DNA from: Nautilus pompilius | Taxonomy: Eukaryota; Mollusca; Cephalopoda; Nautilida; Nautilidae | NCBI GenBank assembly: GCA_018389105.1 | Contig: JACATO010000067.1 | Span: forward strand, 558,001-622,000 | Direction of reading: 5' to 3' | DNA length: 64,000 nucleotides | In this document: positions 1-64,000 of the stretch, one piece after another | How positions within the stretch are numbered: the first letter of the stretch is position 1 | How the letters are laid out: the number at the start of each line of letters is the position of its first letter | Translations under genes and position numbers: made by a program | Notes under the pieces: generated by a model | The model's input: only the letters and a program-made list of their open reading frames with translations | What the model was told of the DNA's origin: nothing | The model's database searches: none

Positions 1-3000
1 TATTTTTCTTTATTCTACAATATGGTTGTGCTACCAAAAGTGTTTTTTGCAAATAGGGATATTTATATTATATTATACATCTACTTTCAAAACTTTTTTC
101 AGATTATGAACTTTTAGTATAAATGAATGCTAAACAACAGATTTCCAATAGTACAATGGTTTGATTCTATTAATAGGTCATGATACTTTGTAACCTAGTT
201 ATTGTTTTGAATAAGGTTCCCCCTTTTAACCCTTTCATCCTAAAGAAAACTGATTGCATTAAGCATATTTTGGTTATACTATACAAAGCCATTTTGAATA
301 TGAATATGATTACTCTTTAAAAAGTATAGAATAAATAAAATCAGCAAGTGAGCAGCTCTGCTTGTGGCTTTAGAAAGAGTTTTTCAAAATGCAAAGAATC
401 TTTTCATTTTTGGTCAATATTTTAATCCTATAAAAAAAAAACAAGAAAACTTTTCCTTTTGAAATTTGAAAAATTATTGATACAAAACCAAATTAAGATT
501 TCATGGATTTTGTCTTGGTATGGAAGCAATGACTATATGCAAAATTTGTCTGATATTAAAATTACTATAATATAATAAATACAAAACAAAGTTATGATAA
601 TTTATATAAGGTTCACATGTTTGGGAAAAGTATTTATTTTTAAATTTATTAGTACTTATAACACAAATTGGCCAATTATTTCATGCGCTAACAAGGCTAT
701 TACTAAAAGCAGTGATTCTTAGTGCTAAATTTGGCTTAAGGATAATAAACTAATCTAAAATCATCATACTTTTATTTGCAGATGTTTACATTTCTTAACA
801 TATGTAAATAATCTCCTCTAAGACCTCTATAAATTAAAATATGCACATATTTTTAACTGCCTTAGTTTCTCTGAACATTTCAAAAGTTTAAATGAGTAAA
901 TCCCTCATAATGAAGCCATGTTTTACACTTTATAATCATTGAATATTTTCTTTTATTTGGACCCTATGTTTGTATAATGTATGTTTGAAAAGACCTAACT
1001 GGCTTTCAACACAGAATATTTTTTCAGATTATTATTTCATAAAGTATGCCTTTGATTGCTATTTATTTTATTAGATTTATTGGAGGCTAAAATTTACTGA
1101 TTTTTAGAAACTTTTTTGCCTTCATTTTTCAAAAGTCAAAAGTACATAAACTATCAAGGGAAAATAAGTCTGCCTGGAGAGTAGCTGACAGAAATTAACA
1201 CTGACACATCAGCAGTCAATAAAATGAAGCTTTCTTTTAAAATGCTTGTGATGTTGATACCACCACCAATTTTCCTGTGTTAGATACAGGAAAGTCCTGA
1301 AAAACTTAATGGATCTAGATCAGATGGCTCTGGGGGACTTCAATGCTCTGCTTAATTCTTTTCCACAGGCCCTGGCAAGGTTAGGCACTGTGAAATGTCA
1401 CCAGACCATCCATAACATTGCCTAGACTCTCCTATGACATCTAGTTCCCTCCTTCAGACTCCAAGACTATGGAAATAGCTCTCATTAAAGACATTCCTTT
1501 ACTTTAGAACAGAACTTTCCCAGGGTGAAACACAAAACCAGACAGGCCTAACTGACATATGACACCTTGTAGGTCTTCTGGAATTGGAACTGCTTAATTC
1601 ATATAGTTTCACATTCTGCTTTTAGTTTCATCAGTACAAGTAATGCATCTTTATCTGTTCTTAAAAGAATTAGTTTTTTTTATTGTTTGCAACTGTTAAT
1701 TTAAAGTAGATAACAAAAACAAAACTATAACATAATTTATGTACTTACATCTGCAAATCATAATGACGACAGTCATTTATTGCTGTATAATAGAAGAAAT
1801 CTGGTTTACTTCATTCTTCCTTGTAATAAAAAATTCTTAAATTCCAACTAAATAAGAATAAATAAATAAATGGAACATTTAAATCATTTGAAAGATTTAA
1901 TGTAAACCTTGCAAATGAAATACAAAGTATTAAAGTGAAAAAGGGCGGTTCGTGTGTTAGAAATTTAAATTATATAAAGCATTTGGCATAATACTTGACT
2001 ATTCACTATCTGTTATCTGCACTATACTCTACAGTTATAATGGAATCATGTCAACATTTTAAAACCAAACTGCTGAATAAAGCCTTAGTTTCCTAAAATT
2101 TTTACCGTGATTGTATGTATCCAAAGATTGGGGTCAGTGGAATATAGTGAACATTCCAAAAGTGATAGTTTTTCCATTTTGAGTCTAGACTTTTTTTTGT
2201 CAGATTGCTCTTGATCTTCCGCATCACTTTTCCAGTTTCCTCTCATCATTTTTCTTAGGTGTGGCTGGTCAGAGTGCATCAGACCTGTTTGAGTTGATCT
2301 GTTTTCTGAATTCTGCTAACTGCCTTCATGTCTTCCTTGCCACCTAGTGAATAAGAATGTTGTGATCCTGATCCTGCATTCTTAAGGTTATTGAAAGACA
2401 ATTACAATAGCAACCAAACTGAGTAACTTAGCAAAATGGACCAAAAAAAAGGATGTTACAATCTTGTTTGCTTTGTTTGTTTTTTTTAATGTCCTAAATA
2501 ATATAAATAGAACAGTGTAAAAAAAAATATTAGCCAAATTTTCGTAACACTTGAAGTTTTAATGAGAAACTTTTCACATCATTTTTTTTTAAATCCTAAA
2601 TCTTATTAAATTTTATTTAATGCATATTAATTTTAAAAAGTAAAGGCAAAATTAAACATTTGCATGCAAATACAGTTCTAAAACCAAATAAAAACTAGTA
2701 TCAAGGTGATAATTTTATATATATTCTAAAAAAACAATACTGAGGCATGTCTTTTATTAAAAGGGGGTTCCTTGTCATGCCAAAATATAGCATATGCATA
2801 TAGATTAATTAATCAGAAAATTATATAGAACTCTATTTTTTAATTTAAAAGCATAGATCAGTGTAATGAATTATTTTAATAATGATTTCCATAGGTTCTT
2901 GCAAAAATAAAAGGCCGTTAATAAAAACTAAGTTATTTCTTTCTAAAAATATGTAATGATCATAACATTTTAAAAAATACTAAGCATAGGACAAGTGAGA

Positions 3001-6000
3001 CTGGTAGTTTGTCAAAACTAATCAGCCTGTCAGAATTACATACTCCACTTAAACTTTTAAAAAAATATTTTAAATTTTAATTAATCAATCATTTCTTTAA
3101 TCAGTTGACATTATGTGCATACATCAGATTGTACTATGCTTCTCACAGAAACTTAGACAGAAGTTTGTGATTTAAATCTTTATTTCTGAGAAAGCTTCTT
3201 TGAAAGGTCATAAAATTTGTTTCACTCATTCTTGCGGAACATTTCCTGGTAATACAAAACTAATCTGTTACAAATACAAAAGCACTGAAAAATAATTTAA
3301 AATGCAACAAAACAAACAAACAAAAACATTTCTTTTGTTTATTTTATCAGATTTTTCTTCATTCTTAAAGGACAACTATAGAACAGCAATATAATTTATA
3401 TAACTTACAATAAATAAAATAACTGCACTTTTAAAAATTAAGTAAGCATTTGTGTCATTTTTGCAGTAATAATAATGATGATAAAAATGCTTTCCTGTGC
3501 AGATTCTCTGAAATAATCATGAAAGAAATACATTTATCACCATATCAAGTATATTTTGGAAATGCATTATGGTGCTTTCAATCCATTAAAGAGTCTCAAT
3601 GGATGTTGATATTGTTGTTGTTTCCAGACATTCAGTGTATTCAAAAGAGCCAAGAAACCTTACCAACATAATGCCAATTTCAGCTTTCTACATCCTCTTC
3701 AACATGACTCCTTATAATGACCAAGAATGTTTACTGTTCTTTGATGAAAGACTGAATAAGAGATTTATTAACAATTATACCAAATTCAAACTGGCTGATC
3801 AATCATTTTTTTTAATTTTTTCAACAATAAAATTTATATCTCTCTCACTCTCAGCATGATTTCTAAGCATCTTGCTAACAACACAGAAATGAGACAAAAA
3901 TAGATAAGTGGGAATACAGATTATTAGAGCCCCAAAGAAAGAAAATAAGTAATTCTTTCATTATCTGCATTGTACTATATCTGCTATTATATGACCATAG
4001 TTGACTAGATTTTTTATTGCTTTAACCAAAGCTTAAGTTCATTTTCCTTTTTCCAAAATGGTAGCAACAAAAATTAGTATCCTTCAAAGTGCATACAGTA
4101 TATATGCAAATTAACCATAAAATTCAAAATTAAGAAAAGAATTTAAAGGCAAAAAAAAATTCACTTTTGCCAATCTTTCTCATTCAATAAAAATATCCAT
4201 ATTTAACTAGACATCATAAATTAGATTGGATTTGTATTTTCTATTAGGAGAAAGAAGGTCATCAATGCATGCCGTCTGCCTCTCAGACTCAAAAACAAAA
4301 CTAAAAGCTTTTTTTTTGGTTTTGTTTAAAGAAATTAAATATATATATGAAATAGAGTTTTAAGAAATCATAAGATCACAAAATGGTTTTATTTTTCTTA
4401 ATACGTTGTGCCATTCAACTCACAATGCTTTAATTTAGCATAAATCTGGATATAATGAGGGTGCATCATGGCTTCCAACTTTCATTAAAATCTTGTCAGT
4501 TTTTAAAAATAATTTTAGTTTCACTTAAATGTTTTTGTAAATATTCAACAATTTACCAGAATATTAGATTATTGCCCTTTGATCATTCTGCAGTCTTCAT
4601 TATTGTAGAAAAGAACCAGATTTATCAATGGCAAGCTATGAAAAGTATCTTTAAAATAACACCCTTGCTTTATAGTACAAAGTTATTCATATTAGTTGCA
4701 TTATTTAAAACAAATTTTTATAACATCAGTATAAAGTAAATTTAGCTGATATATTCTCAAGTTGTTGTTGTCTGTTTTGGTCATCATAAACTTGACCATT
4801 AAGCCTCTCACTCAGCCTTCCCACAACACACACATACACACAAAATCTGGGACCTAGATAATGCAGTATAACTCTTGGCTCAACAAGCTATGAGCAAAAC
4901 TTTATAAATATATGCATAGAATATTTTTTTTTGTACATCTCTACATTTATTAGCAGATAAAATTACTTTAAATTATGGGTATTTTTCATCTATACTCCAT
5001 GTACAACTTTTAAAAATTTTATTTTAACTCATGTGACATCCCCTTAGAACAAAAATAGATACCTAATATTATACTACTAGAATAAGATAATAAGGTTGTA
5101 GATTAGTCTAATTTAGATGGCATGCTAGCTTATTGTGTGGAATCTATGATTTTAAAATCCAACATAACAGTAATTCATATTTTTTGAAAATTAATCTAAA
5201 AAAAAAACAAACAAGTGAGCACTAGATAGAAAAAGTTCACTTACAATTATTGTACAGCAGGGTTTATACAGAGTTGGCCAATCAAAATTCAAAAAACTTT
5301 TCAAAACCAAATTTTAATTTTCAAAGAACTCAAAAAAAAAAACCTAACTTAACTTTTAGATCCATATTGAGCCATAAAAATAGTGCATTGCAATTAAAAC
5401 ATTGCATGTGTTTTTGAGATTAAATTATAACAGTTTACTCATACAGCATATCTTGTAGTAAAGCCAACCCAGTTCCTTCCAAGAAAGAAATTAGCAAAGA
5501 CTTTCTTAAATGTATAGCTATTAAACTTACTTCAGCATGTCCAGTGTCTCTTACATCGATTTATTCATTGCTTCACTCTATAAAAATATTTTTAGTATTC
5601 ATTACAATTATAATTTTTTTTTTCATATTGGAGAATTATAGTCACCAATTCTCACTAATGAATGAACTAACGTTATATTTGTCTTCTTTCACTTCTTTTT
5701 CTTTCAACTGAAGACACACACACCTACCTGACATTATTAAAAACCAAATTTTTTTATGAAGCATACAACAACAACAAAAAATTCATAAAAATTAATTTCA
5801 AACATTATCATTTTATTGTTCGTTTTTAGAAAATTGTTTCAGGGCAGTTTGTTCTAGTGTGAGAAAATACCATGCTAGTTCTATTCCATTCAAAGTTATA
5901 TTCCAAACAAAAGCACAGTCAACCCTCCTCATCCCACTGATCTCTTTTCTCCACCCCCCCCCCCATTTCTTTTATCCTATATCACTTCCTGGCCTCACCA

Positions 6001-7500
6001 AAATAGCTAGTTAGTCATCATTCTCTTGCAATTAGAGGCCAGGCTATTTCCCTTGAAATAAGTTATGTAACCTCCAGCTCTGAATAGGTTGAATAAATCT
6101 TTCTGGCTTCACTTTGGGTCTAGCTTGCTGACAAAGCAAAAGGTAGCAATAAAACTTCTTAAAAGTTTTAAAAAACTATAATCTCTAATTTCCAAGTAAA
6201 TATTTTATTTTCAAATGAAGTAAACCCCCCCCCAAGTAAAATTACTAAGATGCCTTTGTGTCACAATCTAACTTTCTGTGAACAATGGTATGAGAAAAAG
6301 TGTTGGAGATAAAACTTTCCACAAAATAATGGAGACTACCAATACCTTTAGAAAAGCTAATACAAAATCACATTTAGATCACCATTACCATTTACAAAGA
6401 AACATGTTTGTGTGTCAGCTGACAAATAAATAAGTAATTTTAAAATAAACAAATAAACTACCTTCCTAATCTTTTAATCTAAAGATCTAAATATTAGCAT
6501 TTAGTCTTAATTTTATCTTGATTTAGAATTTAAAGTTTTTATTTAAGGTTTCAAGGAATTTCTATGCACAAGGTTATTGTTGAAATTAAACAACAGCAAA
6601 GATTTTATTTGTACACTGTATCTCAACCAAAGTTCAGGAGTGTGAAAATTGAAAAGTGCTTTTTTGAAAATGTTCCATAGAAAATGGAGAGACTAGTTCC
6701 CATAATGCAACAAATTTGGGTTTAGAATTTATATCTGAAACAGAGAAATGTGTTATGTAGGTAGGCATAATAGATGTTTAATATTACAAATAAGTAATGA
6801 TTTTGTTATTGTTGTTGTTCTATTTAATTAGTAACTATATGCTCTGCTAGTATTAGCAATAGCAATACAAGCAAGTACAAATACACACAGGTAGGTAGGT
6901 ACAAGAGAGGTTTTTCACTCACTGAACATTACATTAGTCCTGGTCTTTTTCTCTTACATCTACACAAATTATGATTATAAGCAAAATAATAAATAACTAA
7001 ACAAATCAAGATAACCAAAAATATCAAACTTTAGTTTTAATTGATAAATGTTGCTAACTCTCCCTGGATTATCAAACTTTTCTGTAAAAATCTGTTGAAA
7101 TTTCCTGGAATCTGCTTCTGGGAAACCTAATGTATCTTATCACATTTATTGGTGAAATCTAATTGATTAAGAATAAAAGATATTTTTGTACTGCTTGGAT
7201 AAATTACAGATGAAAGTAGATGAGCACATGCAGCCTTTGCATATTTTTCTACAAAATTCAGCATCAAATCTATTTCTTTTGGTTTTCTCTTCCTTATTCT
7301 TAGCATACCTTTGAATTCATTCACAGTTAAAATCATTTTCCACTGTATAAAGTTGCTATCTCAAGAAGTGAAATTGCAAAATTTAAAGTTCATAACTCAT
7401 TTATTTAACTGGCCTATAACCAGGATATGGTCCGATGTTGTCTTATCACTGTTGTATCTGATGATTTACATAGGCTGCATATTAAAACAATAGCACAAAT
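1..7500. other. AT-rich non-coding DNA, probably intron of the ROS1-like gene
   Basis: Apart from the weak exon candidate at 1749-1782, no gene or RNA is supportable here. A GC-richer patch at about 1,290-1,580 looks like an unidentified old repeat. Open frames at 2085-2279 (-), 3450-3859 (+) and 4455-4739 (+) show no family motif, and their low-complexity AT composition suggests chance. Confidence 0.6.
1749..1782 (-). CDS. Weak candidate downstream exon (34 nt) of the ROS1-like gene
   Basis: On the - strand, tttcttctattatacag precedes 34 nt and then AT|GTAAGTAC, a near-consensus donor. It is open only in the phase supplied by candidate exon 3 (one base carried over), giving INDCRHYDLQ with one cysteine. 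It would lie about 21 kb downstream of exon 3. Phase agreement and good splice sites are the only support; no specific homology is recognised. Confidence 0.22.
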
Positions 7501-7504
7501 GAGA

Positions 7505-7795
7505 AAGAGCTGTGTGAGACACCAGAAGTTATGGCTAGCACTATGCCAACTTTGGCCAACCTAACAAACCTACTAAAAGTCCCTACAGAACCTTTCATAT
7601 TTAGAGGTGGAATAAAACAAAAATGCTAGCTGGAGAAGAAAAGCCAAAAGAAGCCACACCAGAGAGGTATGCCAAACCAAGCCACTCCCACAGAGGCAAA
7701 CCTGGCTCCTAAACCTAAGCAGAAGAGTAGTATAGCCAATGAACTACCATGTTGTCTAAGTGGTCTGGTAAAGAATGTAGGTTACAATGCAATGC
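7505..7795 (-). repeat. tRNA-like SINE, copy 1
   Basis: Read on the - strand, this has a tRNA-like head (GACAACATGGTAGTTCATTGG ... region near 7,720-7,770), then TTGGTTTGGCATACCTCT, TGGCTTCTTTTGG and a tail with CTCTAAATATGAAAGGTTCT. These blocks occur in the same order at 60,005-60,245 (+) and in part at 43,845-44,015 (-). GC is higher than in the surroundings. Boundaries are approximate. Confidence 0.6.
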
Positions 7796-8418
7796 AGGTT
7801 GCCTTATAGTTTGAAAGGTCACTAACCAAATTTATCAGCTGAACTGAAGAAAACCAACAAACAAAAAATCTTTCCATAGCTGCTGTTTATATACTTTAAA
7901 GTGAATCAGTAATTCAATAATGTAACTTGCACAGTACAAAAGATAATATAACCAATGCAAGTAATAATAAAGAAACAAACTTTTAGTTTTCTTTGTTTTA
8001 TTCACTGAAATCTAAAATACTAGGAAGCCAGCCGTTTTACAAATGACATGTCATATTGACTGCACTTTGTAGCATCACATGGCAATAATACTTTAGTATA
8101 TATCTGCAGTGAGGATGTTGACAGCATCCAGAAAACGTGCAAATTAAATTATTGTCATCAATTTCTAATTGTTTTCCATTGATTAGAATTTTTTCTTTAG
8201 TCCTTTTGTACTCTGATTTAGAATGTGCTATCTTTTACTTTAGAATTATATCTAAGAAGCAGATGACTTGACTTCTCCACCTTTCTAACTCAAATTTCAT
8301 TAAAAGAAAAACAAACGCATGCAGAAAAACAACTTAATTCCTATTTATTTATTGTATCAACAGATGGTCACATCTTTGTAAAACCATTTTAAACCCCTCC
8401 TTCTTTTTCTCTGTACAG

Positions 8419-8487
8419 ACAGAAAATACCCTGAAAAGCTACTGAGAAAAACCCCTTCCATCTGTTCCCAGGCTCAGGGACTTAAAG
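8419..8487 (+). other. Unassigned candidate exon on the + strand (69 nt)
   Basis: A strong acceptor (ccttctttttctctgtacag) precedes 69 nt and then AAG|GTAATAC. One frame is open, phase 1 in and phase 1 out, reading RKYPEKLLRKTPSICSQAQG and then LK. It lies on the strand opposite the ROS1-like gene, so it would belong to a nested or unrelated transcript. No partner exon was found and no family is recognised. Confidence 0.25.
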
Positions 8488-10769
8488 GTAATACAGATGG
8501 AGATACCAGAGGAAGCAAGGTATTTGCTATTCAAATGTACTAAAGCTAGCTGTTGTTTTAAGGTCAGCTTCAAATTGCCCAACAAACAGGCATTACCCAT
8601 ATCCCTTTACTTGGGACCATATTTATCATGAGCTGTAAGAGTAACACACAGACTTCTGGTAAGTGTCTGCACACAGCAATCTGCTCTATAATTGTTAGAT
8701 TATGGTTTTCACTTTTAAAATTAAATAGTTGTTTTTATTTTCTTTTTTTGTTTTATTTTCATGACAAATGTTGTATATAGATGTGTTATTGTGAGTGATA
8801 GATTTACTAAATGAGGCTGGCATAACATTATATTTGCATTTAATTTTTCTTTTAAATCAGAAAGGTCAATCATTTACTCACTAGATGACCCTGTATCAAT
8901 TTGTTTAATGTCAGGTATTTATCAGGTAAGTATCAAACTTATCAAATATCCATCAACGCTGGCTGTTCATCTAGGCTAAAATTCAACTAATTTTTATTAA
9001 AAGTCCCGAATTTGTTACACATACAAAAAATGACAAACACTACTGGAATGGACACTGAAGTGATAAAATAGATAAAAACCTGCTACAAATACAATCAACT
9101 TTTATAAATCAATGACACTCCCAGGCTAATCCTTAGAATAATATTCAGATTAAGTTAAAAATTATTACTAATATAATTACTTTCTTATTTCTTTTTGAAA
9201 ATAATATAACCACTGAGTTTTTAAGGTTTTTAAATTAAAAATTTTACCTGTTTTTTGTTACTGTTTTTCTTCAAATCATAATGTATCCATTTGCATTTTT
9301 AATGTAAGAAATGTATCTTTGAATTCTCAAACTAGATGAAAATAGTTGAACCAAATTTGTTCCTACCCTGTAAATGTAATTTTATGATAGCTGCATGCAA
9401 AATATTTTATACCTTTAAGTGTTTTTTTATTAAATACAAAAAATGTCTAAAGTGGTATGTAAAATACTTAACAAAGTTAAAGAAATATGTCATTTAAAAA
9501 AATATTTAGATGTCTAATAGAGTTTCTTTTCCATCAAATTGTAACACATGAGTGCGCACACACAAATAGTATTTAAAAAGTGGTAACAATTTAGAAAAAA
9601 AATTATTAAAGTTGATGATGAAATTATAAAAGATGGTATAACTACGACCTTACTAAAGGAGAAATCTAGTCTTATGAATACTGGTTACAAAATAAAAACA
9701 AACAAATAAATAAATGAAACTACTACTACTACTACCTCTGCTGGCTGCTATTATTATATTATTAATGATTTACTAAACTATCATTTTTTAATTTAAAAAT
9801 TTCTAAGTTTAGATGCTTATAAAAACTGAAGTATCTTTGTCAATATGCTGTTAGATTCAGCAAAAATTTTGTATTACTGGTGAGAATAGCTACATCTTAA
9901 ACAAGAATCAATACTGTGTGTATGCAATTTCTCTCTACAAGCCTCCTCAGGATTTGTCTTACGTCACATGGTTGAGTAAGCACGCACACACGCACACAAC
10001 GTTTATAGTCTTTACCAAGAAGAACTTATGAAATATTGAGCTTTGACTGCTGCATTCATTTACCATTCAGGAGAAATGCTACTAGATTTTCCCCAACCCC
10101 ATAAACACCAGAGACACTTATTCACTGGTAAATAAGCTGCTGACAAAAAAAAATCTCTAGTTGTAATTATAATTTAAATAATAAACAATGAAAGATGACA
10201 ATACCTGATAATCCATTGAGAAGCTGATGCATAAATGCTGATAGCAAAGAACAACAACACACAAGCAATAATCAGATTAGTATTTAGAATTCATATAGCT
10301 TCCTTTAATTTGCAACCAATGAATACAAAATAACAAAATGATTGCAATAGCAACTTTAAGGATCAAGAGGAAAAAGACAAAATATTCATGACAGAAACAG
10401 ATTCTAACATATTACAAGTAAATTAGTTTGAAAATATTTTTAAAAAATTTGTTGCATTTTGCATAATAAATTTGTAACAATAATTATCTAAGATTCACCA
10501 CTGTGAATTTCTAAATACTTTTCCTTTAGTGAACCCTTTCCCAATATTTAATATGCACGAGCATTCAGCAAACTTCCAAGATGGCTGCACAAAAGCATCT
10601 ACTTGATTAAAGTTATTTAAAACATATTTAAAAGTCATGAAATGACCCAAATAGCACTAATGACTTAGCAAAATCACAGTTTATAATCAAAATAAAAAGA
10701 AAATATGTCCGGGAAACAAAAGGAAAGATTTAATTTATAATACAGAAAGTAAAAAATGTAAAGTAAAAT

Positions 10770-11320
10770 CATCCATTTATTATGGAGAGGCCAATTACTA
10801 ATTCATTTTCTTGAATCTCCTCACTGTCATTGCTTTTTATCACTAATTCTGTCATCCTCATTCCAATAGTCCTCAATGGATGACATGGAATTATAGTGAT
10901 GATTTCAACTGTTTTTTCTCCTCCCTGGTGGTGTCTATCCAGGTATTGCAAGCTCTGCTTGCATCCTTCTGAGTTTGTGTGTCACAGTAGCAGTTAGACT
11001 CCTCAGCCACCTGGTGGAAAAAATCCTCTTGTATCACAGACACAGAAGAAATCCACTAGTTCCATATTATTATGGACAACAACTTCCACAGAATCAAAAT
11101 ACTAGCATGTTGATTGACTACATATGGCTCAAACTCCCACTCCATGACCTGGCTATCCTCCCCATTGCTGTTGCTCTCCATCTATGATTCCTTGATGTTT
11201 CTCCATCACTGTCCAACCAGCTAAGTGAGAGATCCAAAATATGAACATTCATGACCTTCGTATCACCAGAAGGAAAGGATTCACTTTGAATTCCATCACA
11301 TATCAAGTAGATAAACATAC
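10770..11320. other. GC-richer segment with short open frames, unrecognised
   Basis: Base composition rises here and three frames of 60-70 codons overlap on both strands. On the - strand consecutive pieces (MFIYLICDGIQ..., SIEDYWNEDD, MQYLDRHHQGGEK) could be parts of one decayed element. No diagnostic transposase, integrase or reverse transcriptase motif is seen. It is probably an old repeat. Confidence 0.3.
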
Positions 11321-11443
11321 TGGGTAATGTATGTGGTTCATGCTAGTAGTTTCACTAGTAAAACCACTTTTGCAACAATAACAGAAACAGAGAAATGACA
11401 ATGCAGACCAGCATCCTTCTACATGTACTATCTATAGTATAAC

Positions 11444-12149
11444 CCGTAGTTCTCAACCTTGGAATACAACCCAAATCAGGGTTGCAGGGTGGAGGAGATC
11501 TTCAGTAGGATCACCAAGGGTCATCAGGAGAAAATTCTCTTTGCTTTTCTAATGCAGAAAAGTGCCCAAGAGGTTGGTTGAGGTGAGACCCTGCCAACCA
11601 AAAAGTTCTTTTTTTCTTTCCTTACCTCTGCATATGAGTACAAAACTAAGAATTATTATACATTTTTCCATGAGCCTGGTTTTTTACCAAGAATTTCCAA
11701 ATAAGGATGATTTTTTCACTCTCCAATCATGAGTATAAAAGATTGTACTAGCGAGTTGTGTTGAGTCCATAAAAAGGCCAGAACCACTCAAGAGGATTTC
11801 TACCACCTTTTGTGTTTTTTATAACTTTTTATTTCAATTAGTTTTCTCTTGTGCGTCGTGTTCAGGTGAATATTTTGTTTTGTATGTGATTAAATGGACA
11901 TCATCAGTGGTTCATTGAGCCTTAGCATGCTTAAAGATATTGAATAAAAAATATTTAACCTGAATTTACATCAGGTTTCTTTTAATTTTAAATAATTAAT
12001 GAATGAAAATAAATTAATTAATAATCAAATAAACATAATTAGTGTTTATATTTATACAGATGTTAAATTTTGTCATAAACCTGAGGATCAGGAGGTCCTG
12101 TTGGTGGCCAGTTTAGGGTCATAGCAAAAAAAAAGGTAGGAAACTACTG
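11444..12149. mobile_element. hAT-type MITE (non-autonomous), decayed
   Basis: The left end CCGTAGTTCTCAACCTT and the right end, read on the other strand, CAGTAGTTTCCTACCTT form an imperfect inverted pair of the hAT type (consensus CAGTGGTTCTCAACC). Inside the ends lie ACAACCC...GGGTTGCAGGG and GGGTCATAGC. No coding sequence is seen in 706 bp. An 8-bp target duplication is not convincing (about 3 of 8 matches), so the copy is old. Confidence 0.62.
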
Positions 12150-12154
12150 GCTTA

Positions 12155-15100
12155 GACAGAAATGGTCATTAAACAACTCATCGGTATCTGGCCGTTTTGG
12201 GCTAACTTGAATAAGAAAGGATGACATGATAAGTTCTTACTGAATAATCTGCATTATTTAAAAATATAAAGAAATTTCATTCAAGATTTCTATCCATAGT
12301 AGGTGCCACTTCATCTACAAACATCTAACATGTCTGCTAGGTCAGTATTAAAAGTGTTTTATATGTGGCAAGACAGAACATATATGTACATCTTCAGATG
12401 TGCATGCTACACTGCAGTGAATGGTATCTAACATCTAAAATCTAACATATTTTATTGGTAGACCATTTATTCAGAGTACCACAACAGCAAAAAGGGTCAA
12501 TAAGCAGTAAAAACTGAAAAGTTGGCCATTCCTAGCAATATCACAGTACAGTTAATATAGTGATGCACCATCTATAAATGAACTGTTTGCTGCATTGTAC
12601 CTTTTTATCTGGTTAGAATAATAAACCATTGTGCTATACACACAAGAGAATGAACATACTGACAATTTGTTATTTTAAAATTAAATTACATTCTCCATCC
12701 CTTGTTTTAGTACCAGAAGCCCAAAAGCAAAAGCCAGGGCCAGCACCCTACCTTAACCTCATAAAATAGAATGTCTGATTAAACTTATTACTTTTATCCT
12801 AGCCTTACTTAATTCTAGATTTTGATGGGCACAAAATTATTTGAGGTTTCTAATATTACACATCCTCACCAAAATACAAAATGCATCAGTATATATTTTT
12901 ACACAGTATTTCTTTATCAGATCCTTAAATAATAATCCTACTTTTAAATACATATAACCCTTTTTTTTTTGTCCAAAGAATTAATGGCATTTTCATATGT
13001 AACTAAGTTAGCCATATACAGTATTCATCTTAAAAATAGCAAAAATTCAAGCCTCCTCCCTCCAAAAAAAATCAGCAAGTCCTGAAGAAAATAATCCATG
13101 TACTCTTTATTATTTAGCATTATTTATTAGCTTGCTAATCAAAAAATATTTTAAAAAAAAACAGATAATAAACTTTCAGCTACTATGTAATATTATTGAC
13201 ACATGGAATTCTGTAGAATAAGAGCCTGAAACAGAAACCAGAATTTATCATAAAATGACCTCTTTAATAAGTAAACTATCTCATAACCAAAAAAATGCTG
13301 GATGTATAGCTTGCTTATTAAACAATAATCCAAGTTTGCATTTGTGAATAAATTCTTCTGGGTGCAAAAGGCAATTCTATCTTAGCCAGATACTCTTTGA
13401 AACATTTAAAGGTACAAAACCCATTGGCAGCTGTTATATCACAAACCAAATGCTAGAAGCAGCTGTTGTGTAAAATGATTCCAGAGAGGAATAGTTCCCA
13501 AGAGAACATAACATGTCCAATGCTATAAAGGTTCAATGATACTACATCCAATGCAGTTCAAGGGGTTGGTATCTTGATGGGAATTTATATAAGAATTTGT
13601 GTTATCTTTTCTGCTTTAAACAAATTTGTTTCTCTTAGGAAAAGTATACTCAAAAAAAGAAAACACCTTACTGTTACAGCATTTTTACTAGCAAGAGTAT
13701 TTGTTGAATTGATCAGTATTTTCTAAAACAATGAGAGAAAGAGAGAGAATTTTAAAAATAATTCATTACATTTTACTGTTTGATCTTTTTCATTACCATT
13801 AAAAAATAAAGACTGCTAATATCATCAAATTTTTTAAAAATATTTTGCTACTTTTAATAATGCATCTGGTTTTAAGACTAAATATTTGGTAAAAACCTTC
13901 AACTAGTTTAAGCCCCTACAATACTTAAATTGCTACACACTACATCCTTCATTGTTCATGTCATCTGTGAGGTACATTTTCATATCATTTAAACAATACT
14001 AAACAAACAAAAGGTCTTTTGAGACGAACCTGGTTGCCATAATGAATATATAGATATTAAAATATATTTTTAGATCTAATTGAAATATTCAAAACTTTTT
14101 TCAGGCAAGAAAAATGCCTATAAATGGATTCCTCAATCTAATTAACATATCCTATGATACTCCTGCCATCAGTACAAAAATAAACAAATATCAGACTAGA
14201 TTGGATGTTAGGAGATTATTTTTTAGCAGTTATGCTATAAATGCTTGGAATGGCTTACCAAGCAAAATGATAAAGGAAAATGTGTCACTAGTATTAAAGA
14301 TCTGCTAGATGCTGATTTTAAAAGCAAAGGGAATTTTATATGTTTTAAAAATTTGTACCTCTGTCTTTTTATGTGTATTTCTTGGTGAACAAATGGCAAT
14401 GGAAAACTGGGTATTTTAATACATTTAACATTTAGATATTGATAATTAAATGAGCATATTTTTTTAAAAAATTGATGTAACTGCTATCTATGTATTAAGA
14501 TATTTTGTTTGTTCTATTAGATACAGCAAAGCAGTGACTTTTACAGTCAACATTAAAAGATTTTAAAATAATAAAACAAATATTTTTTCAATGATGTATG
14601 GTACTAAGAAAAAATGAAGAAGTAAGCAGGTGTATTCATAATTAAATTATATAATAGTTACCAGCAAAATTCAAAAAAGTACATCCATCTATATCATTTA
14701 TCATTTGAAAAACAATTAGATAAAATATCTGTCTAAAATATTTTATACACAGATTCTAAAAATGTTGCAAGCCAAGTGGTTTTCAATATAAATTATTTCA
14801 AGATAGCAGCTTCTGCATTTTAACTAGTTTTGACCACAAAAATGAACCAAGATAACTAAATCTAAACAGACTTGTGTATAATATAAAACACTGCAAACAA
14901 ATCAGTAAGGATACTTTATACAGTTAGATACTGTTATGTATCAGGCAAGAATCAATACTTCAATCCATCATCCTCATAGCAAGATCAGCATCTGCATTAG
15001 CTGTATGTTTATTTCAACCATCCTCCAAAACCAGCTGGCTGGTCAAAGATGAGAATATTCCAAAAATTTTATTGTTGCAACCAAGAATTCATGGATATGG

Positions 15101-18100
15101 GCATGCTATCTTGAGTAATCTACAACAGGAGGTCTCGGGAATGTCTAACTTGTTATGTTTATAGTTTATGCTAACCTACAGTACAGAAGTGTTGAGTTTC
15201 CAGAAGAAAATGATAACTGGCTCCAGGTCATATATATTTTCCCACACAACTCTGAAACAACTAGTAAGCAGTTAAGATGAAATGACCCAATGAATAATGG
15301 CTTCTTTAAACCTATATGAACCAAATGAATTTAAACGAAACTAATAGTTAAGATTCCATTTTTAGAAAAAGTTTTAAAAATTTTGATACAAATTTTATAG
15401 CATTTGAAATTAAATCAATAGAAAAAAAGTAAATTAGTTTAGGAATGCAAAAATCCATCTCACCAAATCTCAATCAATCTATTCTATAATGACCAATATC
15501 TAAAATAAATTGCTTTAAAAAAGTATGGCAGTTTTTCCATTCACATAATTATTATTTCCTATGTATAGAATAATTTCAAACATTTATGAAAGCAGGGTGC
15601 CCCCACAAAATAAGTTAATGGTTTTTTTAGAAAATATATTTTTCAACTTTTTCATTTTACCTATAAAAACTGAAAACTTTGATAAGAGATTAGTAGTAAG
15701 CAGAAACTGGAGTACCCAGAAAAACCTAAGCAAGAAAGGCCAGTACAAACAAATGAGAGATAGTGACTAGATCTCTTGTTAAACAACAAATAGAGCCTAG
15801 ACCTGTTAAGGAACAAATGTGACCACTAATGGCAAGCTGTCACAGTACATACCGCAGTTTGTCTCATTCTTAATTTTGTTCATTGTAGAAGAATTATAAA
15901 AGTAATTTTTAGTACCTGCCTGATTAATATATTTCCTATTAATTCTCTTATTATGAAAAAAATTAACATTTCATAGTGTTGTCATTAAAAATTAACTATT
16001 ATATTAATAAAAAAAATGTAGCTTGCAGTAGTTAGTTACATTTTTCAAATAATACATCAAAATTTTTTTGCTGTGCATAAATAAAGCACATAATATCTAT
16101 CAATGCTCACTAACAAAAATAAGTTACGATGGTATACTATCAACCCTTTAATACTCCATGAAATAACCTTTAAAATCCATTTTCCCCTACTTTTGGAAGG
16201 TAATTATTCATTTTATAGTGTTTTCTGGAAATTTCCCACCTATTTTTACTGAGTCCATAACCCTCACAGGCATTGTAATGTTAAAATGTACAGTAATTTT
16301 TTTTTATTTTGAGAGGTTTATATATATGCAAAATCTCAATGGGTTAGAAATAAGTAAAAATTTTAAAAAAGAAGACAAACTGAAGTTTGATAGTTTCATA
16401 AAAAAAAAACAACATTTAAAGCATGTACATTTTATGAAAACATTTTGGCTAATAAAACTAATACTAACAAGTAAAGACTTTTGAGAAAGTACACAAGAAA
16501 TCTGATATTTTGAGTCACAAAGAGTTTCTCACAGCACCTACAGTTCAGAGAGAGTGAATTATCACCTAATTTTAGAGTAAACACCATCTGTTTCACTATG
16601 TTAGCAAGCTGGCCTAAGATTATATATCTTAGTGATTGTGCTTGGAACTGGCTGATAGGGGGAGGTGGTACAATACTTGAAATAAACAGCCTTGGAAAAC
16701 TCTTACATGGCAGTAAATGGTAAATATATACTAAACATAATACAAATTATTACATAGACACTGTTTAAATTAGTTTTAACAAAACCTTAAACTAACTCAG
16801 TTCACAGTAGATTCACCTGTCTTTTTCTCTCTTTTCTTTAAAAATATTCTGACTTATTACAAATATCATAAGACCATGTTTTAAACTTATACATCCTATT
16901 TTTCTTAATTTGTAAAATTCTAATTCCATATATTCCATTTTATACTGTCTAATACACCTTCAAAATATATGTATGTACCTAATGTATAATTTTGTCCTGT
17001 GTGATTTCTTATTATTATTATTATTCATTATGCATACTTATTTCTCCAAAAATGTAGCCATATTCAGAGATTCTGGTAAATAATTCATTTTGCAATTGAT
17101 GCTACTATAATAAACCATTGTTTCAGCGCTTAATTGTTGTCTTTTCCTTTGTTTTATTTAAAATTACTGTATATGCCCAAAATACCTTTTACTTTCTTTT
17201 AAACCAATTAATTGGTTTAGATGTAAAATAATATAAAACCATTAATCTTGCCGGGTTTAAATCTTTACATATTTTATACTTCAAAACTAGAAAAAGAAAG
17301 GAATACTGTCAGTAATAGGAGATTCTTCAAACTAAATGCAAACCACTAAGAGAATAAGTAGTCCATGGTTTTCAATAATCTGCTACATGCAATGCACTTT
17401 TCATAGAAATATTTTCATTTTCTAAGTATGAAAAGATTTTTTCTGCATAAAATTAGAAAGGTCATACATGCTTTCCTGTACTATTAAAAACTATTTGATT
17501 TGAATTGAATTAAATTGTATGACTGCATAATCTACTATTTAATTTCTGGTTTTATTGTATCAGTCCAAGCATAGCATATGCTATTACATAAATTATGCAA
17601 AATTCCATGAATTATACTTTGGTGCCTGATGCTACTTCATAGCCCATAAAGATGGAGAAAAATTCAAAAACTTACAAAATGTCTAAACTTAAAATGATTT
17701 TCACTGGATCATAGAACCTTTATTATCAATGAAATTGCTCAATTAACTTTATCAGAAAACAAATTTTTGAAAGATGACACAATATTTATAAATAATCATT
17801 AGATTTTTTACAAACAAACTTTCTACTCTAAAATTTCTCAGAACAAAAACAAAACATAATACTAAACACTTACCAATCACTTACCATTTAATGCACAAGA
17901 AATATTAATGAAGTATATTTAAGAAAAATCTTCCTTTTAGACTGTAATTATACTGCCTGACTACCTACAATGAAAATGCTACTTCTTTATTCAAATAACT
18001 TGTTCGTCTCATTTATTCCATGTGTTATTTAGATTCTACCCAGAAGCCTCACCTCCAACAAATGAATGCTGCGTTATCTCAAAGAATCCTTTACAAACTG

Positions 18101-19335
18101 AAAAAGAAGTCATGCAGTTCCATGACTTTTCATTAGCTTCTTCTTTTTTTTTTAAACTAAATGAGTGAAAACTTTAGATATAAATCACATGACGGTTTCC
18201 TTGCAATAAAATTTGTCTGATGCCTACTGTGAACCTTCATGGTGCCAGCCTTTTTACATAAATGATTCTGACAAGAGAAAATTTTATGATCACTTTTATC
18301 AGCAAGGCTCATTAGAGAAATTAGTTGGGTTGGGAGGCACAAACAACTCCTGGAGGCTATAAGTTCTATGTAATATTACCCCTGATGAGGAAAAAGCAAC
18401 AAAAACACAAAATAGTGGTTAAATTGTGACTGAGTATCCGGATACCAAAATCAAAAAATACCCAAAGGAACATCAATCAGCTTCTTTTAGTTTGTTAGTC
18501 CAGTCCAGAGGTTTACATACCATGCATAATTTATTTTCTTGAAAATTTTTATTTTTTAAATTAGTAAATAATCAAACTTTGTGTGCCCACAAGAATATGC
18601 AAGTTTTTACAAGAGAGCTTCTAAAAATGAATATGAATAAACAAACAAATGAATACATTTTTTTAAATGTTTAAAACTTAAAAAAAAACAAACAAATTGA
18701 TGAGCATTTCTGTATGGAATACACGGCACCATGAGAACCAAATAAAAAGTAAAAATTTTAAGTTTATCATTATTATATGTTAGTCTTCAATTTCTTGCTA
18801 GCCATACTGCATGAAGTTGCTCAGAAATTCACTTATCTCCAGCTGACATTTACATTAAAGTTGTAGAATCATGGGAAGGGCAAACAGTGCCAAGATCTAT
18901 AGTATAATATATGTATATATTTATGTCAAAATTTTAAGTATCAAAATGGCAGTGATCAGGGTTAGTCCTTAGCACATCATTTTGCTGTTAAAATCAATCA
19001 AAATTCAAATATTAACCAACTGTGCATAAAATAGTAATGCAGGGAAACCTTTCTGATAAACTGAATACTACCACACAACAGCAGTGATTGAAAAAAACAT
19101 AGAGGTGGTTTTGCACACTAGACAATACTTTTAACATGCTTCAATCAGCTGTCATGAGTAAATATAATAACTAATCACTTTTGTATAATGCCTATTTTAG
19201 AATCACATGATGTACAGTTTTTGATGCCACACTGTATTTCACTAATGCTCTCCTTGATTATATTATTGAAATTTGTATTAACTAATTGTTTGCCAATACC
19301 ATAGCTGCTGCTCAAATCCAAAGTCAATGATGTGT
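12155..19335. other. AT-rich non-coding DNA around the LINE relic
   Basis: Only the LINE end at 14.1-14.3 kb is recognised. Frames at 15561-15770, 16218-16484 and 18157-18342 have no motif and biased composition. Confidence 0.55.
14114..14335 (+). pseudogene. Non-LTR retrotransposon (LINE) ORF2 3' end relic
   Basis: The open stretch reads TRLDVRRLFFSSYAINAWNG then LPSKMIKENVS, matching the end of Jockey/CR1-type reverse transcriptase proteins (R.xFFSxRxixxWNxLPxxvvxa). After a one-base frame change it continues KDLLDADFKSKGN, the usual FKxxLD ending. Nothing upstream is recognisable, as in a 5'-truncated LINE. Confidence 0.7.
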
Positions 19336-19339
19336 AAAT

Positions 19340-20330
19340 TATTAATTTGACTACACACGATGTCTACTTCATTTTTAATACAAGCTGTATGTAGAAAATG
19401 ATGGTGTTGCCATAGGGTCTTGCCCTGCCCTATCCTGGCAGGTGTTTTTACATCTGCCAGTGAAGATCAATTTTGTAACAGGTAAAGGCCAATTACCTAC
19501 ATTTTATTGTAAGTATGGTGATGACACATTTGCATTGTTTCTTTCAGTTGTCATTATTAATGACTTTTTACAATGGCTTAATACTCAACATGTCATTTTT
19601 CAGTTTACTGTGGTAGCTAAGAATGAAGTGAAGTATCTTTTTGTGACACCCTTTTTAATGAATAATAGTTTTCTTGATATATCTACATACTATAAACCTA
19701 CATTATTGGGCCTTGCTATGAAATGAGATAGTTTTGTCCCATTTTCATATAATAAATCAAATCTGAATTTTATTTTATTTTATGGAACATACAGGATTTG
19801 ATTTTCTTTCATTAATTTTGATAAATAAGTACCATTAATTTCCAAATTTTACAATTTAATCACTTTCCAAAGCATATCATTGATAAAATGTATATAGAGT
19901 ACTCTTTCAAATGTATTTATCTAATAATTAAATCTACTGAACCTAAACAGCTATTCATCTGTTTCCTTTTCTAGAGTATTAATCTTACCAGTTAAAAAAA
20001 GATTTAATTATCTTTGTTTTAAACTTTATCCATTTTTCAGTTTAAGGATTGTATTCCTCTTTCACAGTTGTTGCCCACTTTGTACAATATTGGTCTTAAA
20101 AGGCTGCCTATGTGGACAAAAAAATCCAATGTGTCCATAAGTGGTTCATGTCACATCTGATAGGTAAAAATAATTTAGCCCTTTTTAGTCATATATCTCT
20201 AAATCACAGATCCATTTTAAAAGGCATCACGATGCTGGGAATATCTTGTTGCAATTTCAAACTTCAAATTTAAGAATCCTTATTTAGCATATATCTGAAG
20301 CCTGTTTTGCAAAGGCATAAAACTTCTGTG
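19340..20330 (+). pseudogene. Penelope-like retroelement relic (RT and downstream part)
   Basis: In order on the + strand are a degenerate GVAIGS motif (about 19,395), then FYCKYGDDTFALFLS (the YxDD catalytic box with V changed to G), DFLQWLNTQH and IFQFTVVAKNEV. These follow the order of Penelope-like reverse transcriptases (YVDDTF, FLxxLNxxHxxIxFTxE). Further on, frames with stops retain pieces fitting the linker and GIY-YIG region (HVTSDR, near 20,150-20,240). Multiple stops and frame changes mark it as dead. Confidence 0.7.
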
Positions 20331-21151
20331 TCCTTTACCTCTCTTTTTAAATCTGCATTTTTTTATATTTTAATTTTTTTTACCAATTCTAATATCCATT
20401 TTTGCAGCTTTAATTTGTTTATGCCCCTATACTAATAATAAATTAAAATATAGTTCAAAATATTCATTTAGTTGTATTTACTTTTGTATGCTTTTTGTAG
20501 CCATTTTTCTGTTGTTTTTTTTTTTTTAAAATTAAAATTTTGTTTCAATATCAAAATATAAGCGCTTTATGCATCCTTTTCATTGCTTATCATACCACCT
20601 TATGCTAAGTAATAGAAATGTAAATTTAAAAAATGTGCTGACATTACTCTTAGTAGTTGTTTGTTTTTTAATACGTTATCTTACCTTCAGGAGTAAAAAA
20701 ACATTTTTAACCATATCTTTAGCAGTAGTGAAAAGTGGAAAGGAAATGACTTTTGGCTTAGAGCCAGTGTTATGAAATTGCTGAAATAAAAACATCTGTT
20801 GAGTATTACAGTTAACCAACCAAACATTGATTCTTGCCAACTATTTACAAAATTACCAAAGTTTTTAAAAACAACAACAAAAACAAGCAGTGGACACTCA
20901 TTTAAAAGAAAAAGAAACCATTAAACTAAAAAGCAATCGAGAATAAGAAACACTAATAACAGTGGAAAAATTAGTTTTGCAAAAGTTTTCATGTTTGATT
21001 GTTTTAAGAAAATACACTTCTAGTCTGGTGAACACATTAGAAGATAGATGACAGTACTGACCATTAACATGTGTTGGTTTTTGCAGTTTTCATCATGGGA
21101 ATTATTGGCAAATAGAAACTTGTTTCAGATTTTATCCACATCCCACCATTA

Positions 21152-21207
21152 TGTATGTGTGTGGTGTGTGTGTGTGTGGGAGCGGGAGAGAGAGAGAGAG
21201 AGAGACA
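21152..21207. repeat. Compound (GT)n(GA)n microsatellite
   Basis: A GT-rich tract runs into (GA)11-like repeats. A second short (GA)n lies at about 21,634-21,652 and a poly-G run at 21,743-21,752. Confidence 0.9.
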
Positions 21208-22704
21208 GGACTATAATAAATCAAAATAGAATAAATAAAACAAATGTTTAACAACAAGCTTCATAAATTTTATTTTTTTAAAAAATAAAATAATACCATA
21301 ATAATGATGAATTCATACTGTCTTTCTTCTTGCAGTCAATTCTAGATACAAAACACTAATTAAAAAAAATAATAAATAAACCCTTTGCTAAAGTTACTCT
21401 GGAAACAGCTTACATGCAACTTTCAGAGCAGGAAGTTTCCAAACTGCTAACACCGATAACAGAGAGAGATAAGTTTGTCAGTCAGTGTGTTCAAAGGATA
21501 CACATTTTTTCTTTGTGTTATGATCAAAATGCTGTCAGCCATGAGCTTGTCAACATTTTTATCACTGAAAAATGTTAGAAATTGTTGATAGAGTAAAAAA
21601 TGCATTACTACCATAACTTGTTTGTGAATTTTATAGAGAGAGAGAGAGAGAGATTCAAACAAAAAATAATAATATGTTAGCAGATATAAGATGCACATCA
21701 AATTAATGATATACTGCACACTAATGCCTTAATATGTATTTGGGGGGGGGGGAAATGCCTGAAAATTTCTGACATTAATTGATAATTCAGTGATTTTCCT
21801 AAAATAGTAAAGAACAAGTTGATCAATAACACAACTTGGTAAAATACAAACAAACAGATTTTTTGCCAATTCAAGTCAATGAGTGATTATTATTAATAAA
21901 CTTCATTTGCAAAAAACTTATAAGCAATGGAAATTAGCATGTAGTTAACTGTGAGCTTGCAGGTAGAAAATTCCTTTCAAGTTTACATAATAAAAAAACT
22001 AAAACTGCTTTATCATTTGCTACTATAAGCTTAGCCTAAGATTCTTGAAAACATGTTTTCATTTATGCTGTTAAAAAGTCTGAAAATATATCTTTCAGAT
22101 AATTTTTGAAAGTTTTCCAACAAAAGCTTTGTTTTCTTTTTTAGAAGTTAAATGTCTTGAAATCTAAAACAATAGTCATTTTATAATTAGGAATTATTAA
22201 ATAAATATATTGAATACAAATTTTAGTCACTAACCTATTCCTATTTGGGTACAACTGCAGGTGTTTTTGTGGAGGTCAATGCATACAACAGATTATAGCT
22301 CATCTATATGTTTAATTAGGAATTAGTGGTGCTGTATTTTCTCCTACTATCATATAAACAGTACAGCATATACAGCATACACTTTATGTAGGTATATTTG
22401 GTAATCTCAAGTTAGTTATATTTGTATGACATATTACTGTATTTTCAATTTAAAATGCAGAAAAAAGATTGGTAAAAAAAATTTTTAAAGAATAAAGAAC
22501 TCTGAATTTACACATTGTTTATGCAGATTTGTTTGTTTGTTTAGTAATCAGTCTGTGCCTATCTGATGTCAGCAGCTAAAAATCTGTCTACTTTAAAAAT
22601 CTGAAGACCTACAGGTAGAGACACAGTATAGCAGAAAACTTGTTAGGCACACAACATAAACTTTAAAAAGAACAAAAGTAAACATAGCAAGAATTAAAGC
22701 ATAC

Positions 22705-22750
22705 CTGGATATTTTGAACAATGTTTGTTATCAACAAAATAAACTGCCAA
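22705..22750 (-). CDS. Candidate exon 3 (46-nt microexon) of the ROS1-like gene
   Basis: On the - strand, cagttttgtattttcag precedes 46 nt and then CCAG|GTATGC. In the phase left by exon 2 it reads LAVYFVDNKHCSKYP plus one base, so it ends in phase 1. The segment VDNKHC aligns naturally with the VDQKNC stretch that follows the second CxxxC pair in human ROS1, which supports both the exon and the family call. The donor is weaker than that of exon 2. The intron separating it from exon 2 is about 6.9 kb. Confidence 0.48.
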
Positions 22751-23144
22751 CTGAAAATACAAAACTGAACTCGGCAGTAGTGACAAGTATACAATGTCTG
22801 TGTAAACATGAGATGAAAAATACAAATTCAAAGCACAAAACAGCACAGAAAAGTTTAATAAAGCTGATTTCTTTTGTTCATTTACAAACAGTTTTAATTT
22901 ATACATAAATAAAGATTCCATAATGTAGTGTTTGTAGAAGACAAGCCAGTATCTTCATGTTTTCCAAACAAAAACTTGTGCCCAGAATTCAAAGCAATGT
23001 GGCTAAGAAACATCAATATCCCACTGTGGCACTCTGAAATATGGGTGCTACTCATAATTTCTGAGCACCTCTACGCAGGTAAAAAAAAGAAAGATCAACT
23101 GTTCCCTTATCCAACAAATGTGAAATATAGCATTCCCTTATGTA

Positions 23145-24444
23145 CGAGGTCTGTTGAAAAAGTATCCAACTTTATTTTTTCCCATGGGAAGTAATGACGT
23201 TAGGGAGGCAAAAGTGTGCATAGTGGAGTCACATGCGTGGTTTTTGGCGGGCTTGCTGGATGCGTCAGTCGCTGTCAGGCAGCAAGCATGTGAGGTGCTG
23301 TACCACTTACTCGTCGCATTTTTATTTCGCCTGTGATGACGGAACATGTGGAGCAACAATCTTGCATAATCAAATTTTGCCAAAAGCTTGGAGATATCCA
23401 AGCGGAAACAATTTGCAAAATTCAACAGGCTTTTGGCGACAATGCCATGGGTGTTACCCAAATAAAAGAATGGTACAACAGGTTCAAAGATGGCTGCACA
23501 TCAGTGGAGAGTGACCAGCGTTCCGGGAGGCCGTCAACAAGCCGCAATGCAGTTTTTATCGAGAAAGTGCGGACCTTGATAATGGAGGATTGTCATTTGA
23601 CAGTGAGGGAAATTGGTGATGAGGTTGAGATCAGTAAAGATTCTTCACATGCAATTTTAAAGGAGGATTTGGGCTTGTGCAGAGTGGCAGCGAAATTTGT
23701 GCCCAAGCTGCTTTGTCAGGAACAACAACAACTTCGTCTTGAGGTTGCTCAGGACCTGCTGGATACTGCCAACAGGGATCCTGAGTTCCAGAATACTGTG
23801 ATAACTGAAGATGAGATGTGGGTGTACGGGTATGACCCGCTAACCAAAGCTCAGTCATCACAGTGGAAGCATCCAACGTCGCCAAGGCCGAAGCAAAATC
23901 AAGGTGATGCTGACTGTTTTCTTCAACTACCGAGCCTTTTGTGCATCACGAATATGCACCAGTAGGACAAACAGTTACAAAGGAGTACTATCAGGAAGTC
24001 CTCCGACATCTTTGTGATGCAGTTTGGTGCAAGAGACCGGATCTGTGAGCCTCGCAAAACTGGCAGCTGCATCATGACAACGCCCCAGCTCATACGTTGC
24101 AGCTGATCCAAGGTTTCTTGGCAAAGAAAGGCATTTTGCTCATTTGCCAGGCTCCCTACTCTCCAGACATGGCTCCTTCTGACTTCTAGTTGTTCCCAAA
24201 AATGAAGATGCCACTGAAAGGCTCCCGCTTTGAGAGCCAAGAGGACATCGTGCAGAATGCAACGGCGGAGGTGAGAGCCATTCCAGAAGCATTCCAGACG
24301 TGCTTTGAACAGTGGAAGGATCACTGGGCTAAGTGTGTGGAGGTACAAAGGGCCTATTTGGAATGGGGATTAGCAATTGAACCCCACAATGTATGTAATT
24401 TTTTTTCCCGAGCCTAAGGTTGGATACTTTTTCAACAGACCTCG
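23145..24444 (+). mobile_element. Complete mariner element with perfect TIRs, inactive
   Basis: The element is 1,300 bp and is bounded by identical 26-bp inverted ends beginning CGAGGTCTGTTGAAAAAGTA and by TA duplications (23143-23144 and 24445-24446). Length, TA target and TIRs fit the mariner family of the Tc1/mariner superfamily. A single transposase gene fills the interior on the + strand and is broken. The identical ends next to a mutated gene suggest that it was moved in trans, or that it is fairly young. Confidence 0.93.
23336..24416 (+). pseudogene. Mariner transposase pseudogene (DD34D)
   Basis: The N-terminal helix-turn-helix region is intact: IKFCQKLGD near the start, then QIKEWYNRFKDG and GRPSTSRN. 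The first catalytic Asp is in TEDEMWVYGYD. The frame is lost around 23,885-23,910 and again around 23,930-23,950. The second Asp remains in WQLHHDNAPAH (about 24,060-24,095) and the third in YSPDMAPSDF, but a TAG replaces the Trp expected just after it (24187-24189). A TGA also interrupts the linker near 24,046. The C-terminal KCVEVQRAY is recognisable. All three catalytic residues survive, while at least two frameshifts and two stops prevent a full protein. Confidence 0.92.
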
Positions 24445-24849
24445 TATATTAAAATTTTTTTTTTTATTTAAGCAGACAAACAGGACTGACACTTAATTAA
24501 TTAAGTACAATCTGTCAGACAGGAACCAAATCCTTAAATAAAATAAGGAACCGTTTTTATATTTAAAGAGATTTTTAAATTCAAAATGGATATACATTTA
24601 AACAATTTTATAGTTTGTTTCTTTGTTTGAATATTGATACCCCAATTATGGGATAACAAGAAAAATTATATTTTCTAAAAAATATAATCAATGTAGGTTT
24701 ATCTGACCTTAGTCAACATTTTGGGAATATAGCTATGAATAACAGAAATTTGAAAACTGTTCTGAATAAGTAGATCAAATGAATTTAAAATCTTCATTTT
24801 TTAAGTAGAATTCCATATTTTAAAGACTGAATATTATTATTAAAACATT

Positions 24850-25960
24850 AATTTTATAAAGCCTAAGAAAGGAAACTTTTCTACTTAAAACCAGTCAGTA
24901 TTATTAGCAATATTATCATATGACATTTGAGTATCAAGAAAAGTTAGCTATTCAATTTTTTCATACTCTATAGTAGATTCCAATTATGATGTTGAGAATT
25001 AAGCCATAAAGTGATCTGCAGTTTCACTTGAGATAAAAAGCATAAAATGTGTCATCCATATATCTATAATGAAAAAATGGATATTTCAGTATATGTATTA
25101 AACATCTTCAATAAAAGTTTAATAAAAGACAAAAAATATTACCTACAACAGGACCTAGTGAGAAATCCATAGCAACATCATCTGTCTGAGAATACAATTT
25201 ATCATTAAAATAAAAATGTACATTATACGTTCTGGTGTTGTAGGTGGTATCATATAATTTATTAATTACAGATATCCTTGATATATTACACATTTGTAAA
25301 TAAAAAAGTAACATCACAAGAGCAAAATATTTTGTTATGAAAGTTGCAATTACTGTTCAATAAATAGAGAAAATGAAATTAATCTTTAGGCATATATATG
25401 CTGACAGCAATGGGTCATAGAATATCAACCAAAAATTTAACTAAGTTGTAATTACAAGTAGCTTTATAGAAGATAAAAAAGAAGAATTAAGTTCATAGAT
25501 TTAGAAGTCCATGCAGAATACTTTGTTGTGAAGAAACTAGTCACAAGCTATTATAAGTAAAGAAAAAACATTATCATTTATTAAGATAAGCAAATACCTT
25601 TGTAATAATATTTCTAGGTTTGATACAAACATGAAGTGGTTCAACATTACATTTGAATTTTTCAGAAACAGGGAGTATTTGTGAAACTTTGTTGATAAAA
25701 TCATTTTTTTATTTAGGATAACCATACTGCCATTCTTAACAGAAAAAATTATAACAAGTGGTTTATTTTTAATGAAGTAAAGAATTTGTGTCCTATACTG
25801 ATGAATACATTGTACAGAATATTTCACTTCAGTGCCATACTGTTGAAAAGAATCATGATTAATAGATAGTGACTTAATTTGTTTGCATAGTTCAAATCTG
25901 GAACTGAAGGCTGATGGTTTACCCATATACATGTCATTAACAAGAATAATTATCATTCTT
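24850..25960 (-). pseudogene. Penelope-like retroelement relic (RT), opposite strand
   Basis: Reading leftward: KNGSMVILNKKMILSTKFHK (about 25,730; cf. DKGNGVVILD), then FNDKLYSQTDDVAMDFSLG (about 25,175-25,235; cf. FNGKxYxQxDGVAMGSPLGP), then YMDDTFYAF (about 25,040-25,070), then LTFLDTQMS (about 24,935). These are the reverse transcriptase blocks of Penelope-like elements in the correct order. The first long open frame (25537-25956) belongs to this relic. Stops and frameshifts break it; no endonuclease domain is recognised on this strand. Confidence 0.72.
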
Positions 25961-26034
25961 TATAATTAAATAAATCTTTATTGAAAGTCTTTCCTTATAT
26001 CCTTTTGTAGAATTAAAGTTTCATTTTCAACTTC

Positions 26035-26185
26035 TTTCTGTTCATGCACTATTTGACAGATACTACCATTGTTTATGTACAATGTCAAACATGTAAAAAC
26101 CCCTATGTGGGCAAGATCATCCAGTTAGTCAAAGAGAGGTTTATGTGGCACTGTCTGGCAGAGAGAATCTGGTCTTGTTAAATAG
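26035..26185 (+). pseudogene. Penelope-like GIY-YIG endonuclease fragment
   Basis: VVYVQCQTCKNPYVGKIIQ followed by LVKERFMWHC fits the start of a GIY-YIG domain in Penelope-like elements (vvYxixCxxCxxxYVGqTxxxlxxRxxxH). It lies on the + strand, about 80 bp beyond the 5' side of the - strand relic at 24.85-25.96 kb, so the two are in opposite orientation. Confidence 0.55.
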
Positions 26186-26199
26186 CGCTGCTGCCAGTT

Positions 26200-29100
26200 T
26201 GGTTTATTTTAGTCAATACTAGACTAAGTTTAATCTGAAATATTATAGTTTTTTGATTCAATATTTATATATTTTACACTTAGATTTTTTTTGTTGGCTT
26301 GTTGTTGTTAAAATTAAGAGTAAATGTAAAAATATCATGAGAAAACAGTGTTGATATTTTAAAAAAAAAACATTAAATATTCAATGTAATAATCTCAATA
26401 ATAATAATAATGATGATGATGATTGATGATGATGATGTTTATTTTGACATAATTTTGTAGTCTAAAAATAAAATTATTCTATTATCTTAACTGAACTTAT
26501 AAGCAATGCTTTTAAAACTGGATTACTGAGTAGTTCCAGTTGTTAGGTGATCAGGGTGATTATTTTTCTTAATTTAACCTGATAGTTCACCAGGGGCCTT
26601 TCTCATGTTCCCTGAGGTTTTCTAGTCATTTATAGTCACCAGGAACTTTTTCCAATTTGACAAGTTTGAACTAAAATGTTTGCAATCCTGGAAAATATAC
26701 TCCTTTAAAACTGGTGATTAAATTCTCACATTTAGAAATAAACATCTTTTAGTTCAATTAAATTTACAGAAAAATTACTGTTTTTATAAAATAAAAAGAA
26801 AAAAAAAACAATTTTGTTGGTTATCAAATGGACTAAACTTGAAAATTTAGATGAAAAAAAAACAGAAATAAGTTAGTTTATGGAATTTTATGCATTGGCT
26901 TTTAAATAAATAATTCCATTAGTTTATTTAACATTTTTAGAAAATGAAAAATTACTTTATAAGTGCCTCATCTTAAACATGCCAAAATGCTTCTTTGAGT
27001 AAATTATACTAATAACCTCATTCAAAAACAAGCTTCTTTAAAGCTGGTTTCCTTGTAAACTTGAGATACTTCCAAACCCATGGATGCAATAGCTATATTT
27101 AGACAGAACAATTATAAATCACAAAACTACAGTGTTAGAAATATAATCCTTGCTTCAAGGTTTCAATATTCTACACTCACGTCCTTTATTTAAAGTCTTA
27201 ATAAAACAATTTTGCAAGCAAGTATTGGAGACACATATGTTCGCTTTGACATTAAAGTTTATTTGTTCTTTTTAAAAGATGGCATTTAAAAAAAAAAACT
27301 ATTCTTGAAAATCATGAAAAATTTCCTAATGGACCCTTTGAAAAGCCACCCCAAATTAAAAAAAAAAAAAGAAAATTCCTAAGATTAATAACAACAATGA
27401 AGCAAGTTAAATGACAATTTACCTTAGTTTTGATGTAATTAATAACCTCCTGTATGAACAAAATTTCCTTTTGCCCAGATTTTAATAGAGATATTTCAGA
27501 AAAAAAAATCTTTAGAAATTCTAAACTTGGGCTCTTAATAAAAATGCTCCTTCATTAAATATTTTCCAGTATTATCAAATATTTTGAATACTACTACCTT
27601 TCAAATGATCTGTCCATGGAGATTAGCCAGACAATTTAGGACTAAAATTGCTTGACCTTACTGACCTACCAAAGCAATGTCTTTGCCCTAAGGGTGGTCT
27701 GCTGATAGGCAATGACCCTCAGAAGCTGATACTGTCCTGGCTAGAGTTTGGGCTAGCTGAACAGATGTTCTGTGATTCCCCCCATCACCTATGATGCAGA
27801 AGTCAAATTCCCTGTCCAGATTTTATCAACCAAACAATTTGCTAAAATTCTTTTGAACACTATTATAATAACAACCTGGCATAAGCACAAGCAAACCCAT
27901 CTTTTTTTATCCTTCACACCATTGTATTAAATTAATTTGTTATAGTCTTACCTAGCCTGCTGATTATACAAGAATTGGAACAAAGAATAATTTTTAAAAA
28001 ATATTAAAAGTTCTGTCTTAGAAGTGTATCTATCTGAGTGGATTCATTGTTCATAAGTGAAAATTCACTAAACAGATATTTTCATATAAAAAAACAACAC
28101 TTTATCAACTTGATTTATTCCTGCTCATTTCAAACAGTTATGGAAAAGCCATGTTAAAAACATCAAAGTACATGCATAAAAAGAGTCAACTTTTTATTAA
28201 TTTTAAATAAAATTGTATTTATTTCAAATTTAAGAAAAGTTTGCCAATTACACCCTCTCCCGTTCAGCATCACATCAACTTTCTGGTTAAAGTTTAAAAA
28301 CAAAAAGGCTGATAATGCACAAATTTAGTTTTACCACAATAACAAATAAATAAATTTTCTAATTTTTAAAAAAGTTTTTTTTAAAGCAACAATCTGATAA
28401 ATATGACTCATCTTCAGCTATTAAAATTGGGAGGGGAGATGAGATTTTATAAAAGATGTGATTTTTTTTCAATGTCATCTACAATAACAAAATGGAAACA
28501 ATGTCTATACACTAAGGACGTACACCAGAACAACAATTACAATTTTAAAAAGCAAAATCTTACAGACTAAGGTTTCTTTTAAATAAAAACCACATGAACA
28601 GCAGCAACGACAATGAAAATAGCTAAAATACAAATGTTTGAGTAGATCAGCCTTTAAAAAAAAGATTATGAAAAACAACAACAACAAAAAGAAAATATTT
28701 GAATTATTGTGGGTTTTTACTTTCTAAGTGCAGTCCTGTGAAATAAATTGTTGTTACTGTTTAAAATTTGCAAATCTGTTAATTTTTTTCCTGTGTTTTC
28801 ATTAACCTATCATTTTTGTATTTATTAATTAATTTTTTTTACATTTTTAAAATAAAATTACAAATTTCTCTGAAACAAACTGTTTAAGCAAAAATTTCAC
28901 TAATTGTTTCTATAAGCTGGCAAAGAATTATAAATCTTGAAATTATTGAACTAAAGTTTTCCTTTCTCCCTTAACAATGTAAAAAGTGGGATGCTTTTTA
29001 TATTTTAAGCCTTTTTTCTTATAAACAATGCTCTTGAATAAGAAAATTACAAAAAAACACACAAAAGCTAATAAAATAGTCTTGATAAATAAATTTCAAG

Positions 29101-29677
29101 AAACTGAAGAGATTTACTCTGCATGTGTAAAATAATATGAATAAAACAAAGGCAACCAAAGATTTCAAACTGGAGAGCAATAACCAGAATTTTCAAGAAA
29201 GATAAAGGAAAACAGCATGTGCCCATAAATTTTATAACAACTTAAATATAAGAAAGTTCTGATACAAAACACTTCTTTTTTATTTCTATTATTTTTTTAA
29301 TCTGTAATTCTTGTTTCTTGACTAGTGCATATTCATCCAGACACACTAATGCAGTCTATAACTTTCCAAAACAATAAAAATGTTTGGTTTCAAATCAATT
29401 ATACAGTAAAGAATAAGAAGCAAGATAAATTTTTTTTTAAAAAATCAAAAAATTATCAGCTGATTAAATAAATGATTTCCTGAAAAACAGAAATATTAAC
29501 CACAACTTGTATAACTTAAGGATTTGTTTTTTTTTTTAATGTGAAAATATTATAATATATCTAACATTTTTTCAAAATTAATAAATATATTTAATACTGA
29601 CATTTAGAGTTTTCTGTTACTCTCATATAATGTCATATACAACTTATTTAGTAAAAAACAAAAAATATATTTCTTAC
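26200..29677. other. AT-rich non-coding DNA, proposed intron 2
   Basis: A (GAT)n run lies at about 26,412-26,440. GC-richer patches at about 26,560-26,660 and 27,640-27,830 may be old repeats but match nothing recognised elsewhere in the window. Confidence 0.5.
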
Positions 29678-29728
29678 CTGTTTCCTTTTACAGTTTCTAT
29701 CACAAAATGGATTATTGTTTTCATTATT
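29678..29728 (-). CDS. Exon 2 (51-nt microexon) of the ROS1-like gene
   Basis: On the - strand a classic acceptor (gtttgtttttttcag) precedes 51 nt and then CAG|GTAAGAA, an excellent donor. The exon is open in phase 0 and reads NNENNNPFCDRNCKRKQ. It enters in the phase left by exon 1, is a multiple of three, and adds a second CxxxC pair of the same spacing. In human ROS1 the matching stretch also has a CxxxC after a P. The intron to exon 1 is about 24.3 kb. No ORF finder would report so short an exon. Confidence 0.68.
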
Positions 29729-31535
29729 CTGAAAAAACAAACAAACAAACTGTTCAGTAATAAGGAGAATCTATTTTGTAATAAATAAATAAATAATAAT
29801 AGTATCAATTATTTTTATTAACAAATAACATGTATATTAGTTTGTGTGTTAGAATACTTTAGATTTCTTCTGCATATTAATTTTTACGTATCAAAATAGT
29901 TCCTATTACTAAGCACTTAGCAAGTTTTACTATTGTTGTTAATGTCAGTATTGTATACTGTAGGCAAATTGTCACTAGTGTTGTGTCACAACTCAGCAGC
30001 TAAGTGTCTTTTTTCAGGGAGAAAATACAGCTGATGTAAGATGGATGGATGGAAATAAAGCTTCTCAAGAATGTGTTATGGGGAATAGCTCTGTTTTGGC
30101 ATCTTTTGTAATTAGAAAAAGTTCTGATAATACCTTTTGATGTATATGCCAGTTGTGTGACTTGAGCATAGTAAATATTTTTATTATTTATTCAATCTCC
30201 AAATGGCATTAAAACATCCACTTTTACAAACATCTTACATTTCAAAGTAGCCACTCCCTCCCCTATTTTCTACATTTGAAATTGCAGTAAAAAGCATCTA
30301 TAAAAGTAAACAAATTGATATATGTCCAAGACTAAAACAATCTTACTTGAGAAACATTGTTTCATTTGCCATGTAATTCAACTGGTCAGCCAGCCAATTT
30401 AAAATCCCTTTGAAAACTCTTCATATCATATAATTTAGTAACTTTGAAAATTTGATGATATTATTAAAGATTCAAATGTTAATATAAAAAGCAACAATAA
30501 CAAAAATATGGCTGGGTAAGAGTAAGTGCATAATGGTTCAACAGTGTACATATCATACACATATCACATTGTGAGCAAGATATTTGAATATTGATGATAT
30601 ATTATTATTATTATTATCATTATTATTATGCGAGATCTGCCTGTGGAAATGTAATATGCACACATTAACTAAAGACTGGTTGTATGGAGAATCTAGCAAT
30701 CTGTTCAGGAAAATATGGATCAGTCACTTAGCCAATCAGAAAGTATATACATTCACTCTGGTTGATAAACCTAGCCATATAATGAAACTACATATACATC
30801 CACAGATGCGTAAAATCACTTGCTTTTCATTAGTTCTTACTAGTTTAGTGCTTTACATTCCCTTATTTATGGCAATTCAGAACATAAACAGTGAGGCTGA
30901 TCAATCAGAAGCCAGCTGTACAAGATTTTGAACCCAAGATTTTAGACTTGAAAGCTACATATCAACACCCATATTGAAATTTAAAAGCAGACAAGATTCT
31001 CTTCAAAGATCCTGCAGAAGCATAAAATGTCAAGTGAAAGTAAACAAATAGAAGCCCCCACCAGCTTACTGGAAATACTTTGGATTTAAAGTAATCCATA
31101 ATAAAAAAAAAAGGGCAAAGTATCAAGAGAGATATGGTGCATATCAGAAAATGTTTCACAGAACACAGAGCAGGTAATGAATATCAGTGTTCTTCTATGA
31201 CACCACCATGGAATTTCAGAATCAAATTAATTAAATTTAAAATTAAATTACTTATTTCATAAGAAACTGATTAACTCTACCCACACAAAAGAAATAAGTT
31301 AAAAAATCAGCTTATTGCCCACAACTTCAAACCATAAAGTCTAGTTGAAATCCCAGCTTTCATAAAGTTGGTTGATGTTTTAGAGCCAACATACAAATTC
31401 TTTTAAGGCAATACTTCTGTGAAACAGTGATTCTTGCCTTGTATAATGAAGTTAAGGATGAGTTGCTCTAGTGCTATGAAAGGTTGTTTCTGTATCTTTG
31501 ACAAAATGGTTAGACCTTCAGGCAATTGAATCATG
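29729..31535. other. AT-rich non-coding DNA, proposed intron 1
   Basis: A 115-codon frame at 30584-30931 (+) has no recognised motif, is flanked by an (ATT)n run and lacks splice signals at useful positions. No gene is called. Confidence 0.5.
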
Positions 31536-31539
31536 TGTA

Positions 31540-32880
31540 ACTACAACTACCCCAATACATTTCCCAAGAGTGAACATTTAATAGTGTCAAAAACTGTACT
31601 TCTTGTCAGACTTGCACACTGAAGAAAGTCTAGGATGCTATTATTAAGACATCCATTAAATAAAACACTGCATCCACATGGCATAAATTGTGTTGTGATT
31701 GGAAACGGTAGCAATGCAACATCAGGTGTCAAAGTGAGCGGACTGCAACTACATATTGAATGTTTTGCACACAATAAATTTTGATACAAACATGGATAGG
31801 AGATAAGCAACTTTGATCATGTGATAATAGCATCATACTTCCACCAAAATGCAAAAGCTTCTGCCATCCTCAAAGAAAAGTTTGCTTTGCTGAAAAATGA
31901 TGGCCCAAAAAATGTTAATCATGAATGTGGCTATGTTTGACATGACAGAGGTATGTTCTGCTGAAGTCTGCTATTTTGACTACCCTGTTGTCATAGGAAA
32001 TTTTATAGGATTAAAAGATGTGGTCCCTTTGTCAGAAAATTCAAGAACATCGAAAAGGCTATTGACACTTTCAAGCTAATGAAAACAATCACCACCTTAA
32101 TGTGTGATGCCAATAGTCCTACCATCTTGTCTCATTGATACTGCCCCCAGATGACTGCGCATTTGTCCAAAAGGTCAAACAAGCTAAAGTGTCTGGAAGT
32201 TCCTGCCCAAAGCTACAGCATTTGAATCTATCCTTCATCAATGATAATGAAAGACATCATGTGTTTACCATCCTAGTGGGGAAAATTGAGATCACTAAAG
32301 CTATTAACAAAAACTAAGTGCAGAATTTTTGCCAAAAGTTACAAAAAATTACCACTTTTATTTTTTAAAACATTCAAAAAAAATTATTGTTGTAATTATT
32401 GTGTACTTATTGATGAAAGTTAATCCAGTTGAGAACACCCATCTTGTGCTTCATCCTGATCCTACTCAGTTACCTAGCTCATCTGTAAACAAAACCCTGG
32501 GCAAGAGTTATGTAGGCTCCACTGCTCTCCAGCCAAGAATATAGCCATATTAGAGATCTCTTTGGCTATGTCTTCATTAAAAGCATTGTTCCAAGATGTT
32601 CATTTCAGCAGCAAATCAAAGATGAAGTACAAAAATATAAAGCAGAACTCTGTATCTCACTTGACAATAATCCCTTGGACTAATTGAAATACTACAAGCA
32701 AATGTACCCATCCATACCTGGATAAATTAGCCAGTGTCTTGACCATTCTTGCTACCTAATTACCCAGTGAAAAGATATTTTCAACAGCTAGACATTGTGC
32801 CTGCACAAAGGTCATATCTTCAACTAGATAATGTTGACATTTTAAATTTTCTAATAAAAGAATTTGAAGCTCACTAAGAT
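31540..32880 (+). pseudogene. hAT transposase fossil (ZBED-like)
   Basis: Fragments on the + strand follow the order of zinc-finger BED/hAT transposases. GNGSNATSGVKVSG with HIECFAH nearby (about 31,700-31,775) matches the DNxSNM...HxxCxAH block. CDANSPTILSH lies near 32,106-32,138. NNPLD then KYYKQMYPSI (about 32,668-32,715) and LPSEKIFSTARH (about 32,758-32,793) match the hAT dimerisation domain. LDNVDILNFLIKEFEAH ends at a TAA near 32,877. Many stops and at least four frame changes are present. A BED finger and terminal repeats were not found. Confidence 0.75.
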
Positions 32881-32884
32881 ATAT

Positions 32885-35435
32885 GTTGAAAGAGAAAATA
32901 ATTTGTAACTGGAATTTCACTGTAGTTTTCACTTTCAGTCAGATTCATTTTTTGTTTTAATTACAAAATAAATAATTTTTCCTTTAATGAATATAGCATT
33001 TGTATCATGTTGTGACAAGTGTACCTTGATAAAAGCATATCATTAGAGACCTACTAGCAAAGAGCCAAAAAATCCTCAGACATATTTGTTTTAATAATAT
33101 CTAAAGCCTGAGAATTTTGCTTTCTAAATGGCCTTTGAATACTTTTATGTAAACTATTATTAATCTGTAACAAAGAATTACTGCTCATAACAAAGATTTT
33201 ACATTTCTTTAACAAACATTTATAGGAACCATACCATATGCTTTTTAGCAATTATGTTCAGTTACTCGGATCTTTAACAAAATTACTCCTGGTAACTACA
33301 AGAGAGTAAGGAAGGACTCCCTATAATAAAGATAATTCTTGCTTTGTGTCTCTGTTGATCAACTATAGATGCATGCCTTTTAGGCTGCTGTCAATGCCAG
33401 AGTATTTCCTTAATTATGAAGGATATTAGTGTAGCAGTTCTAAACTGATCCCTACATAGAAGTGACCCAGGCTAATTAATCCACAGCCCATTGCAGATAG
33501 ATTCTAGGAATAAGTAGAAATGATGGAGTTCAGATTTTTTGTTTGCTACATTGGCTCCAATTAAACAAGCCAGCAAGATTATTTCCAGCTTTTTTCATGA
33601 AGCAAGTTTACAAGTAATCAAATTTTGTGCAGTAGAAAAAAGATTAACTTAAATATTGTTTAGATCAGAGCATTATACAATGTTTTTTGTTGTTGCTTTT
33701 TTTCTTTTTTAACAATTAATTTGGGGAAATGTTCAACTTCTTATGTAAACATTTGATTATTATTACTAGTTTTAAATATTCAATAAATCAATAAATTTCA
33801 TTTTATTTATATTTAAATATAATAAAATGATTAATTTAAATATACTTTGAATTATTTCTCATCTGTCATATCAAATTTAGGGTTACCTTTCTTCTCTGCC
33901 ATAAACTAAATTGTAAGAAAAAATAACAAAATTAAAGTCATGTCTGATTCATTTTAATATCCTTACCTTGGATATGCTATAAAATTACAAATCAAACTCA
34001 GAAAACTGAAGTTAAAACGAAAGGCATAAAAGTACTGCCATTTAAGAATAACAATATATTCTGTAATTTTCACGGCAATTATGCTAGCAAAAAATACAGC
34101 ACAGTTTACAGAACTTTTTCCTACTAATTACTCTAGATTTTCATAAATTTTGGCAATTTTCTAAATAAAGTAGCGATGCAATTAGCTGAAATAAGTGTTG
34201 AAAGACAGGAAATCCTATTTGATTTACATACTGCCATAACGTTGTACCATAATGCATATTTAATACATTTTAAAATCATTTACTGGCCCTAAATCAATTA
34301 CTAGAGAGTTAGTTATAATTACAGTAATAACCACTTCCTATTTTGTTTGCAAAACTAAATATGTCAAAGCAAAAATTAAAATAGAAAGGTAACAATTGTA
34401 AGGAAAAACTGTATCCAGTTTTAACTTGTATTACTACTATTTAGAATATAGTTTCAATGCTAAAATTACTAATTACATAAGGAATAATTTATTAAACATT
34501 CTCATATTGGTACTTTGGAGATTGCCATAGTGTTGTTTTTAATCACTTCTGAATTATTTGAAAATAAAAATAAATTTACTGAAATTTCCTTGAAATTAAT
34601 GGATATGAGTAAGTTATTGCAAACAATTTCTTTAATCGTGTATCTGTTTTTCATGGTGTTTTGATAATAAAGTATAAACTTTTAAAAAATATTTCATCTT
34701 TTGAAAACAGAAAATCCACTACTCCATTGCAAACAAGTTTTTTTTTAGAAAAAAGATAATTAAGACTACAAAAATAAATAAATTTTATTTAAAAAGTATA
34801 AAACACAAATATGGTGACATGAATTAGAATAATCATTAATGAAGTATATTTGGCTTTAAATTTTAAGAAATATGATTAAATAATCACCTCAAGATTTTAA
34901 CACACGTGTATGTAACAGGGTTACACACATATGGGTATAAAAATGATAAAGTTAGGTAAAGACATTCTGATAATAATTATTATAGTTATACAAATTTTAA
35001 AAGTTAATTTTATAAAATTCATTTTCAAAATATGTATGCTGATGGCATTACACATCTTGACAGAATTTAAGCACCACAGAATTTTCTGTAAACAAATTTC
35101 TTGTGAGTAGATATATAATCGAAAATGAATTTCTAATTTAAATTGACCTAATATGACAAAGTTCCAATATTTTGAAAAAAAAATAGAAGATTAAATGATA
35201 ACATTTGTTTATTTTCTTGTCTTATATAGCACTTTAAAATGGCATGCAAAAAGTAGATTTAAAAAAGTATCACTGAAAAGCACAGTGTCAAATGCATCAT
35301 CACTATTTCACAATGAAAATGTTACTTAAAGTTCTGGAAGTGATCATGATGATTAATGTGAAACAGAAGGTAATCTTGCCTTCTATACATTATTTCCTTC
35401 AGATATGAATGCATATCTGTGGTATTCTCTCTACA
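32885..35435. other. AT-rich non-coding DNA
   Basis: Nothing is supportable. A good-looking donor at about 33,965 (-) has no acceptor compatible in phase. Confidence 0.55.
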
Positions 35436-35439
35436 CCTT

Positions 35440-35900
35440 ATGCAAAGCAAAGCGTAATCCACTTTAACAATTTTTAACAGGAGGATTCCTCTTCTTCGCA
35501 CTACACTTGGTGTGAACTCAAAGATGCTCTACTGCATTCAGACCCAGGCTCATGGTAGGCCAATCAAGCGATTCAAATGGATTGCCCTTAAGTTATTTTA
35601 TCACTGAATTTCTGTGATGAGGTCATGAATTGCTGTCCATGAATAATGGTCTAGTAGTAATGAGTCATTAAAATGAAGAATAACAAGTTCTTTCTTGATA
35701 CCAGTTGGTGGTATTCAGAGTTCCATGCACAATAATAAGATCAAGCTTGAAGTCAAGCAACAGTTCAGCTGCGCTTTCTTGAAGTAAACTTGTCCCTTAT
35801 GTTGCCAAACTCTCGTTCGACCATTTGCAGTCCAGAAGCCAATTTTTATTGCACCAATTTAGCCAACTTTGTGTTCAAATTCTACCAGAAGCACTGATTG
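35440..35900 (-). pseudogene. Tc1-like transposase fossil (C-terminal half)
   Basis: On the - strand TANGRTRVWQHKGQVYF (about 35,800-35,850) fits the GRxxVWRxxGExy block. LDLIIVHGTLNTTNWYQ (about 35,695-35,750) fits the xxGTLNxxxYxxEI block. LNAVEHL with VVRRRG (about 35,480-35,545) fits the SPDLNPIEHLWD...RRVRxR end. Frames change between blocks and the catalytic Asp of QQDNAxxH is not seen, so it is dead. Confidence 0.6.
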
Positions 35901-36504
35901 CCAAATTAAGTCTAACTTGCGTATGTTAACTAATAACCTTAGATACTTTACATGATGATGGTAACTAAGGTCATTCAGTCTCCTTTCCTATGTTCTCTAC
36001 AAGTCACTTTGTGCAATCATCCATTGTTCTTTAACAATAACAGTATTTTGAACACAGTATTTAGAAACAAGATGGATGATGTAGTGAGTGGTGTATGCTA
36101 CATTACCTCCCTACATCTTTGCAAGAAAGCCCAGCATTGTTCATTCCATTTATTTGCCATCTGTGGGTTTCAGTGACATGCAGTGGGTAAAATGACAGGG
36201 CTAGGTACTTTGATTTTTTATTGTTTTATCGATCAGAAGCAGCGGCAGACTCTACTTTTTCCCAGTCATTTTCTCTGCAAATATGCATGCGAAGAGATGC
36301 CATTTCTATGTGATCTGAAGGCAGCAGTAGCGTGTTCTTATTTCACCCTTTATTGAGACTGAGAAGGGAATGTACATGCACATACACATTGGAACTGAAT
36401 TCAACTGAATGAGTATAAAAGGCATATTGACTCGCTGCTTTTCTGTTGATTTTTTGTCAATTGTGTGAACCAATCAAATCAGCTTTTATATTGATTACAA
36501 GTGC

Positions 36505-36660
36505 CAAGACAATAATGCATCAGCACATCAAGAAGTATGACAGCAGAAAATGCCCAATTAGGGATACGGACTCTTCCCTGGTCTTCAAGGAGCCCTGACC
36601 TCAATCCCGTTGAGCACATATATGGAGTAGCCTCGCCTGGATATAAACCATTAAATAATG
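36505..36660 (+). pseudogene. Tc1-like transposase fragment (DD34E second half)
   Basis: CQDNNASAHQEV (about 36,503) and, after a frame change, LPWSSRSPDLNPVEHIYG (about 36,573-36,627) are the second Asp block and the Glu block of Tc1 transposases. The Asp-to-Glu distance is close to 34 residues. The fragment is oriented against the Tc1-like relic at 35.4-35.9 kb. Confidence 0.72.
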
Positions 36661-36664
36661 ATAT

Positions 36665-39600
36665 ACAATTTAAAGTTTTTATTTTCATAAGGCAGGCACT
36701 GTCTACTCTGTCTACCCTGACTGCATGTCCCTGGTGGGTTCTATGTAGCATCTCTGAACCATACTTATTATACACAGTGATATGCAACACTTCAAATTTA
36801 TACTGCCAATTGTATGTTTAAATTATATCTTATTTTATTTCTCCAAAATCATCATTTAAAATGTGCAAAATACAGTCAAAACATAGACAATCTCATTCAA
36901 CCATAACAATACATAAATCTTTTGATCTGAAAAACTATGTATATTTAAAAATATTTATAAACATTTTATTGGAAAATAACCCTTCCTTTTTACAACTTCA
37001 TGGTTTTAAATGCCACATTGCTCTGAAATTAGTTTACATATTATTTACTAATAATAGTCATTTATTTTTTTGAAAGAAATAAGTCTATATACACATTTTT
37101 TGCTCTTTTTTGGTTTTCCTTACATTTTTCTAATAGGAAAAAAATTGCAAATATGTTTTCTATGAATTTTATATACACTGGCAGCCATAATTGTAGCTCA
37201 ATAATAAAACATCCTATGATTCACACAAATTAGTGCATATTGGTTTCAAGTGTATAAATACACACTTAGAAAATCTATACACGTAAAAAAAAAAAAGAGT
37301 TTCCTTTTCAAACTTTTGTTGCATAAGACACTTATTGTTGAAATATCCTCCTTTGTACTTCATAAATTATTTTATTATGAAGATTAAAGTAACTAATAAG
37401 AGTGAGGGATGACACTATCTTTAAAAGGTAAACCTCTCACAGACAATCCAATTTAGCTAAACTTTTTAAAATTTTAAAGTTAATATGAATGGATTCAAAA
37501 TGCTTTTGATATAATGTGTGACTATTTGTGTCAACACCATAGTGTAAGCTTTTCAACAAATCTAGAAGGCATACAAGTTTCAATATGAATAGGTCAAACC
37601 CATTACCATCCCACATACAGATTAACTCTAAGCTAAAAGAATTTTCTACTCTCTACTTGTCAGTTGTACTGTTGTAGTTCAAAGAAAGGTCAGTTAAAAA
37701 GAGCTATATACTAAATACATGAGGCTGTTGCTGCTATTGCTAGCCAATGCAAGACAGTTCAAAGTGCACGATAATATTTGTTATTCTAGCAGTTCAGATA
37801 GAGCACATGTAAAGCATTTCTTTTCACTTATAAAAATACAAAACTGTATCTCCAAAATGTAGTTTTTTCATCAACTGCAGTTAAGAAACCTGTTTAAGAA
37901 AGTCACTAAAACACCTCTTAATATGAAAGTAGTTGGCTAAAATAGCTAACTGTTTTTTTTTTTTCAGTCAGTAAAACAAAAGAATAAAGTTAAAACAACT
38001 AATTTGAAATGAGTTCCCTATTTTCTATTCATTTTTTGTTTCATCAATGCTATGCAAATAATATTGCATTATACATGTTTAGTGAAAATTCTTTAACCCC
38101 TGGTTTAAGTTGATGTTGTTCACTATGTATGCAGGAATGCATACAGAAGTAGCAACCTAAATGGAGAACACTCCCAGTTCTGTTAAACAGTTTCTAGAGT
38201 TTACTTTGTTGTATTAATAAAAATACAACCAATGCTATATATATCAAACAGAATGCTATCTCAGTTGTCTAAAAGCACAAGACCTACACATGTCAGCATC
38301 ATCTTCAAATGAATTTTAGCTTTTTTATTTGCATGTTCTGCAAATACATTAAAGTTTACTCTGTAGAAGTCACATTAAAATTGTGTGCAGTCTGAATCTG
38401 ATTTCTATCTGCTGATAATTTAGAAAATCTTCTCATAATGCAATGCTACAAAAACTTATGGGTGCCTATAAGTAGAAGTTAAAATGGTCTATCAATCTTT
38501 GAAAATAAATACAAGACTAATTCTTTCTTTTTTTTAAAGTTTTTAGTGCAATTTTTTCCAGTAAAGCTTTGTATTTCTTACCTTCAAGTGTTTTACTTTA
38601 TCTGCCATAACAATTTATTGATGAGAACATAATTATGTTTTCATAGCATTACATTGTGCAAAAGTTTTCTAGATTATAGGCAAATAAATATATAAATCAG
38701 ATTTAGACTGCATACACAGCCACTTTAAGTACAGTACAAACCTATGCTAGCTAATGAACTGCACCACTGAAGTAGCATTCTGTAATTAATTTTTACTAGC
38801 TTCAAGGCCCTTTCATGGTATGCTTAACAGTATTCCTATTCTGTTAATTTTTTTAGTTTAGAAATTTTTTGTTAATGCATGTTGTTGTTTTGTTTTACTT
38901 TTTATGAACTGTTTGACTTCATAATTACTTTATAGTTCTTTTATTTATTGAAAAACGAAACTGTGTAAAGCAATTTTGGAAAAAATATATGCTGATGTAT
39001 TTGCTAATTTAAAATTCTCTTTTTACTATTTCTTTTTTAAATGATAATTTATGTAAACAAAAAAGTGATATATATATATATATATACATTTTAGTCTAGT
39101 CTATCTTTTGTATGCACAAAATAGATCTGAGGATAAAGGAATTTCAAGCAAGAAGAACATGTCATCTTAGCTGAGATGTCTTAACTCTTCTCATTAAAAG
39201 CGAAAATCCATGCAAAATTTGGCCAGTATAGAAAAATGAAAGCCTTCAAAACACCTATTTCATTAATATGTTTTAATCAACAAAAACTGTCATTTATCAC
39301 AATTTTTATTTTTCATAATAGGCCAGTCACTGTAAACTAATTTGATTTTCAGAATTGATAACTTTTAGAGTATAGTAATCACATTTTTTGTAAATCACGA
39401 CATTTTCAGATAAAATGCAAGAGATTAAATTTTTTTTTAAAAAAAATGAAAATGTGAGAAAAGTTAATATTAGCTTTATAAAATAAATAAATATTAATTT
39501 CAAACTGAAACAGGTATAAATGGAGACTGAACTAAGATACCAGAGGAGTTGAACATTATGCATATCCTATTAGTAACCTTATCTAGCTGTTGAAAGGGTT

Positions 39601-41250
39601 AGAGAGTATTCAGTACACATGTGGATTTGCTGGGACCTCCAAACGGCTTTGCTGAACATATAAAACATTTCTAAATTTAATGGAAAAAAATTTTTTTTTC
39701 CACACTGAGGTTTTTTAATGATCATACAAAACTAAGCACACAGATGAATAAAAAAAAATCAAAACTATATCGAATAAAAAAGCAAGGCAAGGCAAGAGAG
39801 AATGCTCACCTATGGTAATTTAAAATTATTTTTTTTCAATTTTTTATGGTAATCAACTTAGAGAAAATGTGAATACCATTCAACAGAGATTTAACAGCTT
39901 TGCAAAAGCCATTCTGCTATGACATCAACTTTGTCATCTACATTGCAAAATATACTATAATTTCATAGTATATGTTAAAAATCTTCTTAAATAGGCATAT
40001 TTTTTGCTCAATTTTTTGTTTTATTTTATATTTTATATTCTGGGAAATATACATATTTCAAACTTGTATTTTGCTTATGTAAGGACCTTGTGTGAAAAGA
40101 ATGGCCATGAATGCAATTCTTTAATTAATTAATACTATCACTATTAGCTACACCTGCCAGTAATTTCATTCATTAACAGCTTTATTACTAAAAAAGTGTT
40201 TCTATGGCTAAACTTAAAGGATTGCTATATGTATTTTTAAACTTTTTAATTTTATTTTGTTTTATTAATTAATAAAGTTTTCAAAATAAATTACAAAAAA
40301 TTTGAAAGCATTCTGTTTTATTTTGTTCTTTTAATCACCAAAGTCGACTGATAAAGAGTTAATAAAGTGATAATTAAAACATTTTTGAAAGTTAAAGAAT
40401 ATTGAAATTTCCCTAGAGATATTAACTGCAGCTCTGTTGATCCACATTGTTTTGTTTTATACATTTTAAATGCAGCCACATGAATTTGAAGACACACTTG
40501 TTTCTATTATCTAAGCAGCATTAGGGTTACAGTGATAAGTTATATTAGTACTTTCTAAAAATGCAAATCATATATCTATCAACTCTCACACAATAGAAAA
40601 CATGCAAGCTTCAATGTATATTGTATTAGCATAATAGCTGTTTAGTTAAGAATTTAAATAAGAGAGAAACTAGATAAAAGGCAGGCAAATGTCATGCAAG
40701 CATGCATAGGAATGGATCATGTGTCAGACATATTGGTTCTATTTATATTTCTATCCAAAAGACAAATGACTGATTTTGCATACATTTTTCTAAAAATCAT
40801 TACTTTAGTAATTTTCCATATGCTGAAAGAAAAACAGTGAATACTGAAAAATAAAAATAAAATTTCTGTTGGTTGATTTACCATTTTATCACAAGATAGC
40901 TTTTATTTAATTAATGCATTTGGAATGGAAAATTGTTAACTGTCTATCAAATCTGGTTAATGCTAATGAACCACTCATTGCTTTAGCCTAAATCAGGGTG
41001 GGGAAAAACCAAAACAAAAAACACAGCAGCACTATATGGTTTTTAATATCACTAAGCTTTCTCTCCTAATGATATCTCTTAAAACCTGAATTACTAGAAT
41101 TTATTGTTGTCATTACTTTCTATGCATAAAATAAAAACCAAAGGTATGAGTGTTTGCATACATGTGTTAACAGAGCATGATATCCAAATTGAAGTAACCT
41201 GCACTTATAGGCAGGTAGGTCAAATATCCCTGACTTAAGGAGGGGAAAAA
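36665..41250. other. AT-rich non-coding DNA
   Basis: Nothing is supportable beyond short AT repeats. A 20-nt acceptor/donor pair near 38,591-38,610 (-) is open only in the wrong phase. Confidence 0.55.
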
Positions 41251-41254
41251 CCTA

Positions 41255-41786
41255 CAGGCTGAGAATCCCTTATCCAAAATTCTGAAAACCGAAAAGCTCC
41301 AAAATCTCAAATATTTTTGGAGTGCCTTCAGTGGAAAATTCCAGAAGGTTCTTGGAAGGTTTCTAGGCAATGTGCAGGTCCTGACATGCTTGACGTACGT
41401 GTATTGCTCACCATAATTTTTGTTCTTTTTTCTGTGCTTTGTTGTTGGTGTAAATATACTTTGAAAATGTCGAAAAGGCCTGCAAATACCCCTACAGTAC
41501 CAGTAGGCCTACCATAGTGCTAGCTTACCTTTGTGATGTTTAAATGTACATCTTTTTCTTATGGTTTCGTGCACAAAATGATTTTAAAATATTGCAAAAA
41601 CTACCTGTAGGCCGTATGTATCCATATGCAGTTATAATGTTGTAAATGAACTTGTGACCCAGTCCCCACTCCCAAGTGGGTTAGCAACCAAATTATGCCA
41701 GTATATCTGTATTCCAAAATCAAAAAAATTCCAGAATCCGAAATATATTCAGCCCCAAGGATTTCAGATAATGGATTCTCAATATG
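41255..41786. mobile_element. Tigger/pogo-like MITE (532 bp)
   Basis: The left end CAGGCTGAGAATCCCTTATC and the right end, on the opposite strand, CATATTGAGAATCCATTATC form about 26 bp of imperfect inverted repeat flanked by TA (41253-41254 and 41787-41788). Inside the right end are AATTCCAGAATCCGAAATAT and GCCCCAAGGATTTCAGATAA. No transposase is encoded; the short frames on both strands are incidental. CAG-start ends with TA duplication fit the pogo/Tigger group. Confidence 0.78.
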
Positions 41787-42695
41787 TATTAGAATTCTCC
41801 TTAGTAGTGAAAGACAACTAAATGTCCAGATGATTACAAAAAGAACAAAATCATTCACATTCATTTAAAAAGATGGCTTAGTAATTTTTTAAAATCATAA
41901 TGTACTTATTTTTGTGCCAATTTTAAACTTTATTTTCTTTATGCAATACCAAGATAACTTACATAATATTTTTTAAAAGACTTTATTCACAAATCTCTCA
42001 AAGGTTATGCACTGTTACGTTCACAAGGATCAAAGCTTAATGGAGACAACCACAAAATTTAAGACAAGATGAATTTGAATACAATATTAGTACATTTTCA
42101 CTGCCTTTTTAAACTCTTTCATAGATTTTCCATAGTAAGATAACATTTAATAATGTATGGGGCATTTTTAGCAGCAAGGATAAAATTGTATAATGATTTC
42201 CAACATGTGAAAAGTCAGATAATGCAGAAATGACACTAAATTACAATGTTATTACATGAGATTCACCAGGATGTGAAGATAATCATGATATTATAGAAGC
42301 AGTTTCGCGAAAATAAATGATGACAAGAAAATTATCAGGTTAGTTGAAGCCAATGTTTTAAAAGCAGTTGTGCCAGCTAATACATAACAAGGTTTCTACT
42401 TAATAACAGGTGGGGGGGGAGACAGATTAGACTTTATTTAGCTTTTTTTAAAACAAATATTTTAAAATGACATTCCTTATTATTTGTAAAACTGTAAAAG
42501 ATTTTATAAATGTATAAGAAATTTAGAATGCATTGCTTTAGATCCACATCAATCTGGCAAGACTGTTAATAAATAGTATCACTGATTACCTATCTTATTA
42601 CATTTTTTCAATCTTGCATAACCCATTTTGGATTGAGTTATCAAAAACTAAATAACTTTTAAAAACACAATTAAATAAATAAATGTCTAAAAGTA

Positions 42696-43489
42696 GGGGA
42701 GAATGGGGTGCATTGGAATGTGGGGTGCAATGGGGCACCCCCTCTAGCTGCTATATTAAGAGAGGGAATTCCCTGACACTAAGTCATAATGAGGCTGGGT
42801 ATACCCCAAGGTTGGCCATTTTGTTTTTATGAAGTGTGATGGTGCTCCCTGCTGCAAGGACAATTTTCACGTTTTGTAGGGTCAAACTAAAAGTTTGAAG
42901 GTGAGAGTTTTGTCTATTTGCTCCTTTAATTTGTAAGAAGCAGACTGTTGATTTGGTTCATACAAACTATCTCTAATTAAAGTATATTGGTGCACAATAG
43001 CTTACTTGTTTCATTCACTTATGCTTGACCTATTTATGGATGATTGCCAAATTTGTCTTTGGAGTGCATTGGGACAGTGTCCCATTCCACTCCATTATCT
43101 CTGGTAGTAAAAACAAGTGACACGACACTGATAGTTCGGTTCTTATTTGTTGTAAAGTATACTTAATATACATACTTTTTTATGTTGTGAACATAGTTTT
43201 AAGGGAATAATGTATTTTTTCAGCATTTCAGTTTACTATACTAATGTTCCAATGAACCCCAAGTAGTGTTCCAGTGTACCCCAGATGCAGGGTACACTGG
43301 GACAAGTTATAACATTTTTTTAAAATCAAACTATGGCCTATAATTTAAAAAATATTTACACCTTTGCCTTTGTACATCCTAGCCAATAAACCAAATTACA
43401 GTTCAATGCTTTTGGGTTTTTGTTTATTTATTTATATGGGAGATATTGGTCAGAATGTGAAAAATGTCCCAATGTGCCCCACTCTCCCC
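42696..43489. mobile_element. Non-autonomous TIR element with GGGGAGA ends (794 bp)
   Basis: Left end GGGGAGAATGGGGTGCATTG and right end, on the opposite strand, GGGGAGAGTGGGGCACATTG are flanked by TA (42694-42695 and 43490-43491), as in Tc1/mariner-type insertion. The motif recurs inside: GTGCATTGGGACAGTGTCCC (43,065), TTCCAGTGTACCCC then GGGTACACTGGGACAAG (43,270-43,307). No ORF is present. Family assignment is open. Confidence 0.75.
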
Positions 43490-43499
43490 TACATTACCT

Positions 43500-45275
43500 T
43501 TGAAAAGAAAAGAAAAATTTTATGAGTATTCTCTAATTTAAAAAATTCAAACCCAAATAAACCATGGCGTCAGAACTGAACTAGAAAACTAAAAGCAACC
43601 AAAGTTTTAAGTAAATAGTATGGAAAGAGTTAAACAACACCTCAATGTTGTTGCTTATTGTTTGTTGCGCCCCCTATTTCAAACACCAACCTGAATGAGG
43701 AAGGGGTGGGAGTAATAACACTGGACACCCTAGCCAGCAGAATTGATTTTTCTGTTGGATAGGATTTAATTGCTACTCAACTACAATGTTGCAAATCAAA
43801 ATTTAAAAAAAAAACTTTAGCCTCTAATGAACGGCCATACAAGGAATCTTTATTTTTCAGGGGAAACAGAGTGCCCAGAGGAATGACACACAGCTGGCTG
43901 GTAAAGAAACCATGCTAGCAAGGTACACCAAATCAAACAGTCCAAAGGATTTGACCTCAAGTCCTCAACCTTAGAACTCCATTAGTCTACCACTGGACAA
44001 CATGCCACACTATACCACACTCTAAAATATATTAACTAATAATAATTTGTAAGTGAATTCAAGCTTCATTAATTTTGTTGCTGTTCTTTATCTTTTCCTT
44101 CAATGACTAATAGCATTAGTAATAAGGTAATAGGAGCTTTGGCCTCTCCCAGACTTTCTCCATATTATTATGGTCATCAGGATGAAGAAAATAAAGAAAT
44201 AAAACTTAGAAGCAACAGCCACTGATAAACTAAAATTTAAACATAGCTCCAGAAAATAAAGAATTTAGTTCTTGTTGAGCATGTTTGCTTTAGAAATAAA
44301 AAGGACTTTACACAAAATGTTTTCATTACAACTATAGTAACTGAAACCAACAGGATTTTTAAAGTAAATATCCCTAGTTAAAAACTAAATTAAAAATTAT
44401 TAAAATTTACACTGCATTCATCATGTTTAAAGTATTTCTTAACAATACCACTAGATACAGAAATGTTAGCCATGTTTTGTTATGATAATTTATTTTTTTT
44501 TTACTGTAGTGTAAGAAAATGTTGAATTCACCATTTATTTTTATCCCCACAAAAAACGGTACTGACACTGATTTTCATCATTATCATCATTATTATTTTA
44601 ATATATTAAATCTTTTGTTTTAGTATATAATATAAAACTGTAAACAGACAATGAAGTTAAAAATACAGATAAAGCCATGAACGCTAATAATACCGAAGGA
44701 AAAAAAGTAAATCTAGGAAAGAATAGAAACAATTTTAAAATTTAAAAACTTGGAATAAAAATTTTAAGTAAACTGTAGCATGACCTAGATTCTTAACAAC
44801 ACTCATAGCCTATGAATACCATATTTTCATAATTAACTGGTGTCCAAAAATTGATAAAGAAAAATGAACAAATGATAGTCCATAGCAATAAGTATAGTAA
44901 TTACTGCAGACCAAAGAATATCTCAATAACTGTGCAGTATATGTTATAGCCTCTTATTAATTGCTTTTGTCATTTTTTATGATTGTTCTTGGTAGTCTGT
45001 GCAGTTTTCCTGAACTCGCATCTATATCACTATTATTTTTGCTTCGTTGAATTAAAAAATGTATATATTATATGCACACACATTTACATGACAATATACA
45101 CAGGATGGTGGAAATGAAATCTATGCATAATTTGACAGATGTGTTTAATCTTTTATGTTCATAAAAAAAGGAAATTTATCAGTAAGAAAACTCTATTTGC
45201 TTTTTATGTTTGTTTTTAGTTAACCTCAAATTCTTAAAGATCCATGTTCAAGCACTGATGATGGCACTGAATAAA
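43500..45275. other. AT-rich non-coding DNA around SINE copy 2
   Basis: Outside the SINE there is a GC-richer patch at about 43,665-43,770 of unknown origin. No genes. Confidence 0.5.
43845..44015 (-). repeat. tRNA-like SINE, copy 2
   Basis: On the - strand, GTCCAGTGGTAGACTAATGG resembles a polymerase III A box and GAGGTCAAATCCTT resembles a B box, about 40 bp apart. These are followed by TTGGTGTACCTTGC and GCATGGTTTCTTTACCAG, also found in the copy at 60 kb. It ends in AATAAAGATT and A/T-rich sequence. This copy has the clearest tRNA head of the three. Confidence 0.68.
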
Positions 45276-45279
45276 TACT

Positions 45280-45466
45280 TGATAAATACAAACATGATAT
45301 GATAGGAAACTATTAGTTTGTATAAAACATGAGTCCAGAAAATCACAATTGCGAAATCACTTAGATATCAGCTAAACTGCTACTAGAGTATCCATCAATG
45401 AGTGACCTTTATAAATATCAGGAAATTTGTACTGACTCCACTCAGCAGCTTGTTTTTATATACTGA

Positions 45467-45517
<51 letters not shown>

Positions 45518-45535
45518 AGTTTCATTTACCTGTTG
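45280..45535 (+). repeat. Left copy of a direct repeat flanking the 45.5-47.9 kb block
   Basis: This stretch matches 47,885-48,085 in the same orientation. Shared words include GATATGATA/CAGGAAACTATTA, GAAATCACAATTG, CACTTAGA and TGACTCCACTCAGCA. Divergence is roughly 15-20 percent by eye. The copy contains a long (TA)n tract that the other lacks. Confidence 0.8.
45471..45514. repeat. (TA)22 microsatellite
   Basis: A pure alternating TA tract of 44 bp lies inside the left direct-repeat copy. Confidence 0.97.
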
Positions 45536-45562
45536 AGTATGCAAAAATCTGGAGGATTAATC

Positions 45563-46040
45563 TCACATGAAAGTTATATAAGTGCATATTGCTTTATTAT
45601 GCAGTGACACTACATGTCCAATTCTCTTTGTTTTATAGTCAAACATTTCTTCCATTGCAGATACAACTTCTGCATGATCTTGATGCCAATAATCAACTTT
45701 GTATATCGATGTAAATGGCAACCATAAAGTTACTTCCTGCAGTCTCTGCATCTTGGCTGGAAACAGCTTTAATGTCTTATAAATCACCTTCCATGCAGTT
45801 TGCTGGGATAGGTTCATGGACCTGTCAGCTTGATAGGTGCTTCATTCTCCAAGTGACTGCCTTGTCCAGTTTCTGGTGATACTTGATAAATTTTTGTAAC
45901 AACTTCCATGGGTGTATGTGGGCATCTTGATCATGATGCATCAGACATAGATCCTGTCTCCTCCAATTTATGGATGAGATTATGTAAGGTCGTTGTACTA
46001 CATGGCTTTGATAAACATTTCTATCATGATGGAGACACAA
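45563..46040 (-). pseudogene. Transposase fragment, helix-turn-helix region (IS630/Tc1-mariner-like)
   Basis: Two overlapping open pieces on the - strand, separated by a frameshift near 45,820, contain LSQQTAWKVIYKTLKLFPAK followed by MQRLQEVTLW. That pattern (a 'tvwrilhkdLkl.PYKiq.lQeL' helix-turn-helix end) is typical of IS630/Tc1-mariner transposases of invertebrates. No catalytic motif follows. It lies between the direct repeats and immediately left of the deleted mariner. The upstream piece (DAHIHPWKLLQKF) is not recognised. Confidence 0.42.
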
Positions 46041-46153
46041 AAAGCCACTGTTACAATATATTCACTGCTTTAAAACATCACCAGTGTTATGCAATCTTGG
46101 AGAGAAAAGGGTTAAATAAGTGATTTGCTTGCTCTTGAAATAAAATATATATA

Positions 46154-47104
46154 TGAGGTGTAGTTAAAAAGTATCCGACCTTGAATTTGTTTGAACAAAA
46201 TAATAATGTGTGAGCAAAATCCGCATAGGTATTAGGTGACCGCGTCTTTCCTGAGCATGCGCAAAAATTTTCGTGTCTGTAGGTTGTGCCAGTCGTCCAC
46301 AGTGACGCGTTGAGTACAGACGTGAAGAGTGTGCTGTGTGATTTTTGTTTTTGAGTCAAGATGACCGAGCGCATTGAGCAAAGATACTGTATCAAATTCT
46401 GCCAAAAACTTGGTGATACGCAAGCCCAGACTATCGAGAGGATTCAGAAGGCCTTTGGAGATGATGCTATGGAAAAAACACAAATAAAGGAGTGGTACAA
46501 CCGGTTCAAAGATGGCCGCCCCTCAGTGGACAGTGAGCCATGTTGTGGCAGACCATCAACTAGCAGAAATGATGAAATGATTGCAAAGGTTCAAGGAATA
46601 TTCTATGAAGACCGTCATGTGACTATTAAGGAGATTGTTGCTGATGTTGGAATCAGCCATGGGTCAGTTCAGTCAATTATAACAGAAGATTTGTGCATGA
46701 GGAGGATGTCGGCCAAATTCGTACCAAAGTTGCAACACACCCGCTCATTCTGCCCACGTCGTCCAAGCATTCCTTGCCAAGCATAAGACACCACTTGTTC
46801 ATCAGGCTTCCTACTCCCCAGACTTGGCTCCATGTGACTTTTGGCTATTCCCAAAGCTTAAAAAAACACTCAAAGGGAGAAGATTTGAGTCAACAGAGGA
46901 CATTAAGCAAAATTTGACGGCACAGCTCTATAGCATCCCAAAAAGTGATTTCCAGAAATGTTTCCAGCAGTGGCAGGAACGCTGGCATAAGTGTGTAGAC
47001 TCCCAAGGCGAATACTTTGAAGGAGACTAAAAAAAATGGTGAGTTTTCTAATATTACTTGTTTTTTTTTTGGCCAAAGGTCGGATACTTTTTGACTACAC
47101 CTCG
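46154..47104 (+). mobile_element. Internally deleted mariner element (951 bp)
   Basis: Inverted ends [T/C]GAGGTGTAGT[T/C]AAAAAGTATC lie inside TA duplications at 46152-46153 and 47105-47106. The terminal sequence is related to but distinct from the mariner at 23.1 kb, so this is a sister subfamily. At 951 bp it is about 350 bp shorter than a full mariner, the loss being inside the transposase gene. It sits in a TATATA-rich target within a block flanked by direct repeats. Confidence 0.92.
46361..47030 (+). pseudogene. Mariner transposase with central catalytic deletion
   Basis: The frame opens with MTERIEQRYCIKFCQKLGD and keeps the DNA-binding part (QIKEWYNRFKDG, GRPSTSRN) through KFVPKL. It then jumps straight to a segment matching ...PAHSAHVVQAFLAKHK, in another frame. 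The deletion removes the first catalytic Asp and the Asp of the HHDNAPAH motif. The C-terminal third (YSPDLAPCDFWLFPKLK to the stop after GEYFEGD at about 47,030) is clean. The result is a DNA-binding head joined out of frame to a catalytic tail, without activity. Confidence 0.9.
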
Positions 47105-47884
47105 TATATATATATTTTTTTAAAGGCATAGTTATACAAAATTGACCATATACAGTTTTATATGGTTATGACTGAAATGTTGATTTGCAATGAAATTAAA
47201 TAAAAATGGTAATGGGAACTAGACAGTTTTATCATTTAGTTTCAATGTTTCAGCTATTTTATCTGTTTTGAAAAATTGGAGACCATACATAGATTTTATT
47301 ATACAGGTGGCTTATAATGTAACTACATCTGTTGTGGCTAAAGATGAGGGTTCATTAATTAAAAGATTTATATAAAAGCCATCCTCACAGGAGTCGTAGT
47401 AATCGGATAATTTTCATGTAAACATTCCTTCAACTGTACATCAAGGTAACTAATTTTCTTAAATCATACCTGAATAAAGATTGCATTTATCTTCATATGA
47501 AGCCATTTTTGCTACACATTTAAAAAACAATCATTTTTGTTTAACATTTTTTTTCTGAGTGAAAAATATGATCTATAATACAATTATGTAAAATATTTAA
47601 TTGCCAATATGTTCAAAAACCAGACAGGTTTCTTCATTCTCTCTCCTTTCTTGCTTTACTAAATATTTATAATAAAATAAAATAATGAAATATGATAGTT
47701 TATGTATAAAAAGTTGTACCCTTTTCACTGACTGCTGGAAACAGAAAAACTACTGACCTGATTATAGGAAGTAAAAGGGTTAATTTAACATCTTTGAGCT
47801 ACCTATATTGTATGACATACTTTTAACCAGCTTAGCATCTACTTGTAACCTTGCAAATCCCTCCATTAGATAAAGGCTAATAGT

Positions 47885-48085
47885 TTATCAATGCAGATAT
47901 GATATGACAGGAAACTATTACTCTGTATAAAATATAAGACCAGGAAATCACAATTGTCAAATCACTTAGACATCAGCTGATCTGCTACAAGGGAATCCAT
48001 CACTGAGTGACCTTTACAAATATCAGGTTTTACTGACTCCACTCAGCAACTCATTTTTATGTACTGATGCATATACCAGTTTCAT
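47885..48085 (+). repeat. Right copy of the direct repeat
   Basis: This is the partner of 45,280-45,535 and reads the same way. Where the left copy has (TA)22, this one has only GCATATACC before the shared GTTTCATTT. Confidence 0.8.
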
Positions 48086-48377
48086 TTCGTTTACATATGC
48101 CATCACAGTCTTTAGTACACACAGTTATTTGTTTAAACAAGATTTTTTTGCTTTAGCATGCTACAATCAAAACAAAGACTGCAAAAGCCTGAAAACCTAC
48201 TACTATATTGCAAAAAGAAAGTTTTCACAAGAAAAACAACACACAGCTTTAACTGGGGCATTTACCTTTCAAATCAGAATAATGTGATCTTAGAAATGAA
48301 ATGAAAACTGATTCAGTTTGTTCAGAATATTTTGCTCTTCATCTATATATCACTATAAAAATGCTAAAAGCCTTCAT

Positions 48378-48379
<2 letters not shown>

Positions 48380-48412
<33 letters not shown>

Positions 48413-48425
48413 ACACACACTCTCT
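48380..48425. repeat. (TC)n(AC)n microsatellite
   Basis: About 28 bp of TC repeats are followed by short AC repeats. Confidence 0.92.
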
Positions 48426-50394
48426 TCTAAATCTTCCCTTAAAAACAAAACAAAAAACAAAACTAGTTAAGTTTAACCTTTTTCTCTCTCTAGTTTTAAA
48501 CTAGGCTTAAATTCATTTGGAGCATAAATAACAACCATAATGATCACGAATAGACAATACTGCTAACATTACACATGAAGAAAGAATTTAAATGATGATA
48601 AATTAATTACCAAACCATTACATATATTAAACCCTAATAAACATTCTAGCAACCTGGAAATAAAATATTACAAGTTCTATTTTGTTTGCCAAGCAACCAG
48701 TCCATGGATCAAAGACTTTCATGCTTCTTTATGCAAATAGATTTTAAAACTTTTATAATTTGTATAGGCTAAACTGTGAAAGGTGTATTAGTTAAAATTA
48801 TGACTGATCATTAGGGTTCTTCCAATTACTTGGTATAATTAATGACTGGTTAGAAACCTGCTCAAGCATTTGATAGTGATTTTTTATAAATGACAACCAA
48901 AAGTCACTCATAAAGTTATTTCATAATACCGATGATAAACAATGAATGTTTAGCAATAACTGATCCTCTGACATCAATCACAATGAAAAAAAAACAAACT
49001 TTATACTACTTTATGATTCCTACTGTGTTAGAAATCATAAAGTTGGCATTAATATATATATATATATATTTTTTTACTACATCAAACATACAAGGGGATA
49101 TACAAAGCTAACACAAAAAGCATTATTTAGTTTTAGATTAAATTTATTTAGTTTTTAGAAAAAATAATGATACAAATTTTTAAATCCATTTGTTGCCATA
49201 AACACTTTACAGTTAAAGTTCTCGATTAAATCTTTTTGGGAACCAAGCTATGTTAAAAATATTGATGATATTATTAGCTACATTGCCATAGGGTTGCTGA
49301 TTAGCAATTTGCCTTACATATAAAATTAAGAAAAGGTGATAATTTATTCAATAATTAGTCTCTCACCATTTATATTTATTTGTCTTTCTAAGTATCTAAA
49401 TTTATGAACTAGCATCGTATTCTTGCAGCTATTGTGCTTGTGCTTAATACTTATTTTTATCTCAGATTTAGTGACCTGCTCATAATAATTTTTGGTTTAA
49501 ATCCAAACAATTTTGTCAGATCACTAATTAGATTTTAATTTTTCATAATTTAACATTCAGATGTTGTTGTTATTGATTTCTTATTTGTTTGTTTGCCTAT
49601 GGGCATCCCTGCCAAAGCTAAGAACATCGCTTGTTCAACATGGTGACAACATCTCCATTTCTTTGGTGTTTGTGATCCTTGGCCATATCTATTGTCTTAG
49701 GTACATGACAGTACAGTCACTCTTCTGTTTGAGATATTCTTGGTAGGAACTTGGAAAGTGGACATCACTCAAGTGTTCAAATGGTGCACATTAAACGTTT
49801 CCCAGAGTTCAGTTTGGTAGATTATCACCATGACCACCATTGTCTGAGTCCAACCAGACATTGGAAATGGTGCCTAGTGAACAAGGCTACTTAAATTCCA
49901 CCTAAAACCGCTGCATGGTCTCAAAGATATAAAAGATCATAGATCTCGTTTTCTTATATAAGAGATCTAAGGTGAAAATAGATATTTTTTTCTTATATAT
50001 CCTTGCATAAATCTTTTATATTGTATAAAAAACTCAAACCTGATAAAGTTTAACAAAAAATTTCACAAATGAAATGGTCTTCTACATTTTTTTTATATGC
50101 AATAAACAACAATAAATCATTTCTTAGGTATCTTTCAATTCAAAGAAGAGCAGGTACCAAGATTTATTTCCCAGTCAACAACGATTTCATCCAAGCAGAT
50201 ATGGCAGACAGAGATAAACATATTTTGGTAAAGATTGTTTTTACAATTCAACCATATTATGTTTTTATTTTAAATTTTGAAGAGAAAATATTAATAATTA
50301 ATAAGGTTTAAAAAAAGAATATAAGCAAAAAACAGAACTACTACTACCACCACAAATGTCTTCATCTATACTTTGTGGAAATATATCACTGCTG

Positions 50395-50490
50395 GTGGCT
50401 AAGTTGATTACAGCTGAGGCAGCCGGTCGTGGAACCGACCCCAGCTCCCACCATACACTTGCAACTTCACACACATACCACAACAATTGC
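50395..50490 (-). repeat. Possible tRNA-derived SINE fragment
   Basis: On the - strand a short GC-rich block holds GGGGTCGGTTCCACGACC, a B-box-like hairpin, about 50 bp after ATGGTGCAATTG. Unlike the three SINE copies, it shares no central domain with them. It might be a different SINE family or chance. Confidence 0.25.
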
Positions 50491-52727
50491 ACCATACCCC
50501 CCCCAAAAAGTTGATACCATTTGTTAGTTTAAAAGACTGAATATAGGCTTCCATCCAAAATTACATTGTGCCTGATTAGTTTATTTGTCCTTAAAAATTC
50601 CTTAACAAACCAGAATATGGTTGTATTTTCAAATTTAATTGCTCACAAAAAATTTTGCCTACTTTAATGAATTCATACTAAAATGCCATTAAGGCGACTG
50701 GAAACATGTAAAGCGTCTTGGAAAAAGAACTGTAGTTTGAATACTCAGGATGTAACATGCCCTCATACATAGCCAAGTTTTCAAGTGCAAGATTAATTTA
50801 ATTTTGGGAAAATTCAGATGAATATTCACAGTTGTGGAAAAGTCCCTTCCACATTAAACTAAAGATTTTTATGTTTGTTGGACCTTAGAGACTTATCAAG
50901 ACTACAAAAATGTATACACAATAATCCTGGATTTTTTAATGGAACCCTCCAATTAAACTGCAGAAAGTAAAAAAAAGCTAATAAAAACTGATTTTCAAAG
51001 GTTCAGAAACATAACGAGACTTTCAGAAAACACTGAACAAAGGCAGGTATGCTATGCTTGTTTTTGATCCAAAGTAAACTGCATATTCAATTTAATTTGC
51101 CTTATCTAGTCTTACATTTGATTTCATCTTTATCAACATGATGCATTTTGTTGAATATCTTATTAATATCCATTCTTTCTTTTTTTATGACATTATACCA
51201 AAACTAAGCTTTTGGTTGAAAGCAGGTAATAATGAATTATGAAATTTAAGTGACTATAATTAAATGATCAATCAGTTAATTTCCCAGATATCAATTCATT
51301 TACATAATTTTCTTCTACAATAATAATATACCCCTGTTTGTTTGGCTAAGAATTTTAAGAGTTATGTTTTACATTCCTGTCAGAAAATTATGTTTTTTTT
51401 TTTTAAAAAAATAGTTTAAAAATCTCTGATTTAAAAATTTTAGAATTCTTGTAAACATAGAGAACACATTTTTCACAAGTTAATTACAGAAACTTGCTCT
51501 TTAAGAGAGAGAAAGAGAGGTCCTGCCTATTTGTAAATATACAATATTAAAAAACTATGGCTTTAGAAGAAAAGCATGCTATTAAAAGAAAACAGTAAAT
51601 TATATTCATAATGGTGTAAGGAACAGAAGACAAAAATTAATTTTAAAAAAATTAGTAATACAGCAAATATAAATGTCTGAAGAACAGACAACATTTTATT
51701 AGTTCAACCACTTTAAATGTGATCTCTCAATAACCATCAATCTAAATGATCTTCACATTTTTGATTTAATTTCTAATCTGATGTTGCAAAAAGAAGGTGC
51801 AGTTATATTTTTTAAAAATTTTTAGATGAAAGTATATTGATAACCAATTGTAGTATTAGTAGTATTAGAAAACTACAATGACTGACTATTATTATTTATT
51901 GCTTTTATTTACACACATCAAGTAAGATATCAGAATTTACACATTTCTATCATACACCATAACAAATACTTATTATTATTATTATTAATAATCACACTAA
52001 CAATACAAAAATAAATATGAGATAAACTAAAGCATGGACTAGTCCATCTCAGATGCGTTTGTGTGTGTGTGTGCGCACGCATGGGCAAAGGCTGACAAAT
52101 TACAGAGATGGCCAAAATTACTTGAACAACCTAAAACAATTCTAATTTTTTAAAAGAGAAGTTATACTGATTAACGGTGCAATGATTACAAATTTTAAAC
52201 ATTTTGGTGTGTTTCTGACCTGTTATCTTTCTTTTGAAAAAAAAAATAATCTCCTTTAGACAAACCACCACTGGAAAGTGTGCATTTATTGAAGTTTACT
52301 GCTTTATTACTCAACAACTGCATCTCTACAAGGAATTAATACCGTAAGAAGGATGTTTAGTAAAGCGACCTTAAGTACAAGGCTTAACTGGTTCTATGTT
52401 AAAAATACATTTTTACAGTGCCACGTTGGACACAATATTTTGTTTAAAAATATAGAACAATGCAATAATCTTGATCACCACTGTAGTTTCTAACTAAATA
52501 ACCTCCGATCGAACAATTTCGCACTACAAGTACAAGCCAACCTTTCACATTGGGTTCTTTTATTAAATGCTATGCCAATAGATAAATACATATATCTATC
52601 TTGTTTGTTTTTTTTTTAAATTCCAACACTGTAATGATGAAATTAAATTTTTATCTATTTAATTTCAGGTAGATTTGGGCCATAAGAACATTAGCACAAA
52701 CAGCTGTAAACGATCAATGGGGACGTA

Positions 52728-52772
52728 TTATTATTATTATTATATTATTATTATTATTATTATCATCATCAT
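52728..52772. repeat. (TTA)n/(ATC)n microsatellite
   Basis: An interrupted TTA run is followed by (ATC)4. Shorter TTA runs are at 17,010-17,025, 30,600-30,630 and 51,970-51,988. Confidence 0.9.
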
Positions 52773-52999
52773 CTCTGTACTAAGTCTTCGCTATGAAAAC
52801 AGTTTAGCACTAAGCAGTTCACGGTTTGATATGAATAATTAGCATCTTTCGCTGCATGAAGCAAAAGTTACGAACGATAAGCGACAGATTTTCGTCCGCT
52901 ATAGCGATTCGAATTCTCAAATTACCAATTACACACTTAGGAATCAAATGCTGCTGACTGACGTGCGATAATGTCTTGTTACCGAACGTGCGTAGGGGT

Positions 53000-54005
53000 T
53001 GGGACGGGGGAGGAGGGGGGGACGGGGAGGGAGGAGGGGATACCACATCTCGTTCACCAGCAAAATATGAAAATAACAGGAATCGTTTTATTTTTTTTTT
53101 TTAAAAATTGGCAGACAATCTCATACATACATATATATATATTAGATAGGTGGTGGAAGGAGACTTGGATTTTCCACATTTCCTTAGCTTCTTACCTATT
53201 AAACAATGCAGTAAATTAAATTTTAAATTAAAATCGTCGAAACCGCCACCAACTAACAATAAGAAAGTAATGTTGGATTTAAAAACAACAACAACAACAA
53301 CAAAAACCCTCTGAGCCTGAGGGACGTTTCTGAGATCCCCGGACCCGTCTAAAACTAATTGTAACTGTCGCAGTAGTAAGAAGGAAGAAATAACTGAATA
53401 GATTTAAATTGATCCAGGTGATAAAGAAGAGGAGTAAGGATGTTTTTTTTAATGAGAGTAATGTCTGAGAGAGAAAAGGGGGTGGGTGGGGGGATGTTTG
53501 TTACCGGGTTGTTGAAAAGTATTCGTAAGAGAAGGGGAGAACAGAAACCAAAGGGTTAAGGGAATTAGTTAAACTGCAGGTGAATAAATCTTTGGAAATG
53601 TTCGATATGAAGGGGAAGGCGGGCGTTCGACCGACGGGTAATCGATTACGTCCCCGACCCATGCACGGACTGGGCGAGAGACGGGGATTGGGAGGGGGGG
53701 GGTTGTTTGTCTTTCTATGTATACAAAGTCAGATCGTTCCGATGGCAGGTAGGAAACAACACAAAAAACAAAGTCAGTAAACGGAAATAACAGAGTGTGT
53801 GTGGGGGGGGTGGGGTGTGTGGAGGAAAAGTTTCTTCGTCGTCGTATTTCGCTACAGGTCGATAAAACCAACCGACCGCGTGTTTCGCCCCACATCGCTG
53901 ATGAAGCGAGCGAGAGAGAGAGAGAGATGCCGCAGCAGCGAGTGATTCAGAACGGGGGGATCTCGGAGAGGTTGGGGGGGGGGGGGGAGGGAGAGAGGGG
54001 GGAGG
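53000..54005 (+). repeat. Cluster of G-tracts on the + strand (first intron of the - strand gene)
   Basis: Runs of four to fourteen G recur at about 53003-53040, 53480-53495, 53690-53703, 53803-53816 and 53970-54003, almost all on the + strand. The last begins about 20 bp inside intron 1 from the donor of the - strand gene. The spacing meets the usual G-quadruplex pattern (four G3+ tracts with short loops). A (GA)n run lies at about 53913-53928. No coding content is supported. Confidence 0.7.
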
Positions 54006-54022
54006 AGGTCTCTCTGACTTAC

Positions 54023-54172
54023 CGAAATCCTTTCGCAGCTGGGCCTGCATCTGCTTTCCAGGAAATCGCCGGCGACGGGGACAACAGAAGCCAGCAGCAG
54101 CAGCAGCAGCAGCTGCACGTAAAAGTTTAGCCGCCAGAACAGCGAGATGCTTGTCATCGTTCGTAAAAACAT
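54023..54172 (-). CDS. Exon 1 of a secreted/membrane protein, ROS1-like N-terminus (partial gene)
   Basis: On the - strand, 50 codons run from the ATG at 54172 to a GTAAGT donor at 54022, ending in phase 0. The protein opens with a basic/aromatic segment, then QLLLLLLLASVVPVAGDF, a strong signal peptide probably cleaved near residue 35, then SRCRPSCERIS with a CxxxC pair. The gene is divergent to GOPC from a shared CpG-rich promoter. With the microexons at 29.7 and 22.7 kb, the mature N-terminus carries two CxxxC pairs and then VDNKHC. This parallels the Cys-rich start of the ROS1 receptor tyrosine kinase, a vertebrate neighbour of GOPC. Family assignment is inference; the signal peptide and donor are seen directly. 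An in-frame acidic extension upstream is treated as 5' UTR. Confidence 0.7.
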
Positions 54173-54180
54173 CGCGCCGC

Positions 54181-54250
54181 CGCCGCCACCATCATCATCA
54201 TCATCATCATCATCATCACCATCCTCCTCCTCCTCCTCCTCCTCATCATC
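54181..54250. repeat. Trinucleotide runs (CCG, ATC, CTC) in the 5' leader of the - strand gene
   Basis: Consecutive (GCC/CCG), (ATC)n and (CTC)n runs lie just upstream of the - strand ATG. On that strand they form an open frame continuous with the signal-peptide ORF and would encode Gly, Asp and Glu runs. A signal peptide start at 54172 makes a leader role more likely than coding. Confidence 0.7.
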
Positions 54251-54294
54251 GCCGACGCCGCTCCGGTCCGCGCTGGGAACTCTGAGGAAATCTC

Positions 54295-54302
54295 TGACGT
54301 CA
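54295..54302. promoter_or_regulatory. CRE palindrome TGACGTCA
   Basis: An exact 8-bp match to the CREB/ATF palindrome lies in the divergent promoter, about 125 bp upstream of the - strand ATG and about 425 bp upstream of the GOPC ATG. Occupancy is unknown. Confidence 0.55.
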
Positions 54303-54336
54303 CCGGCGCTGATGAGACAAAATCGGGTCGTATCCT

Positions 54337-54344
54337 TATAAATA
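54337..54344. promoter_or_regulatory. TATA-like element TATAAATA
   Basis: TATAAATA on the + strand lies inside an AT island (TTATAAATATGCATAA) in otherwise GC-rich promoter DNA. On the - strand it reads TATTTATA, a weaker TATA match, so it could serve either direction. It overlaps the farthest upstream in-frame ATG of the - strand gene (54349), which would make that ATG unlikely to be transcribed if this TATA is used leftward. Confidence 0.4.
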
Positions 54345-54727
54345 TGCATAAAGGGTATCGCTTCCGACCCCGGTTCCCACGTAGCTGCAGCTCTCTCGTT
54401 CGGAATCTATGCGGTTTCCGTCCTCCTCATCGATACGGATTGATTCGTCTCTTGTCGTCTGCTATGAAATCGCTCAGCGAACATTGTTTTTTTTCTCTGT
54501 GTACCAGGGATTTGGCCGTCCGTAGTTTCGCCTTCGATTTTTTTGGTTGGGGGGGGGACAGAGAAATTACGTACCGTTTCCCTTTCGTCGGCAAAAAGGG
54601 TTTAGAAAATATCAAAATGAATTTTAGAAAAATAAACGAGCGACGAAGGAGGGGTGGAATTAGTTTCTGGCGTAGTATTATTATTATTACTAGCTTCGTA
54701 TGCATTTTTTTTGAGACGTAAACAAAA

Positions 54728-54940
54728 ATGGCGGCTTCGGTATCCTTTAGGTGGCTAGAAATACTCGAAAACGACTTCGACAAGGCTTTCGTCGATTTAG
54801 ATCTCTTGCTGGGAGAAATAGACCCCGAGCAGTATGAGCTAACGTGCGATGGAAGACAAAAAATGACCGCACTCAGTGCTGCCTTTGCGCAACTATGGCA
54901 TAAAGCTCAAACCATCTTTCAGTTTAACGCCAAATTGGAA
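54728..54940 (+). CDS. GOPC: GOPC exon 1, N-terminal coding part (partial gene)
   Basis: This exon encodes 71 residues ending in codon GAA directly before a GTAAGT donor (phase 0). The block [19 protein letters not shown] (residues 17-35), followed by GRQKMTALS and FAQLWHKAQ, matches the conserved N-terminus of the Golgi-associated PDZ and coiled-coil protein (also called PIST, CAL or FIG) almost residue for residue from memory. In animals that protein sits on the trans-Golgi, binds cargo C-termini through its PDZ domain and binds Rho/SNARE partners through its coiled coil. Only the part before the coiled coil is seen; the coiled-coil and PDZ exons are not recognisable before position 64,000. 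The ATG lies in AAAAATGGCGGC, a strong start context that also resembles a YY1 site. An in-frame TAA six bases upstream fixes the start. The gene is transcribed away from the - strand gene across about 555 bp. Confidence 0.93.
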
Positions 54941-54943
54941 GTA

Positions 54944-54985
54944 AGTTATTATTATTATTACTATTATTATTATTATTATTATCAT
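54944..54985 (+). repeat. (TTA)n microsatellite abutting the GOPC exon 1 donor
   Basis: An interrupted (TTA/ATT)n run starts immediately after GTAAG of the donor site. Length changes here would alter sequence beginning at about intron position +5. Confidence 0.85.
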
Positions 54986-55077
54986 TTTTAATGCTATCAG
55001 GATGCCCACTTCCTGGACGGCCGCAGGATGATTTGCATCTTGCGTCACTTTTGTCTGAATAACTTCTGGCTTTTCAG

Positions 55078-55125
55078 ATTTATATCGAACACAAAGAGGA
55101 TAAAACGAAACAAACTGACGAGAAG
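55078..55125 (+). CDS. Candidate 48-nt symmetric cassette exon of GOPC
   Basis: A polypyrimidine acceptor (cttctggcttttcag) precedes a 48-nt open stretch followed by a GTAAAT donor. It reads IYIEHKEDKTKQTDEK in phase 0, matching the phase-0 end of GOPC exon 1, 137 bp upstream, so it could be spliced in without a frame shift. The peptide is lysine/aspartate rich. It does not match the known second-exon sequence of vertebrate GOPC, which continues with AQLVDLKSEL. It may therefore be a lineage-specific optional exon, or a chance acceptor/donor pair. No RNA evidence is available. Confidence 0.35.
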
Positions 55126-55129
55126 GTAA

Positions 55130-56055
55130 ATGAAATAAATGCAGGTCTGCTTAAGTTTGAAAAAAACATCGTCGTCAGTTCCTGTGAACGAATCACGTAT
55201 CCACGCGGTTATATCAGACAATCGCGGTATTTTCTAGCACTGATTCACACATACATTTACTTCATTACTGGAGCTGCATTTCAAGTAATGAAAAAAGTAA
55301 GCTTACCTGTGAGCAGTATTTACTCGCTTAGGTTAATGAAGTTAGTATTTAGTTACCATAGCTGCTATATGAATACATCGGGAATTCCGAATTTATGAAA
55401 TGGTTTATAATCACAGGAATTATTTCTTTACTGGTCCAAGACTAACAGGGCGATTCTATGGAAATGTCAACCTTACGAAGGAATTCGAGAATATTCGATT
55501 ATATTTTGTATAATTTTAAATCTTATTCATTGTAGAATAACATATAAGAGTTTCTGATTTTAAAAAAAAAATGTTAAAAGTATGTGAAATGTGAACTGGT
55601 TGAAAATCTCACATCTCATCAAAATAAACAAAAAGTGTATTTTCAAATAATTTTTTTAAAATCCTTTGAAATTATAGTCAAGATCAATATCTATAACAGA
55701 GAATACTTTCCTTATGGTAATTTATAACGTAATTTTTTGTGGAAACATCAATTCTTCCTGAAAAACCTTTAAATCAATATTAGTCTGTTACCAAATTCTT
55801 AGAAAAAAATACTTTGTAGGTCCTGTAAGGTTTCATATTAAAGTTTTAACTTGAATTTTCTGCTTTCATAAAATACAAAAATAATTTCTGATATTTTAAC
55901 AAAATTTTAAAATATAAGCTGGTATATGGCAGGATCTCCCTAGGATTTATGAGTACACAAATGCCAGGATGTAAACTGATTTAGTATTTCAAGCTGTATG
56001 CTGGTTCTCATGCAAAAGTGGTATAAGTACAACAGAAATTTTGTAGGTGTTAGTA
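55130..56055. other. GOPC intron, non-coding
   Basis: CpG content falls back to the AT-rich background after about 55.3 kb. No exon or repeat is recognised. Confidence 0.5.
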
Positions 56056-56059
56056 ATAT

Positions 56060-56160
56060 TCTTTACCCATTTTCTTAAGTAATCTTTTATTGGGCAGACC
56101 TACATTGAACTTAGGTTGGCTTTTATTCACAAAATCATAAATAATTTCAATTGTGCCATT
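56060..56160 (+). pseudogene. Possible Penelope-like GIY-YIG fragment
   Basis: SFIGQTYIELRLAFIHKI resembles the YIGQTxRxLxxRLxEH core of the GIY-YIG endonuclease. It is short and fused to unrelated open sequence, and the catalytic context before it (VxYxixCxxC) is not visible. Confidence 0.38.
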
Positions 56161-56249
56161 GGTAGTAGGATTAGAGTTTTTTTTTCAGTCTATTCAGTCA
56201 TATCTGTGTCTTGGTGTGAATGGGCCTACTCTAACTTCTCAAATGATAT

Positions 56250-56900
56250 CTTTGATTTTGTATTGGAAGTTTTTAAGTACTCTGCAGATATGTTTACAAT
56301 GTATTATGTGGACCTTAAGGAAAGAGTGAGATGTGACAGTGCATTTCTTTGATGGTGCTTTAAGTCAATTCAAGCAGAAGTTCAACTTTTGTAATTTCAT
56401 TTTTGGAGCCTGATGACTTCACAGTGATATGGCACTTCTTTTATACCTCACATGGGAAGGGAGCGATTGATAGGGTGGGTGATGAAGTCAAAACAATTGC
56501 TTGGCTGGCAGTTCTTACAGGGAGGAGTTTACAGAATATAGCTGACTTCATTAAGCTTGTCAGTGAGAAGGCACAAAAGAAATAAAATCATTCATGTACC
56601 TGAGGAAAGTATTGGCTAAATCAGATTTCAATTGGACAAAAGCTAGAACATTGCAATAAGTGTGGCAGATATTCAAAAAATCTGTTATGTGAAAATTTTT
56701 GGTATCCATCACATTGCTTATGCAAGATATTCAGGTTTTGAGTGATCACCACTTTGTGAATGGTCAAGTACTGGCAAAAGATGAGGTCCCAGAAGAACAT
56801 TAGATTTCAGATGTCCATGGAATAGTACCATATTGTGTTTTATGGGCTGATGAATTTGGAGAGTATTGGTCTATTCTACTTAACAGACTTACAAAATGTC
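56250..56900 (+). pseudogene. Decayed copy of an 'SHGKGAxD' family gene, probably transposon-derived
   Basis: Three frames in sequence carry FFDGALSQFKQKFNF (56,345-56,390), then IWHFFYTSHGKGAIDRVGDE (56,427-56,486) with KLVSEKAQKK, then KIIHVPEESI. The pattern 'DGAxSQFKxxxxF...WxFFATSHGKGxVDGxGGxxK' recurs in large uncharacterised invertebrate proteins that behave like multicopy, transposon-linked genes. The GG of the motif is lost here (RVGDE). Two frameshifts and several stops mark it as dead. Its biochemical function is not known to me. Confidence 0.55.
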
Positions 56901-57375
56901 AGAAAGGCTTACAAGAAGACACTTAAGAAATTAAAGTAACACAACATTGAACAAAAATGCTGCTCATTAGAATGGTAAAATTAGACTATCTCGGACATAG
57001 TTTTAGTTTACAGTGTGTGCGGCATTTGGAGTTTCTGAATACCATGTTGAGAATTATACTTTTTAATAAAAATGTTTATCAGAATACTGTATTTTCAAAA
57101 ATGGAAATGCTTAATGTCTTTTACTGCAATCTTGTTACTTGTTATTACTCTGAATTCAGTGTCTATTACTACACATATATGGGGTGACCATGCCTAAATG
57201 TAGCAGGTGAGACTGTAAAGGTTACTGCTAATTTGTAGAATGGCCCAACCTAGGTTTTATGGTTACACTTTAGTTTATCAACTGCTCTTATCTTCAGGGA
57301 GTTTTAAAACTATTTATGGTAATATCAGAGTTCAGATTGCAAACCTGTCAGTCTGTTACCTGGATCTCACTTAAC

Positions 57376-57411
57376 CCCCCCCCACCACCCACACACACAC
57401 ACACACACACA
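57376..57411. repeat. Poly-C and (CA)n microsatellite
   Basis: A poly-C run passes into (CA)12-like sequence. Pure (TA)n tracts are also present at about 39,068-39,086 and 49,052-49,070. Confidence 0.9.
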
Positions 57412-57894
57412 AGGAATAAAGGCCTTCATTAAACAAGTAAAGATGCTTATGCTTAAAGTTTAATTCATATTAATTGTATTCATAAATGACAGGTAATGAC
57501 AAAAATGTCTTCTGAGTATTTTTCACAGAATTACAGAGTAACAATTTAGGATAAATATAAGGTTCAGATACAATTGAAGTGCATTTTTGTTATTCCCTAC
57601 TAATTTATAAACTAAGGAAATATTTAGTTTGATGTTTGTTTTTTTTTTTTTTTTTACCCAGATACAAAGTTCAGTAAAAATTATGCTGATTTTAATTTTG
57701 TAAGTTTTACAATAGATTTGTTTATTAAGAATTCCTTTGCCATCATTTTAGCTGAATGTTTCACATATTATTGTAAATTCCCTCCCTTTTTTTTTTGCCT
57801 TATTCTGTTTCCACTTTTGCTCTTGGTTTTCTAATCGCCTTCCCCTACCTTTCTATCAGTGACACTTAAATATATATTTCATTGTGATTTTTAC

Positions 57895-58010
57895 TTTTTT
57901 TTATTCAACAAGTCAGTACTTGGTATGGCCACCTCATGCTATGGCACTTGCATGAAGCCTTTTGTTCATCAACTAATATTTGTTGTATTCTGGCTGCTGA
58001 GATGTTCTAA
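57895..58010 (+). repeat. Possible fragment of a dispersed repeat
   Basis: The phrase AGTACTTGGTATGGCCACC followed by GGCACTTGCATGAAGC stands out in composition from its AT-rich surroundings and resembles ends of DNA-transposon-derived repeats. No terminal inverted partner was found. Confidence 0.22.
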
Positions 58011-60004
58011 TAAACTATACTGATACACAAACAACTAATGATATCTAAAATTGTACATCTGTTTGCAAAATTAAATGCAATTTTAATTTAACTGTTGTGG
58101 CTGTATCAGAGCTGGATAATCTCTATTTTTTTTGTGGAAGGTGGGAAATAAGGTTGAAATAATTAAAGTCATGAGCATTTTTTCTTAGTCACAACATTTT
58201 GTTTATAAATGCATCTTTCAGACAAGCTTAAACAGAAAGGAACCTAAAATGTTTACTAGTTCTATTTATTTTATGATTTTTTTTTGTCAAAGATTGTGTT
58301 GGCATATGCAGATATGCTTATTGATTTTTTTGCTTGTTTTATACTTCACACTGATTGATAATAACATTAATCATCAATGTTTGCTCAGTAATTGATTATC
58401 AAGTTTCTTGCAACTTCATATTTGAGAACCCATCAACTGTTTGTACACTTTTTTTAGCAGAAACTTGTTTTGACTTTCATGATTTGGTGTTTTGTTGTTG
58501 TTTTTCTGAATCAGTGAATACTTGCAGCATTGAGTCAGTATGAGAGTGCTTTATACAAGAGAGGATAAAATTCTATTATTGCTGTGGATGCTTCTGTAAC
58601 ATTGATGTTATGATTCTGCTGCATTAATACTTTATGATTGGGTTAATTTTTTTTTCCACTTCCTACTCTAAACACTTCAGATAATTTCTCATTATGCTTA
58701 ACTTCTTTTTTGGAAAAATCTTTATTGCTATTCATCTATTTAAGGCCCATAAAAAGTTTAAATAGCTCCACATTTCAAACATCCATAAACTAAACTAGGT
58801 AGGTATAAATCATTAAATCATATTTGGATAATTTACTTAGCTTGCAACTATTTTAGTGTTCTCTTTAAAGAAATCTAAATAAGGGATTTTATACTTGAAT
58901 GCCATATTCAGAATATGGTTGAACTAAGTAAGGTCTTTACACTGTAGTCATTCTCTTTATTTATTTTACATTTCTTAATGGTGAAATTTAATTATTCTAG
59001 CATTCTATTAACTTTAGTAGTACTCAAAATACTCAGCTACAAATATTTTCAATTATTTTCATTTTTTTAAAAAATATCGTCAGTAATGTATTTTATATGA
59101 ATACAAAAGAAAATAAGACTAAAAAAGGAACCCCAGGTTACCCAAATAGTTATATTTAAATAGAAATAAACTATTTGAAAATATCTACTGGCATCTATTT
59201 TGCAGAAGTATCTTTAGCCATAATAAATCTGCATCACGTGATGCCTCTCTCATTTACTTTTTGTTTCATGGGGAAGTCTGTCAAATGTTTTAATGGCATA
59301 TAGATAAACATTTTTACCATACCCACTTTATTTACATTATTTAGTTGTAGAAGGTTGGTTAGACACTGGATTTTATACCAATTAAAATTGCTGCCATGAG
59401 ATACGGATTTTTTTAAAAAACAACTTTTTAGAGACTTTGTCATAGATCATGAAAACTTTCTTGCTTAATGTTGTCTGGAGTAGTGTTAATGTCATTGAAT
59501 GATACCATGAACTTATTTCTAGCAATGAATTGGCATGACAGTCATCTTACTACATATTCTATGCTTAGAATAAAGCATCCCTGCAGTCATATCATATTTT
59601 CAGCATGCAGTCATTGAGACTTGTTGTACATAATCAGTTGTCACTTGATTTCACATGTCAATTTGTAAAACTCTAGAGAGAACACAAGAAAGCTGTCAAA
59701 CTATAATCAAAAAAACTTTGCAGGATTACAACTATCTTCTTTTGGCATAAAATTGTAAAGTTGTTGTTGAAATTAAAGCTCCAATAACTCTCTTTGGTTT
59801 GACTAAAAATACATGGTCCAATGTAAAAAAAAAAAAAATAAAACGTTGAATAGAGAAGAAAGGAAGTTATATTATTATCTTCTGATAATTTTTAGAAATG
59901 TAAAATCAAAGTTTATCCAGAAGCTAACAAAAAATGTGTGTCCACCTTAAGGTAGAGGAAGAATTCTGAGTTTGTACTAATAATCAATATCTTGATGCTT
60001 TTGT

Positions 60005-60245
60005 TTAATGGCTGAAACATTCACATGCACAATGTCAGGGGCTTGAGTTTGAATCTTGGTCCAGCCCAGACTCAGTTTGGCATACCTCTTTGGCATGGTT
60101 TCTTCTCTCTTTTACCAGGTGGTCATGTCTCCCCCCCCCCACATCTAAAATTGAAAAATTCCAGTAGGAATTTCCCTACTGAAGTCATAAGTTCTTGGCT
60201 AACCTTGACACTACACTCCTTCATCATGATTATTGCCGATGTGGA
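60005..60245 (+). repeat. tRNA-like SINE, copy 3
   Basis: GGGGCTTGAGTTTGAATCTT matches a B box. It is followed by GTTTGGCATACCTCTTTGGC, GCATGGTTTCTT and TACCAG, the same blocks as copies 1 and 2. The tail (ATCTAAAATTGAAAAATTCC then TTCTTGGCTAACCTTGACAC) aligns with copy 1. A poly-C run has expanded near 60,131-60,140. The open frame across it is not a gene. Confidence 0.66.
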
Positions 60246-62739
60246 GAGACTGGTGATTGAAAATAAAAATCAACCATCTGCAAAAGTAGCTTTCATTTTA
60301 AAATAATATTGCAGTGTTAAATCTGTGTAATTTAGGAAATTTGGATAAGAGACATTTAAACTTATGACGTGTGTTGTTGGATGATGATCAGACTCAGAGG
60401 ATGGTAGTGTAGGTGACATTTAATGTAGGACTTCTGCAGAAAGAGATGAAATGAATCCAAGAATTAAATTTGTTTTCTGGTGCTATAAGATGCTATTGTT
60501 TGGTGCATTCTGAGTTAAGCATGACACCTATCTTCATGTATTTTCAGCTTTGTGTTTCTATTAACAAACTGATTCACCAGGTATTAATAGCAGTGTTGTG
60601 TGCTGATGATGACTGAAATAAGGGTGGGGAAAGAAGTCACTGCAGTTTCTGTTGGTTCTAGAATGTTATGTTGCATTATAATTTATCCAATATGTAAATA
60701 TGAAAAAAAAGAAAAAAATAGCATGCCATTTATCCAAAGATTTTTATGAGACATTTTAAGAATGTTACGGGTAGGTGTTTTGTTTGTTTTTTTTTTTATA
60801 TTTGAACAAAACGATGGTATTTTGATAAACCTTTATTCATATATGGTTATTTATTAATTTTTGCTTTCTATCTAACGATTGTTTACAATAGTTGAATTTC
60901 ATTTTTGGAAGTTTTAGAATAATGGGGATACACATCTTTTGCATTATTCAGTAAGATGAAGATTTTAAATCTTAGATATTTTTCTATAAAATAAATATGT
61001 AATATGATAATAAGTTTTTGCTAGAAAGCTATTCATTTTTTTTTTTTTTGGAAAATTTTAGGCAGTATAGCTTGTTTTTTTTTAATTTTATGGACCATAG
61101 CAATTGAAACAGAAATCACAAGTATATCCATATGCTAAGGCATTATTAATTCATAACAGGTTTTAAACATCATCTATCAGTGGGAGACTGACATGCAAAA
61201 TTCGTTACTTTTGTTGCCATGGAGCCAAACTCCTCTCTCTTTCTCTCATACTATGTTATCTGTATTTCTAAGTTATTATACCTTTATTATTTCAATTATT
61301 TTACAACGAATGAAAACAATGCATATTTTTAATTCAAATATTTCCAAACTCATTTAAAACATTTATAAGGTTGCTAATAGTCCTCTTGAACTGCCTGACC
61401 ATTACTGTAGTTTCTTTAGCAAGTTTCTACATTTATTAACAGATCTGGTTTCTTACCAATTAAAGGCTGTTTCAGCTTTCTCTGAAGTGAAATTATTAAA
61501 TTTCCATCATCTACTTGGAATAGTAACTGATTTGTCACTTCTAACCCTTCCCGGAAGTTGTACCCTTATATCTTCAGATACTAAACTAGAAATATAGAAG
61601 GGCATAAACGTAAACCAATGGTTATAAGTTTCCAAGTTCTTCAGTACACGGAGCTTTCTTACTGGCAGGTGGCAGGGATTACCAGAGGAAGGTGGTGATA
61701 CTAATATTGTTAATCATTTTCAAAACCATGAAAATAAATGTCTCAAATCTTATGGCCTTGAGGATGACTGCGCAATTTCTTGTACTCATTCTGTTACCTA
61801 CACTAACCAATTTGTTACATGATAGTTACATATACTAAACAAATTAATGGATTTTCCAGCTGTTTGAATGAAATATTATCGACCATCTGGTTATGTGATT
61901 AGAGGTCATCTGAGGTGTTTATAAGAACAGAAAGAGTTCAGTGGAAAGTTGTCAGACACCTGTTTGTGGTATGCATGTAATTTGAAAGACATTTGTAAAT
62001 CTTCACATTAGGGTAAAAAATGTGGGTGCTCTTTATACTTGTTTTTCTTCTTTAAAAAAATTCCATGGGTTAAGCCGTTTATTCTACTTTGCTATAGTGC
62101 ACGTAATTTTTCATTTGAAGTATTGCTAGACAAAGTTGGACTTTTGGTTTTTTGGCCTTTTTATTTTTATTTTATTGATACAAAACCAATTCTGGAGAAA
62201 TTTATAAACAGAAAAAAATACTTGTGGATTTTATTTTATTTGAATCACACTATTTTTCATCAACAAATGAAATGGCTTTGTGATTTGTACATTACTATAT
62301 TGTAGGCTGACACCAAACTGTTTTTGAGTAAAAATATAGCATCAATTTATTTATCATTAGATATTTTTATGATATACAAATAAAGAGACATGAAATTTAC
62401 TGTTTATCACATCATCAACACATTTGTCAGTCATTTCTGTTACCAGTTTATCACCAATTTCTGTTTTTTTTTTTTTAAATTGAATGGTAGAATAATACCA
62501 GAACTGTAAAAGAAATTAAGGAAATATCAAAGTAAAGTATAATGGAAACAACTAATTTGTTTGTAATTTATTTCAGCAAGTTAAAACCAATTTTGAGAAT
62601 TGTCTGTAGGGGGAAGGTGGCAAAATTTTAAAAAAATAATAAATGAAAATGGATTATTTCACCAGTCGGACCATGTAAACCATTAGTTGTGATGATGATG
62701 ATTAAGTATTTTTTTTTAATCAAATTAGACACCTTTCAA

Positions 62740-63650
62740 GTGAACAACTGCTGAGCTTTCTGGGCATCTTGTTCAGTAAATCTTCATAATATTGCTCTCA
62801 CCCTCATTTCTCTTGCAAGTAGTTCCATAGCTGATCAATTTTAAGTTGACATTTTCCCTTAACTGTCTGATCTGGTTTATCCCACACAAGTTTGTTGGGT
62901 TTAGATCTGGCAATCGAGAGAGAGAGAGAGGCTAAACCGTGGTTTTAAGAAGTCCTAATTCTTTTCAAGCAAGATAGGGTGCGCTGACTCTTGTAGCCTC
63001 CTGCCTCAAGACATTATATAAATCCATCATCTATCAAACAATTCCCTGATGGAATTGCATGGCATTGCAAGATATTATAATATCTTTTATGAGAATCTCA
63101 TTTTTTTATTGTCACTCGTCAAATAACCAGCAAAGCAGCTCCATCCTTTTTACATTTCCACCACTGTGTGTAATTGTAGTGCAAACACAGCTTCCCCAGC
63201 CAGCCTTCTAACTAATTTTTAGCCAAATATTTTAAACCCCTTGTCATCCAAAAACATATTGCACTGATGCTCAAAGGTGCAGTTCAGAATTTTGGCCCAG
63301 TCAAGTTGCGCTTTCTTGTTATCATATCTAAGTAAGTGGTATCTTTTTATCTGCTACTCACTTAGACAATCAGTCCAACCTCCCTTAACTGTCTTCTGAG
63401 GGTAGAAGTTGAGATACTGACCTTCATAGAGGAATTGTGGTCAGCAGTTAATTGTCTACCTGTCAAAGAATGGTTTATTTTGTTTTATTTCTATTGTATT
63501 TTTGGCTTATGGCTAAGCCATGACTCATTCTATAAATGATTGTTGAACACTAATCTATGTAACTTCAACCTTTTCCACAGTTTTCCATTGTTAGCAATCA
63601 CCTTAAAATATATTGCCTTGTTTTCCTATGGAATTTTGTTTTTTGGTGCC
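62740..63650 (-). pseudogene. Tc1-like transposase fossil, nearly full length
   Basis: On the - strand the order is: LTGRQLTADHNSS (about 63,440), STSTLRRQLREVGL (about 63,385-63,425; helix-turn-helix end), RNLTGP or AQLDWAKILNCTFEHQCNMF (about 63,260-63,315; Rxx-WAxxHxxW), FLDDKGFKIFG with RLAGEAV (the sDESxFxLfG and RRxxGE blocks), and SKPNKLVWDKPDQTVKGKCQ (about 62,845-62,905; cf. SPDLNPxxxxWDxLxxxVK). It ends at LLNKMPRKLSS near 62,750. The first catalytic Asp is kept in LDD; the QDNAxxH block is not identified. Stops and frameshifts are scattered throughout. Confidence 0.72.
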
Positions 63651-64000
63651 ATCTTTTTATCAAGTACTGCAGCAGCTGTTTTCGATAATGATGTCCATTA
63701 ACATTCATACAAAAGCATAACATGAATTAACAATTAATTATTTTAATTAATACAGGAAAAGTCACTTTATCCAAACACCAAACATTTGAATGAACAAAAA
63801 TTTTGCAGATCTACACTTTGTATGTTTGTATTTCATGCCATAGAAATTTTTTTTGGATTGTCGATTTGGTTATTTACAGCTGCCACCATGTGGAATCCTT
63901 GGCACTGTTTTCAGTTATCACATTGTTTCCATAGGGTGCGGATGCAAAGCTATTGTTGCTCTTTTTCACATTCCATTTAGGTTGAGCAAATTTTGTTACT

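Follow-up and report, generated by a model that had tools for sequence, protein, structure and literature searches.

Known ROS1/GOPC loci and the Nautilus gene pair

In some human tumours, a short deletion has fused the 5' part of GOPC to the 3' part of ROS1. As a deletion can join 5' GOPC to 3' ROS1, the two human genes must lie in tandem. According to PMC3232202, human ROS1, DCBLD1 and GOPC form a group flanked by VGLL2 and NUS1, and ROS1 and GOPC are close neighbours in a stretch of ~240 kb at 6q22.1. Both statements of the original prediction on the human locus agree with this: ROS1 and GOPC are near neighbours, and they are not head-to-head, the order being tandem with DCBLD1 in between. 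The extracellular part of ROS1 starts with a CATCH domain, described in PMC11743138 as a pair of hairpins with CxxxC pairs stapling each. In vertebrate ROS1 (chicken, 9oyz; mouse, 9pvp), as in the Nautilus protein described below, the CATCH domain is followed by fibronectin type III (FN3) domains, propellers and a kinase.

The DNA analysed here, referred to as the window, is a stretch of 64,000 nucleotides of Nautilus pompilius contig JACATO010000067.1 (C67), position 1 being C67:558001. In this genome ROS1 and GOPC are divergent and head-to-head, as observed from the identities of the genes, their order, orientation and spacing. The start codons are 555 bp apart, which bears out the earlier proposal that the two are direct divergent neighbours. 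A head-to-head ROS1/GOPC pair around one short CpG-rich stretch is, with high confidence, the best joint explanation of the data. The window would comprise the common upstream region and the first exons of two divergent mollusc genes. ROS1 would run leftwards on the - strand, encoding in succession a signal peptide, the CATCH domain, FN3 domains, propellers and the kinase, and GOPC, encoding a Golgi PDZ/coiled-coil protein, would run rightwards over ~137 kb up to the last exon seen.

GOPC exon 1 (54728..54940, +; 71 codons, frame 0 at the donor) is as clear as originally judged: it is 71% identical over 65 residues to human GOPC (E 7.9e-25). Searches with this exon in viral contig and genome contig collections returned nothing informative. 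The PDZ exon, 80% identical to human, is located on the same contig 125 kb right of the window (C67:747265-747429, +) and is followed by another exon at C67:749399-749509 (+). A conserved N-terminal exon and a PDZ domain mark the gene as GOPC. Of the central coiled coils, tblastn over the window and C67:743001-763000 gave no more than one weak piece (E 0.45).

ROS1 to the left of the window

The minus-strand neighbour had been predicted to be ROS1-like, and the minus strand beyond the left edge of the window was examined for the FN3 repeats and tyrosine kinase expected of it. Exons for both, and for propellers, are present there. A tblastn search of C67:358001-622000 with whole human ROS1 yielded 18 pieces at E up to 1, all on the - strand and none falling within the window. 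Seventeen were in order, the exception being weak (E 0.67), and the order was kept by 12 of the 12 pieces with E < 0.01. When the ROS1 extracellular half (645 aa of human ROS1) was searched against the genome (727.6 Mb, E up to 0.1, 19 of 19 first-look candidates scored), there were two matches, both on C67, on the - strand, left of the window and in ROS1 order. A ROS1 gene elsewhere in the genome, which would have spoken against the original prediction, did not appear in this search, and ROS1 is apparently a single-copy receptor tyrosine kinase gene here.

ROS1 exons 1-7, with hand-picked boundaries, could be joined into 317 codons with no stop. Among solved structures, the joined N-terminus matched chicken ROS1 (1.1e-38) and mouse ROS1 (1.8e-37) best; the match to Sevenless was lower (E 4e-14). 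Six kinase exons, also with hand-picked boundaries, join openly, and their product matched chicken ROS1 (1.2e-125) and human ROS1 (7.3e-122) ahead of ALK (6.4e-99) and IGF1R (1.1e-91). By structure-match E value the kinase is nearer to ROS1 than to ALK, IGF1R or INSR; an entry that bears the label EGFR (9p9u, 1.7e-107) comes after ROS1 and ahead of ALK. Pfam recognised PK_Tyr_Ser-Thr in the kinase (1.5e-96) and fn3 in the N-terminal part (6.4e-18). Among the domains located, FN3 repeats and propellers precede the kinase in the same order as in ROS1. Recognisable ROS1 exons end ~176 kb from exon 1, and a tail exon likely lies at 195 kb from it. Past this far end an apparent tryptophanyl-tRNA synthetase exon is found, not VGLL2.

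First exons and CATCH domain of Nautilus ROS1

ROS1 exon 1 (54023..54172, -; 50 codons) starts with an ATG at 54172, encodes a hydrophobic N-terminus, the predicted signal peptide, followed by CRPSC, the first CxxxC pair (C1-C2) of CATCH, and has a GTAAGT donor in frame 0. It joins the ROS1 exons outside the window in frame. The best alignments to ROS1 structures take in the joined protein only from residue 57-64 onwards, and C1xxxC2 lies outside the CATCH profile match, which spans loop 1 to the last CxxxC, the first CxxxC having been recognised by eye; what links exon 1 to ROS1 is consequently no more than its frame, its signal peptide and the CxxxC layout. The hydrophobic core is partly encoded by a CTG repeat, and an upstream ATG array nearby is out of frame.

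Exon 2 (29678..29728, -; 51 bases, 17 codons, NNENNNPFCDRNCKRKQ) carries the second CxxxC pair and capping loop 1 of CATCH, and is in frame 0 at both ends. No other open exon matching its strength at both ends was found with hand-made splice matrices on either strand of window positions 1-54000. A frame-0 exon of its summed strength occurred in 13 of 300 third-order and 15 of 300 fifth-order Markov sequences; one that also contained CxxxC occurred in none of either set of 300. Skipping of exon 2 keeps the ROS1 frame open. The C2-C3 spacing is 21 residues with the exon and 4 without it, compared with 19 in mouse and 22 in chicken ROS1, while the exon adds only 2 bits to the CATCH profile score (28.3 vs 26.3). 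An exon-like stretch at C67:525602-525488 outscores exon 2 (16.1) but is open only in a frame unfit for a place between exons 2 and 3. The first two exons place intron 1 at 29729..54022 (-); a mariner copy lies inside it at ~46.2-47.1 kb. Intron 2 occupies positions 1..29677 (-) of the window and runs left to exon 3 at C67:525252.

Spliced in frame to exons outside the window, exons 1 and 2 give a complete cysteine-rich CATCH domain with the layout CRPSC-21-CLTGC-10-CSQLC-11-CVIGC (spacing in mouse ROS1, 19/10/12). This domain scored 28.3 bits against a hand-aligned profile of four ROS1/Sev sequences, a score equalled by 0 of 5000 free shuffles and 19 of 2000 cysteine-fixed shuffles, the test being overstated because exons 3 and 4 were picked partly for their cysteines. 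Each of these two exons has one weak splice score (acceptor 1.4 for exon 3, donor -0.1 for exon 4); both are covered in the alignment of the joined N-terminus to the ROS1 structures. For the window peptides alone, the score was matched by 804 and 920 of 1000 cysteine-fixed and by 128 and 147 of 2000 free shuffles. Neither tblastn of ROS1/Sev N-termini against the window alone nor searches of the window peptides in Pfam, NCBIfam and PDB gave anything informative. Taken over all its exons, the gene is predicted to encode the N-terminal CATCH domain typical of ROS1/Sevenless, the disulfides themselves being predictions as well.

The proposed signal peptide and two CxxxC pairs were thus retained in exons 1 and 2, whereas the third proposed exon, with VDNKHC (22705..22750, -), was rejected: the letters and a fair donor are present, but its 46 bases destroy the ROS1 reading frame. 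Of 100 random sequences, 22 contained a frame-0 exon with cysteine that equalled or exceeded it in strength, and VDxKxC is not a conserved motif, as mouse ROS1 reads VDQETC and chicken ROS1 TEQVNC at this place. Also rejected as exons were a CxxxC stretch at 48.09-48.12 kb, which is without a good acceptor in an open frame, and those at 17.57, 27.2 and 27.97 kb, whose splice sites were unconvincing as judged by eye.

Capping loop 1 of Nautilus ROS1 has two extra cysteines, whereas mouse ROS1 has none and chicken ROS1 one. Drosophila Sevenless, the ortholog, also has two. One of the Nautilus residues sits four residues before C3, so that CKRKQCLTGC in Nautilus and CYKTRCTKGC in Sevenless share the same C-x4-C-x3-C run; the loop is 28 residues long in the latter and 21 in Nautilus. 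A ROS1 N-terminal domain with Sevenless-like extra cysteines is now seen in a mollusc.

A candidate shared promoter

The 555 bp between the start codons (54173..54727) have a CpG observed/expected ratio of 1.43, against 0.18 for window positions 1-52000. They are part of a CpG-rich block over both first exons (52801..55600, edges approximate): the 4-kb bin 52001-56000 contains 162 CpG (o/e 1.07), while the other 15 bins range from 0.07 to 0.35. Because the start codons are so close together within a CpG island of an otherwise CpG-poor window, a common ROS1/GOPC promoter is plausible, and the island would act as a bidirectional one. As in bidirectional CpG-island promoters, the genes are divergent, their start codons are less than 1 kb apart and the island extends over both first exons; unlike them, this candidate has a TATA-like box near the ROS1 side (TATTTATAAGG, 54334..54344, -). 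Like that box, a perfect CRE palindrome (TGACGTCA, 54295..54302) is a consensus match only; it has four copies in C67:358001-622000. Among the matches listed for the bidirectional-promoter literature, none named GOPC. With this locus it can be tested whether a receptor kinase and a protein of Golgi trafficking have a promoter in common.

Alternative explanations and age of the linkage

The true first exon of ROS1 could lie elsewhere, between C67:525 kb and 612 kb, in which case the exon starting at 54172 would belong to a short divergent transcript of the GOPC promoter and its frame would be accidental. High GC and repeat content makes open frames easy to come by around exon 1; the hydrophobic core stems partly from the CTG repeat, the upstream ATG array is out of frame, no direct sequence match links exon 1 to ROS1, and the exon scan of C67:505-612 kb was aimed at internal rather than start exons. 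Yet exon 1 provides the start, signal peptide and C1xxxC2 otherwise missing from ROS1, and C1xxxC2 is set four residues ahead of an intron whose frame 0 suits exons 2 and 3. This alternative is considered very unlikely. That misassembly brought the ROS1 and GOPC regions together is more improbable still. The join does rest on the assembled contig, but the region adjoining GOPC is flanked by ROS1 exon 2 (29.7 kb) on one side and exon 1 (54.1 kb) on the other, both start codons lie in one CpG island 555 bp apart, and an error would not reproduce the neighbourhood of the two genes given for humans in PMC3232202.

With a true head-to-head pair in Nautilus, ROS1 and GOPC might still have met independently in cephalopods and vertebrates, the linkage not being ancient. 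The pair is oriented and spaced differently in the two genomes (in humans tandem and separated by DCBLD1; in Nautilus divergent with start codons 555 bp apart), and it is the apparent tryptophanyl-tRNA synthetase exon, not VGLL2, that lies past the far end of ROS1. That two lineages should bring just these genes together by chance is, however, very unlikely by estimate rather than computation (on the order of one in several thousand, roughly, with ~20,000 genes assumed), and an independent origin is considered improbable. Since the same two genes are close neighbours in a mollusc and in humans, their linkage is probably older than the divergence of protostomes and deuterostomes, one of the two sides having undergone an inversion. 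A linkage of that age is older than 500 million years, and that of ROS1 and GOPC probably is. It would descend from the protostome-deuterostome ancestor, and at least one inversion would separate the Nautilus order from the human one. A head-to-head arrangement in the literature on ROS1/GOPC synteny and GOPC microsynteny was not found described, and no paper naming GOPC, ROS1 and DCBLD1 together concerned invertebrates by title or abstract. On ROS1 and receptor tyrosine kinases in cephalopods, the literature yielded an octopus transcriptome.

It is tentatively suggested, as a possibility somewhat less favoured than its opposite, that bilaterians started out with the head-to-head pair and a single CpG-island promoter for both genes, and that an inversion in the vertebrate line, taking GOPC and DCBLD1 together, created the tandem order and alone made the deletion-made oncogene possible. 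The change in orientation allows one to ask when the fusion-permitting arrangement arose: a GOPC-ROS1 fusion by simple deletion is possible in the human order and impossible in that of Nautilus.

GOPC and ROS1 in head-to-head orientation

The genes for the Golgi PDZ/coiled-coil protein GOPC and for a ROS1 receptor tyrosine kinase are divergent, with start codons 555 bp apart, in agreement with the head-to-head arrangement of the original prediction. The predicted first exon of GOPC (54728-54940, + strand) matched human GOPC with an E value of 7.9e-25. In a search of the genome (727.6 Mb, 2558 contigs), in which the window was placed at 558001-622000 of contig JACATO010000067.1 (C67), one of 58 PDZ matches, at C67:747265 (+), lay in an exon with 80 % identity to human GOPC, and a further GOPC exon followed at C67:749399. 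The coiled-coil exons are presumably located in C67:622001-743000. The contig ends approximately 14 kb beyond the last GOPC exon seen.

The N-terminal part of ROS1

ROS1 exon 1 (54172-54023, - strand) encodes a hydrophobic N-terminus followed by CRPSC and ends in frame 0. Exon 2 (29728-29678, - strand, 51 bases) was the sole open exon of such strength at both splice sites on either strand of positions 1-54000. A frame-0 exon matching its summed splice strength occurred in 13 and 15 of 300 runs with random sequences from third- and fifth-order Markov models, respectively; one of this strength that also carried a CxxxC pair was obtained in 0 of 300 runs in both cases. Exon 2 is nevertheless less certain than exon 1. 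The ROS1 frame stays open without it, and the distance between the second and third cysteines is then 4 residues; with exon 2 it is 21, compared with 19 in mouse ROS1 and 22 in chicken ROS1. Before the genome search, the window peptides alone gave no ROS1 score beyond their cysteines. The VDNKHC sequence, originally proposed as the third exon, had to be discarded: 22 of 100 random-sequence runs did as well, and its insertion into the joined ROS1 exons introduced many stops.

Left of the window, the first FN3 exon is preceded by two exons, CLTGCKLYHSARTVSCSQLCSNEQTGFE (C67:525252-525169, - strand, frame 0 to 0) and QQYCVIGCTKGLKLYVQTVE (C67:519095-519035, - strand, frame 0 to 1). When these were joined, with boundaries chosen by hand, to the window exons and three later exons, 317 open codons were obtained. 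Among structures, the top matches of this N-terminus were chicken ROS1 (1.1e-38) and mouse ROS1 (1.8e-37), and the layout of the cysteine-rich CATCH domain (PMC11743138) was recovered. An exon-like stretch at C67:525488-525602 (-), with very strong splice signals (summed score 16.1, above that of exon 2), fits no ROS1 frame.

ROS1 to the left of the window

The FN3 repeats and kinase expected leftwards on the minus strand were found as ROS1 pieces in order and kinase exons. The extracellular half of ROS1 had two matches genome-wide, both on the minus strand of C67, 47-72 kb left of the window and in ROS1 order. Using tblastn of the whole of ROS1 against C67:358001-622000, 18 pieces were obtained, running from 512.6 kb to 436.6 kb; all 18 were on the minus strand and 17 in order, as were all 12 with E <0.01. 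The kinase (GSGAFGEVFEG ... HRDLAARNCLVS ...) matched ROS1 in the PDB far above ALK, with a row labelled EGFR (9p9u) ranking between them. The gene proposed from its ROS1-like start can be regarded as ROS1. Given its family membership, the product would be a receptor kinase that relies on the CATCH domain to keep its extracellular region folded, like Sevenless and chicken ROS1 (PMC11743138, PMC13044245).

Two introns in the kinase part, at C67 ~443296 and ~439258, are apparently GC-AG rather than GT-AG (donors AAG|GCAAGT and ATATG|GCAAGT). A 278-residue open frame at C67:416831-417664 (-), with the tyrosine motifs YMEPSK, YLEL, and YVTP, is probably the cytoplasmic tail exon. Between this frame and the kinase exons lies a 533-residue open frame (C67:421949-423547, -), which we take to resemble hAT/FAM200-type transposon-derived proteins. 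Remnants of mariner-type transposases (HTH_48) are present in ROS1 introns at window positions 23201-24400 and 46201-47100; relatives with 86-95 % identity also occur inside the gene at C67 520.9 kb, 541.5 kb, and 495-496 kb.

Comparison with the human locus

In humans, one 242.5-kb deletion spans ROS1, DCBLD1, and GOPC and has VGLL2 and NUS1 on its two sides; a deletion of 240 kb joins 5' GOPC to 3' ROS1 (PMC3232202). That small deletions produce the fusion is also reported in PMC6422201. Because a deletion fuses 5' GOPC to 3' ROS1, the human genes are in tandem, whereas those of Nautilus are divergent. A single inversion of a GOPC-DCBLD1 block would interconvert both orders if DCBLD1 once lay beyond GOPC. 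A tryptophanyl-tRNA synthetase-like exon at C67:408243-408695 (+) is located beyond the far end of ROS1, tail to tail with it (TIGR00233, 3e-20, 72.8 bits; a fragment, under the model cut-off). With this exon there, the VGLL2 side appears not to be conserved in Nautilus. The main text of the N. pompilius genome paper contains neither 'ROS1' nor 'sevenless' (PMC8257504).

The region between the start codons

CpG observed/expected between the start codons is 1.43 vs 0.18 in positions 1-52000, and both first exons lie inside the CpG-rich block. Most likely, this CpG island would act as a bidirectional promoter from which GOPC is started rightwards and ROS1 leftwards. Two elements in this region, a TATA-like box and one of the four CRE palindromes present in 264 kb, are consensus matches only. 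Twelve upstream ATGs (54154-54249, -), mostly from a CAT repeat, are all in one frame, out of that of ROS1, in the interval from the TATA-like box to the ROS1 ATG. Since the stop codon of their frame overlaps the second in-frame ROS1 Met (54157), reminiscent of stop-restart arrangements, translation of ROS1 may be damped or restart at Met6.

In the other 15 4-kb bins of the window (without 52001-56000), CpG observed/expected is 0.07-0.35, about as low as in vertebrates, and TpG/CpA is raised. This composition suggests heavy germline methylation in Nautilus.
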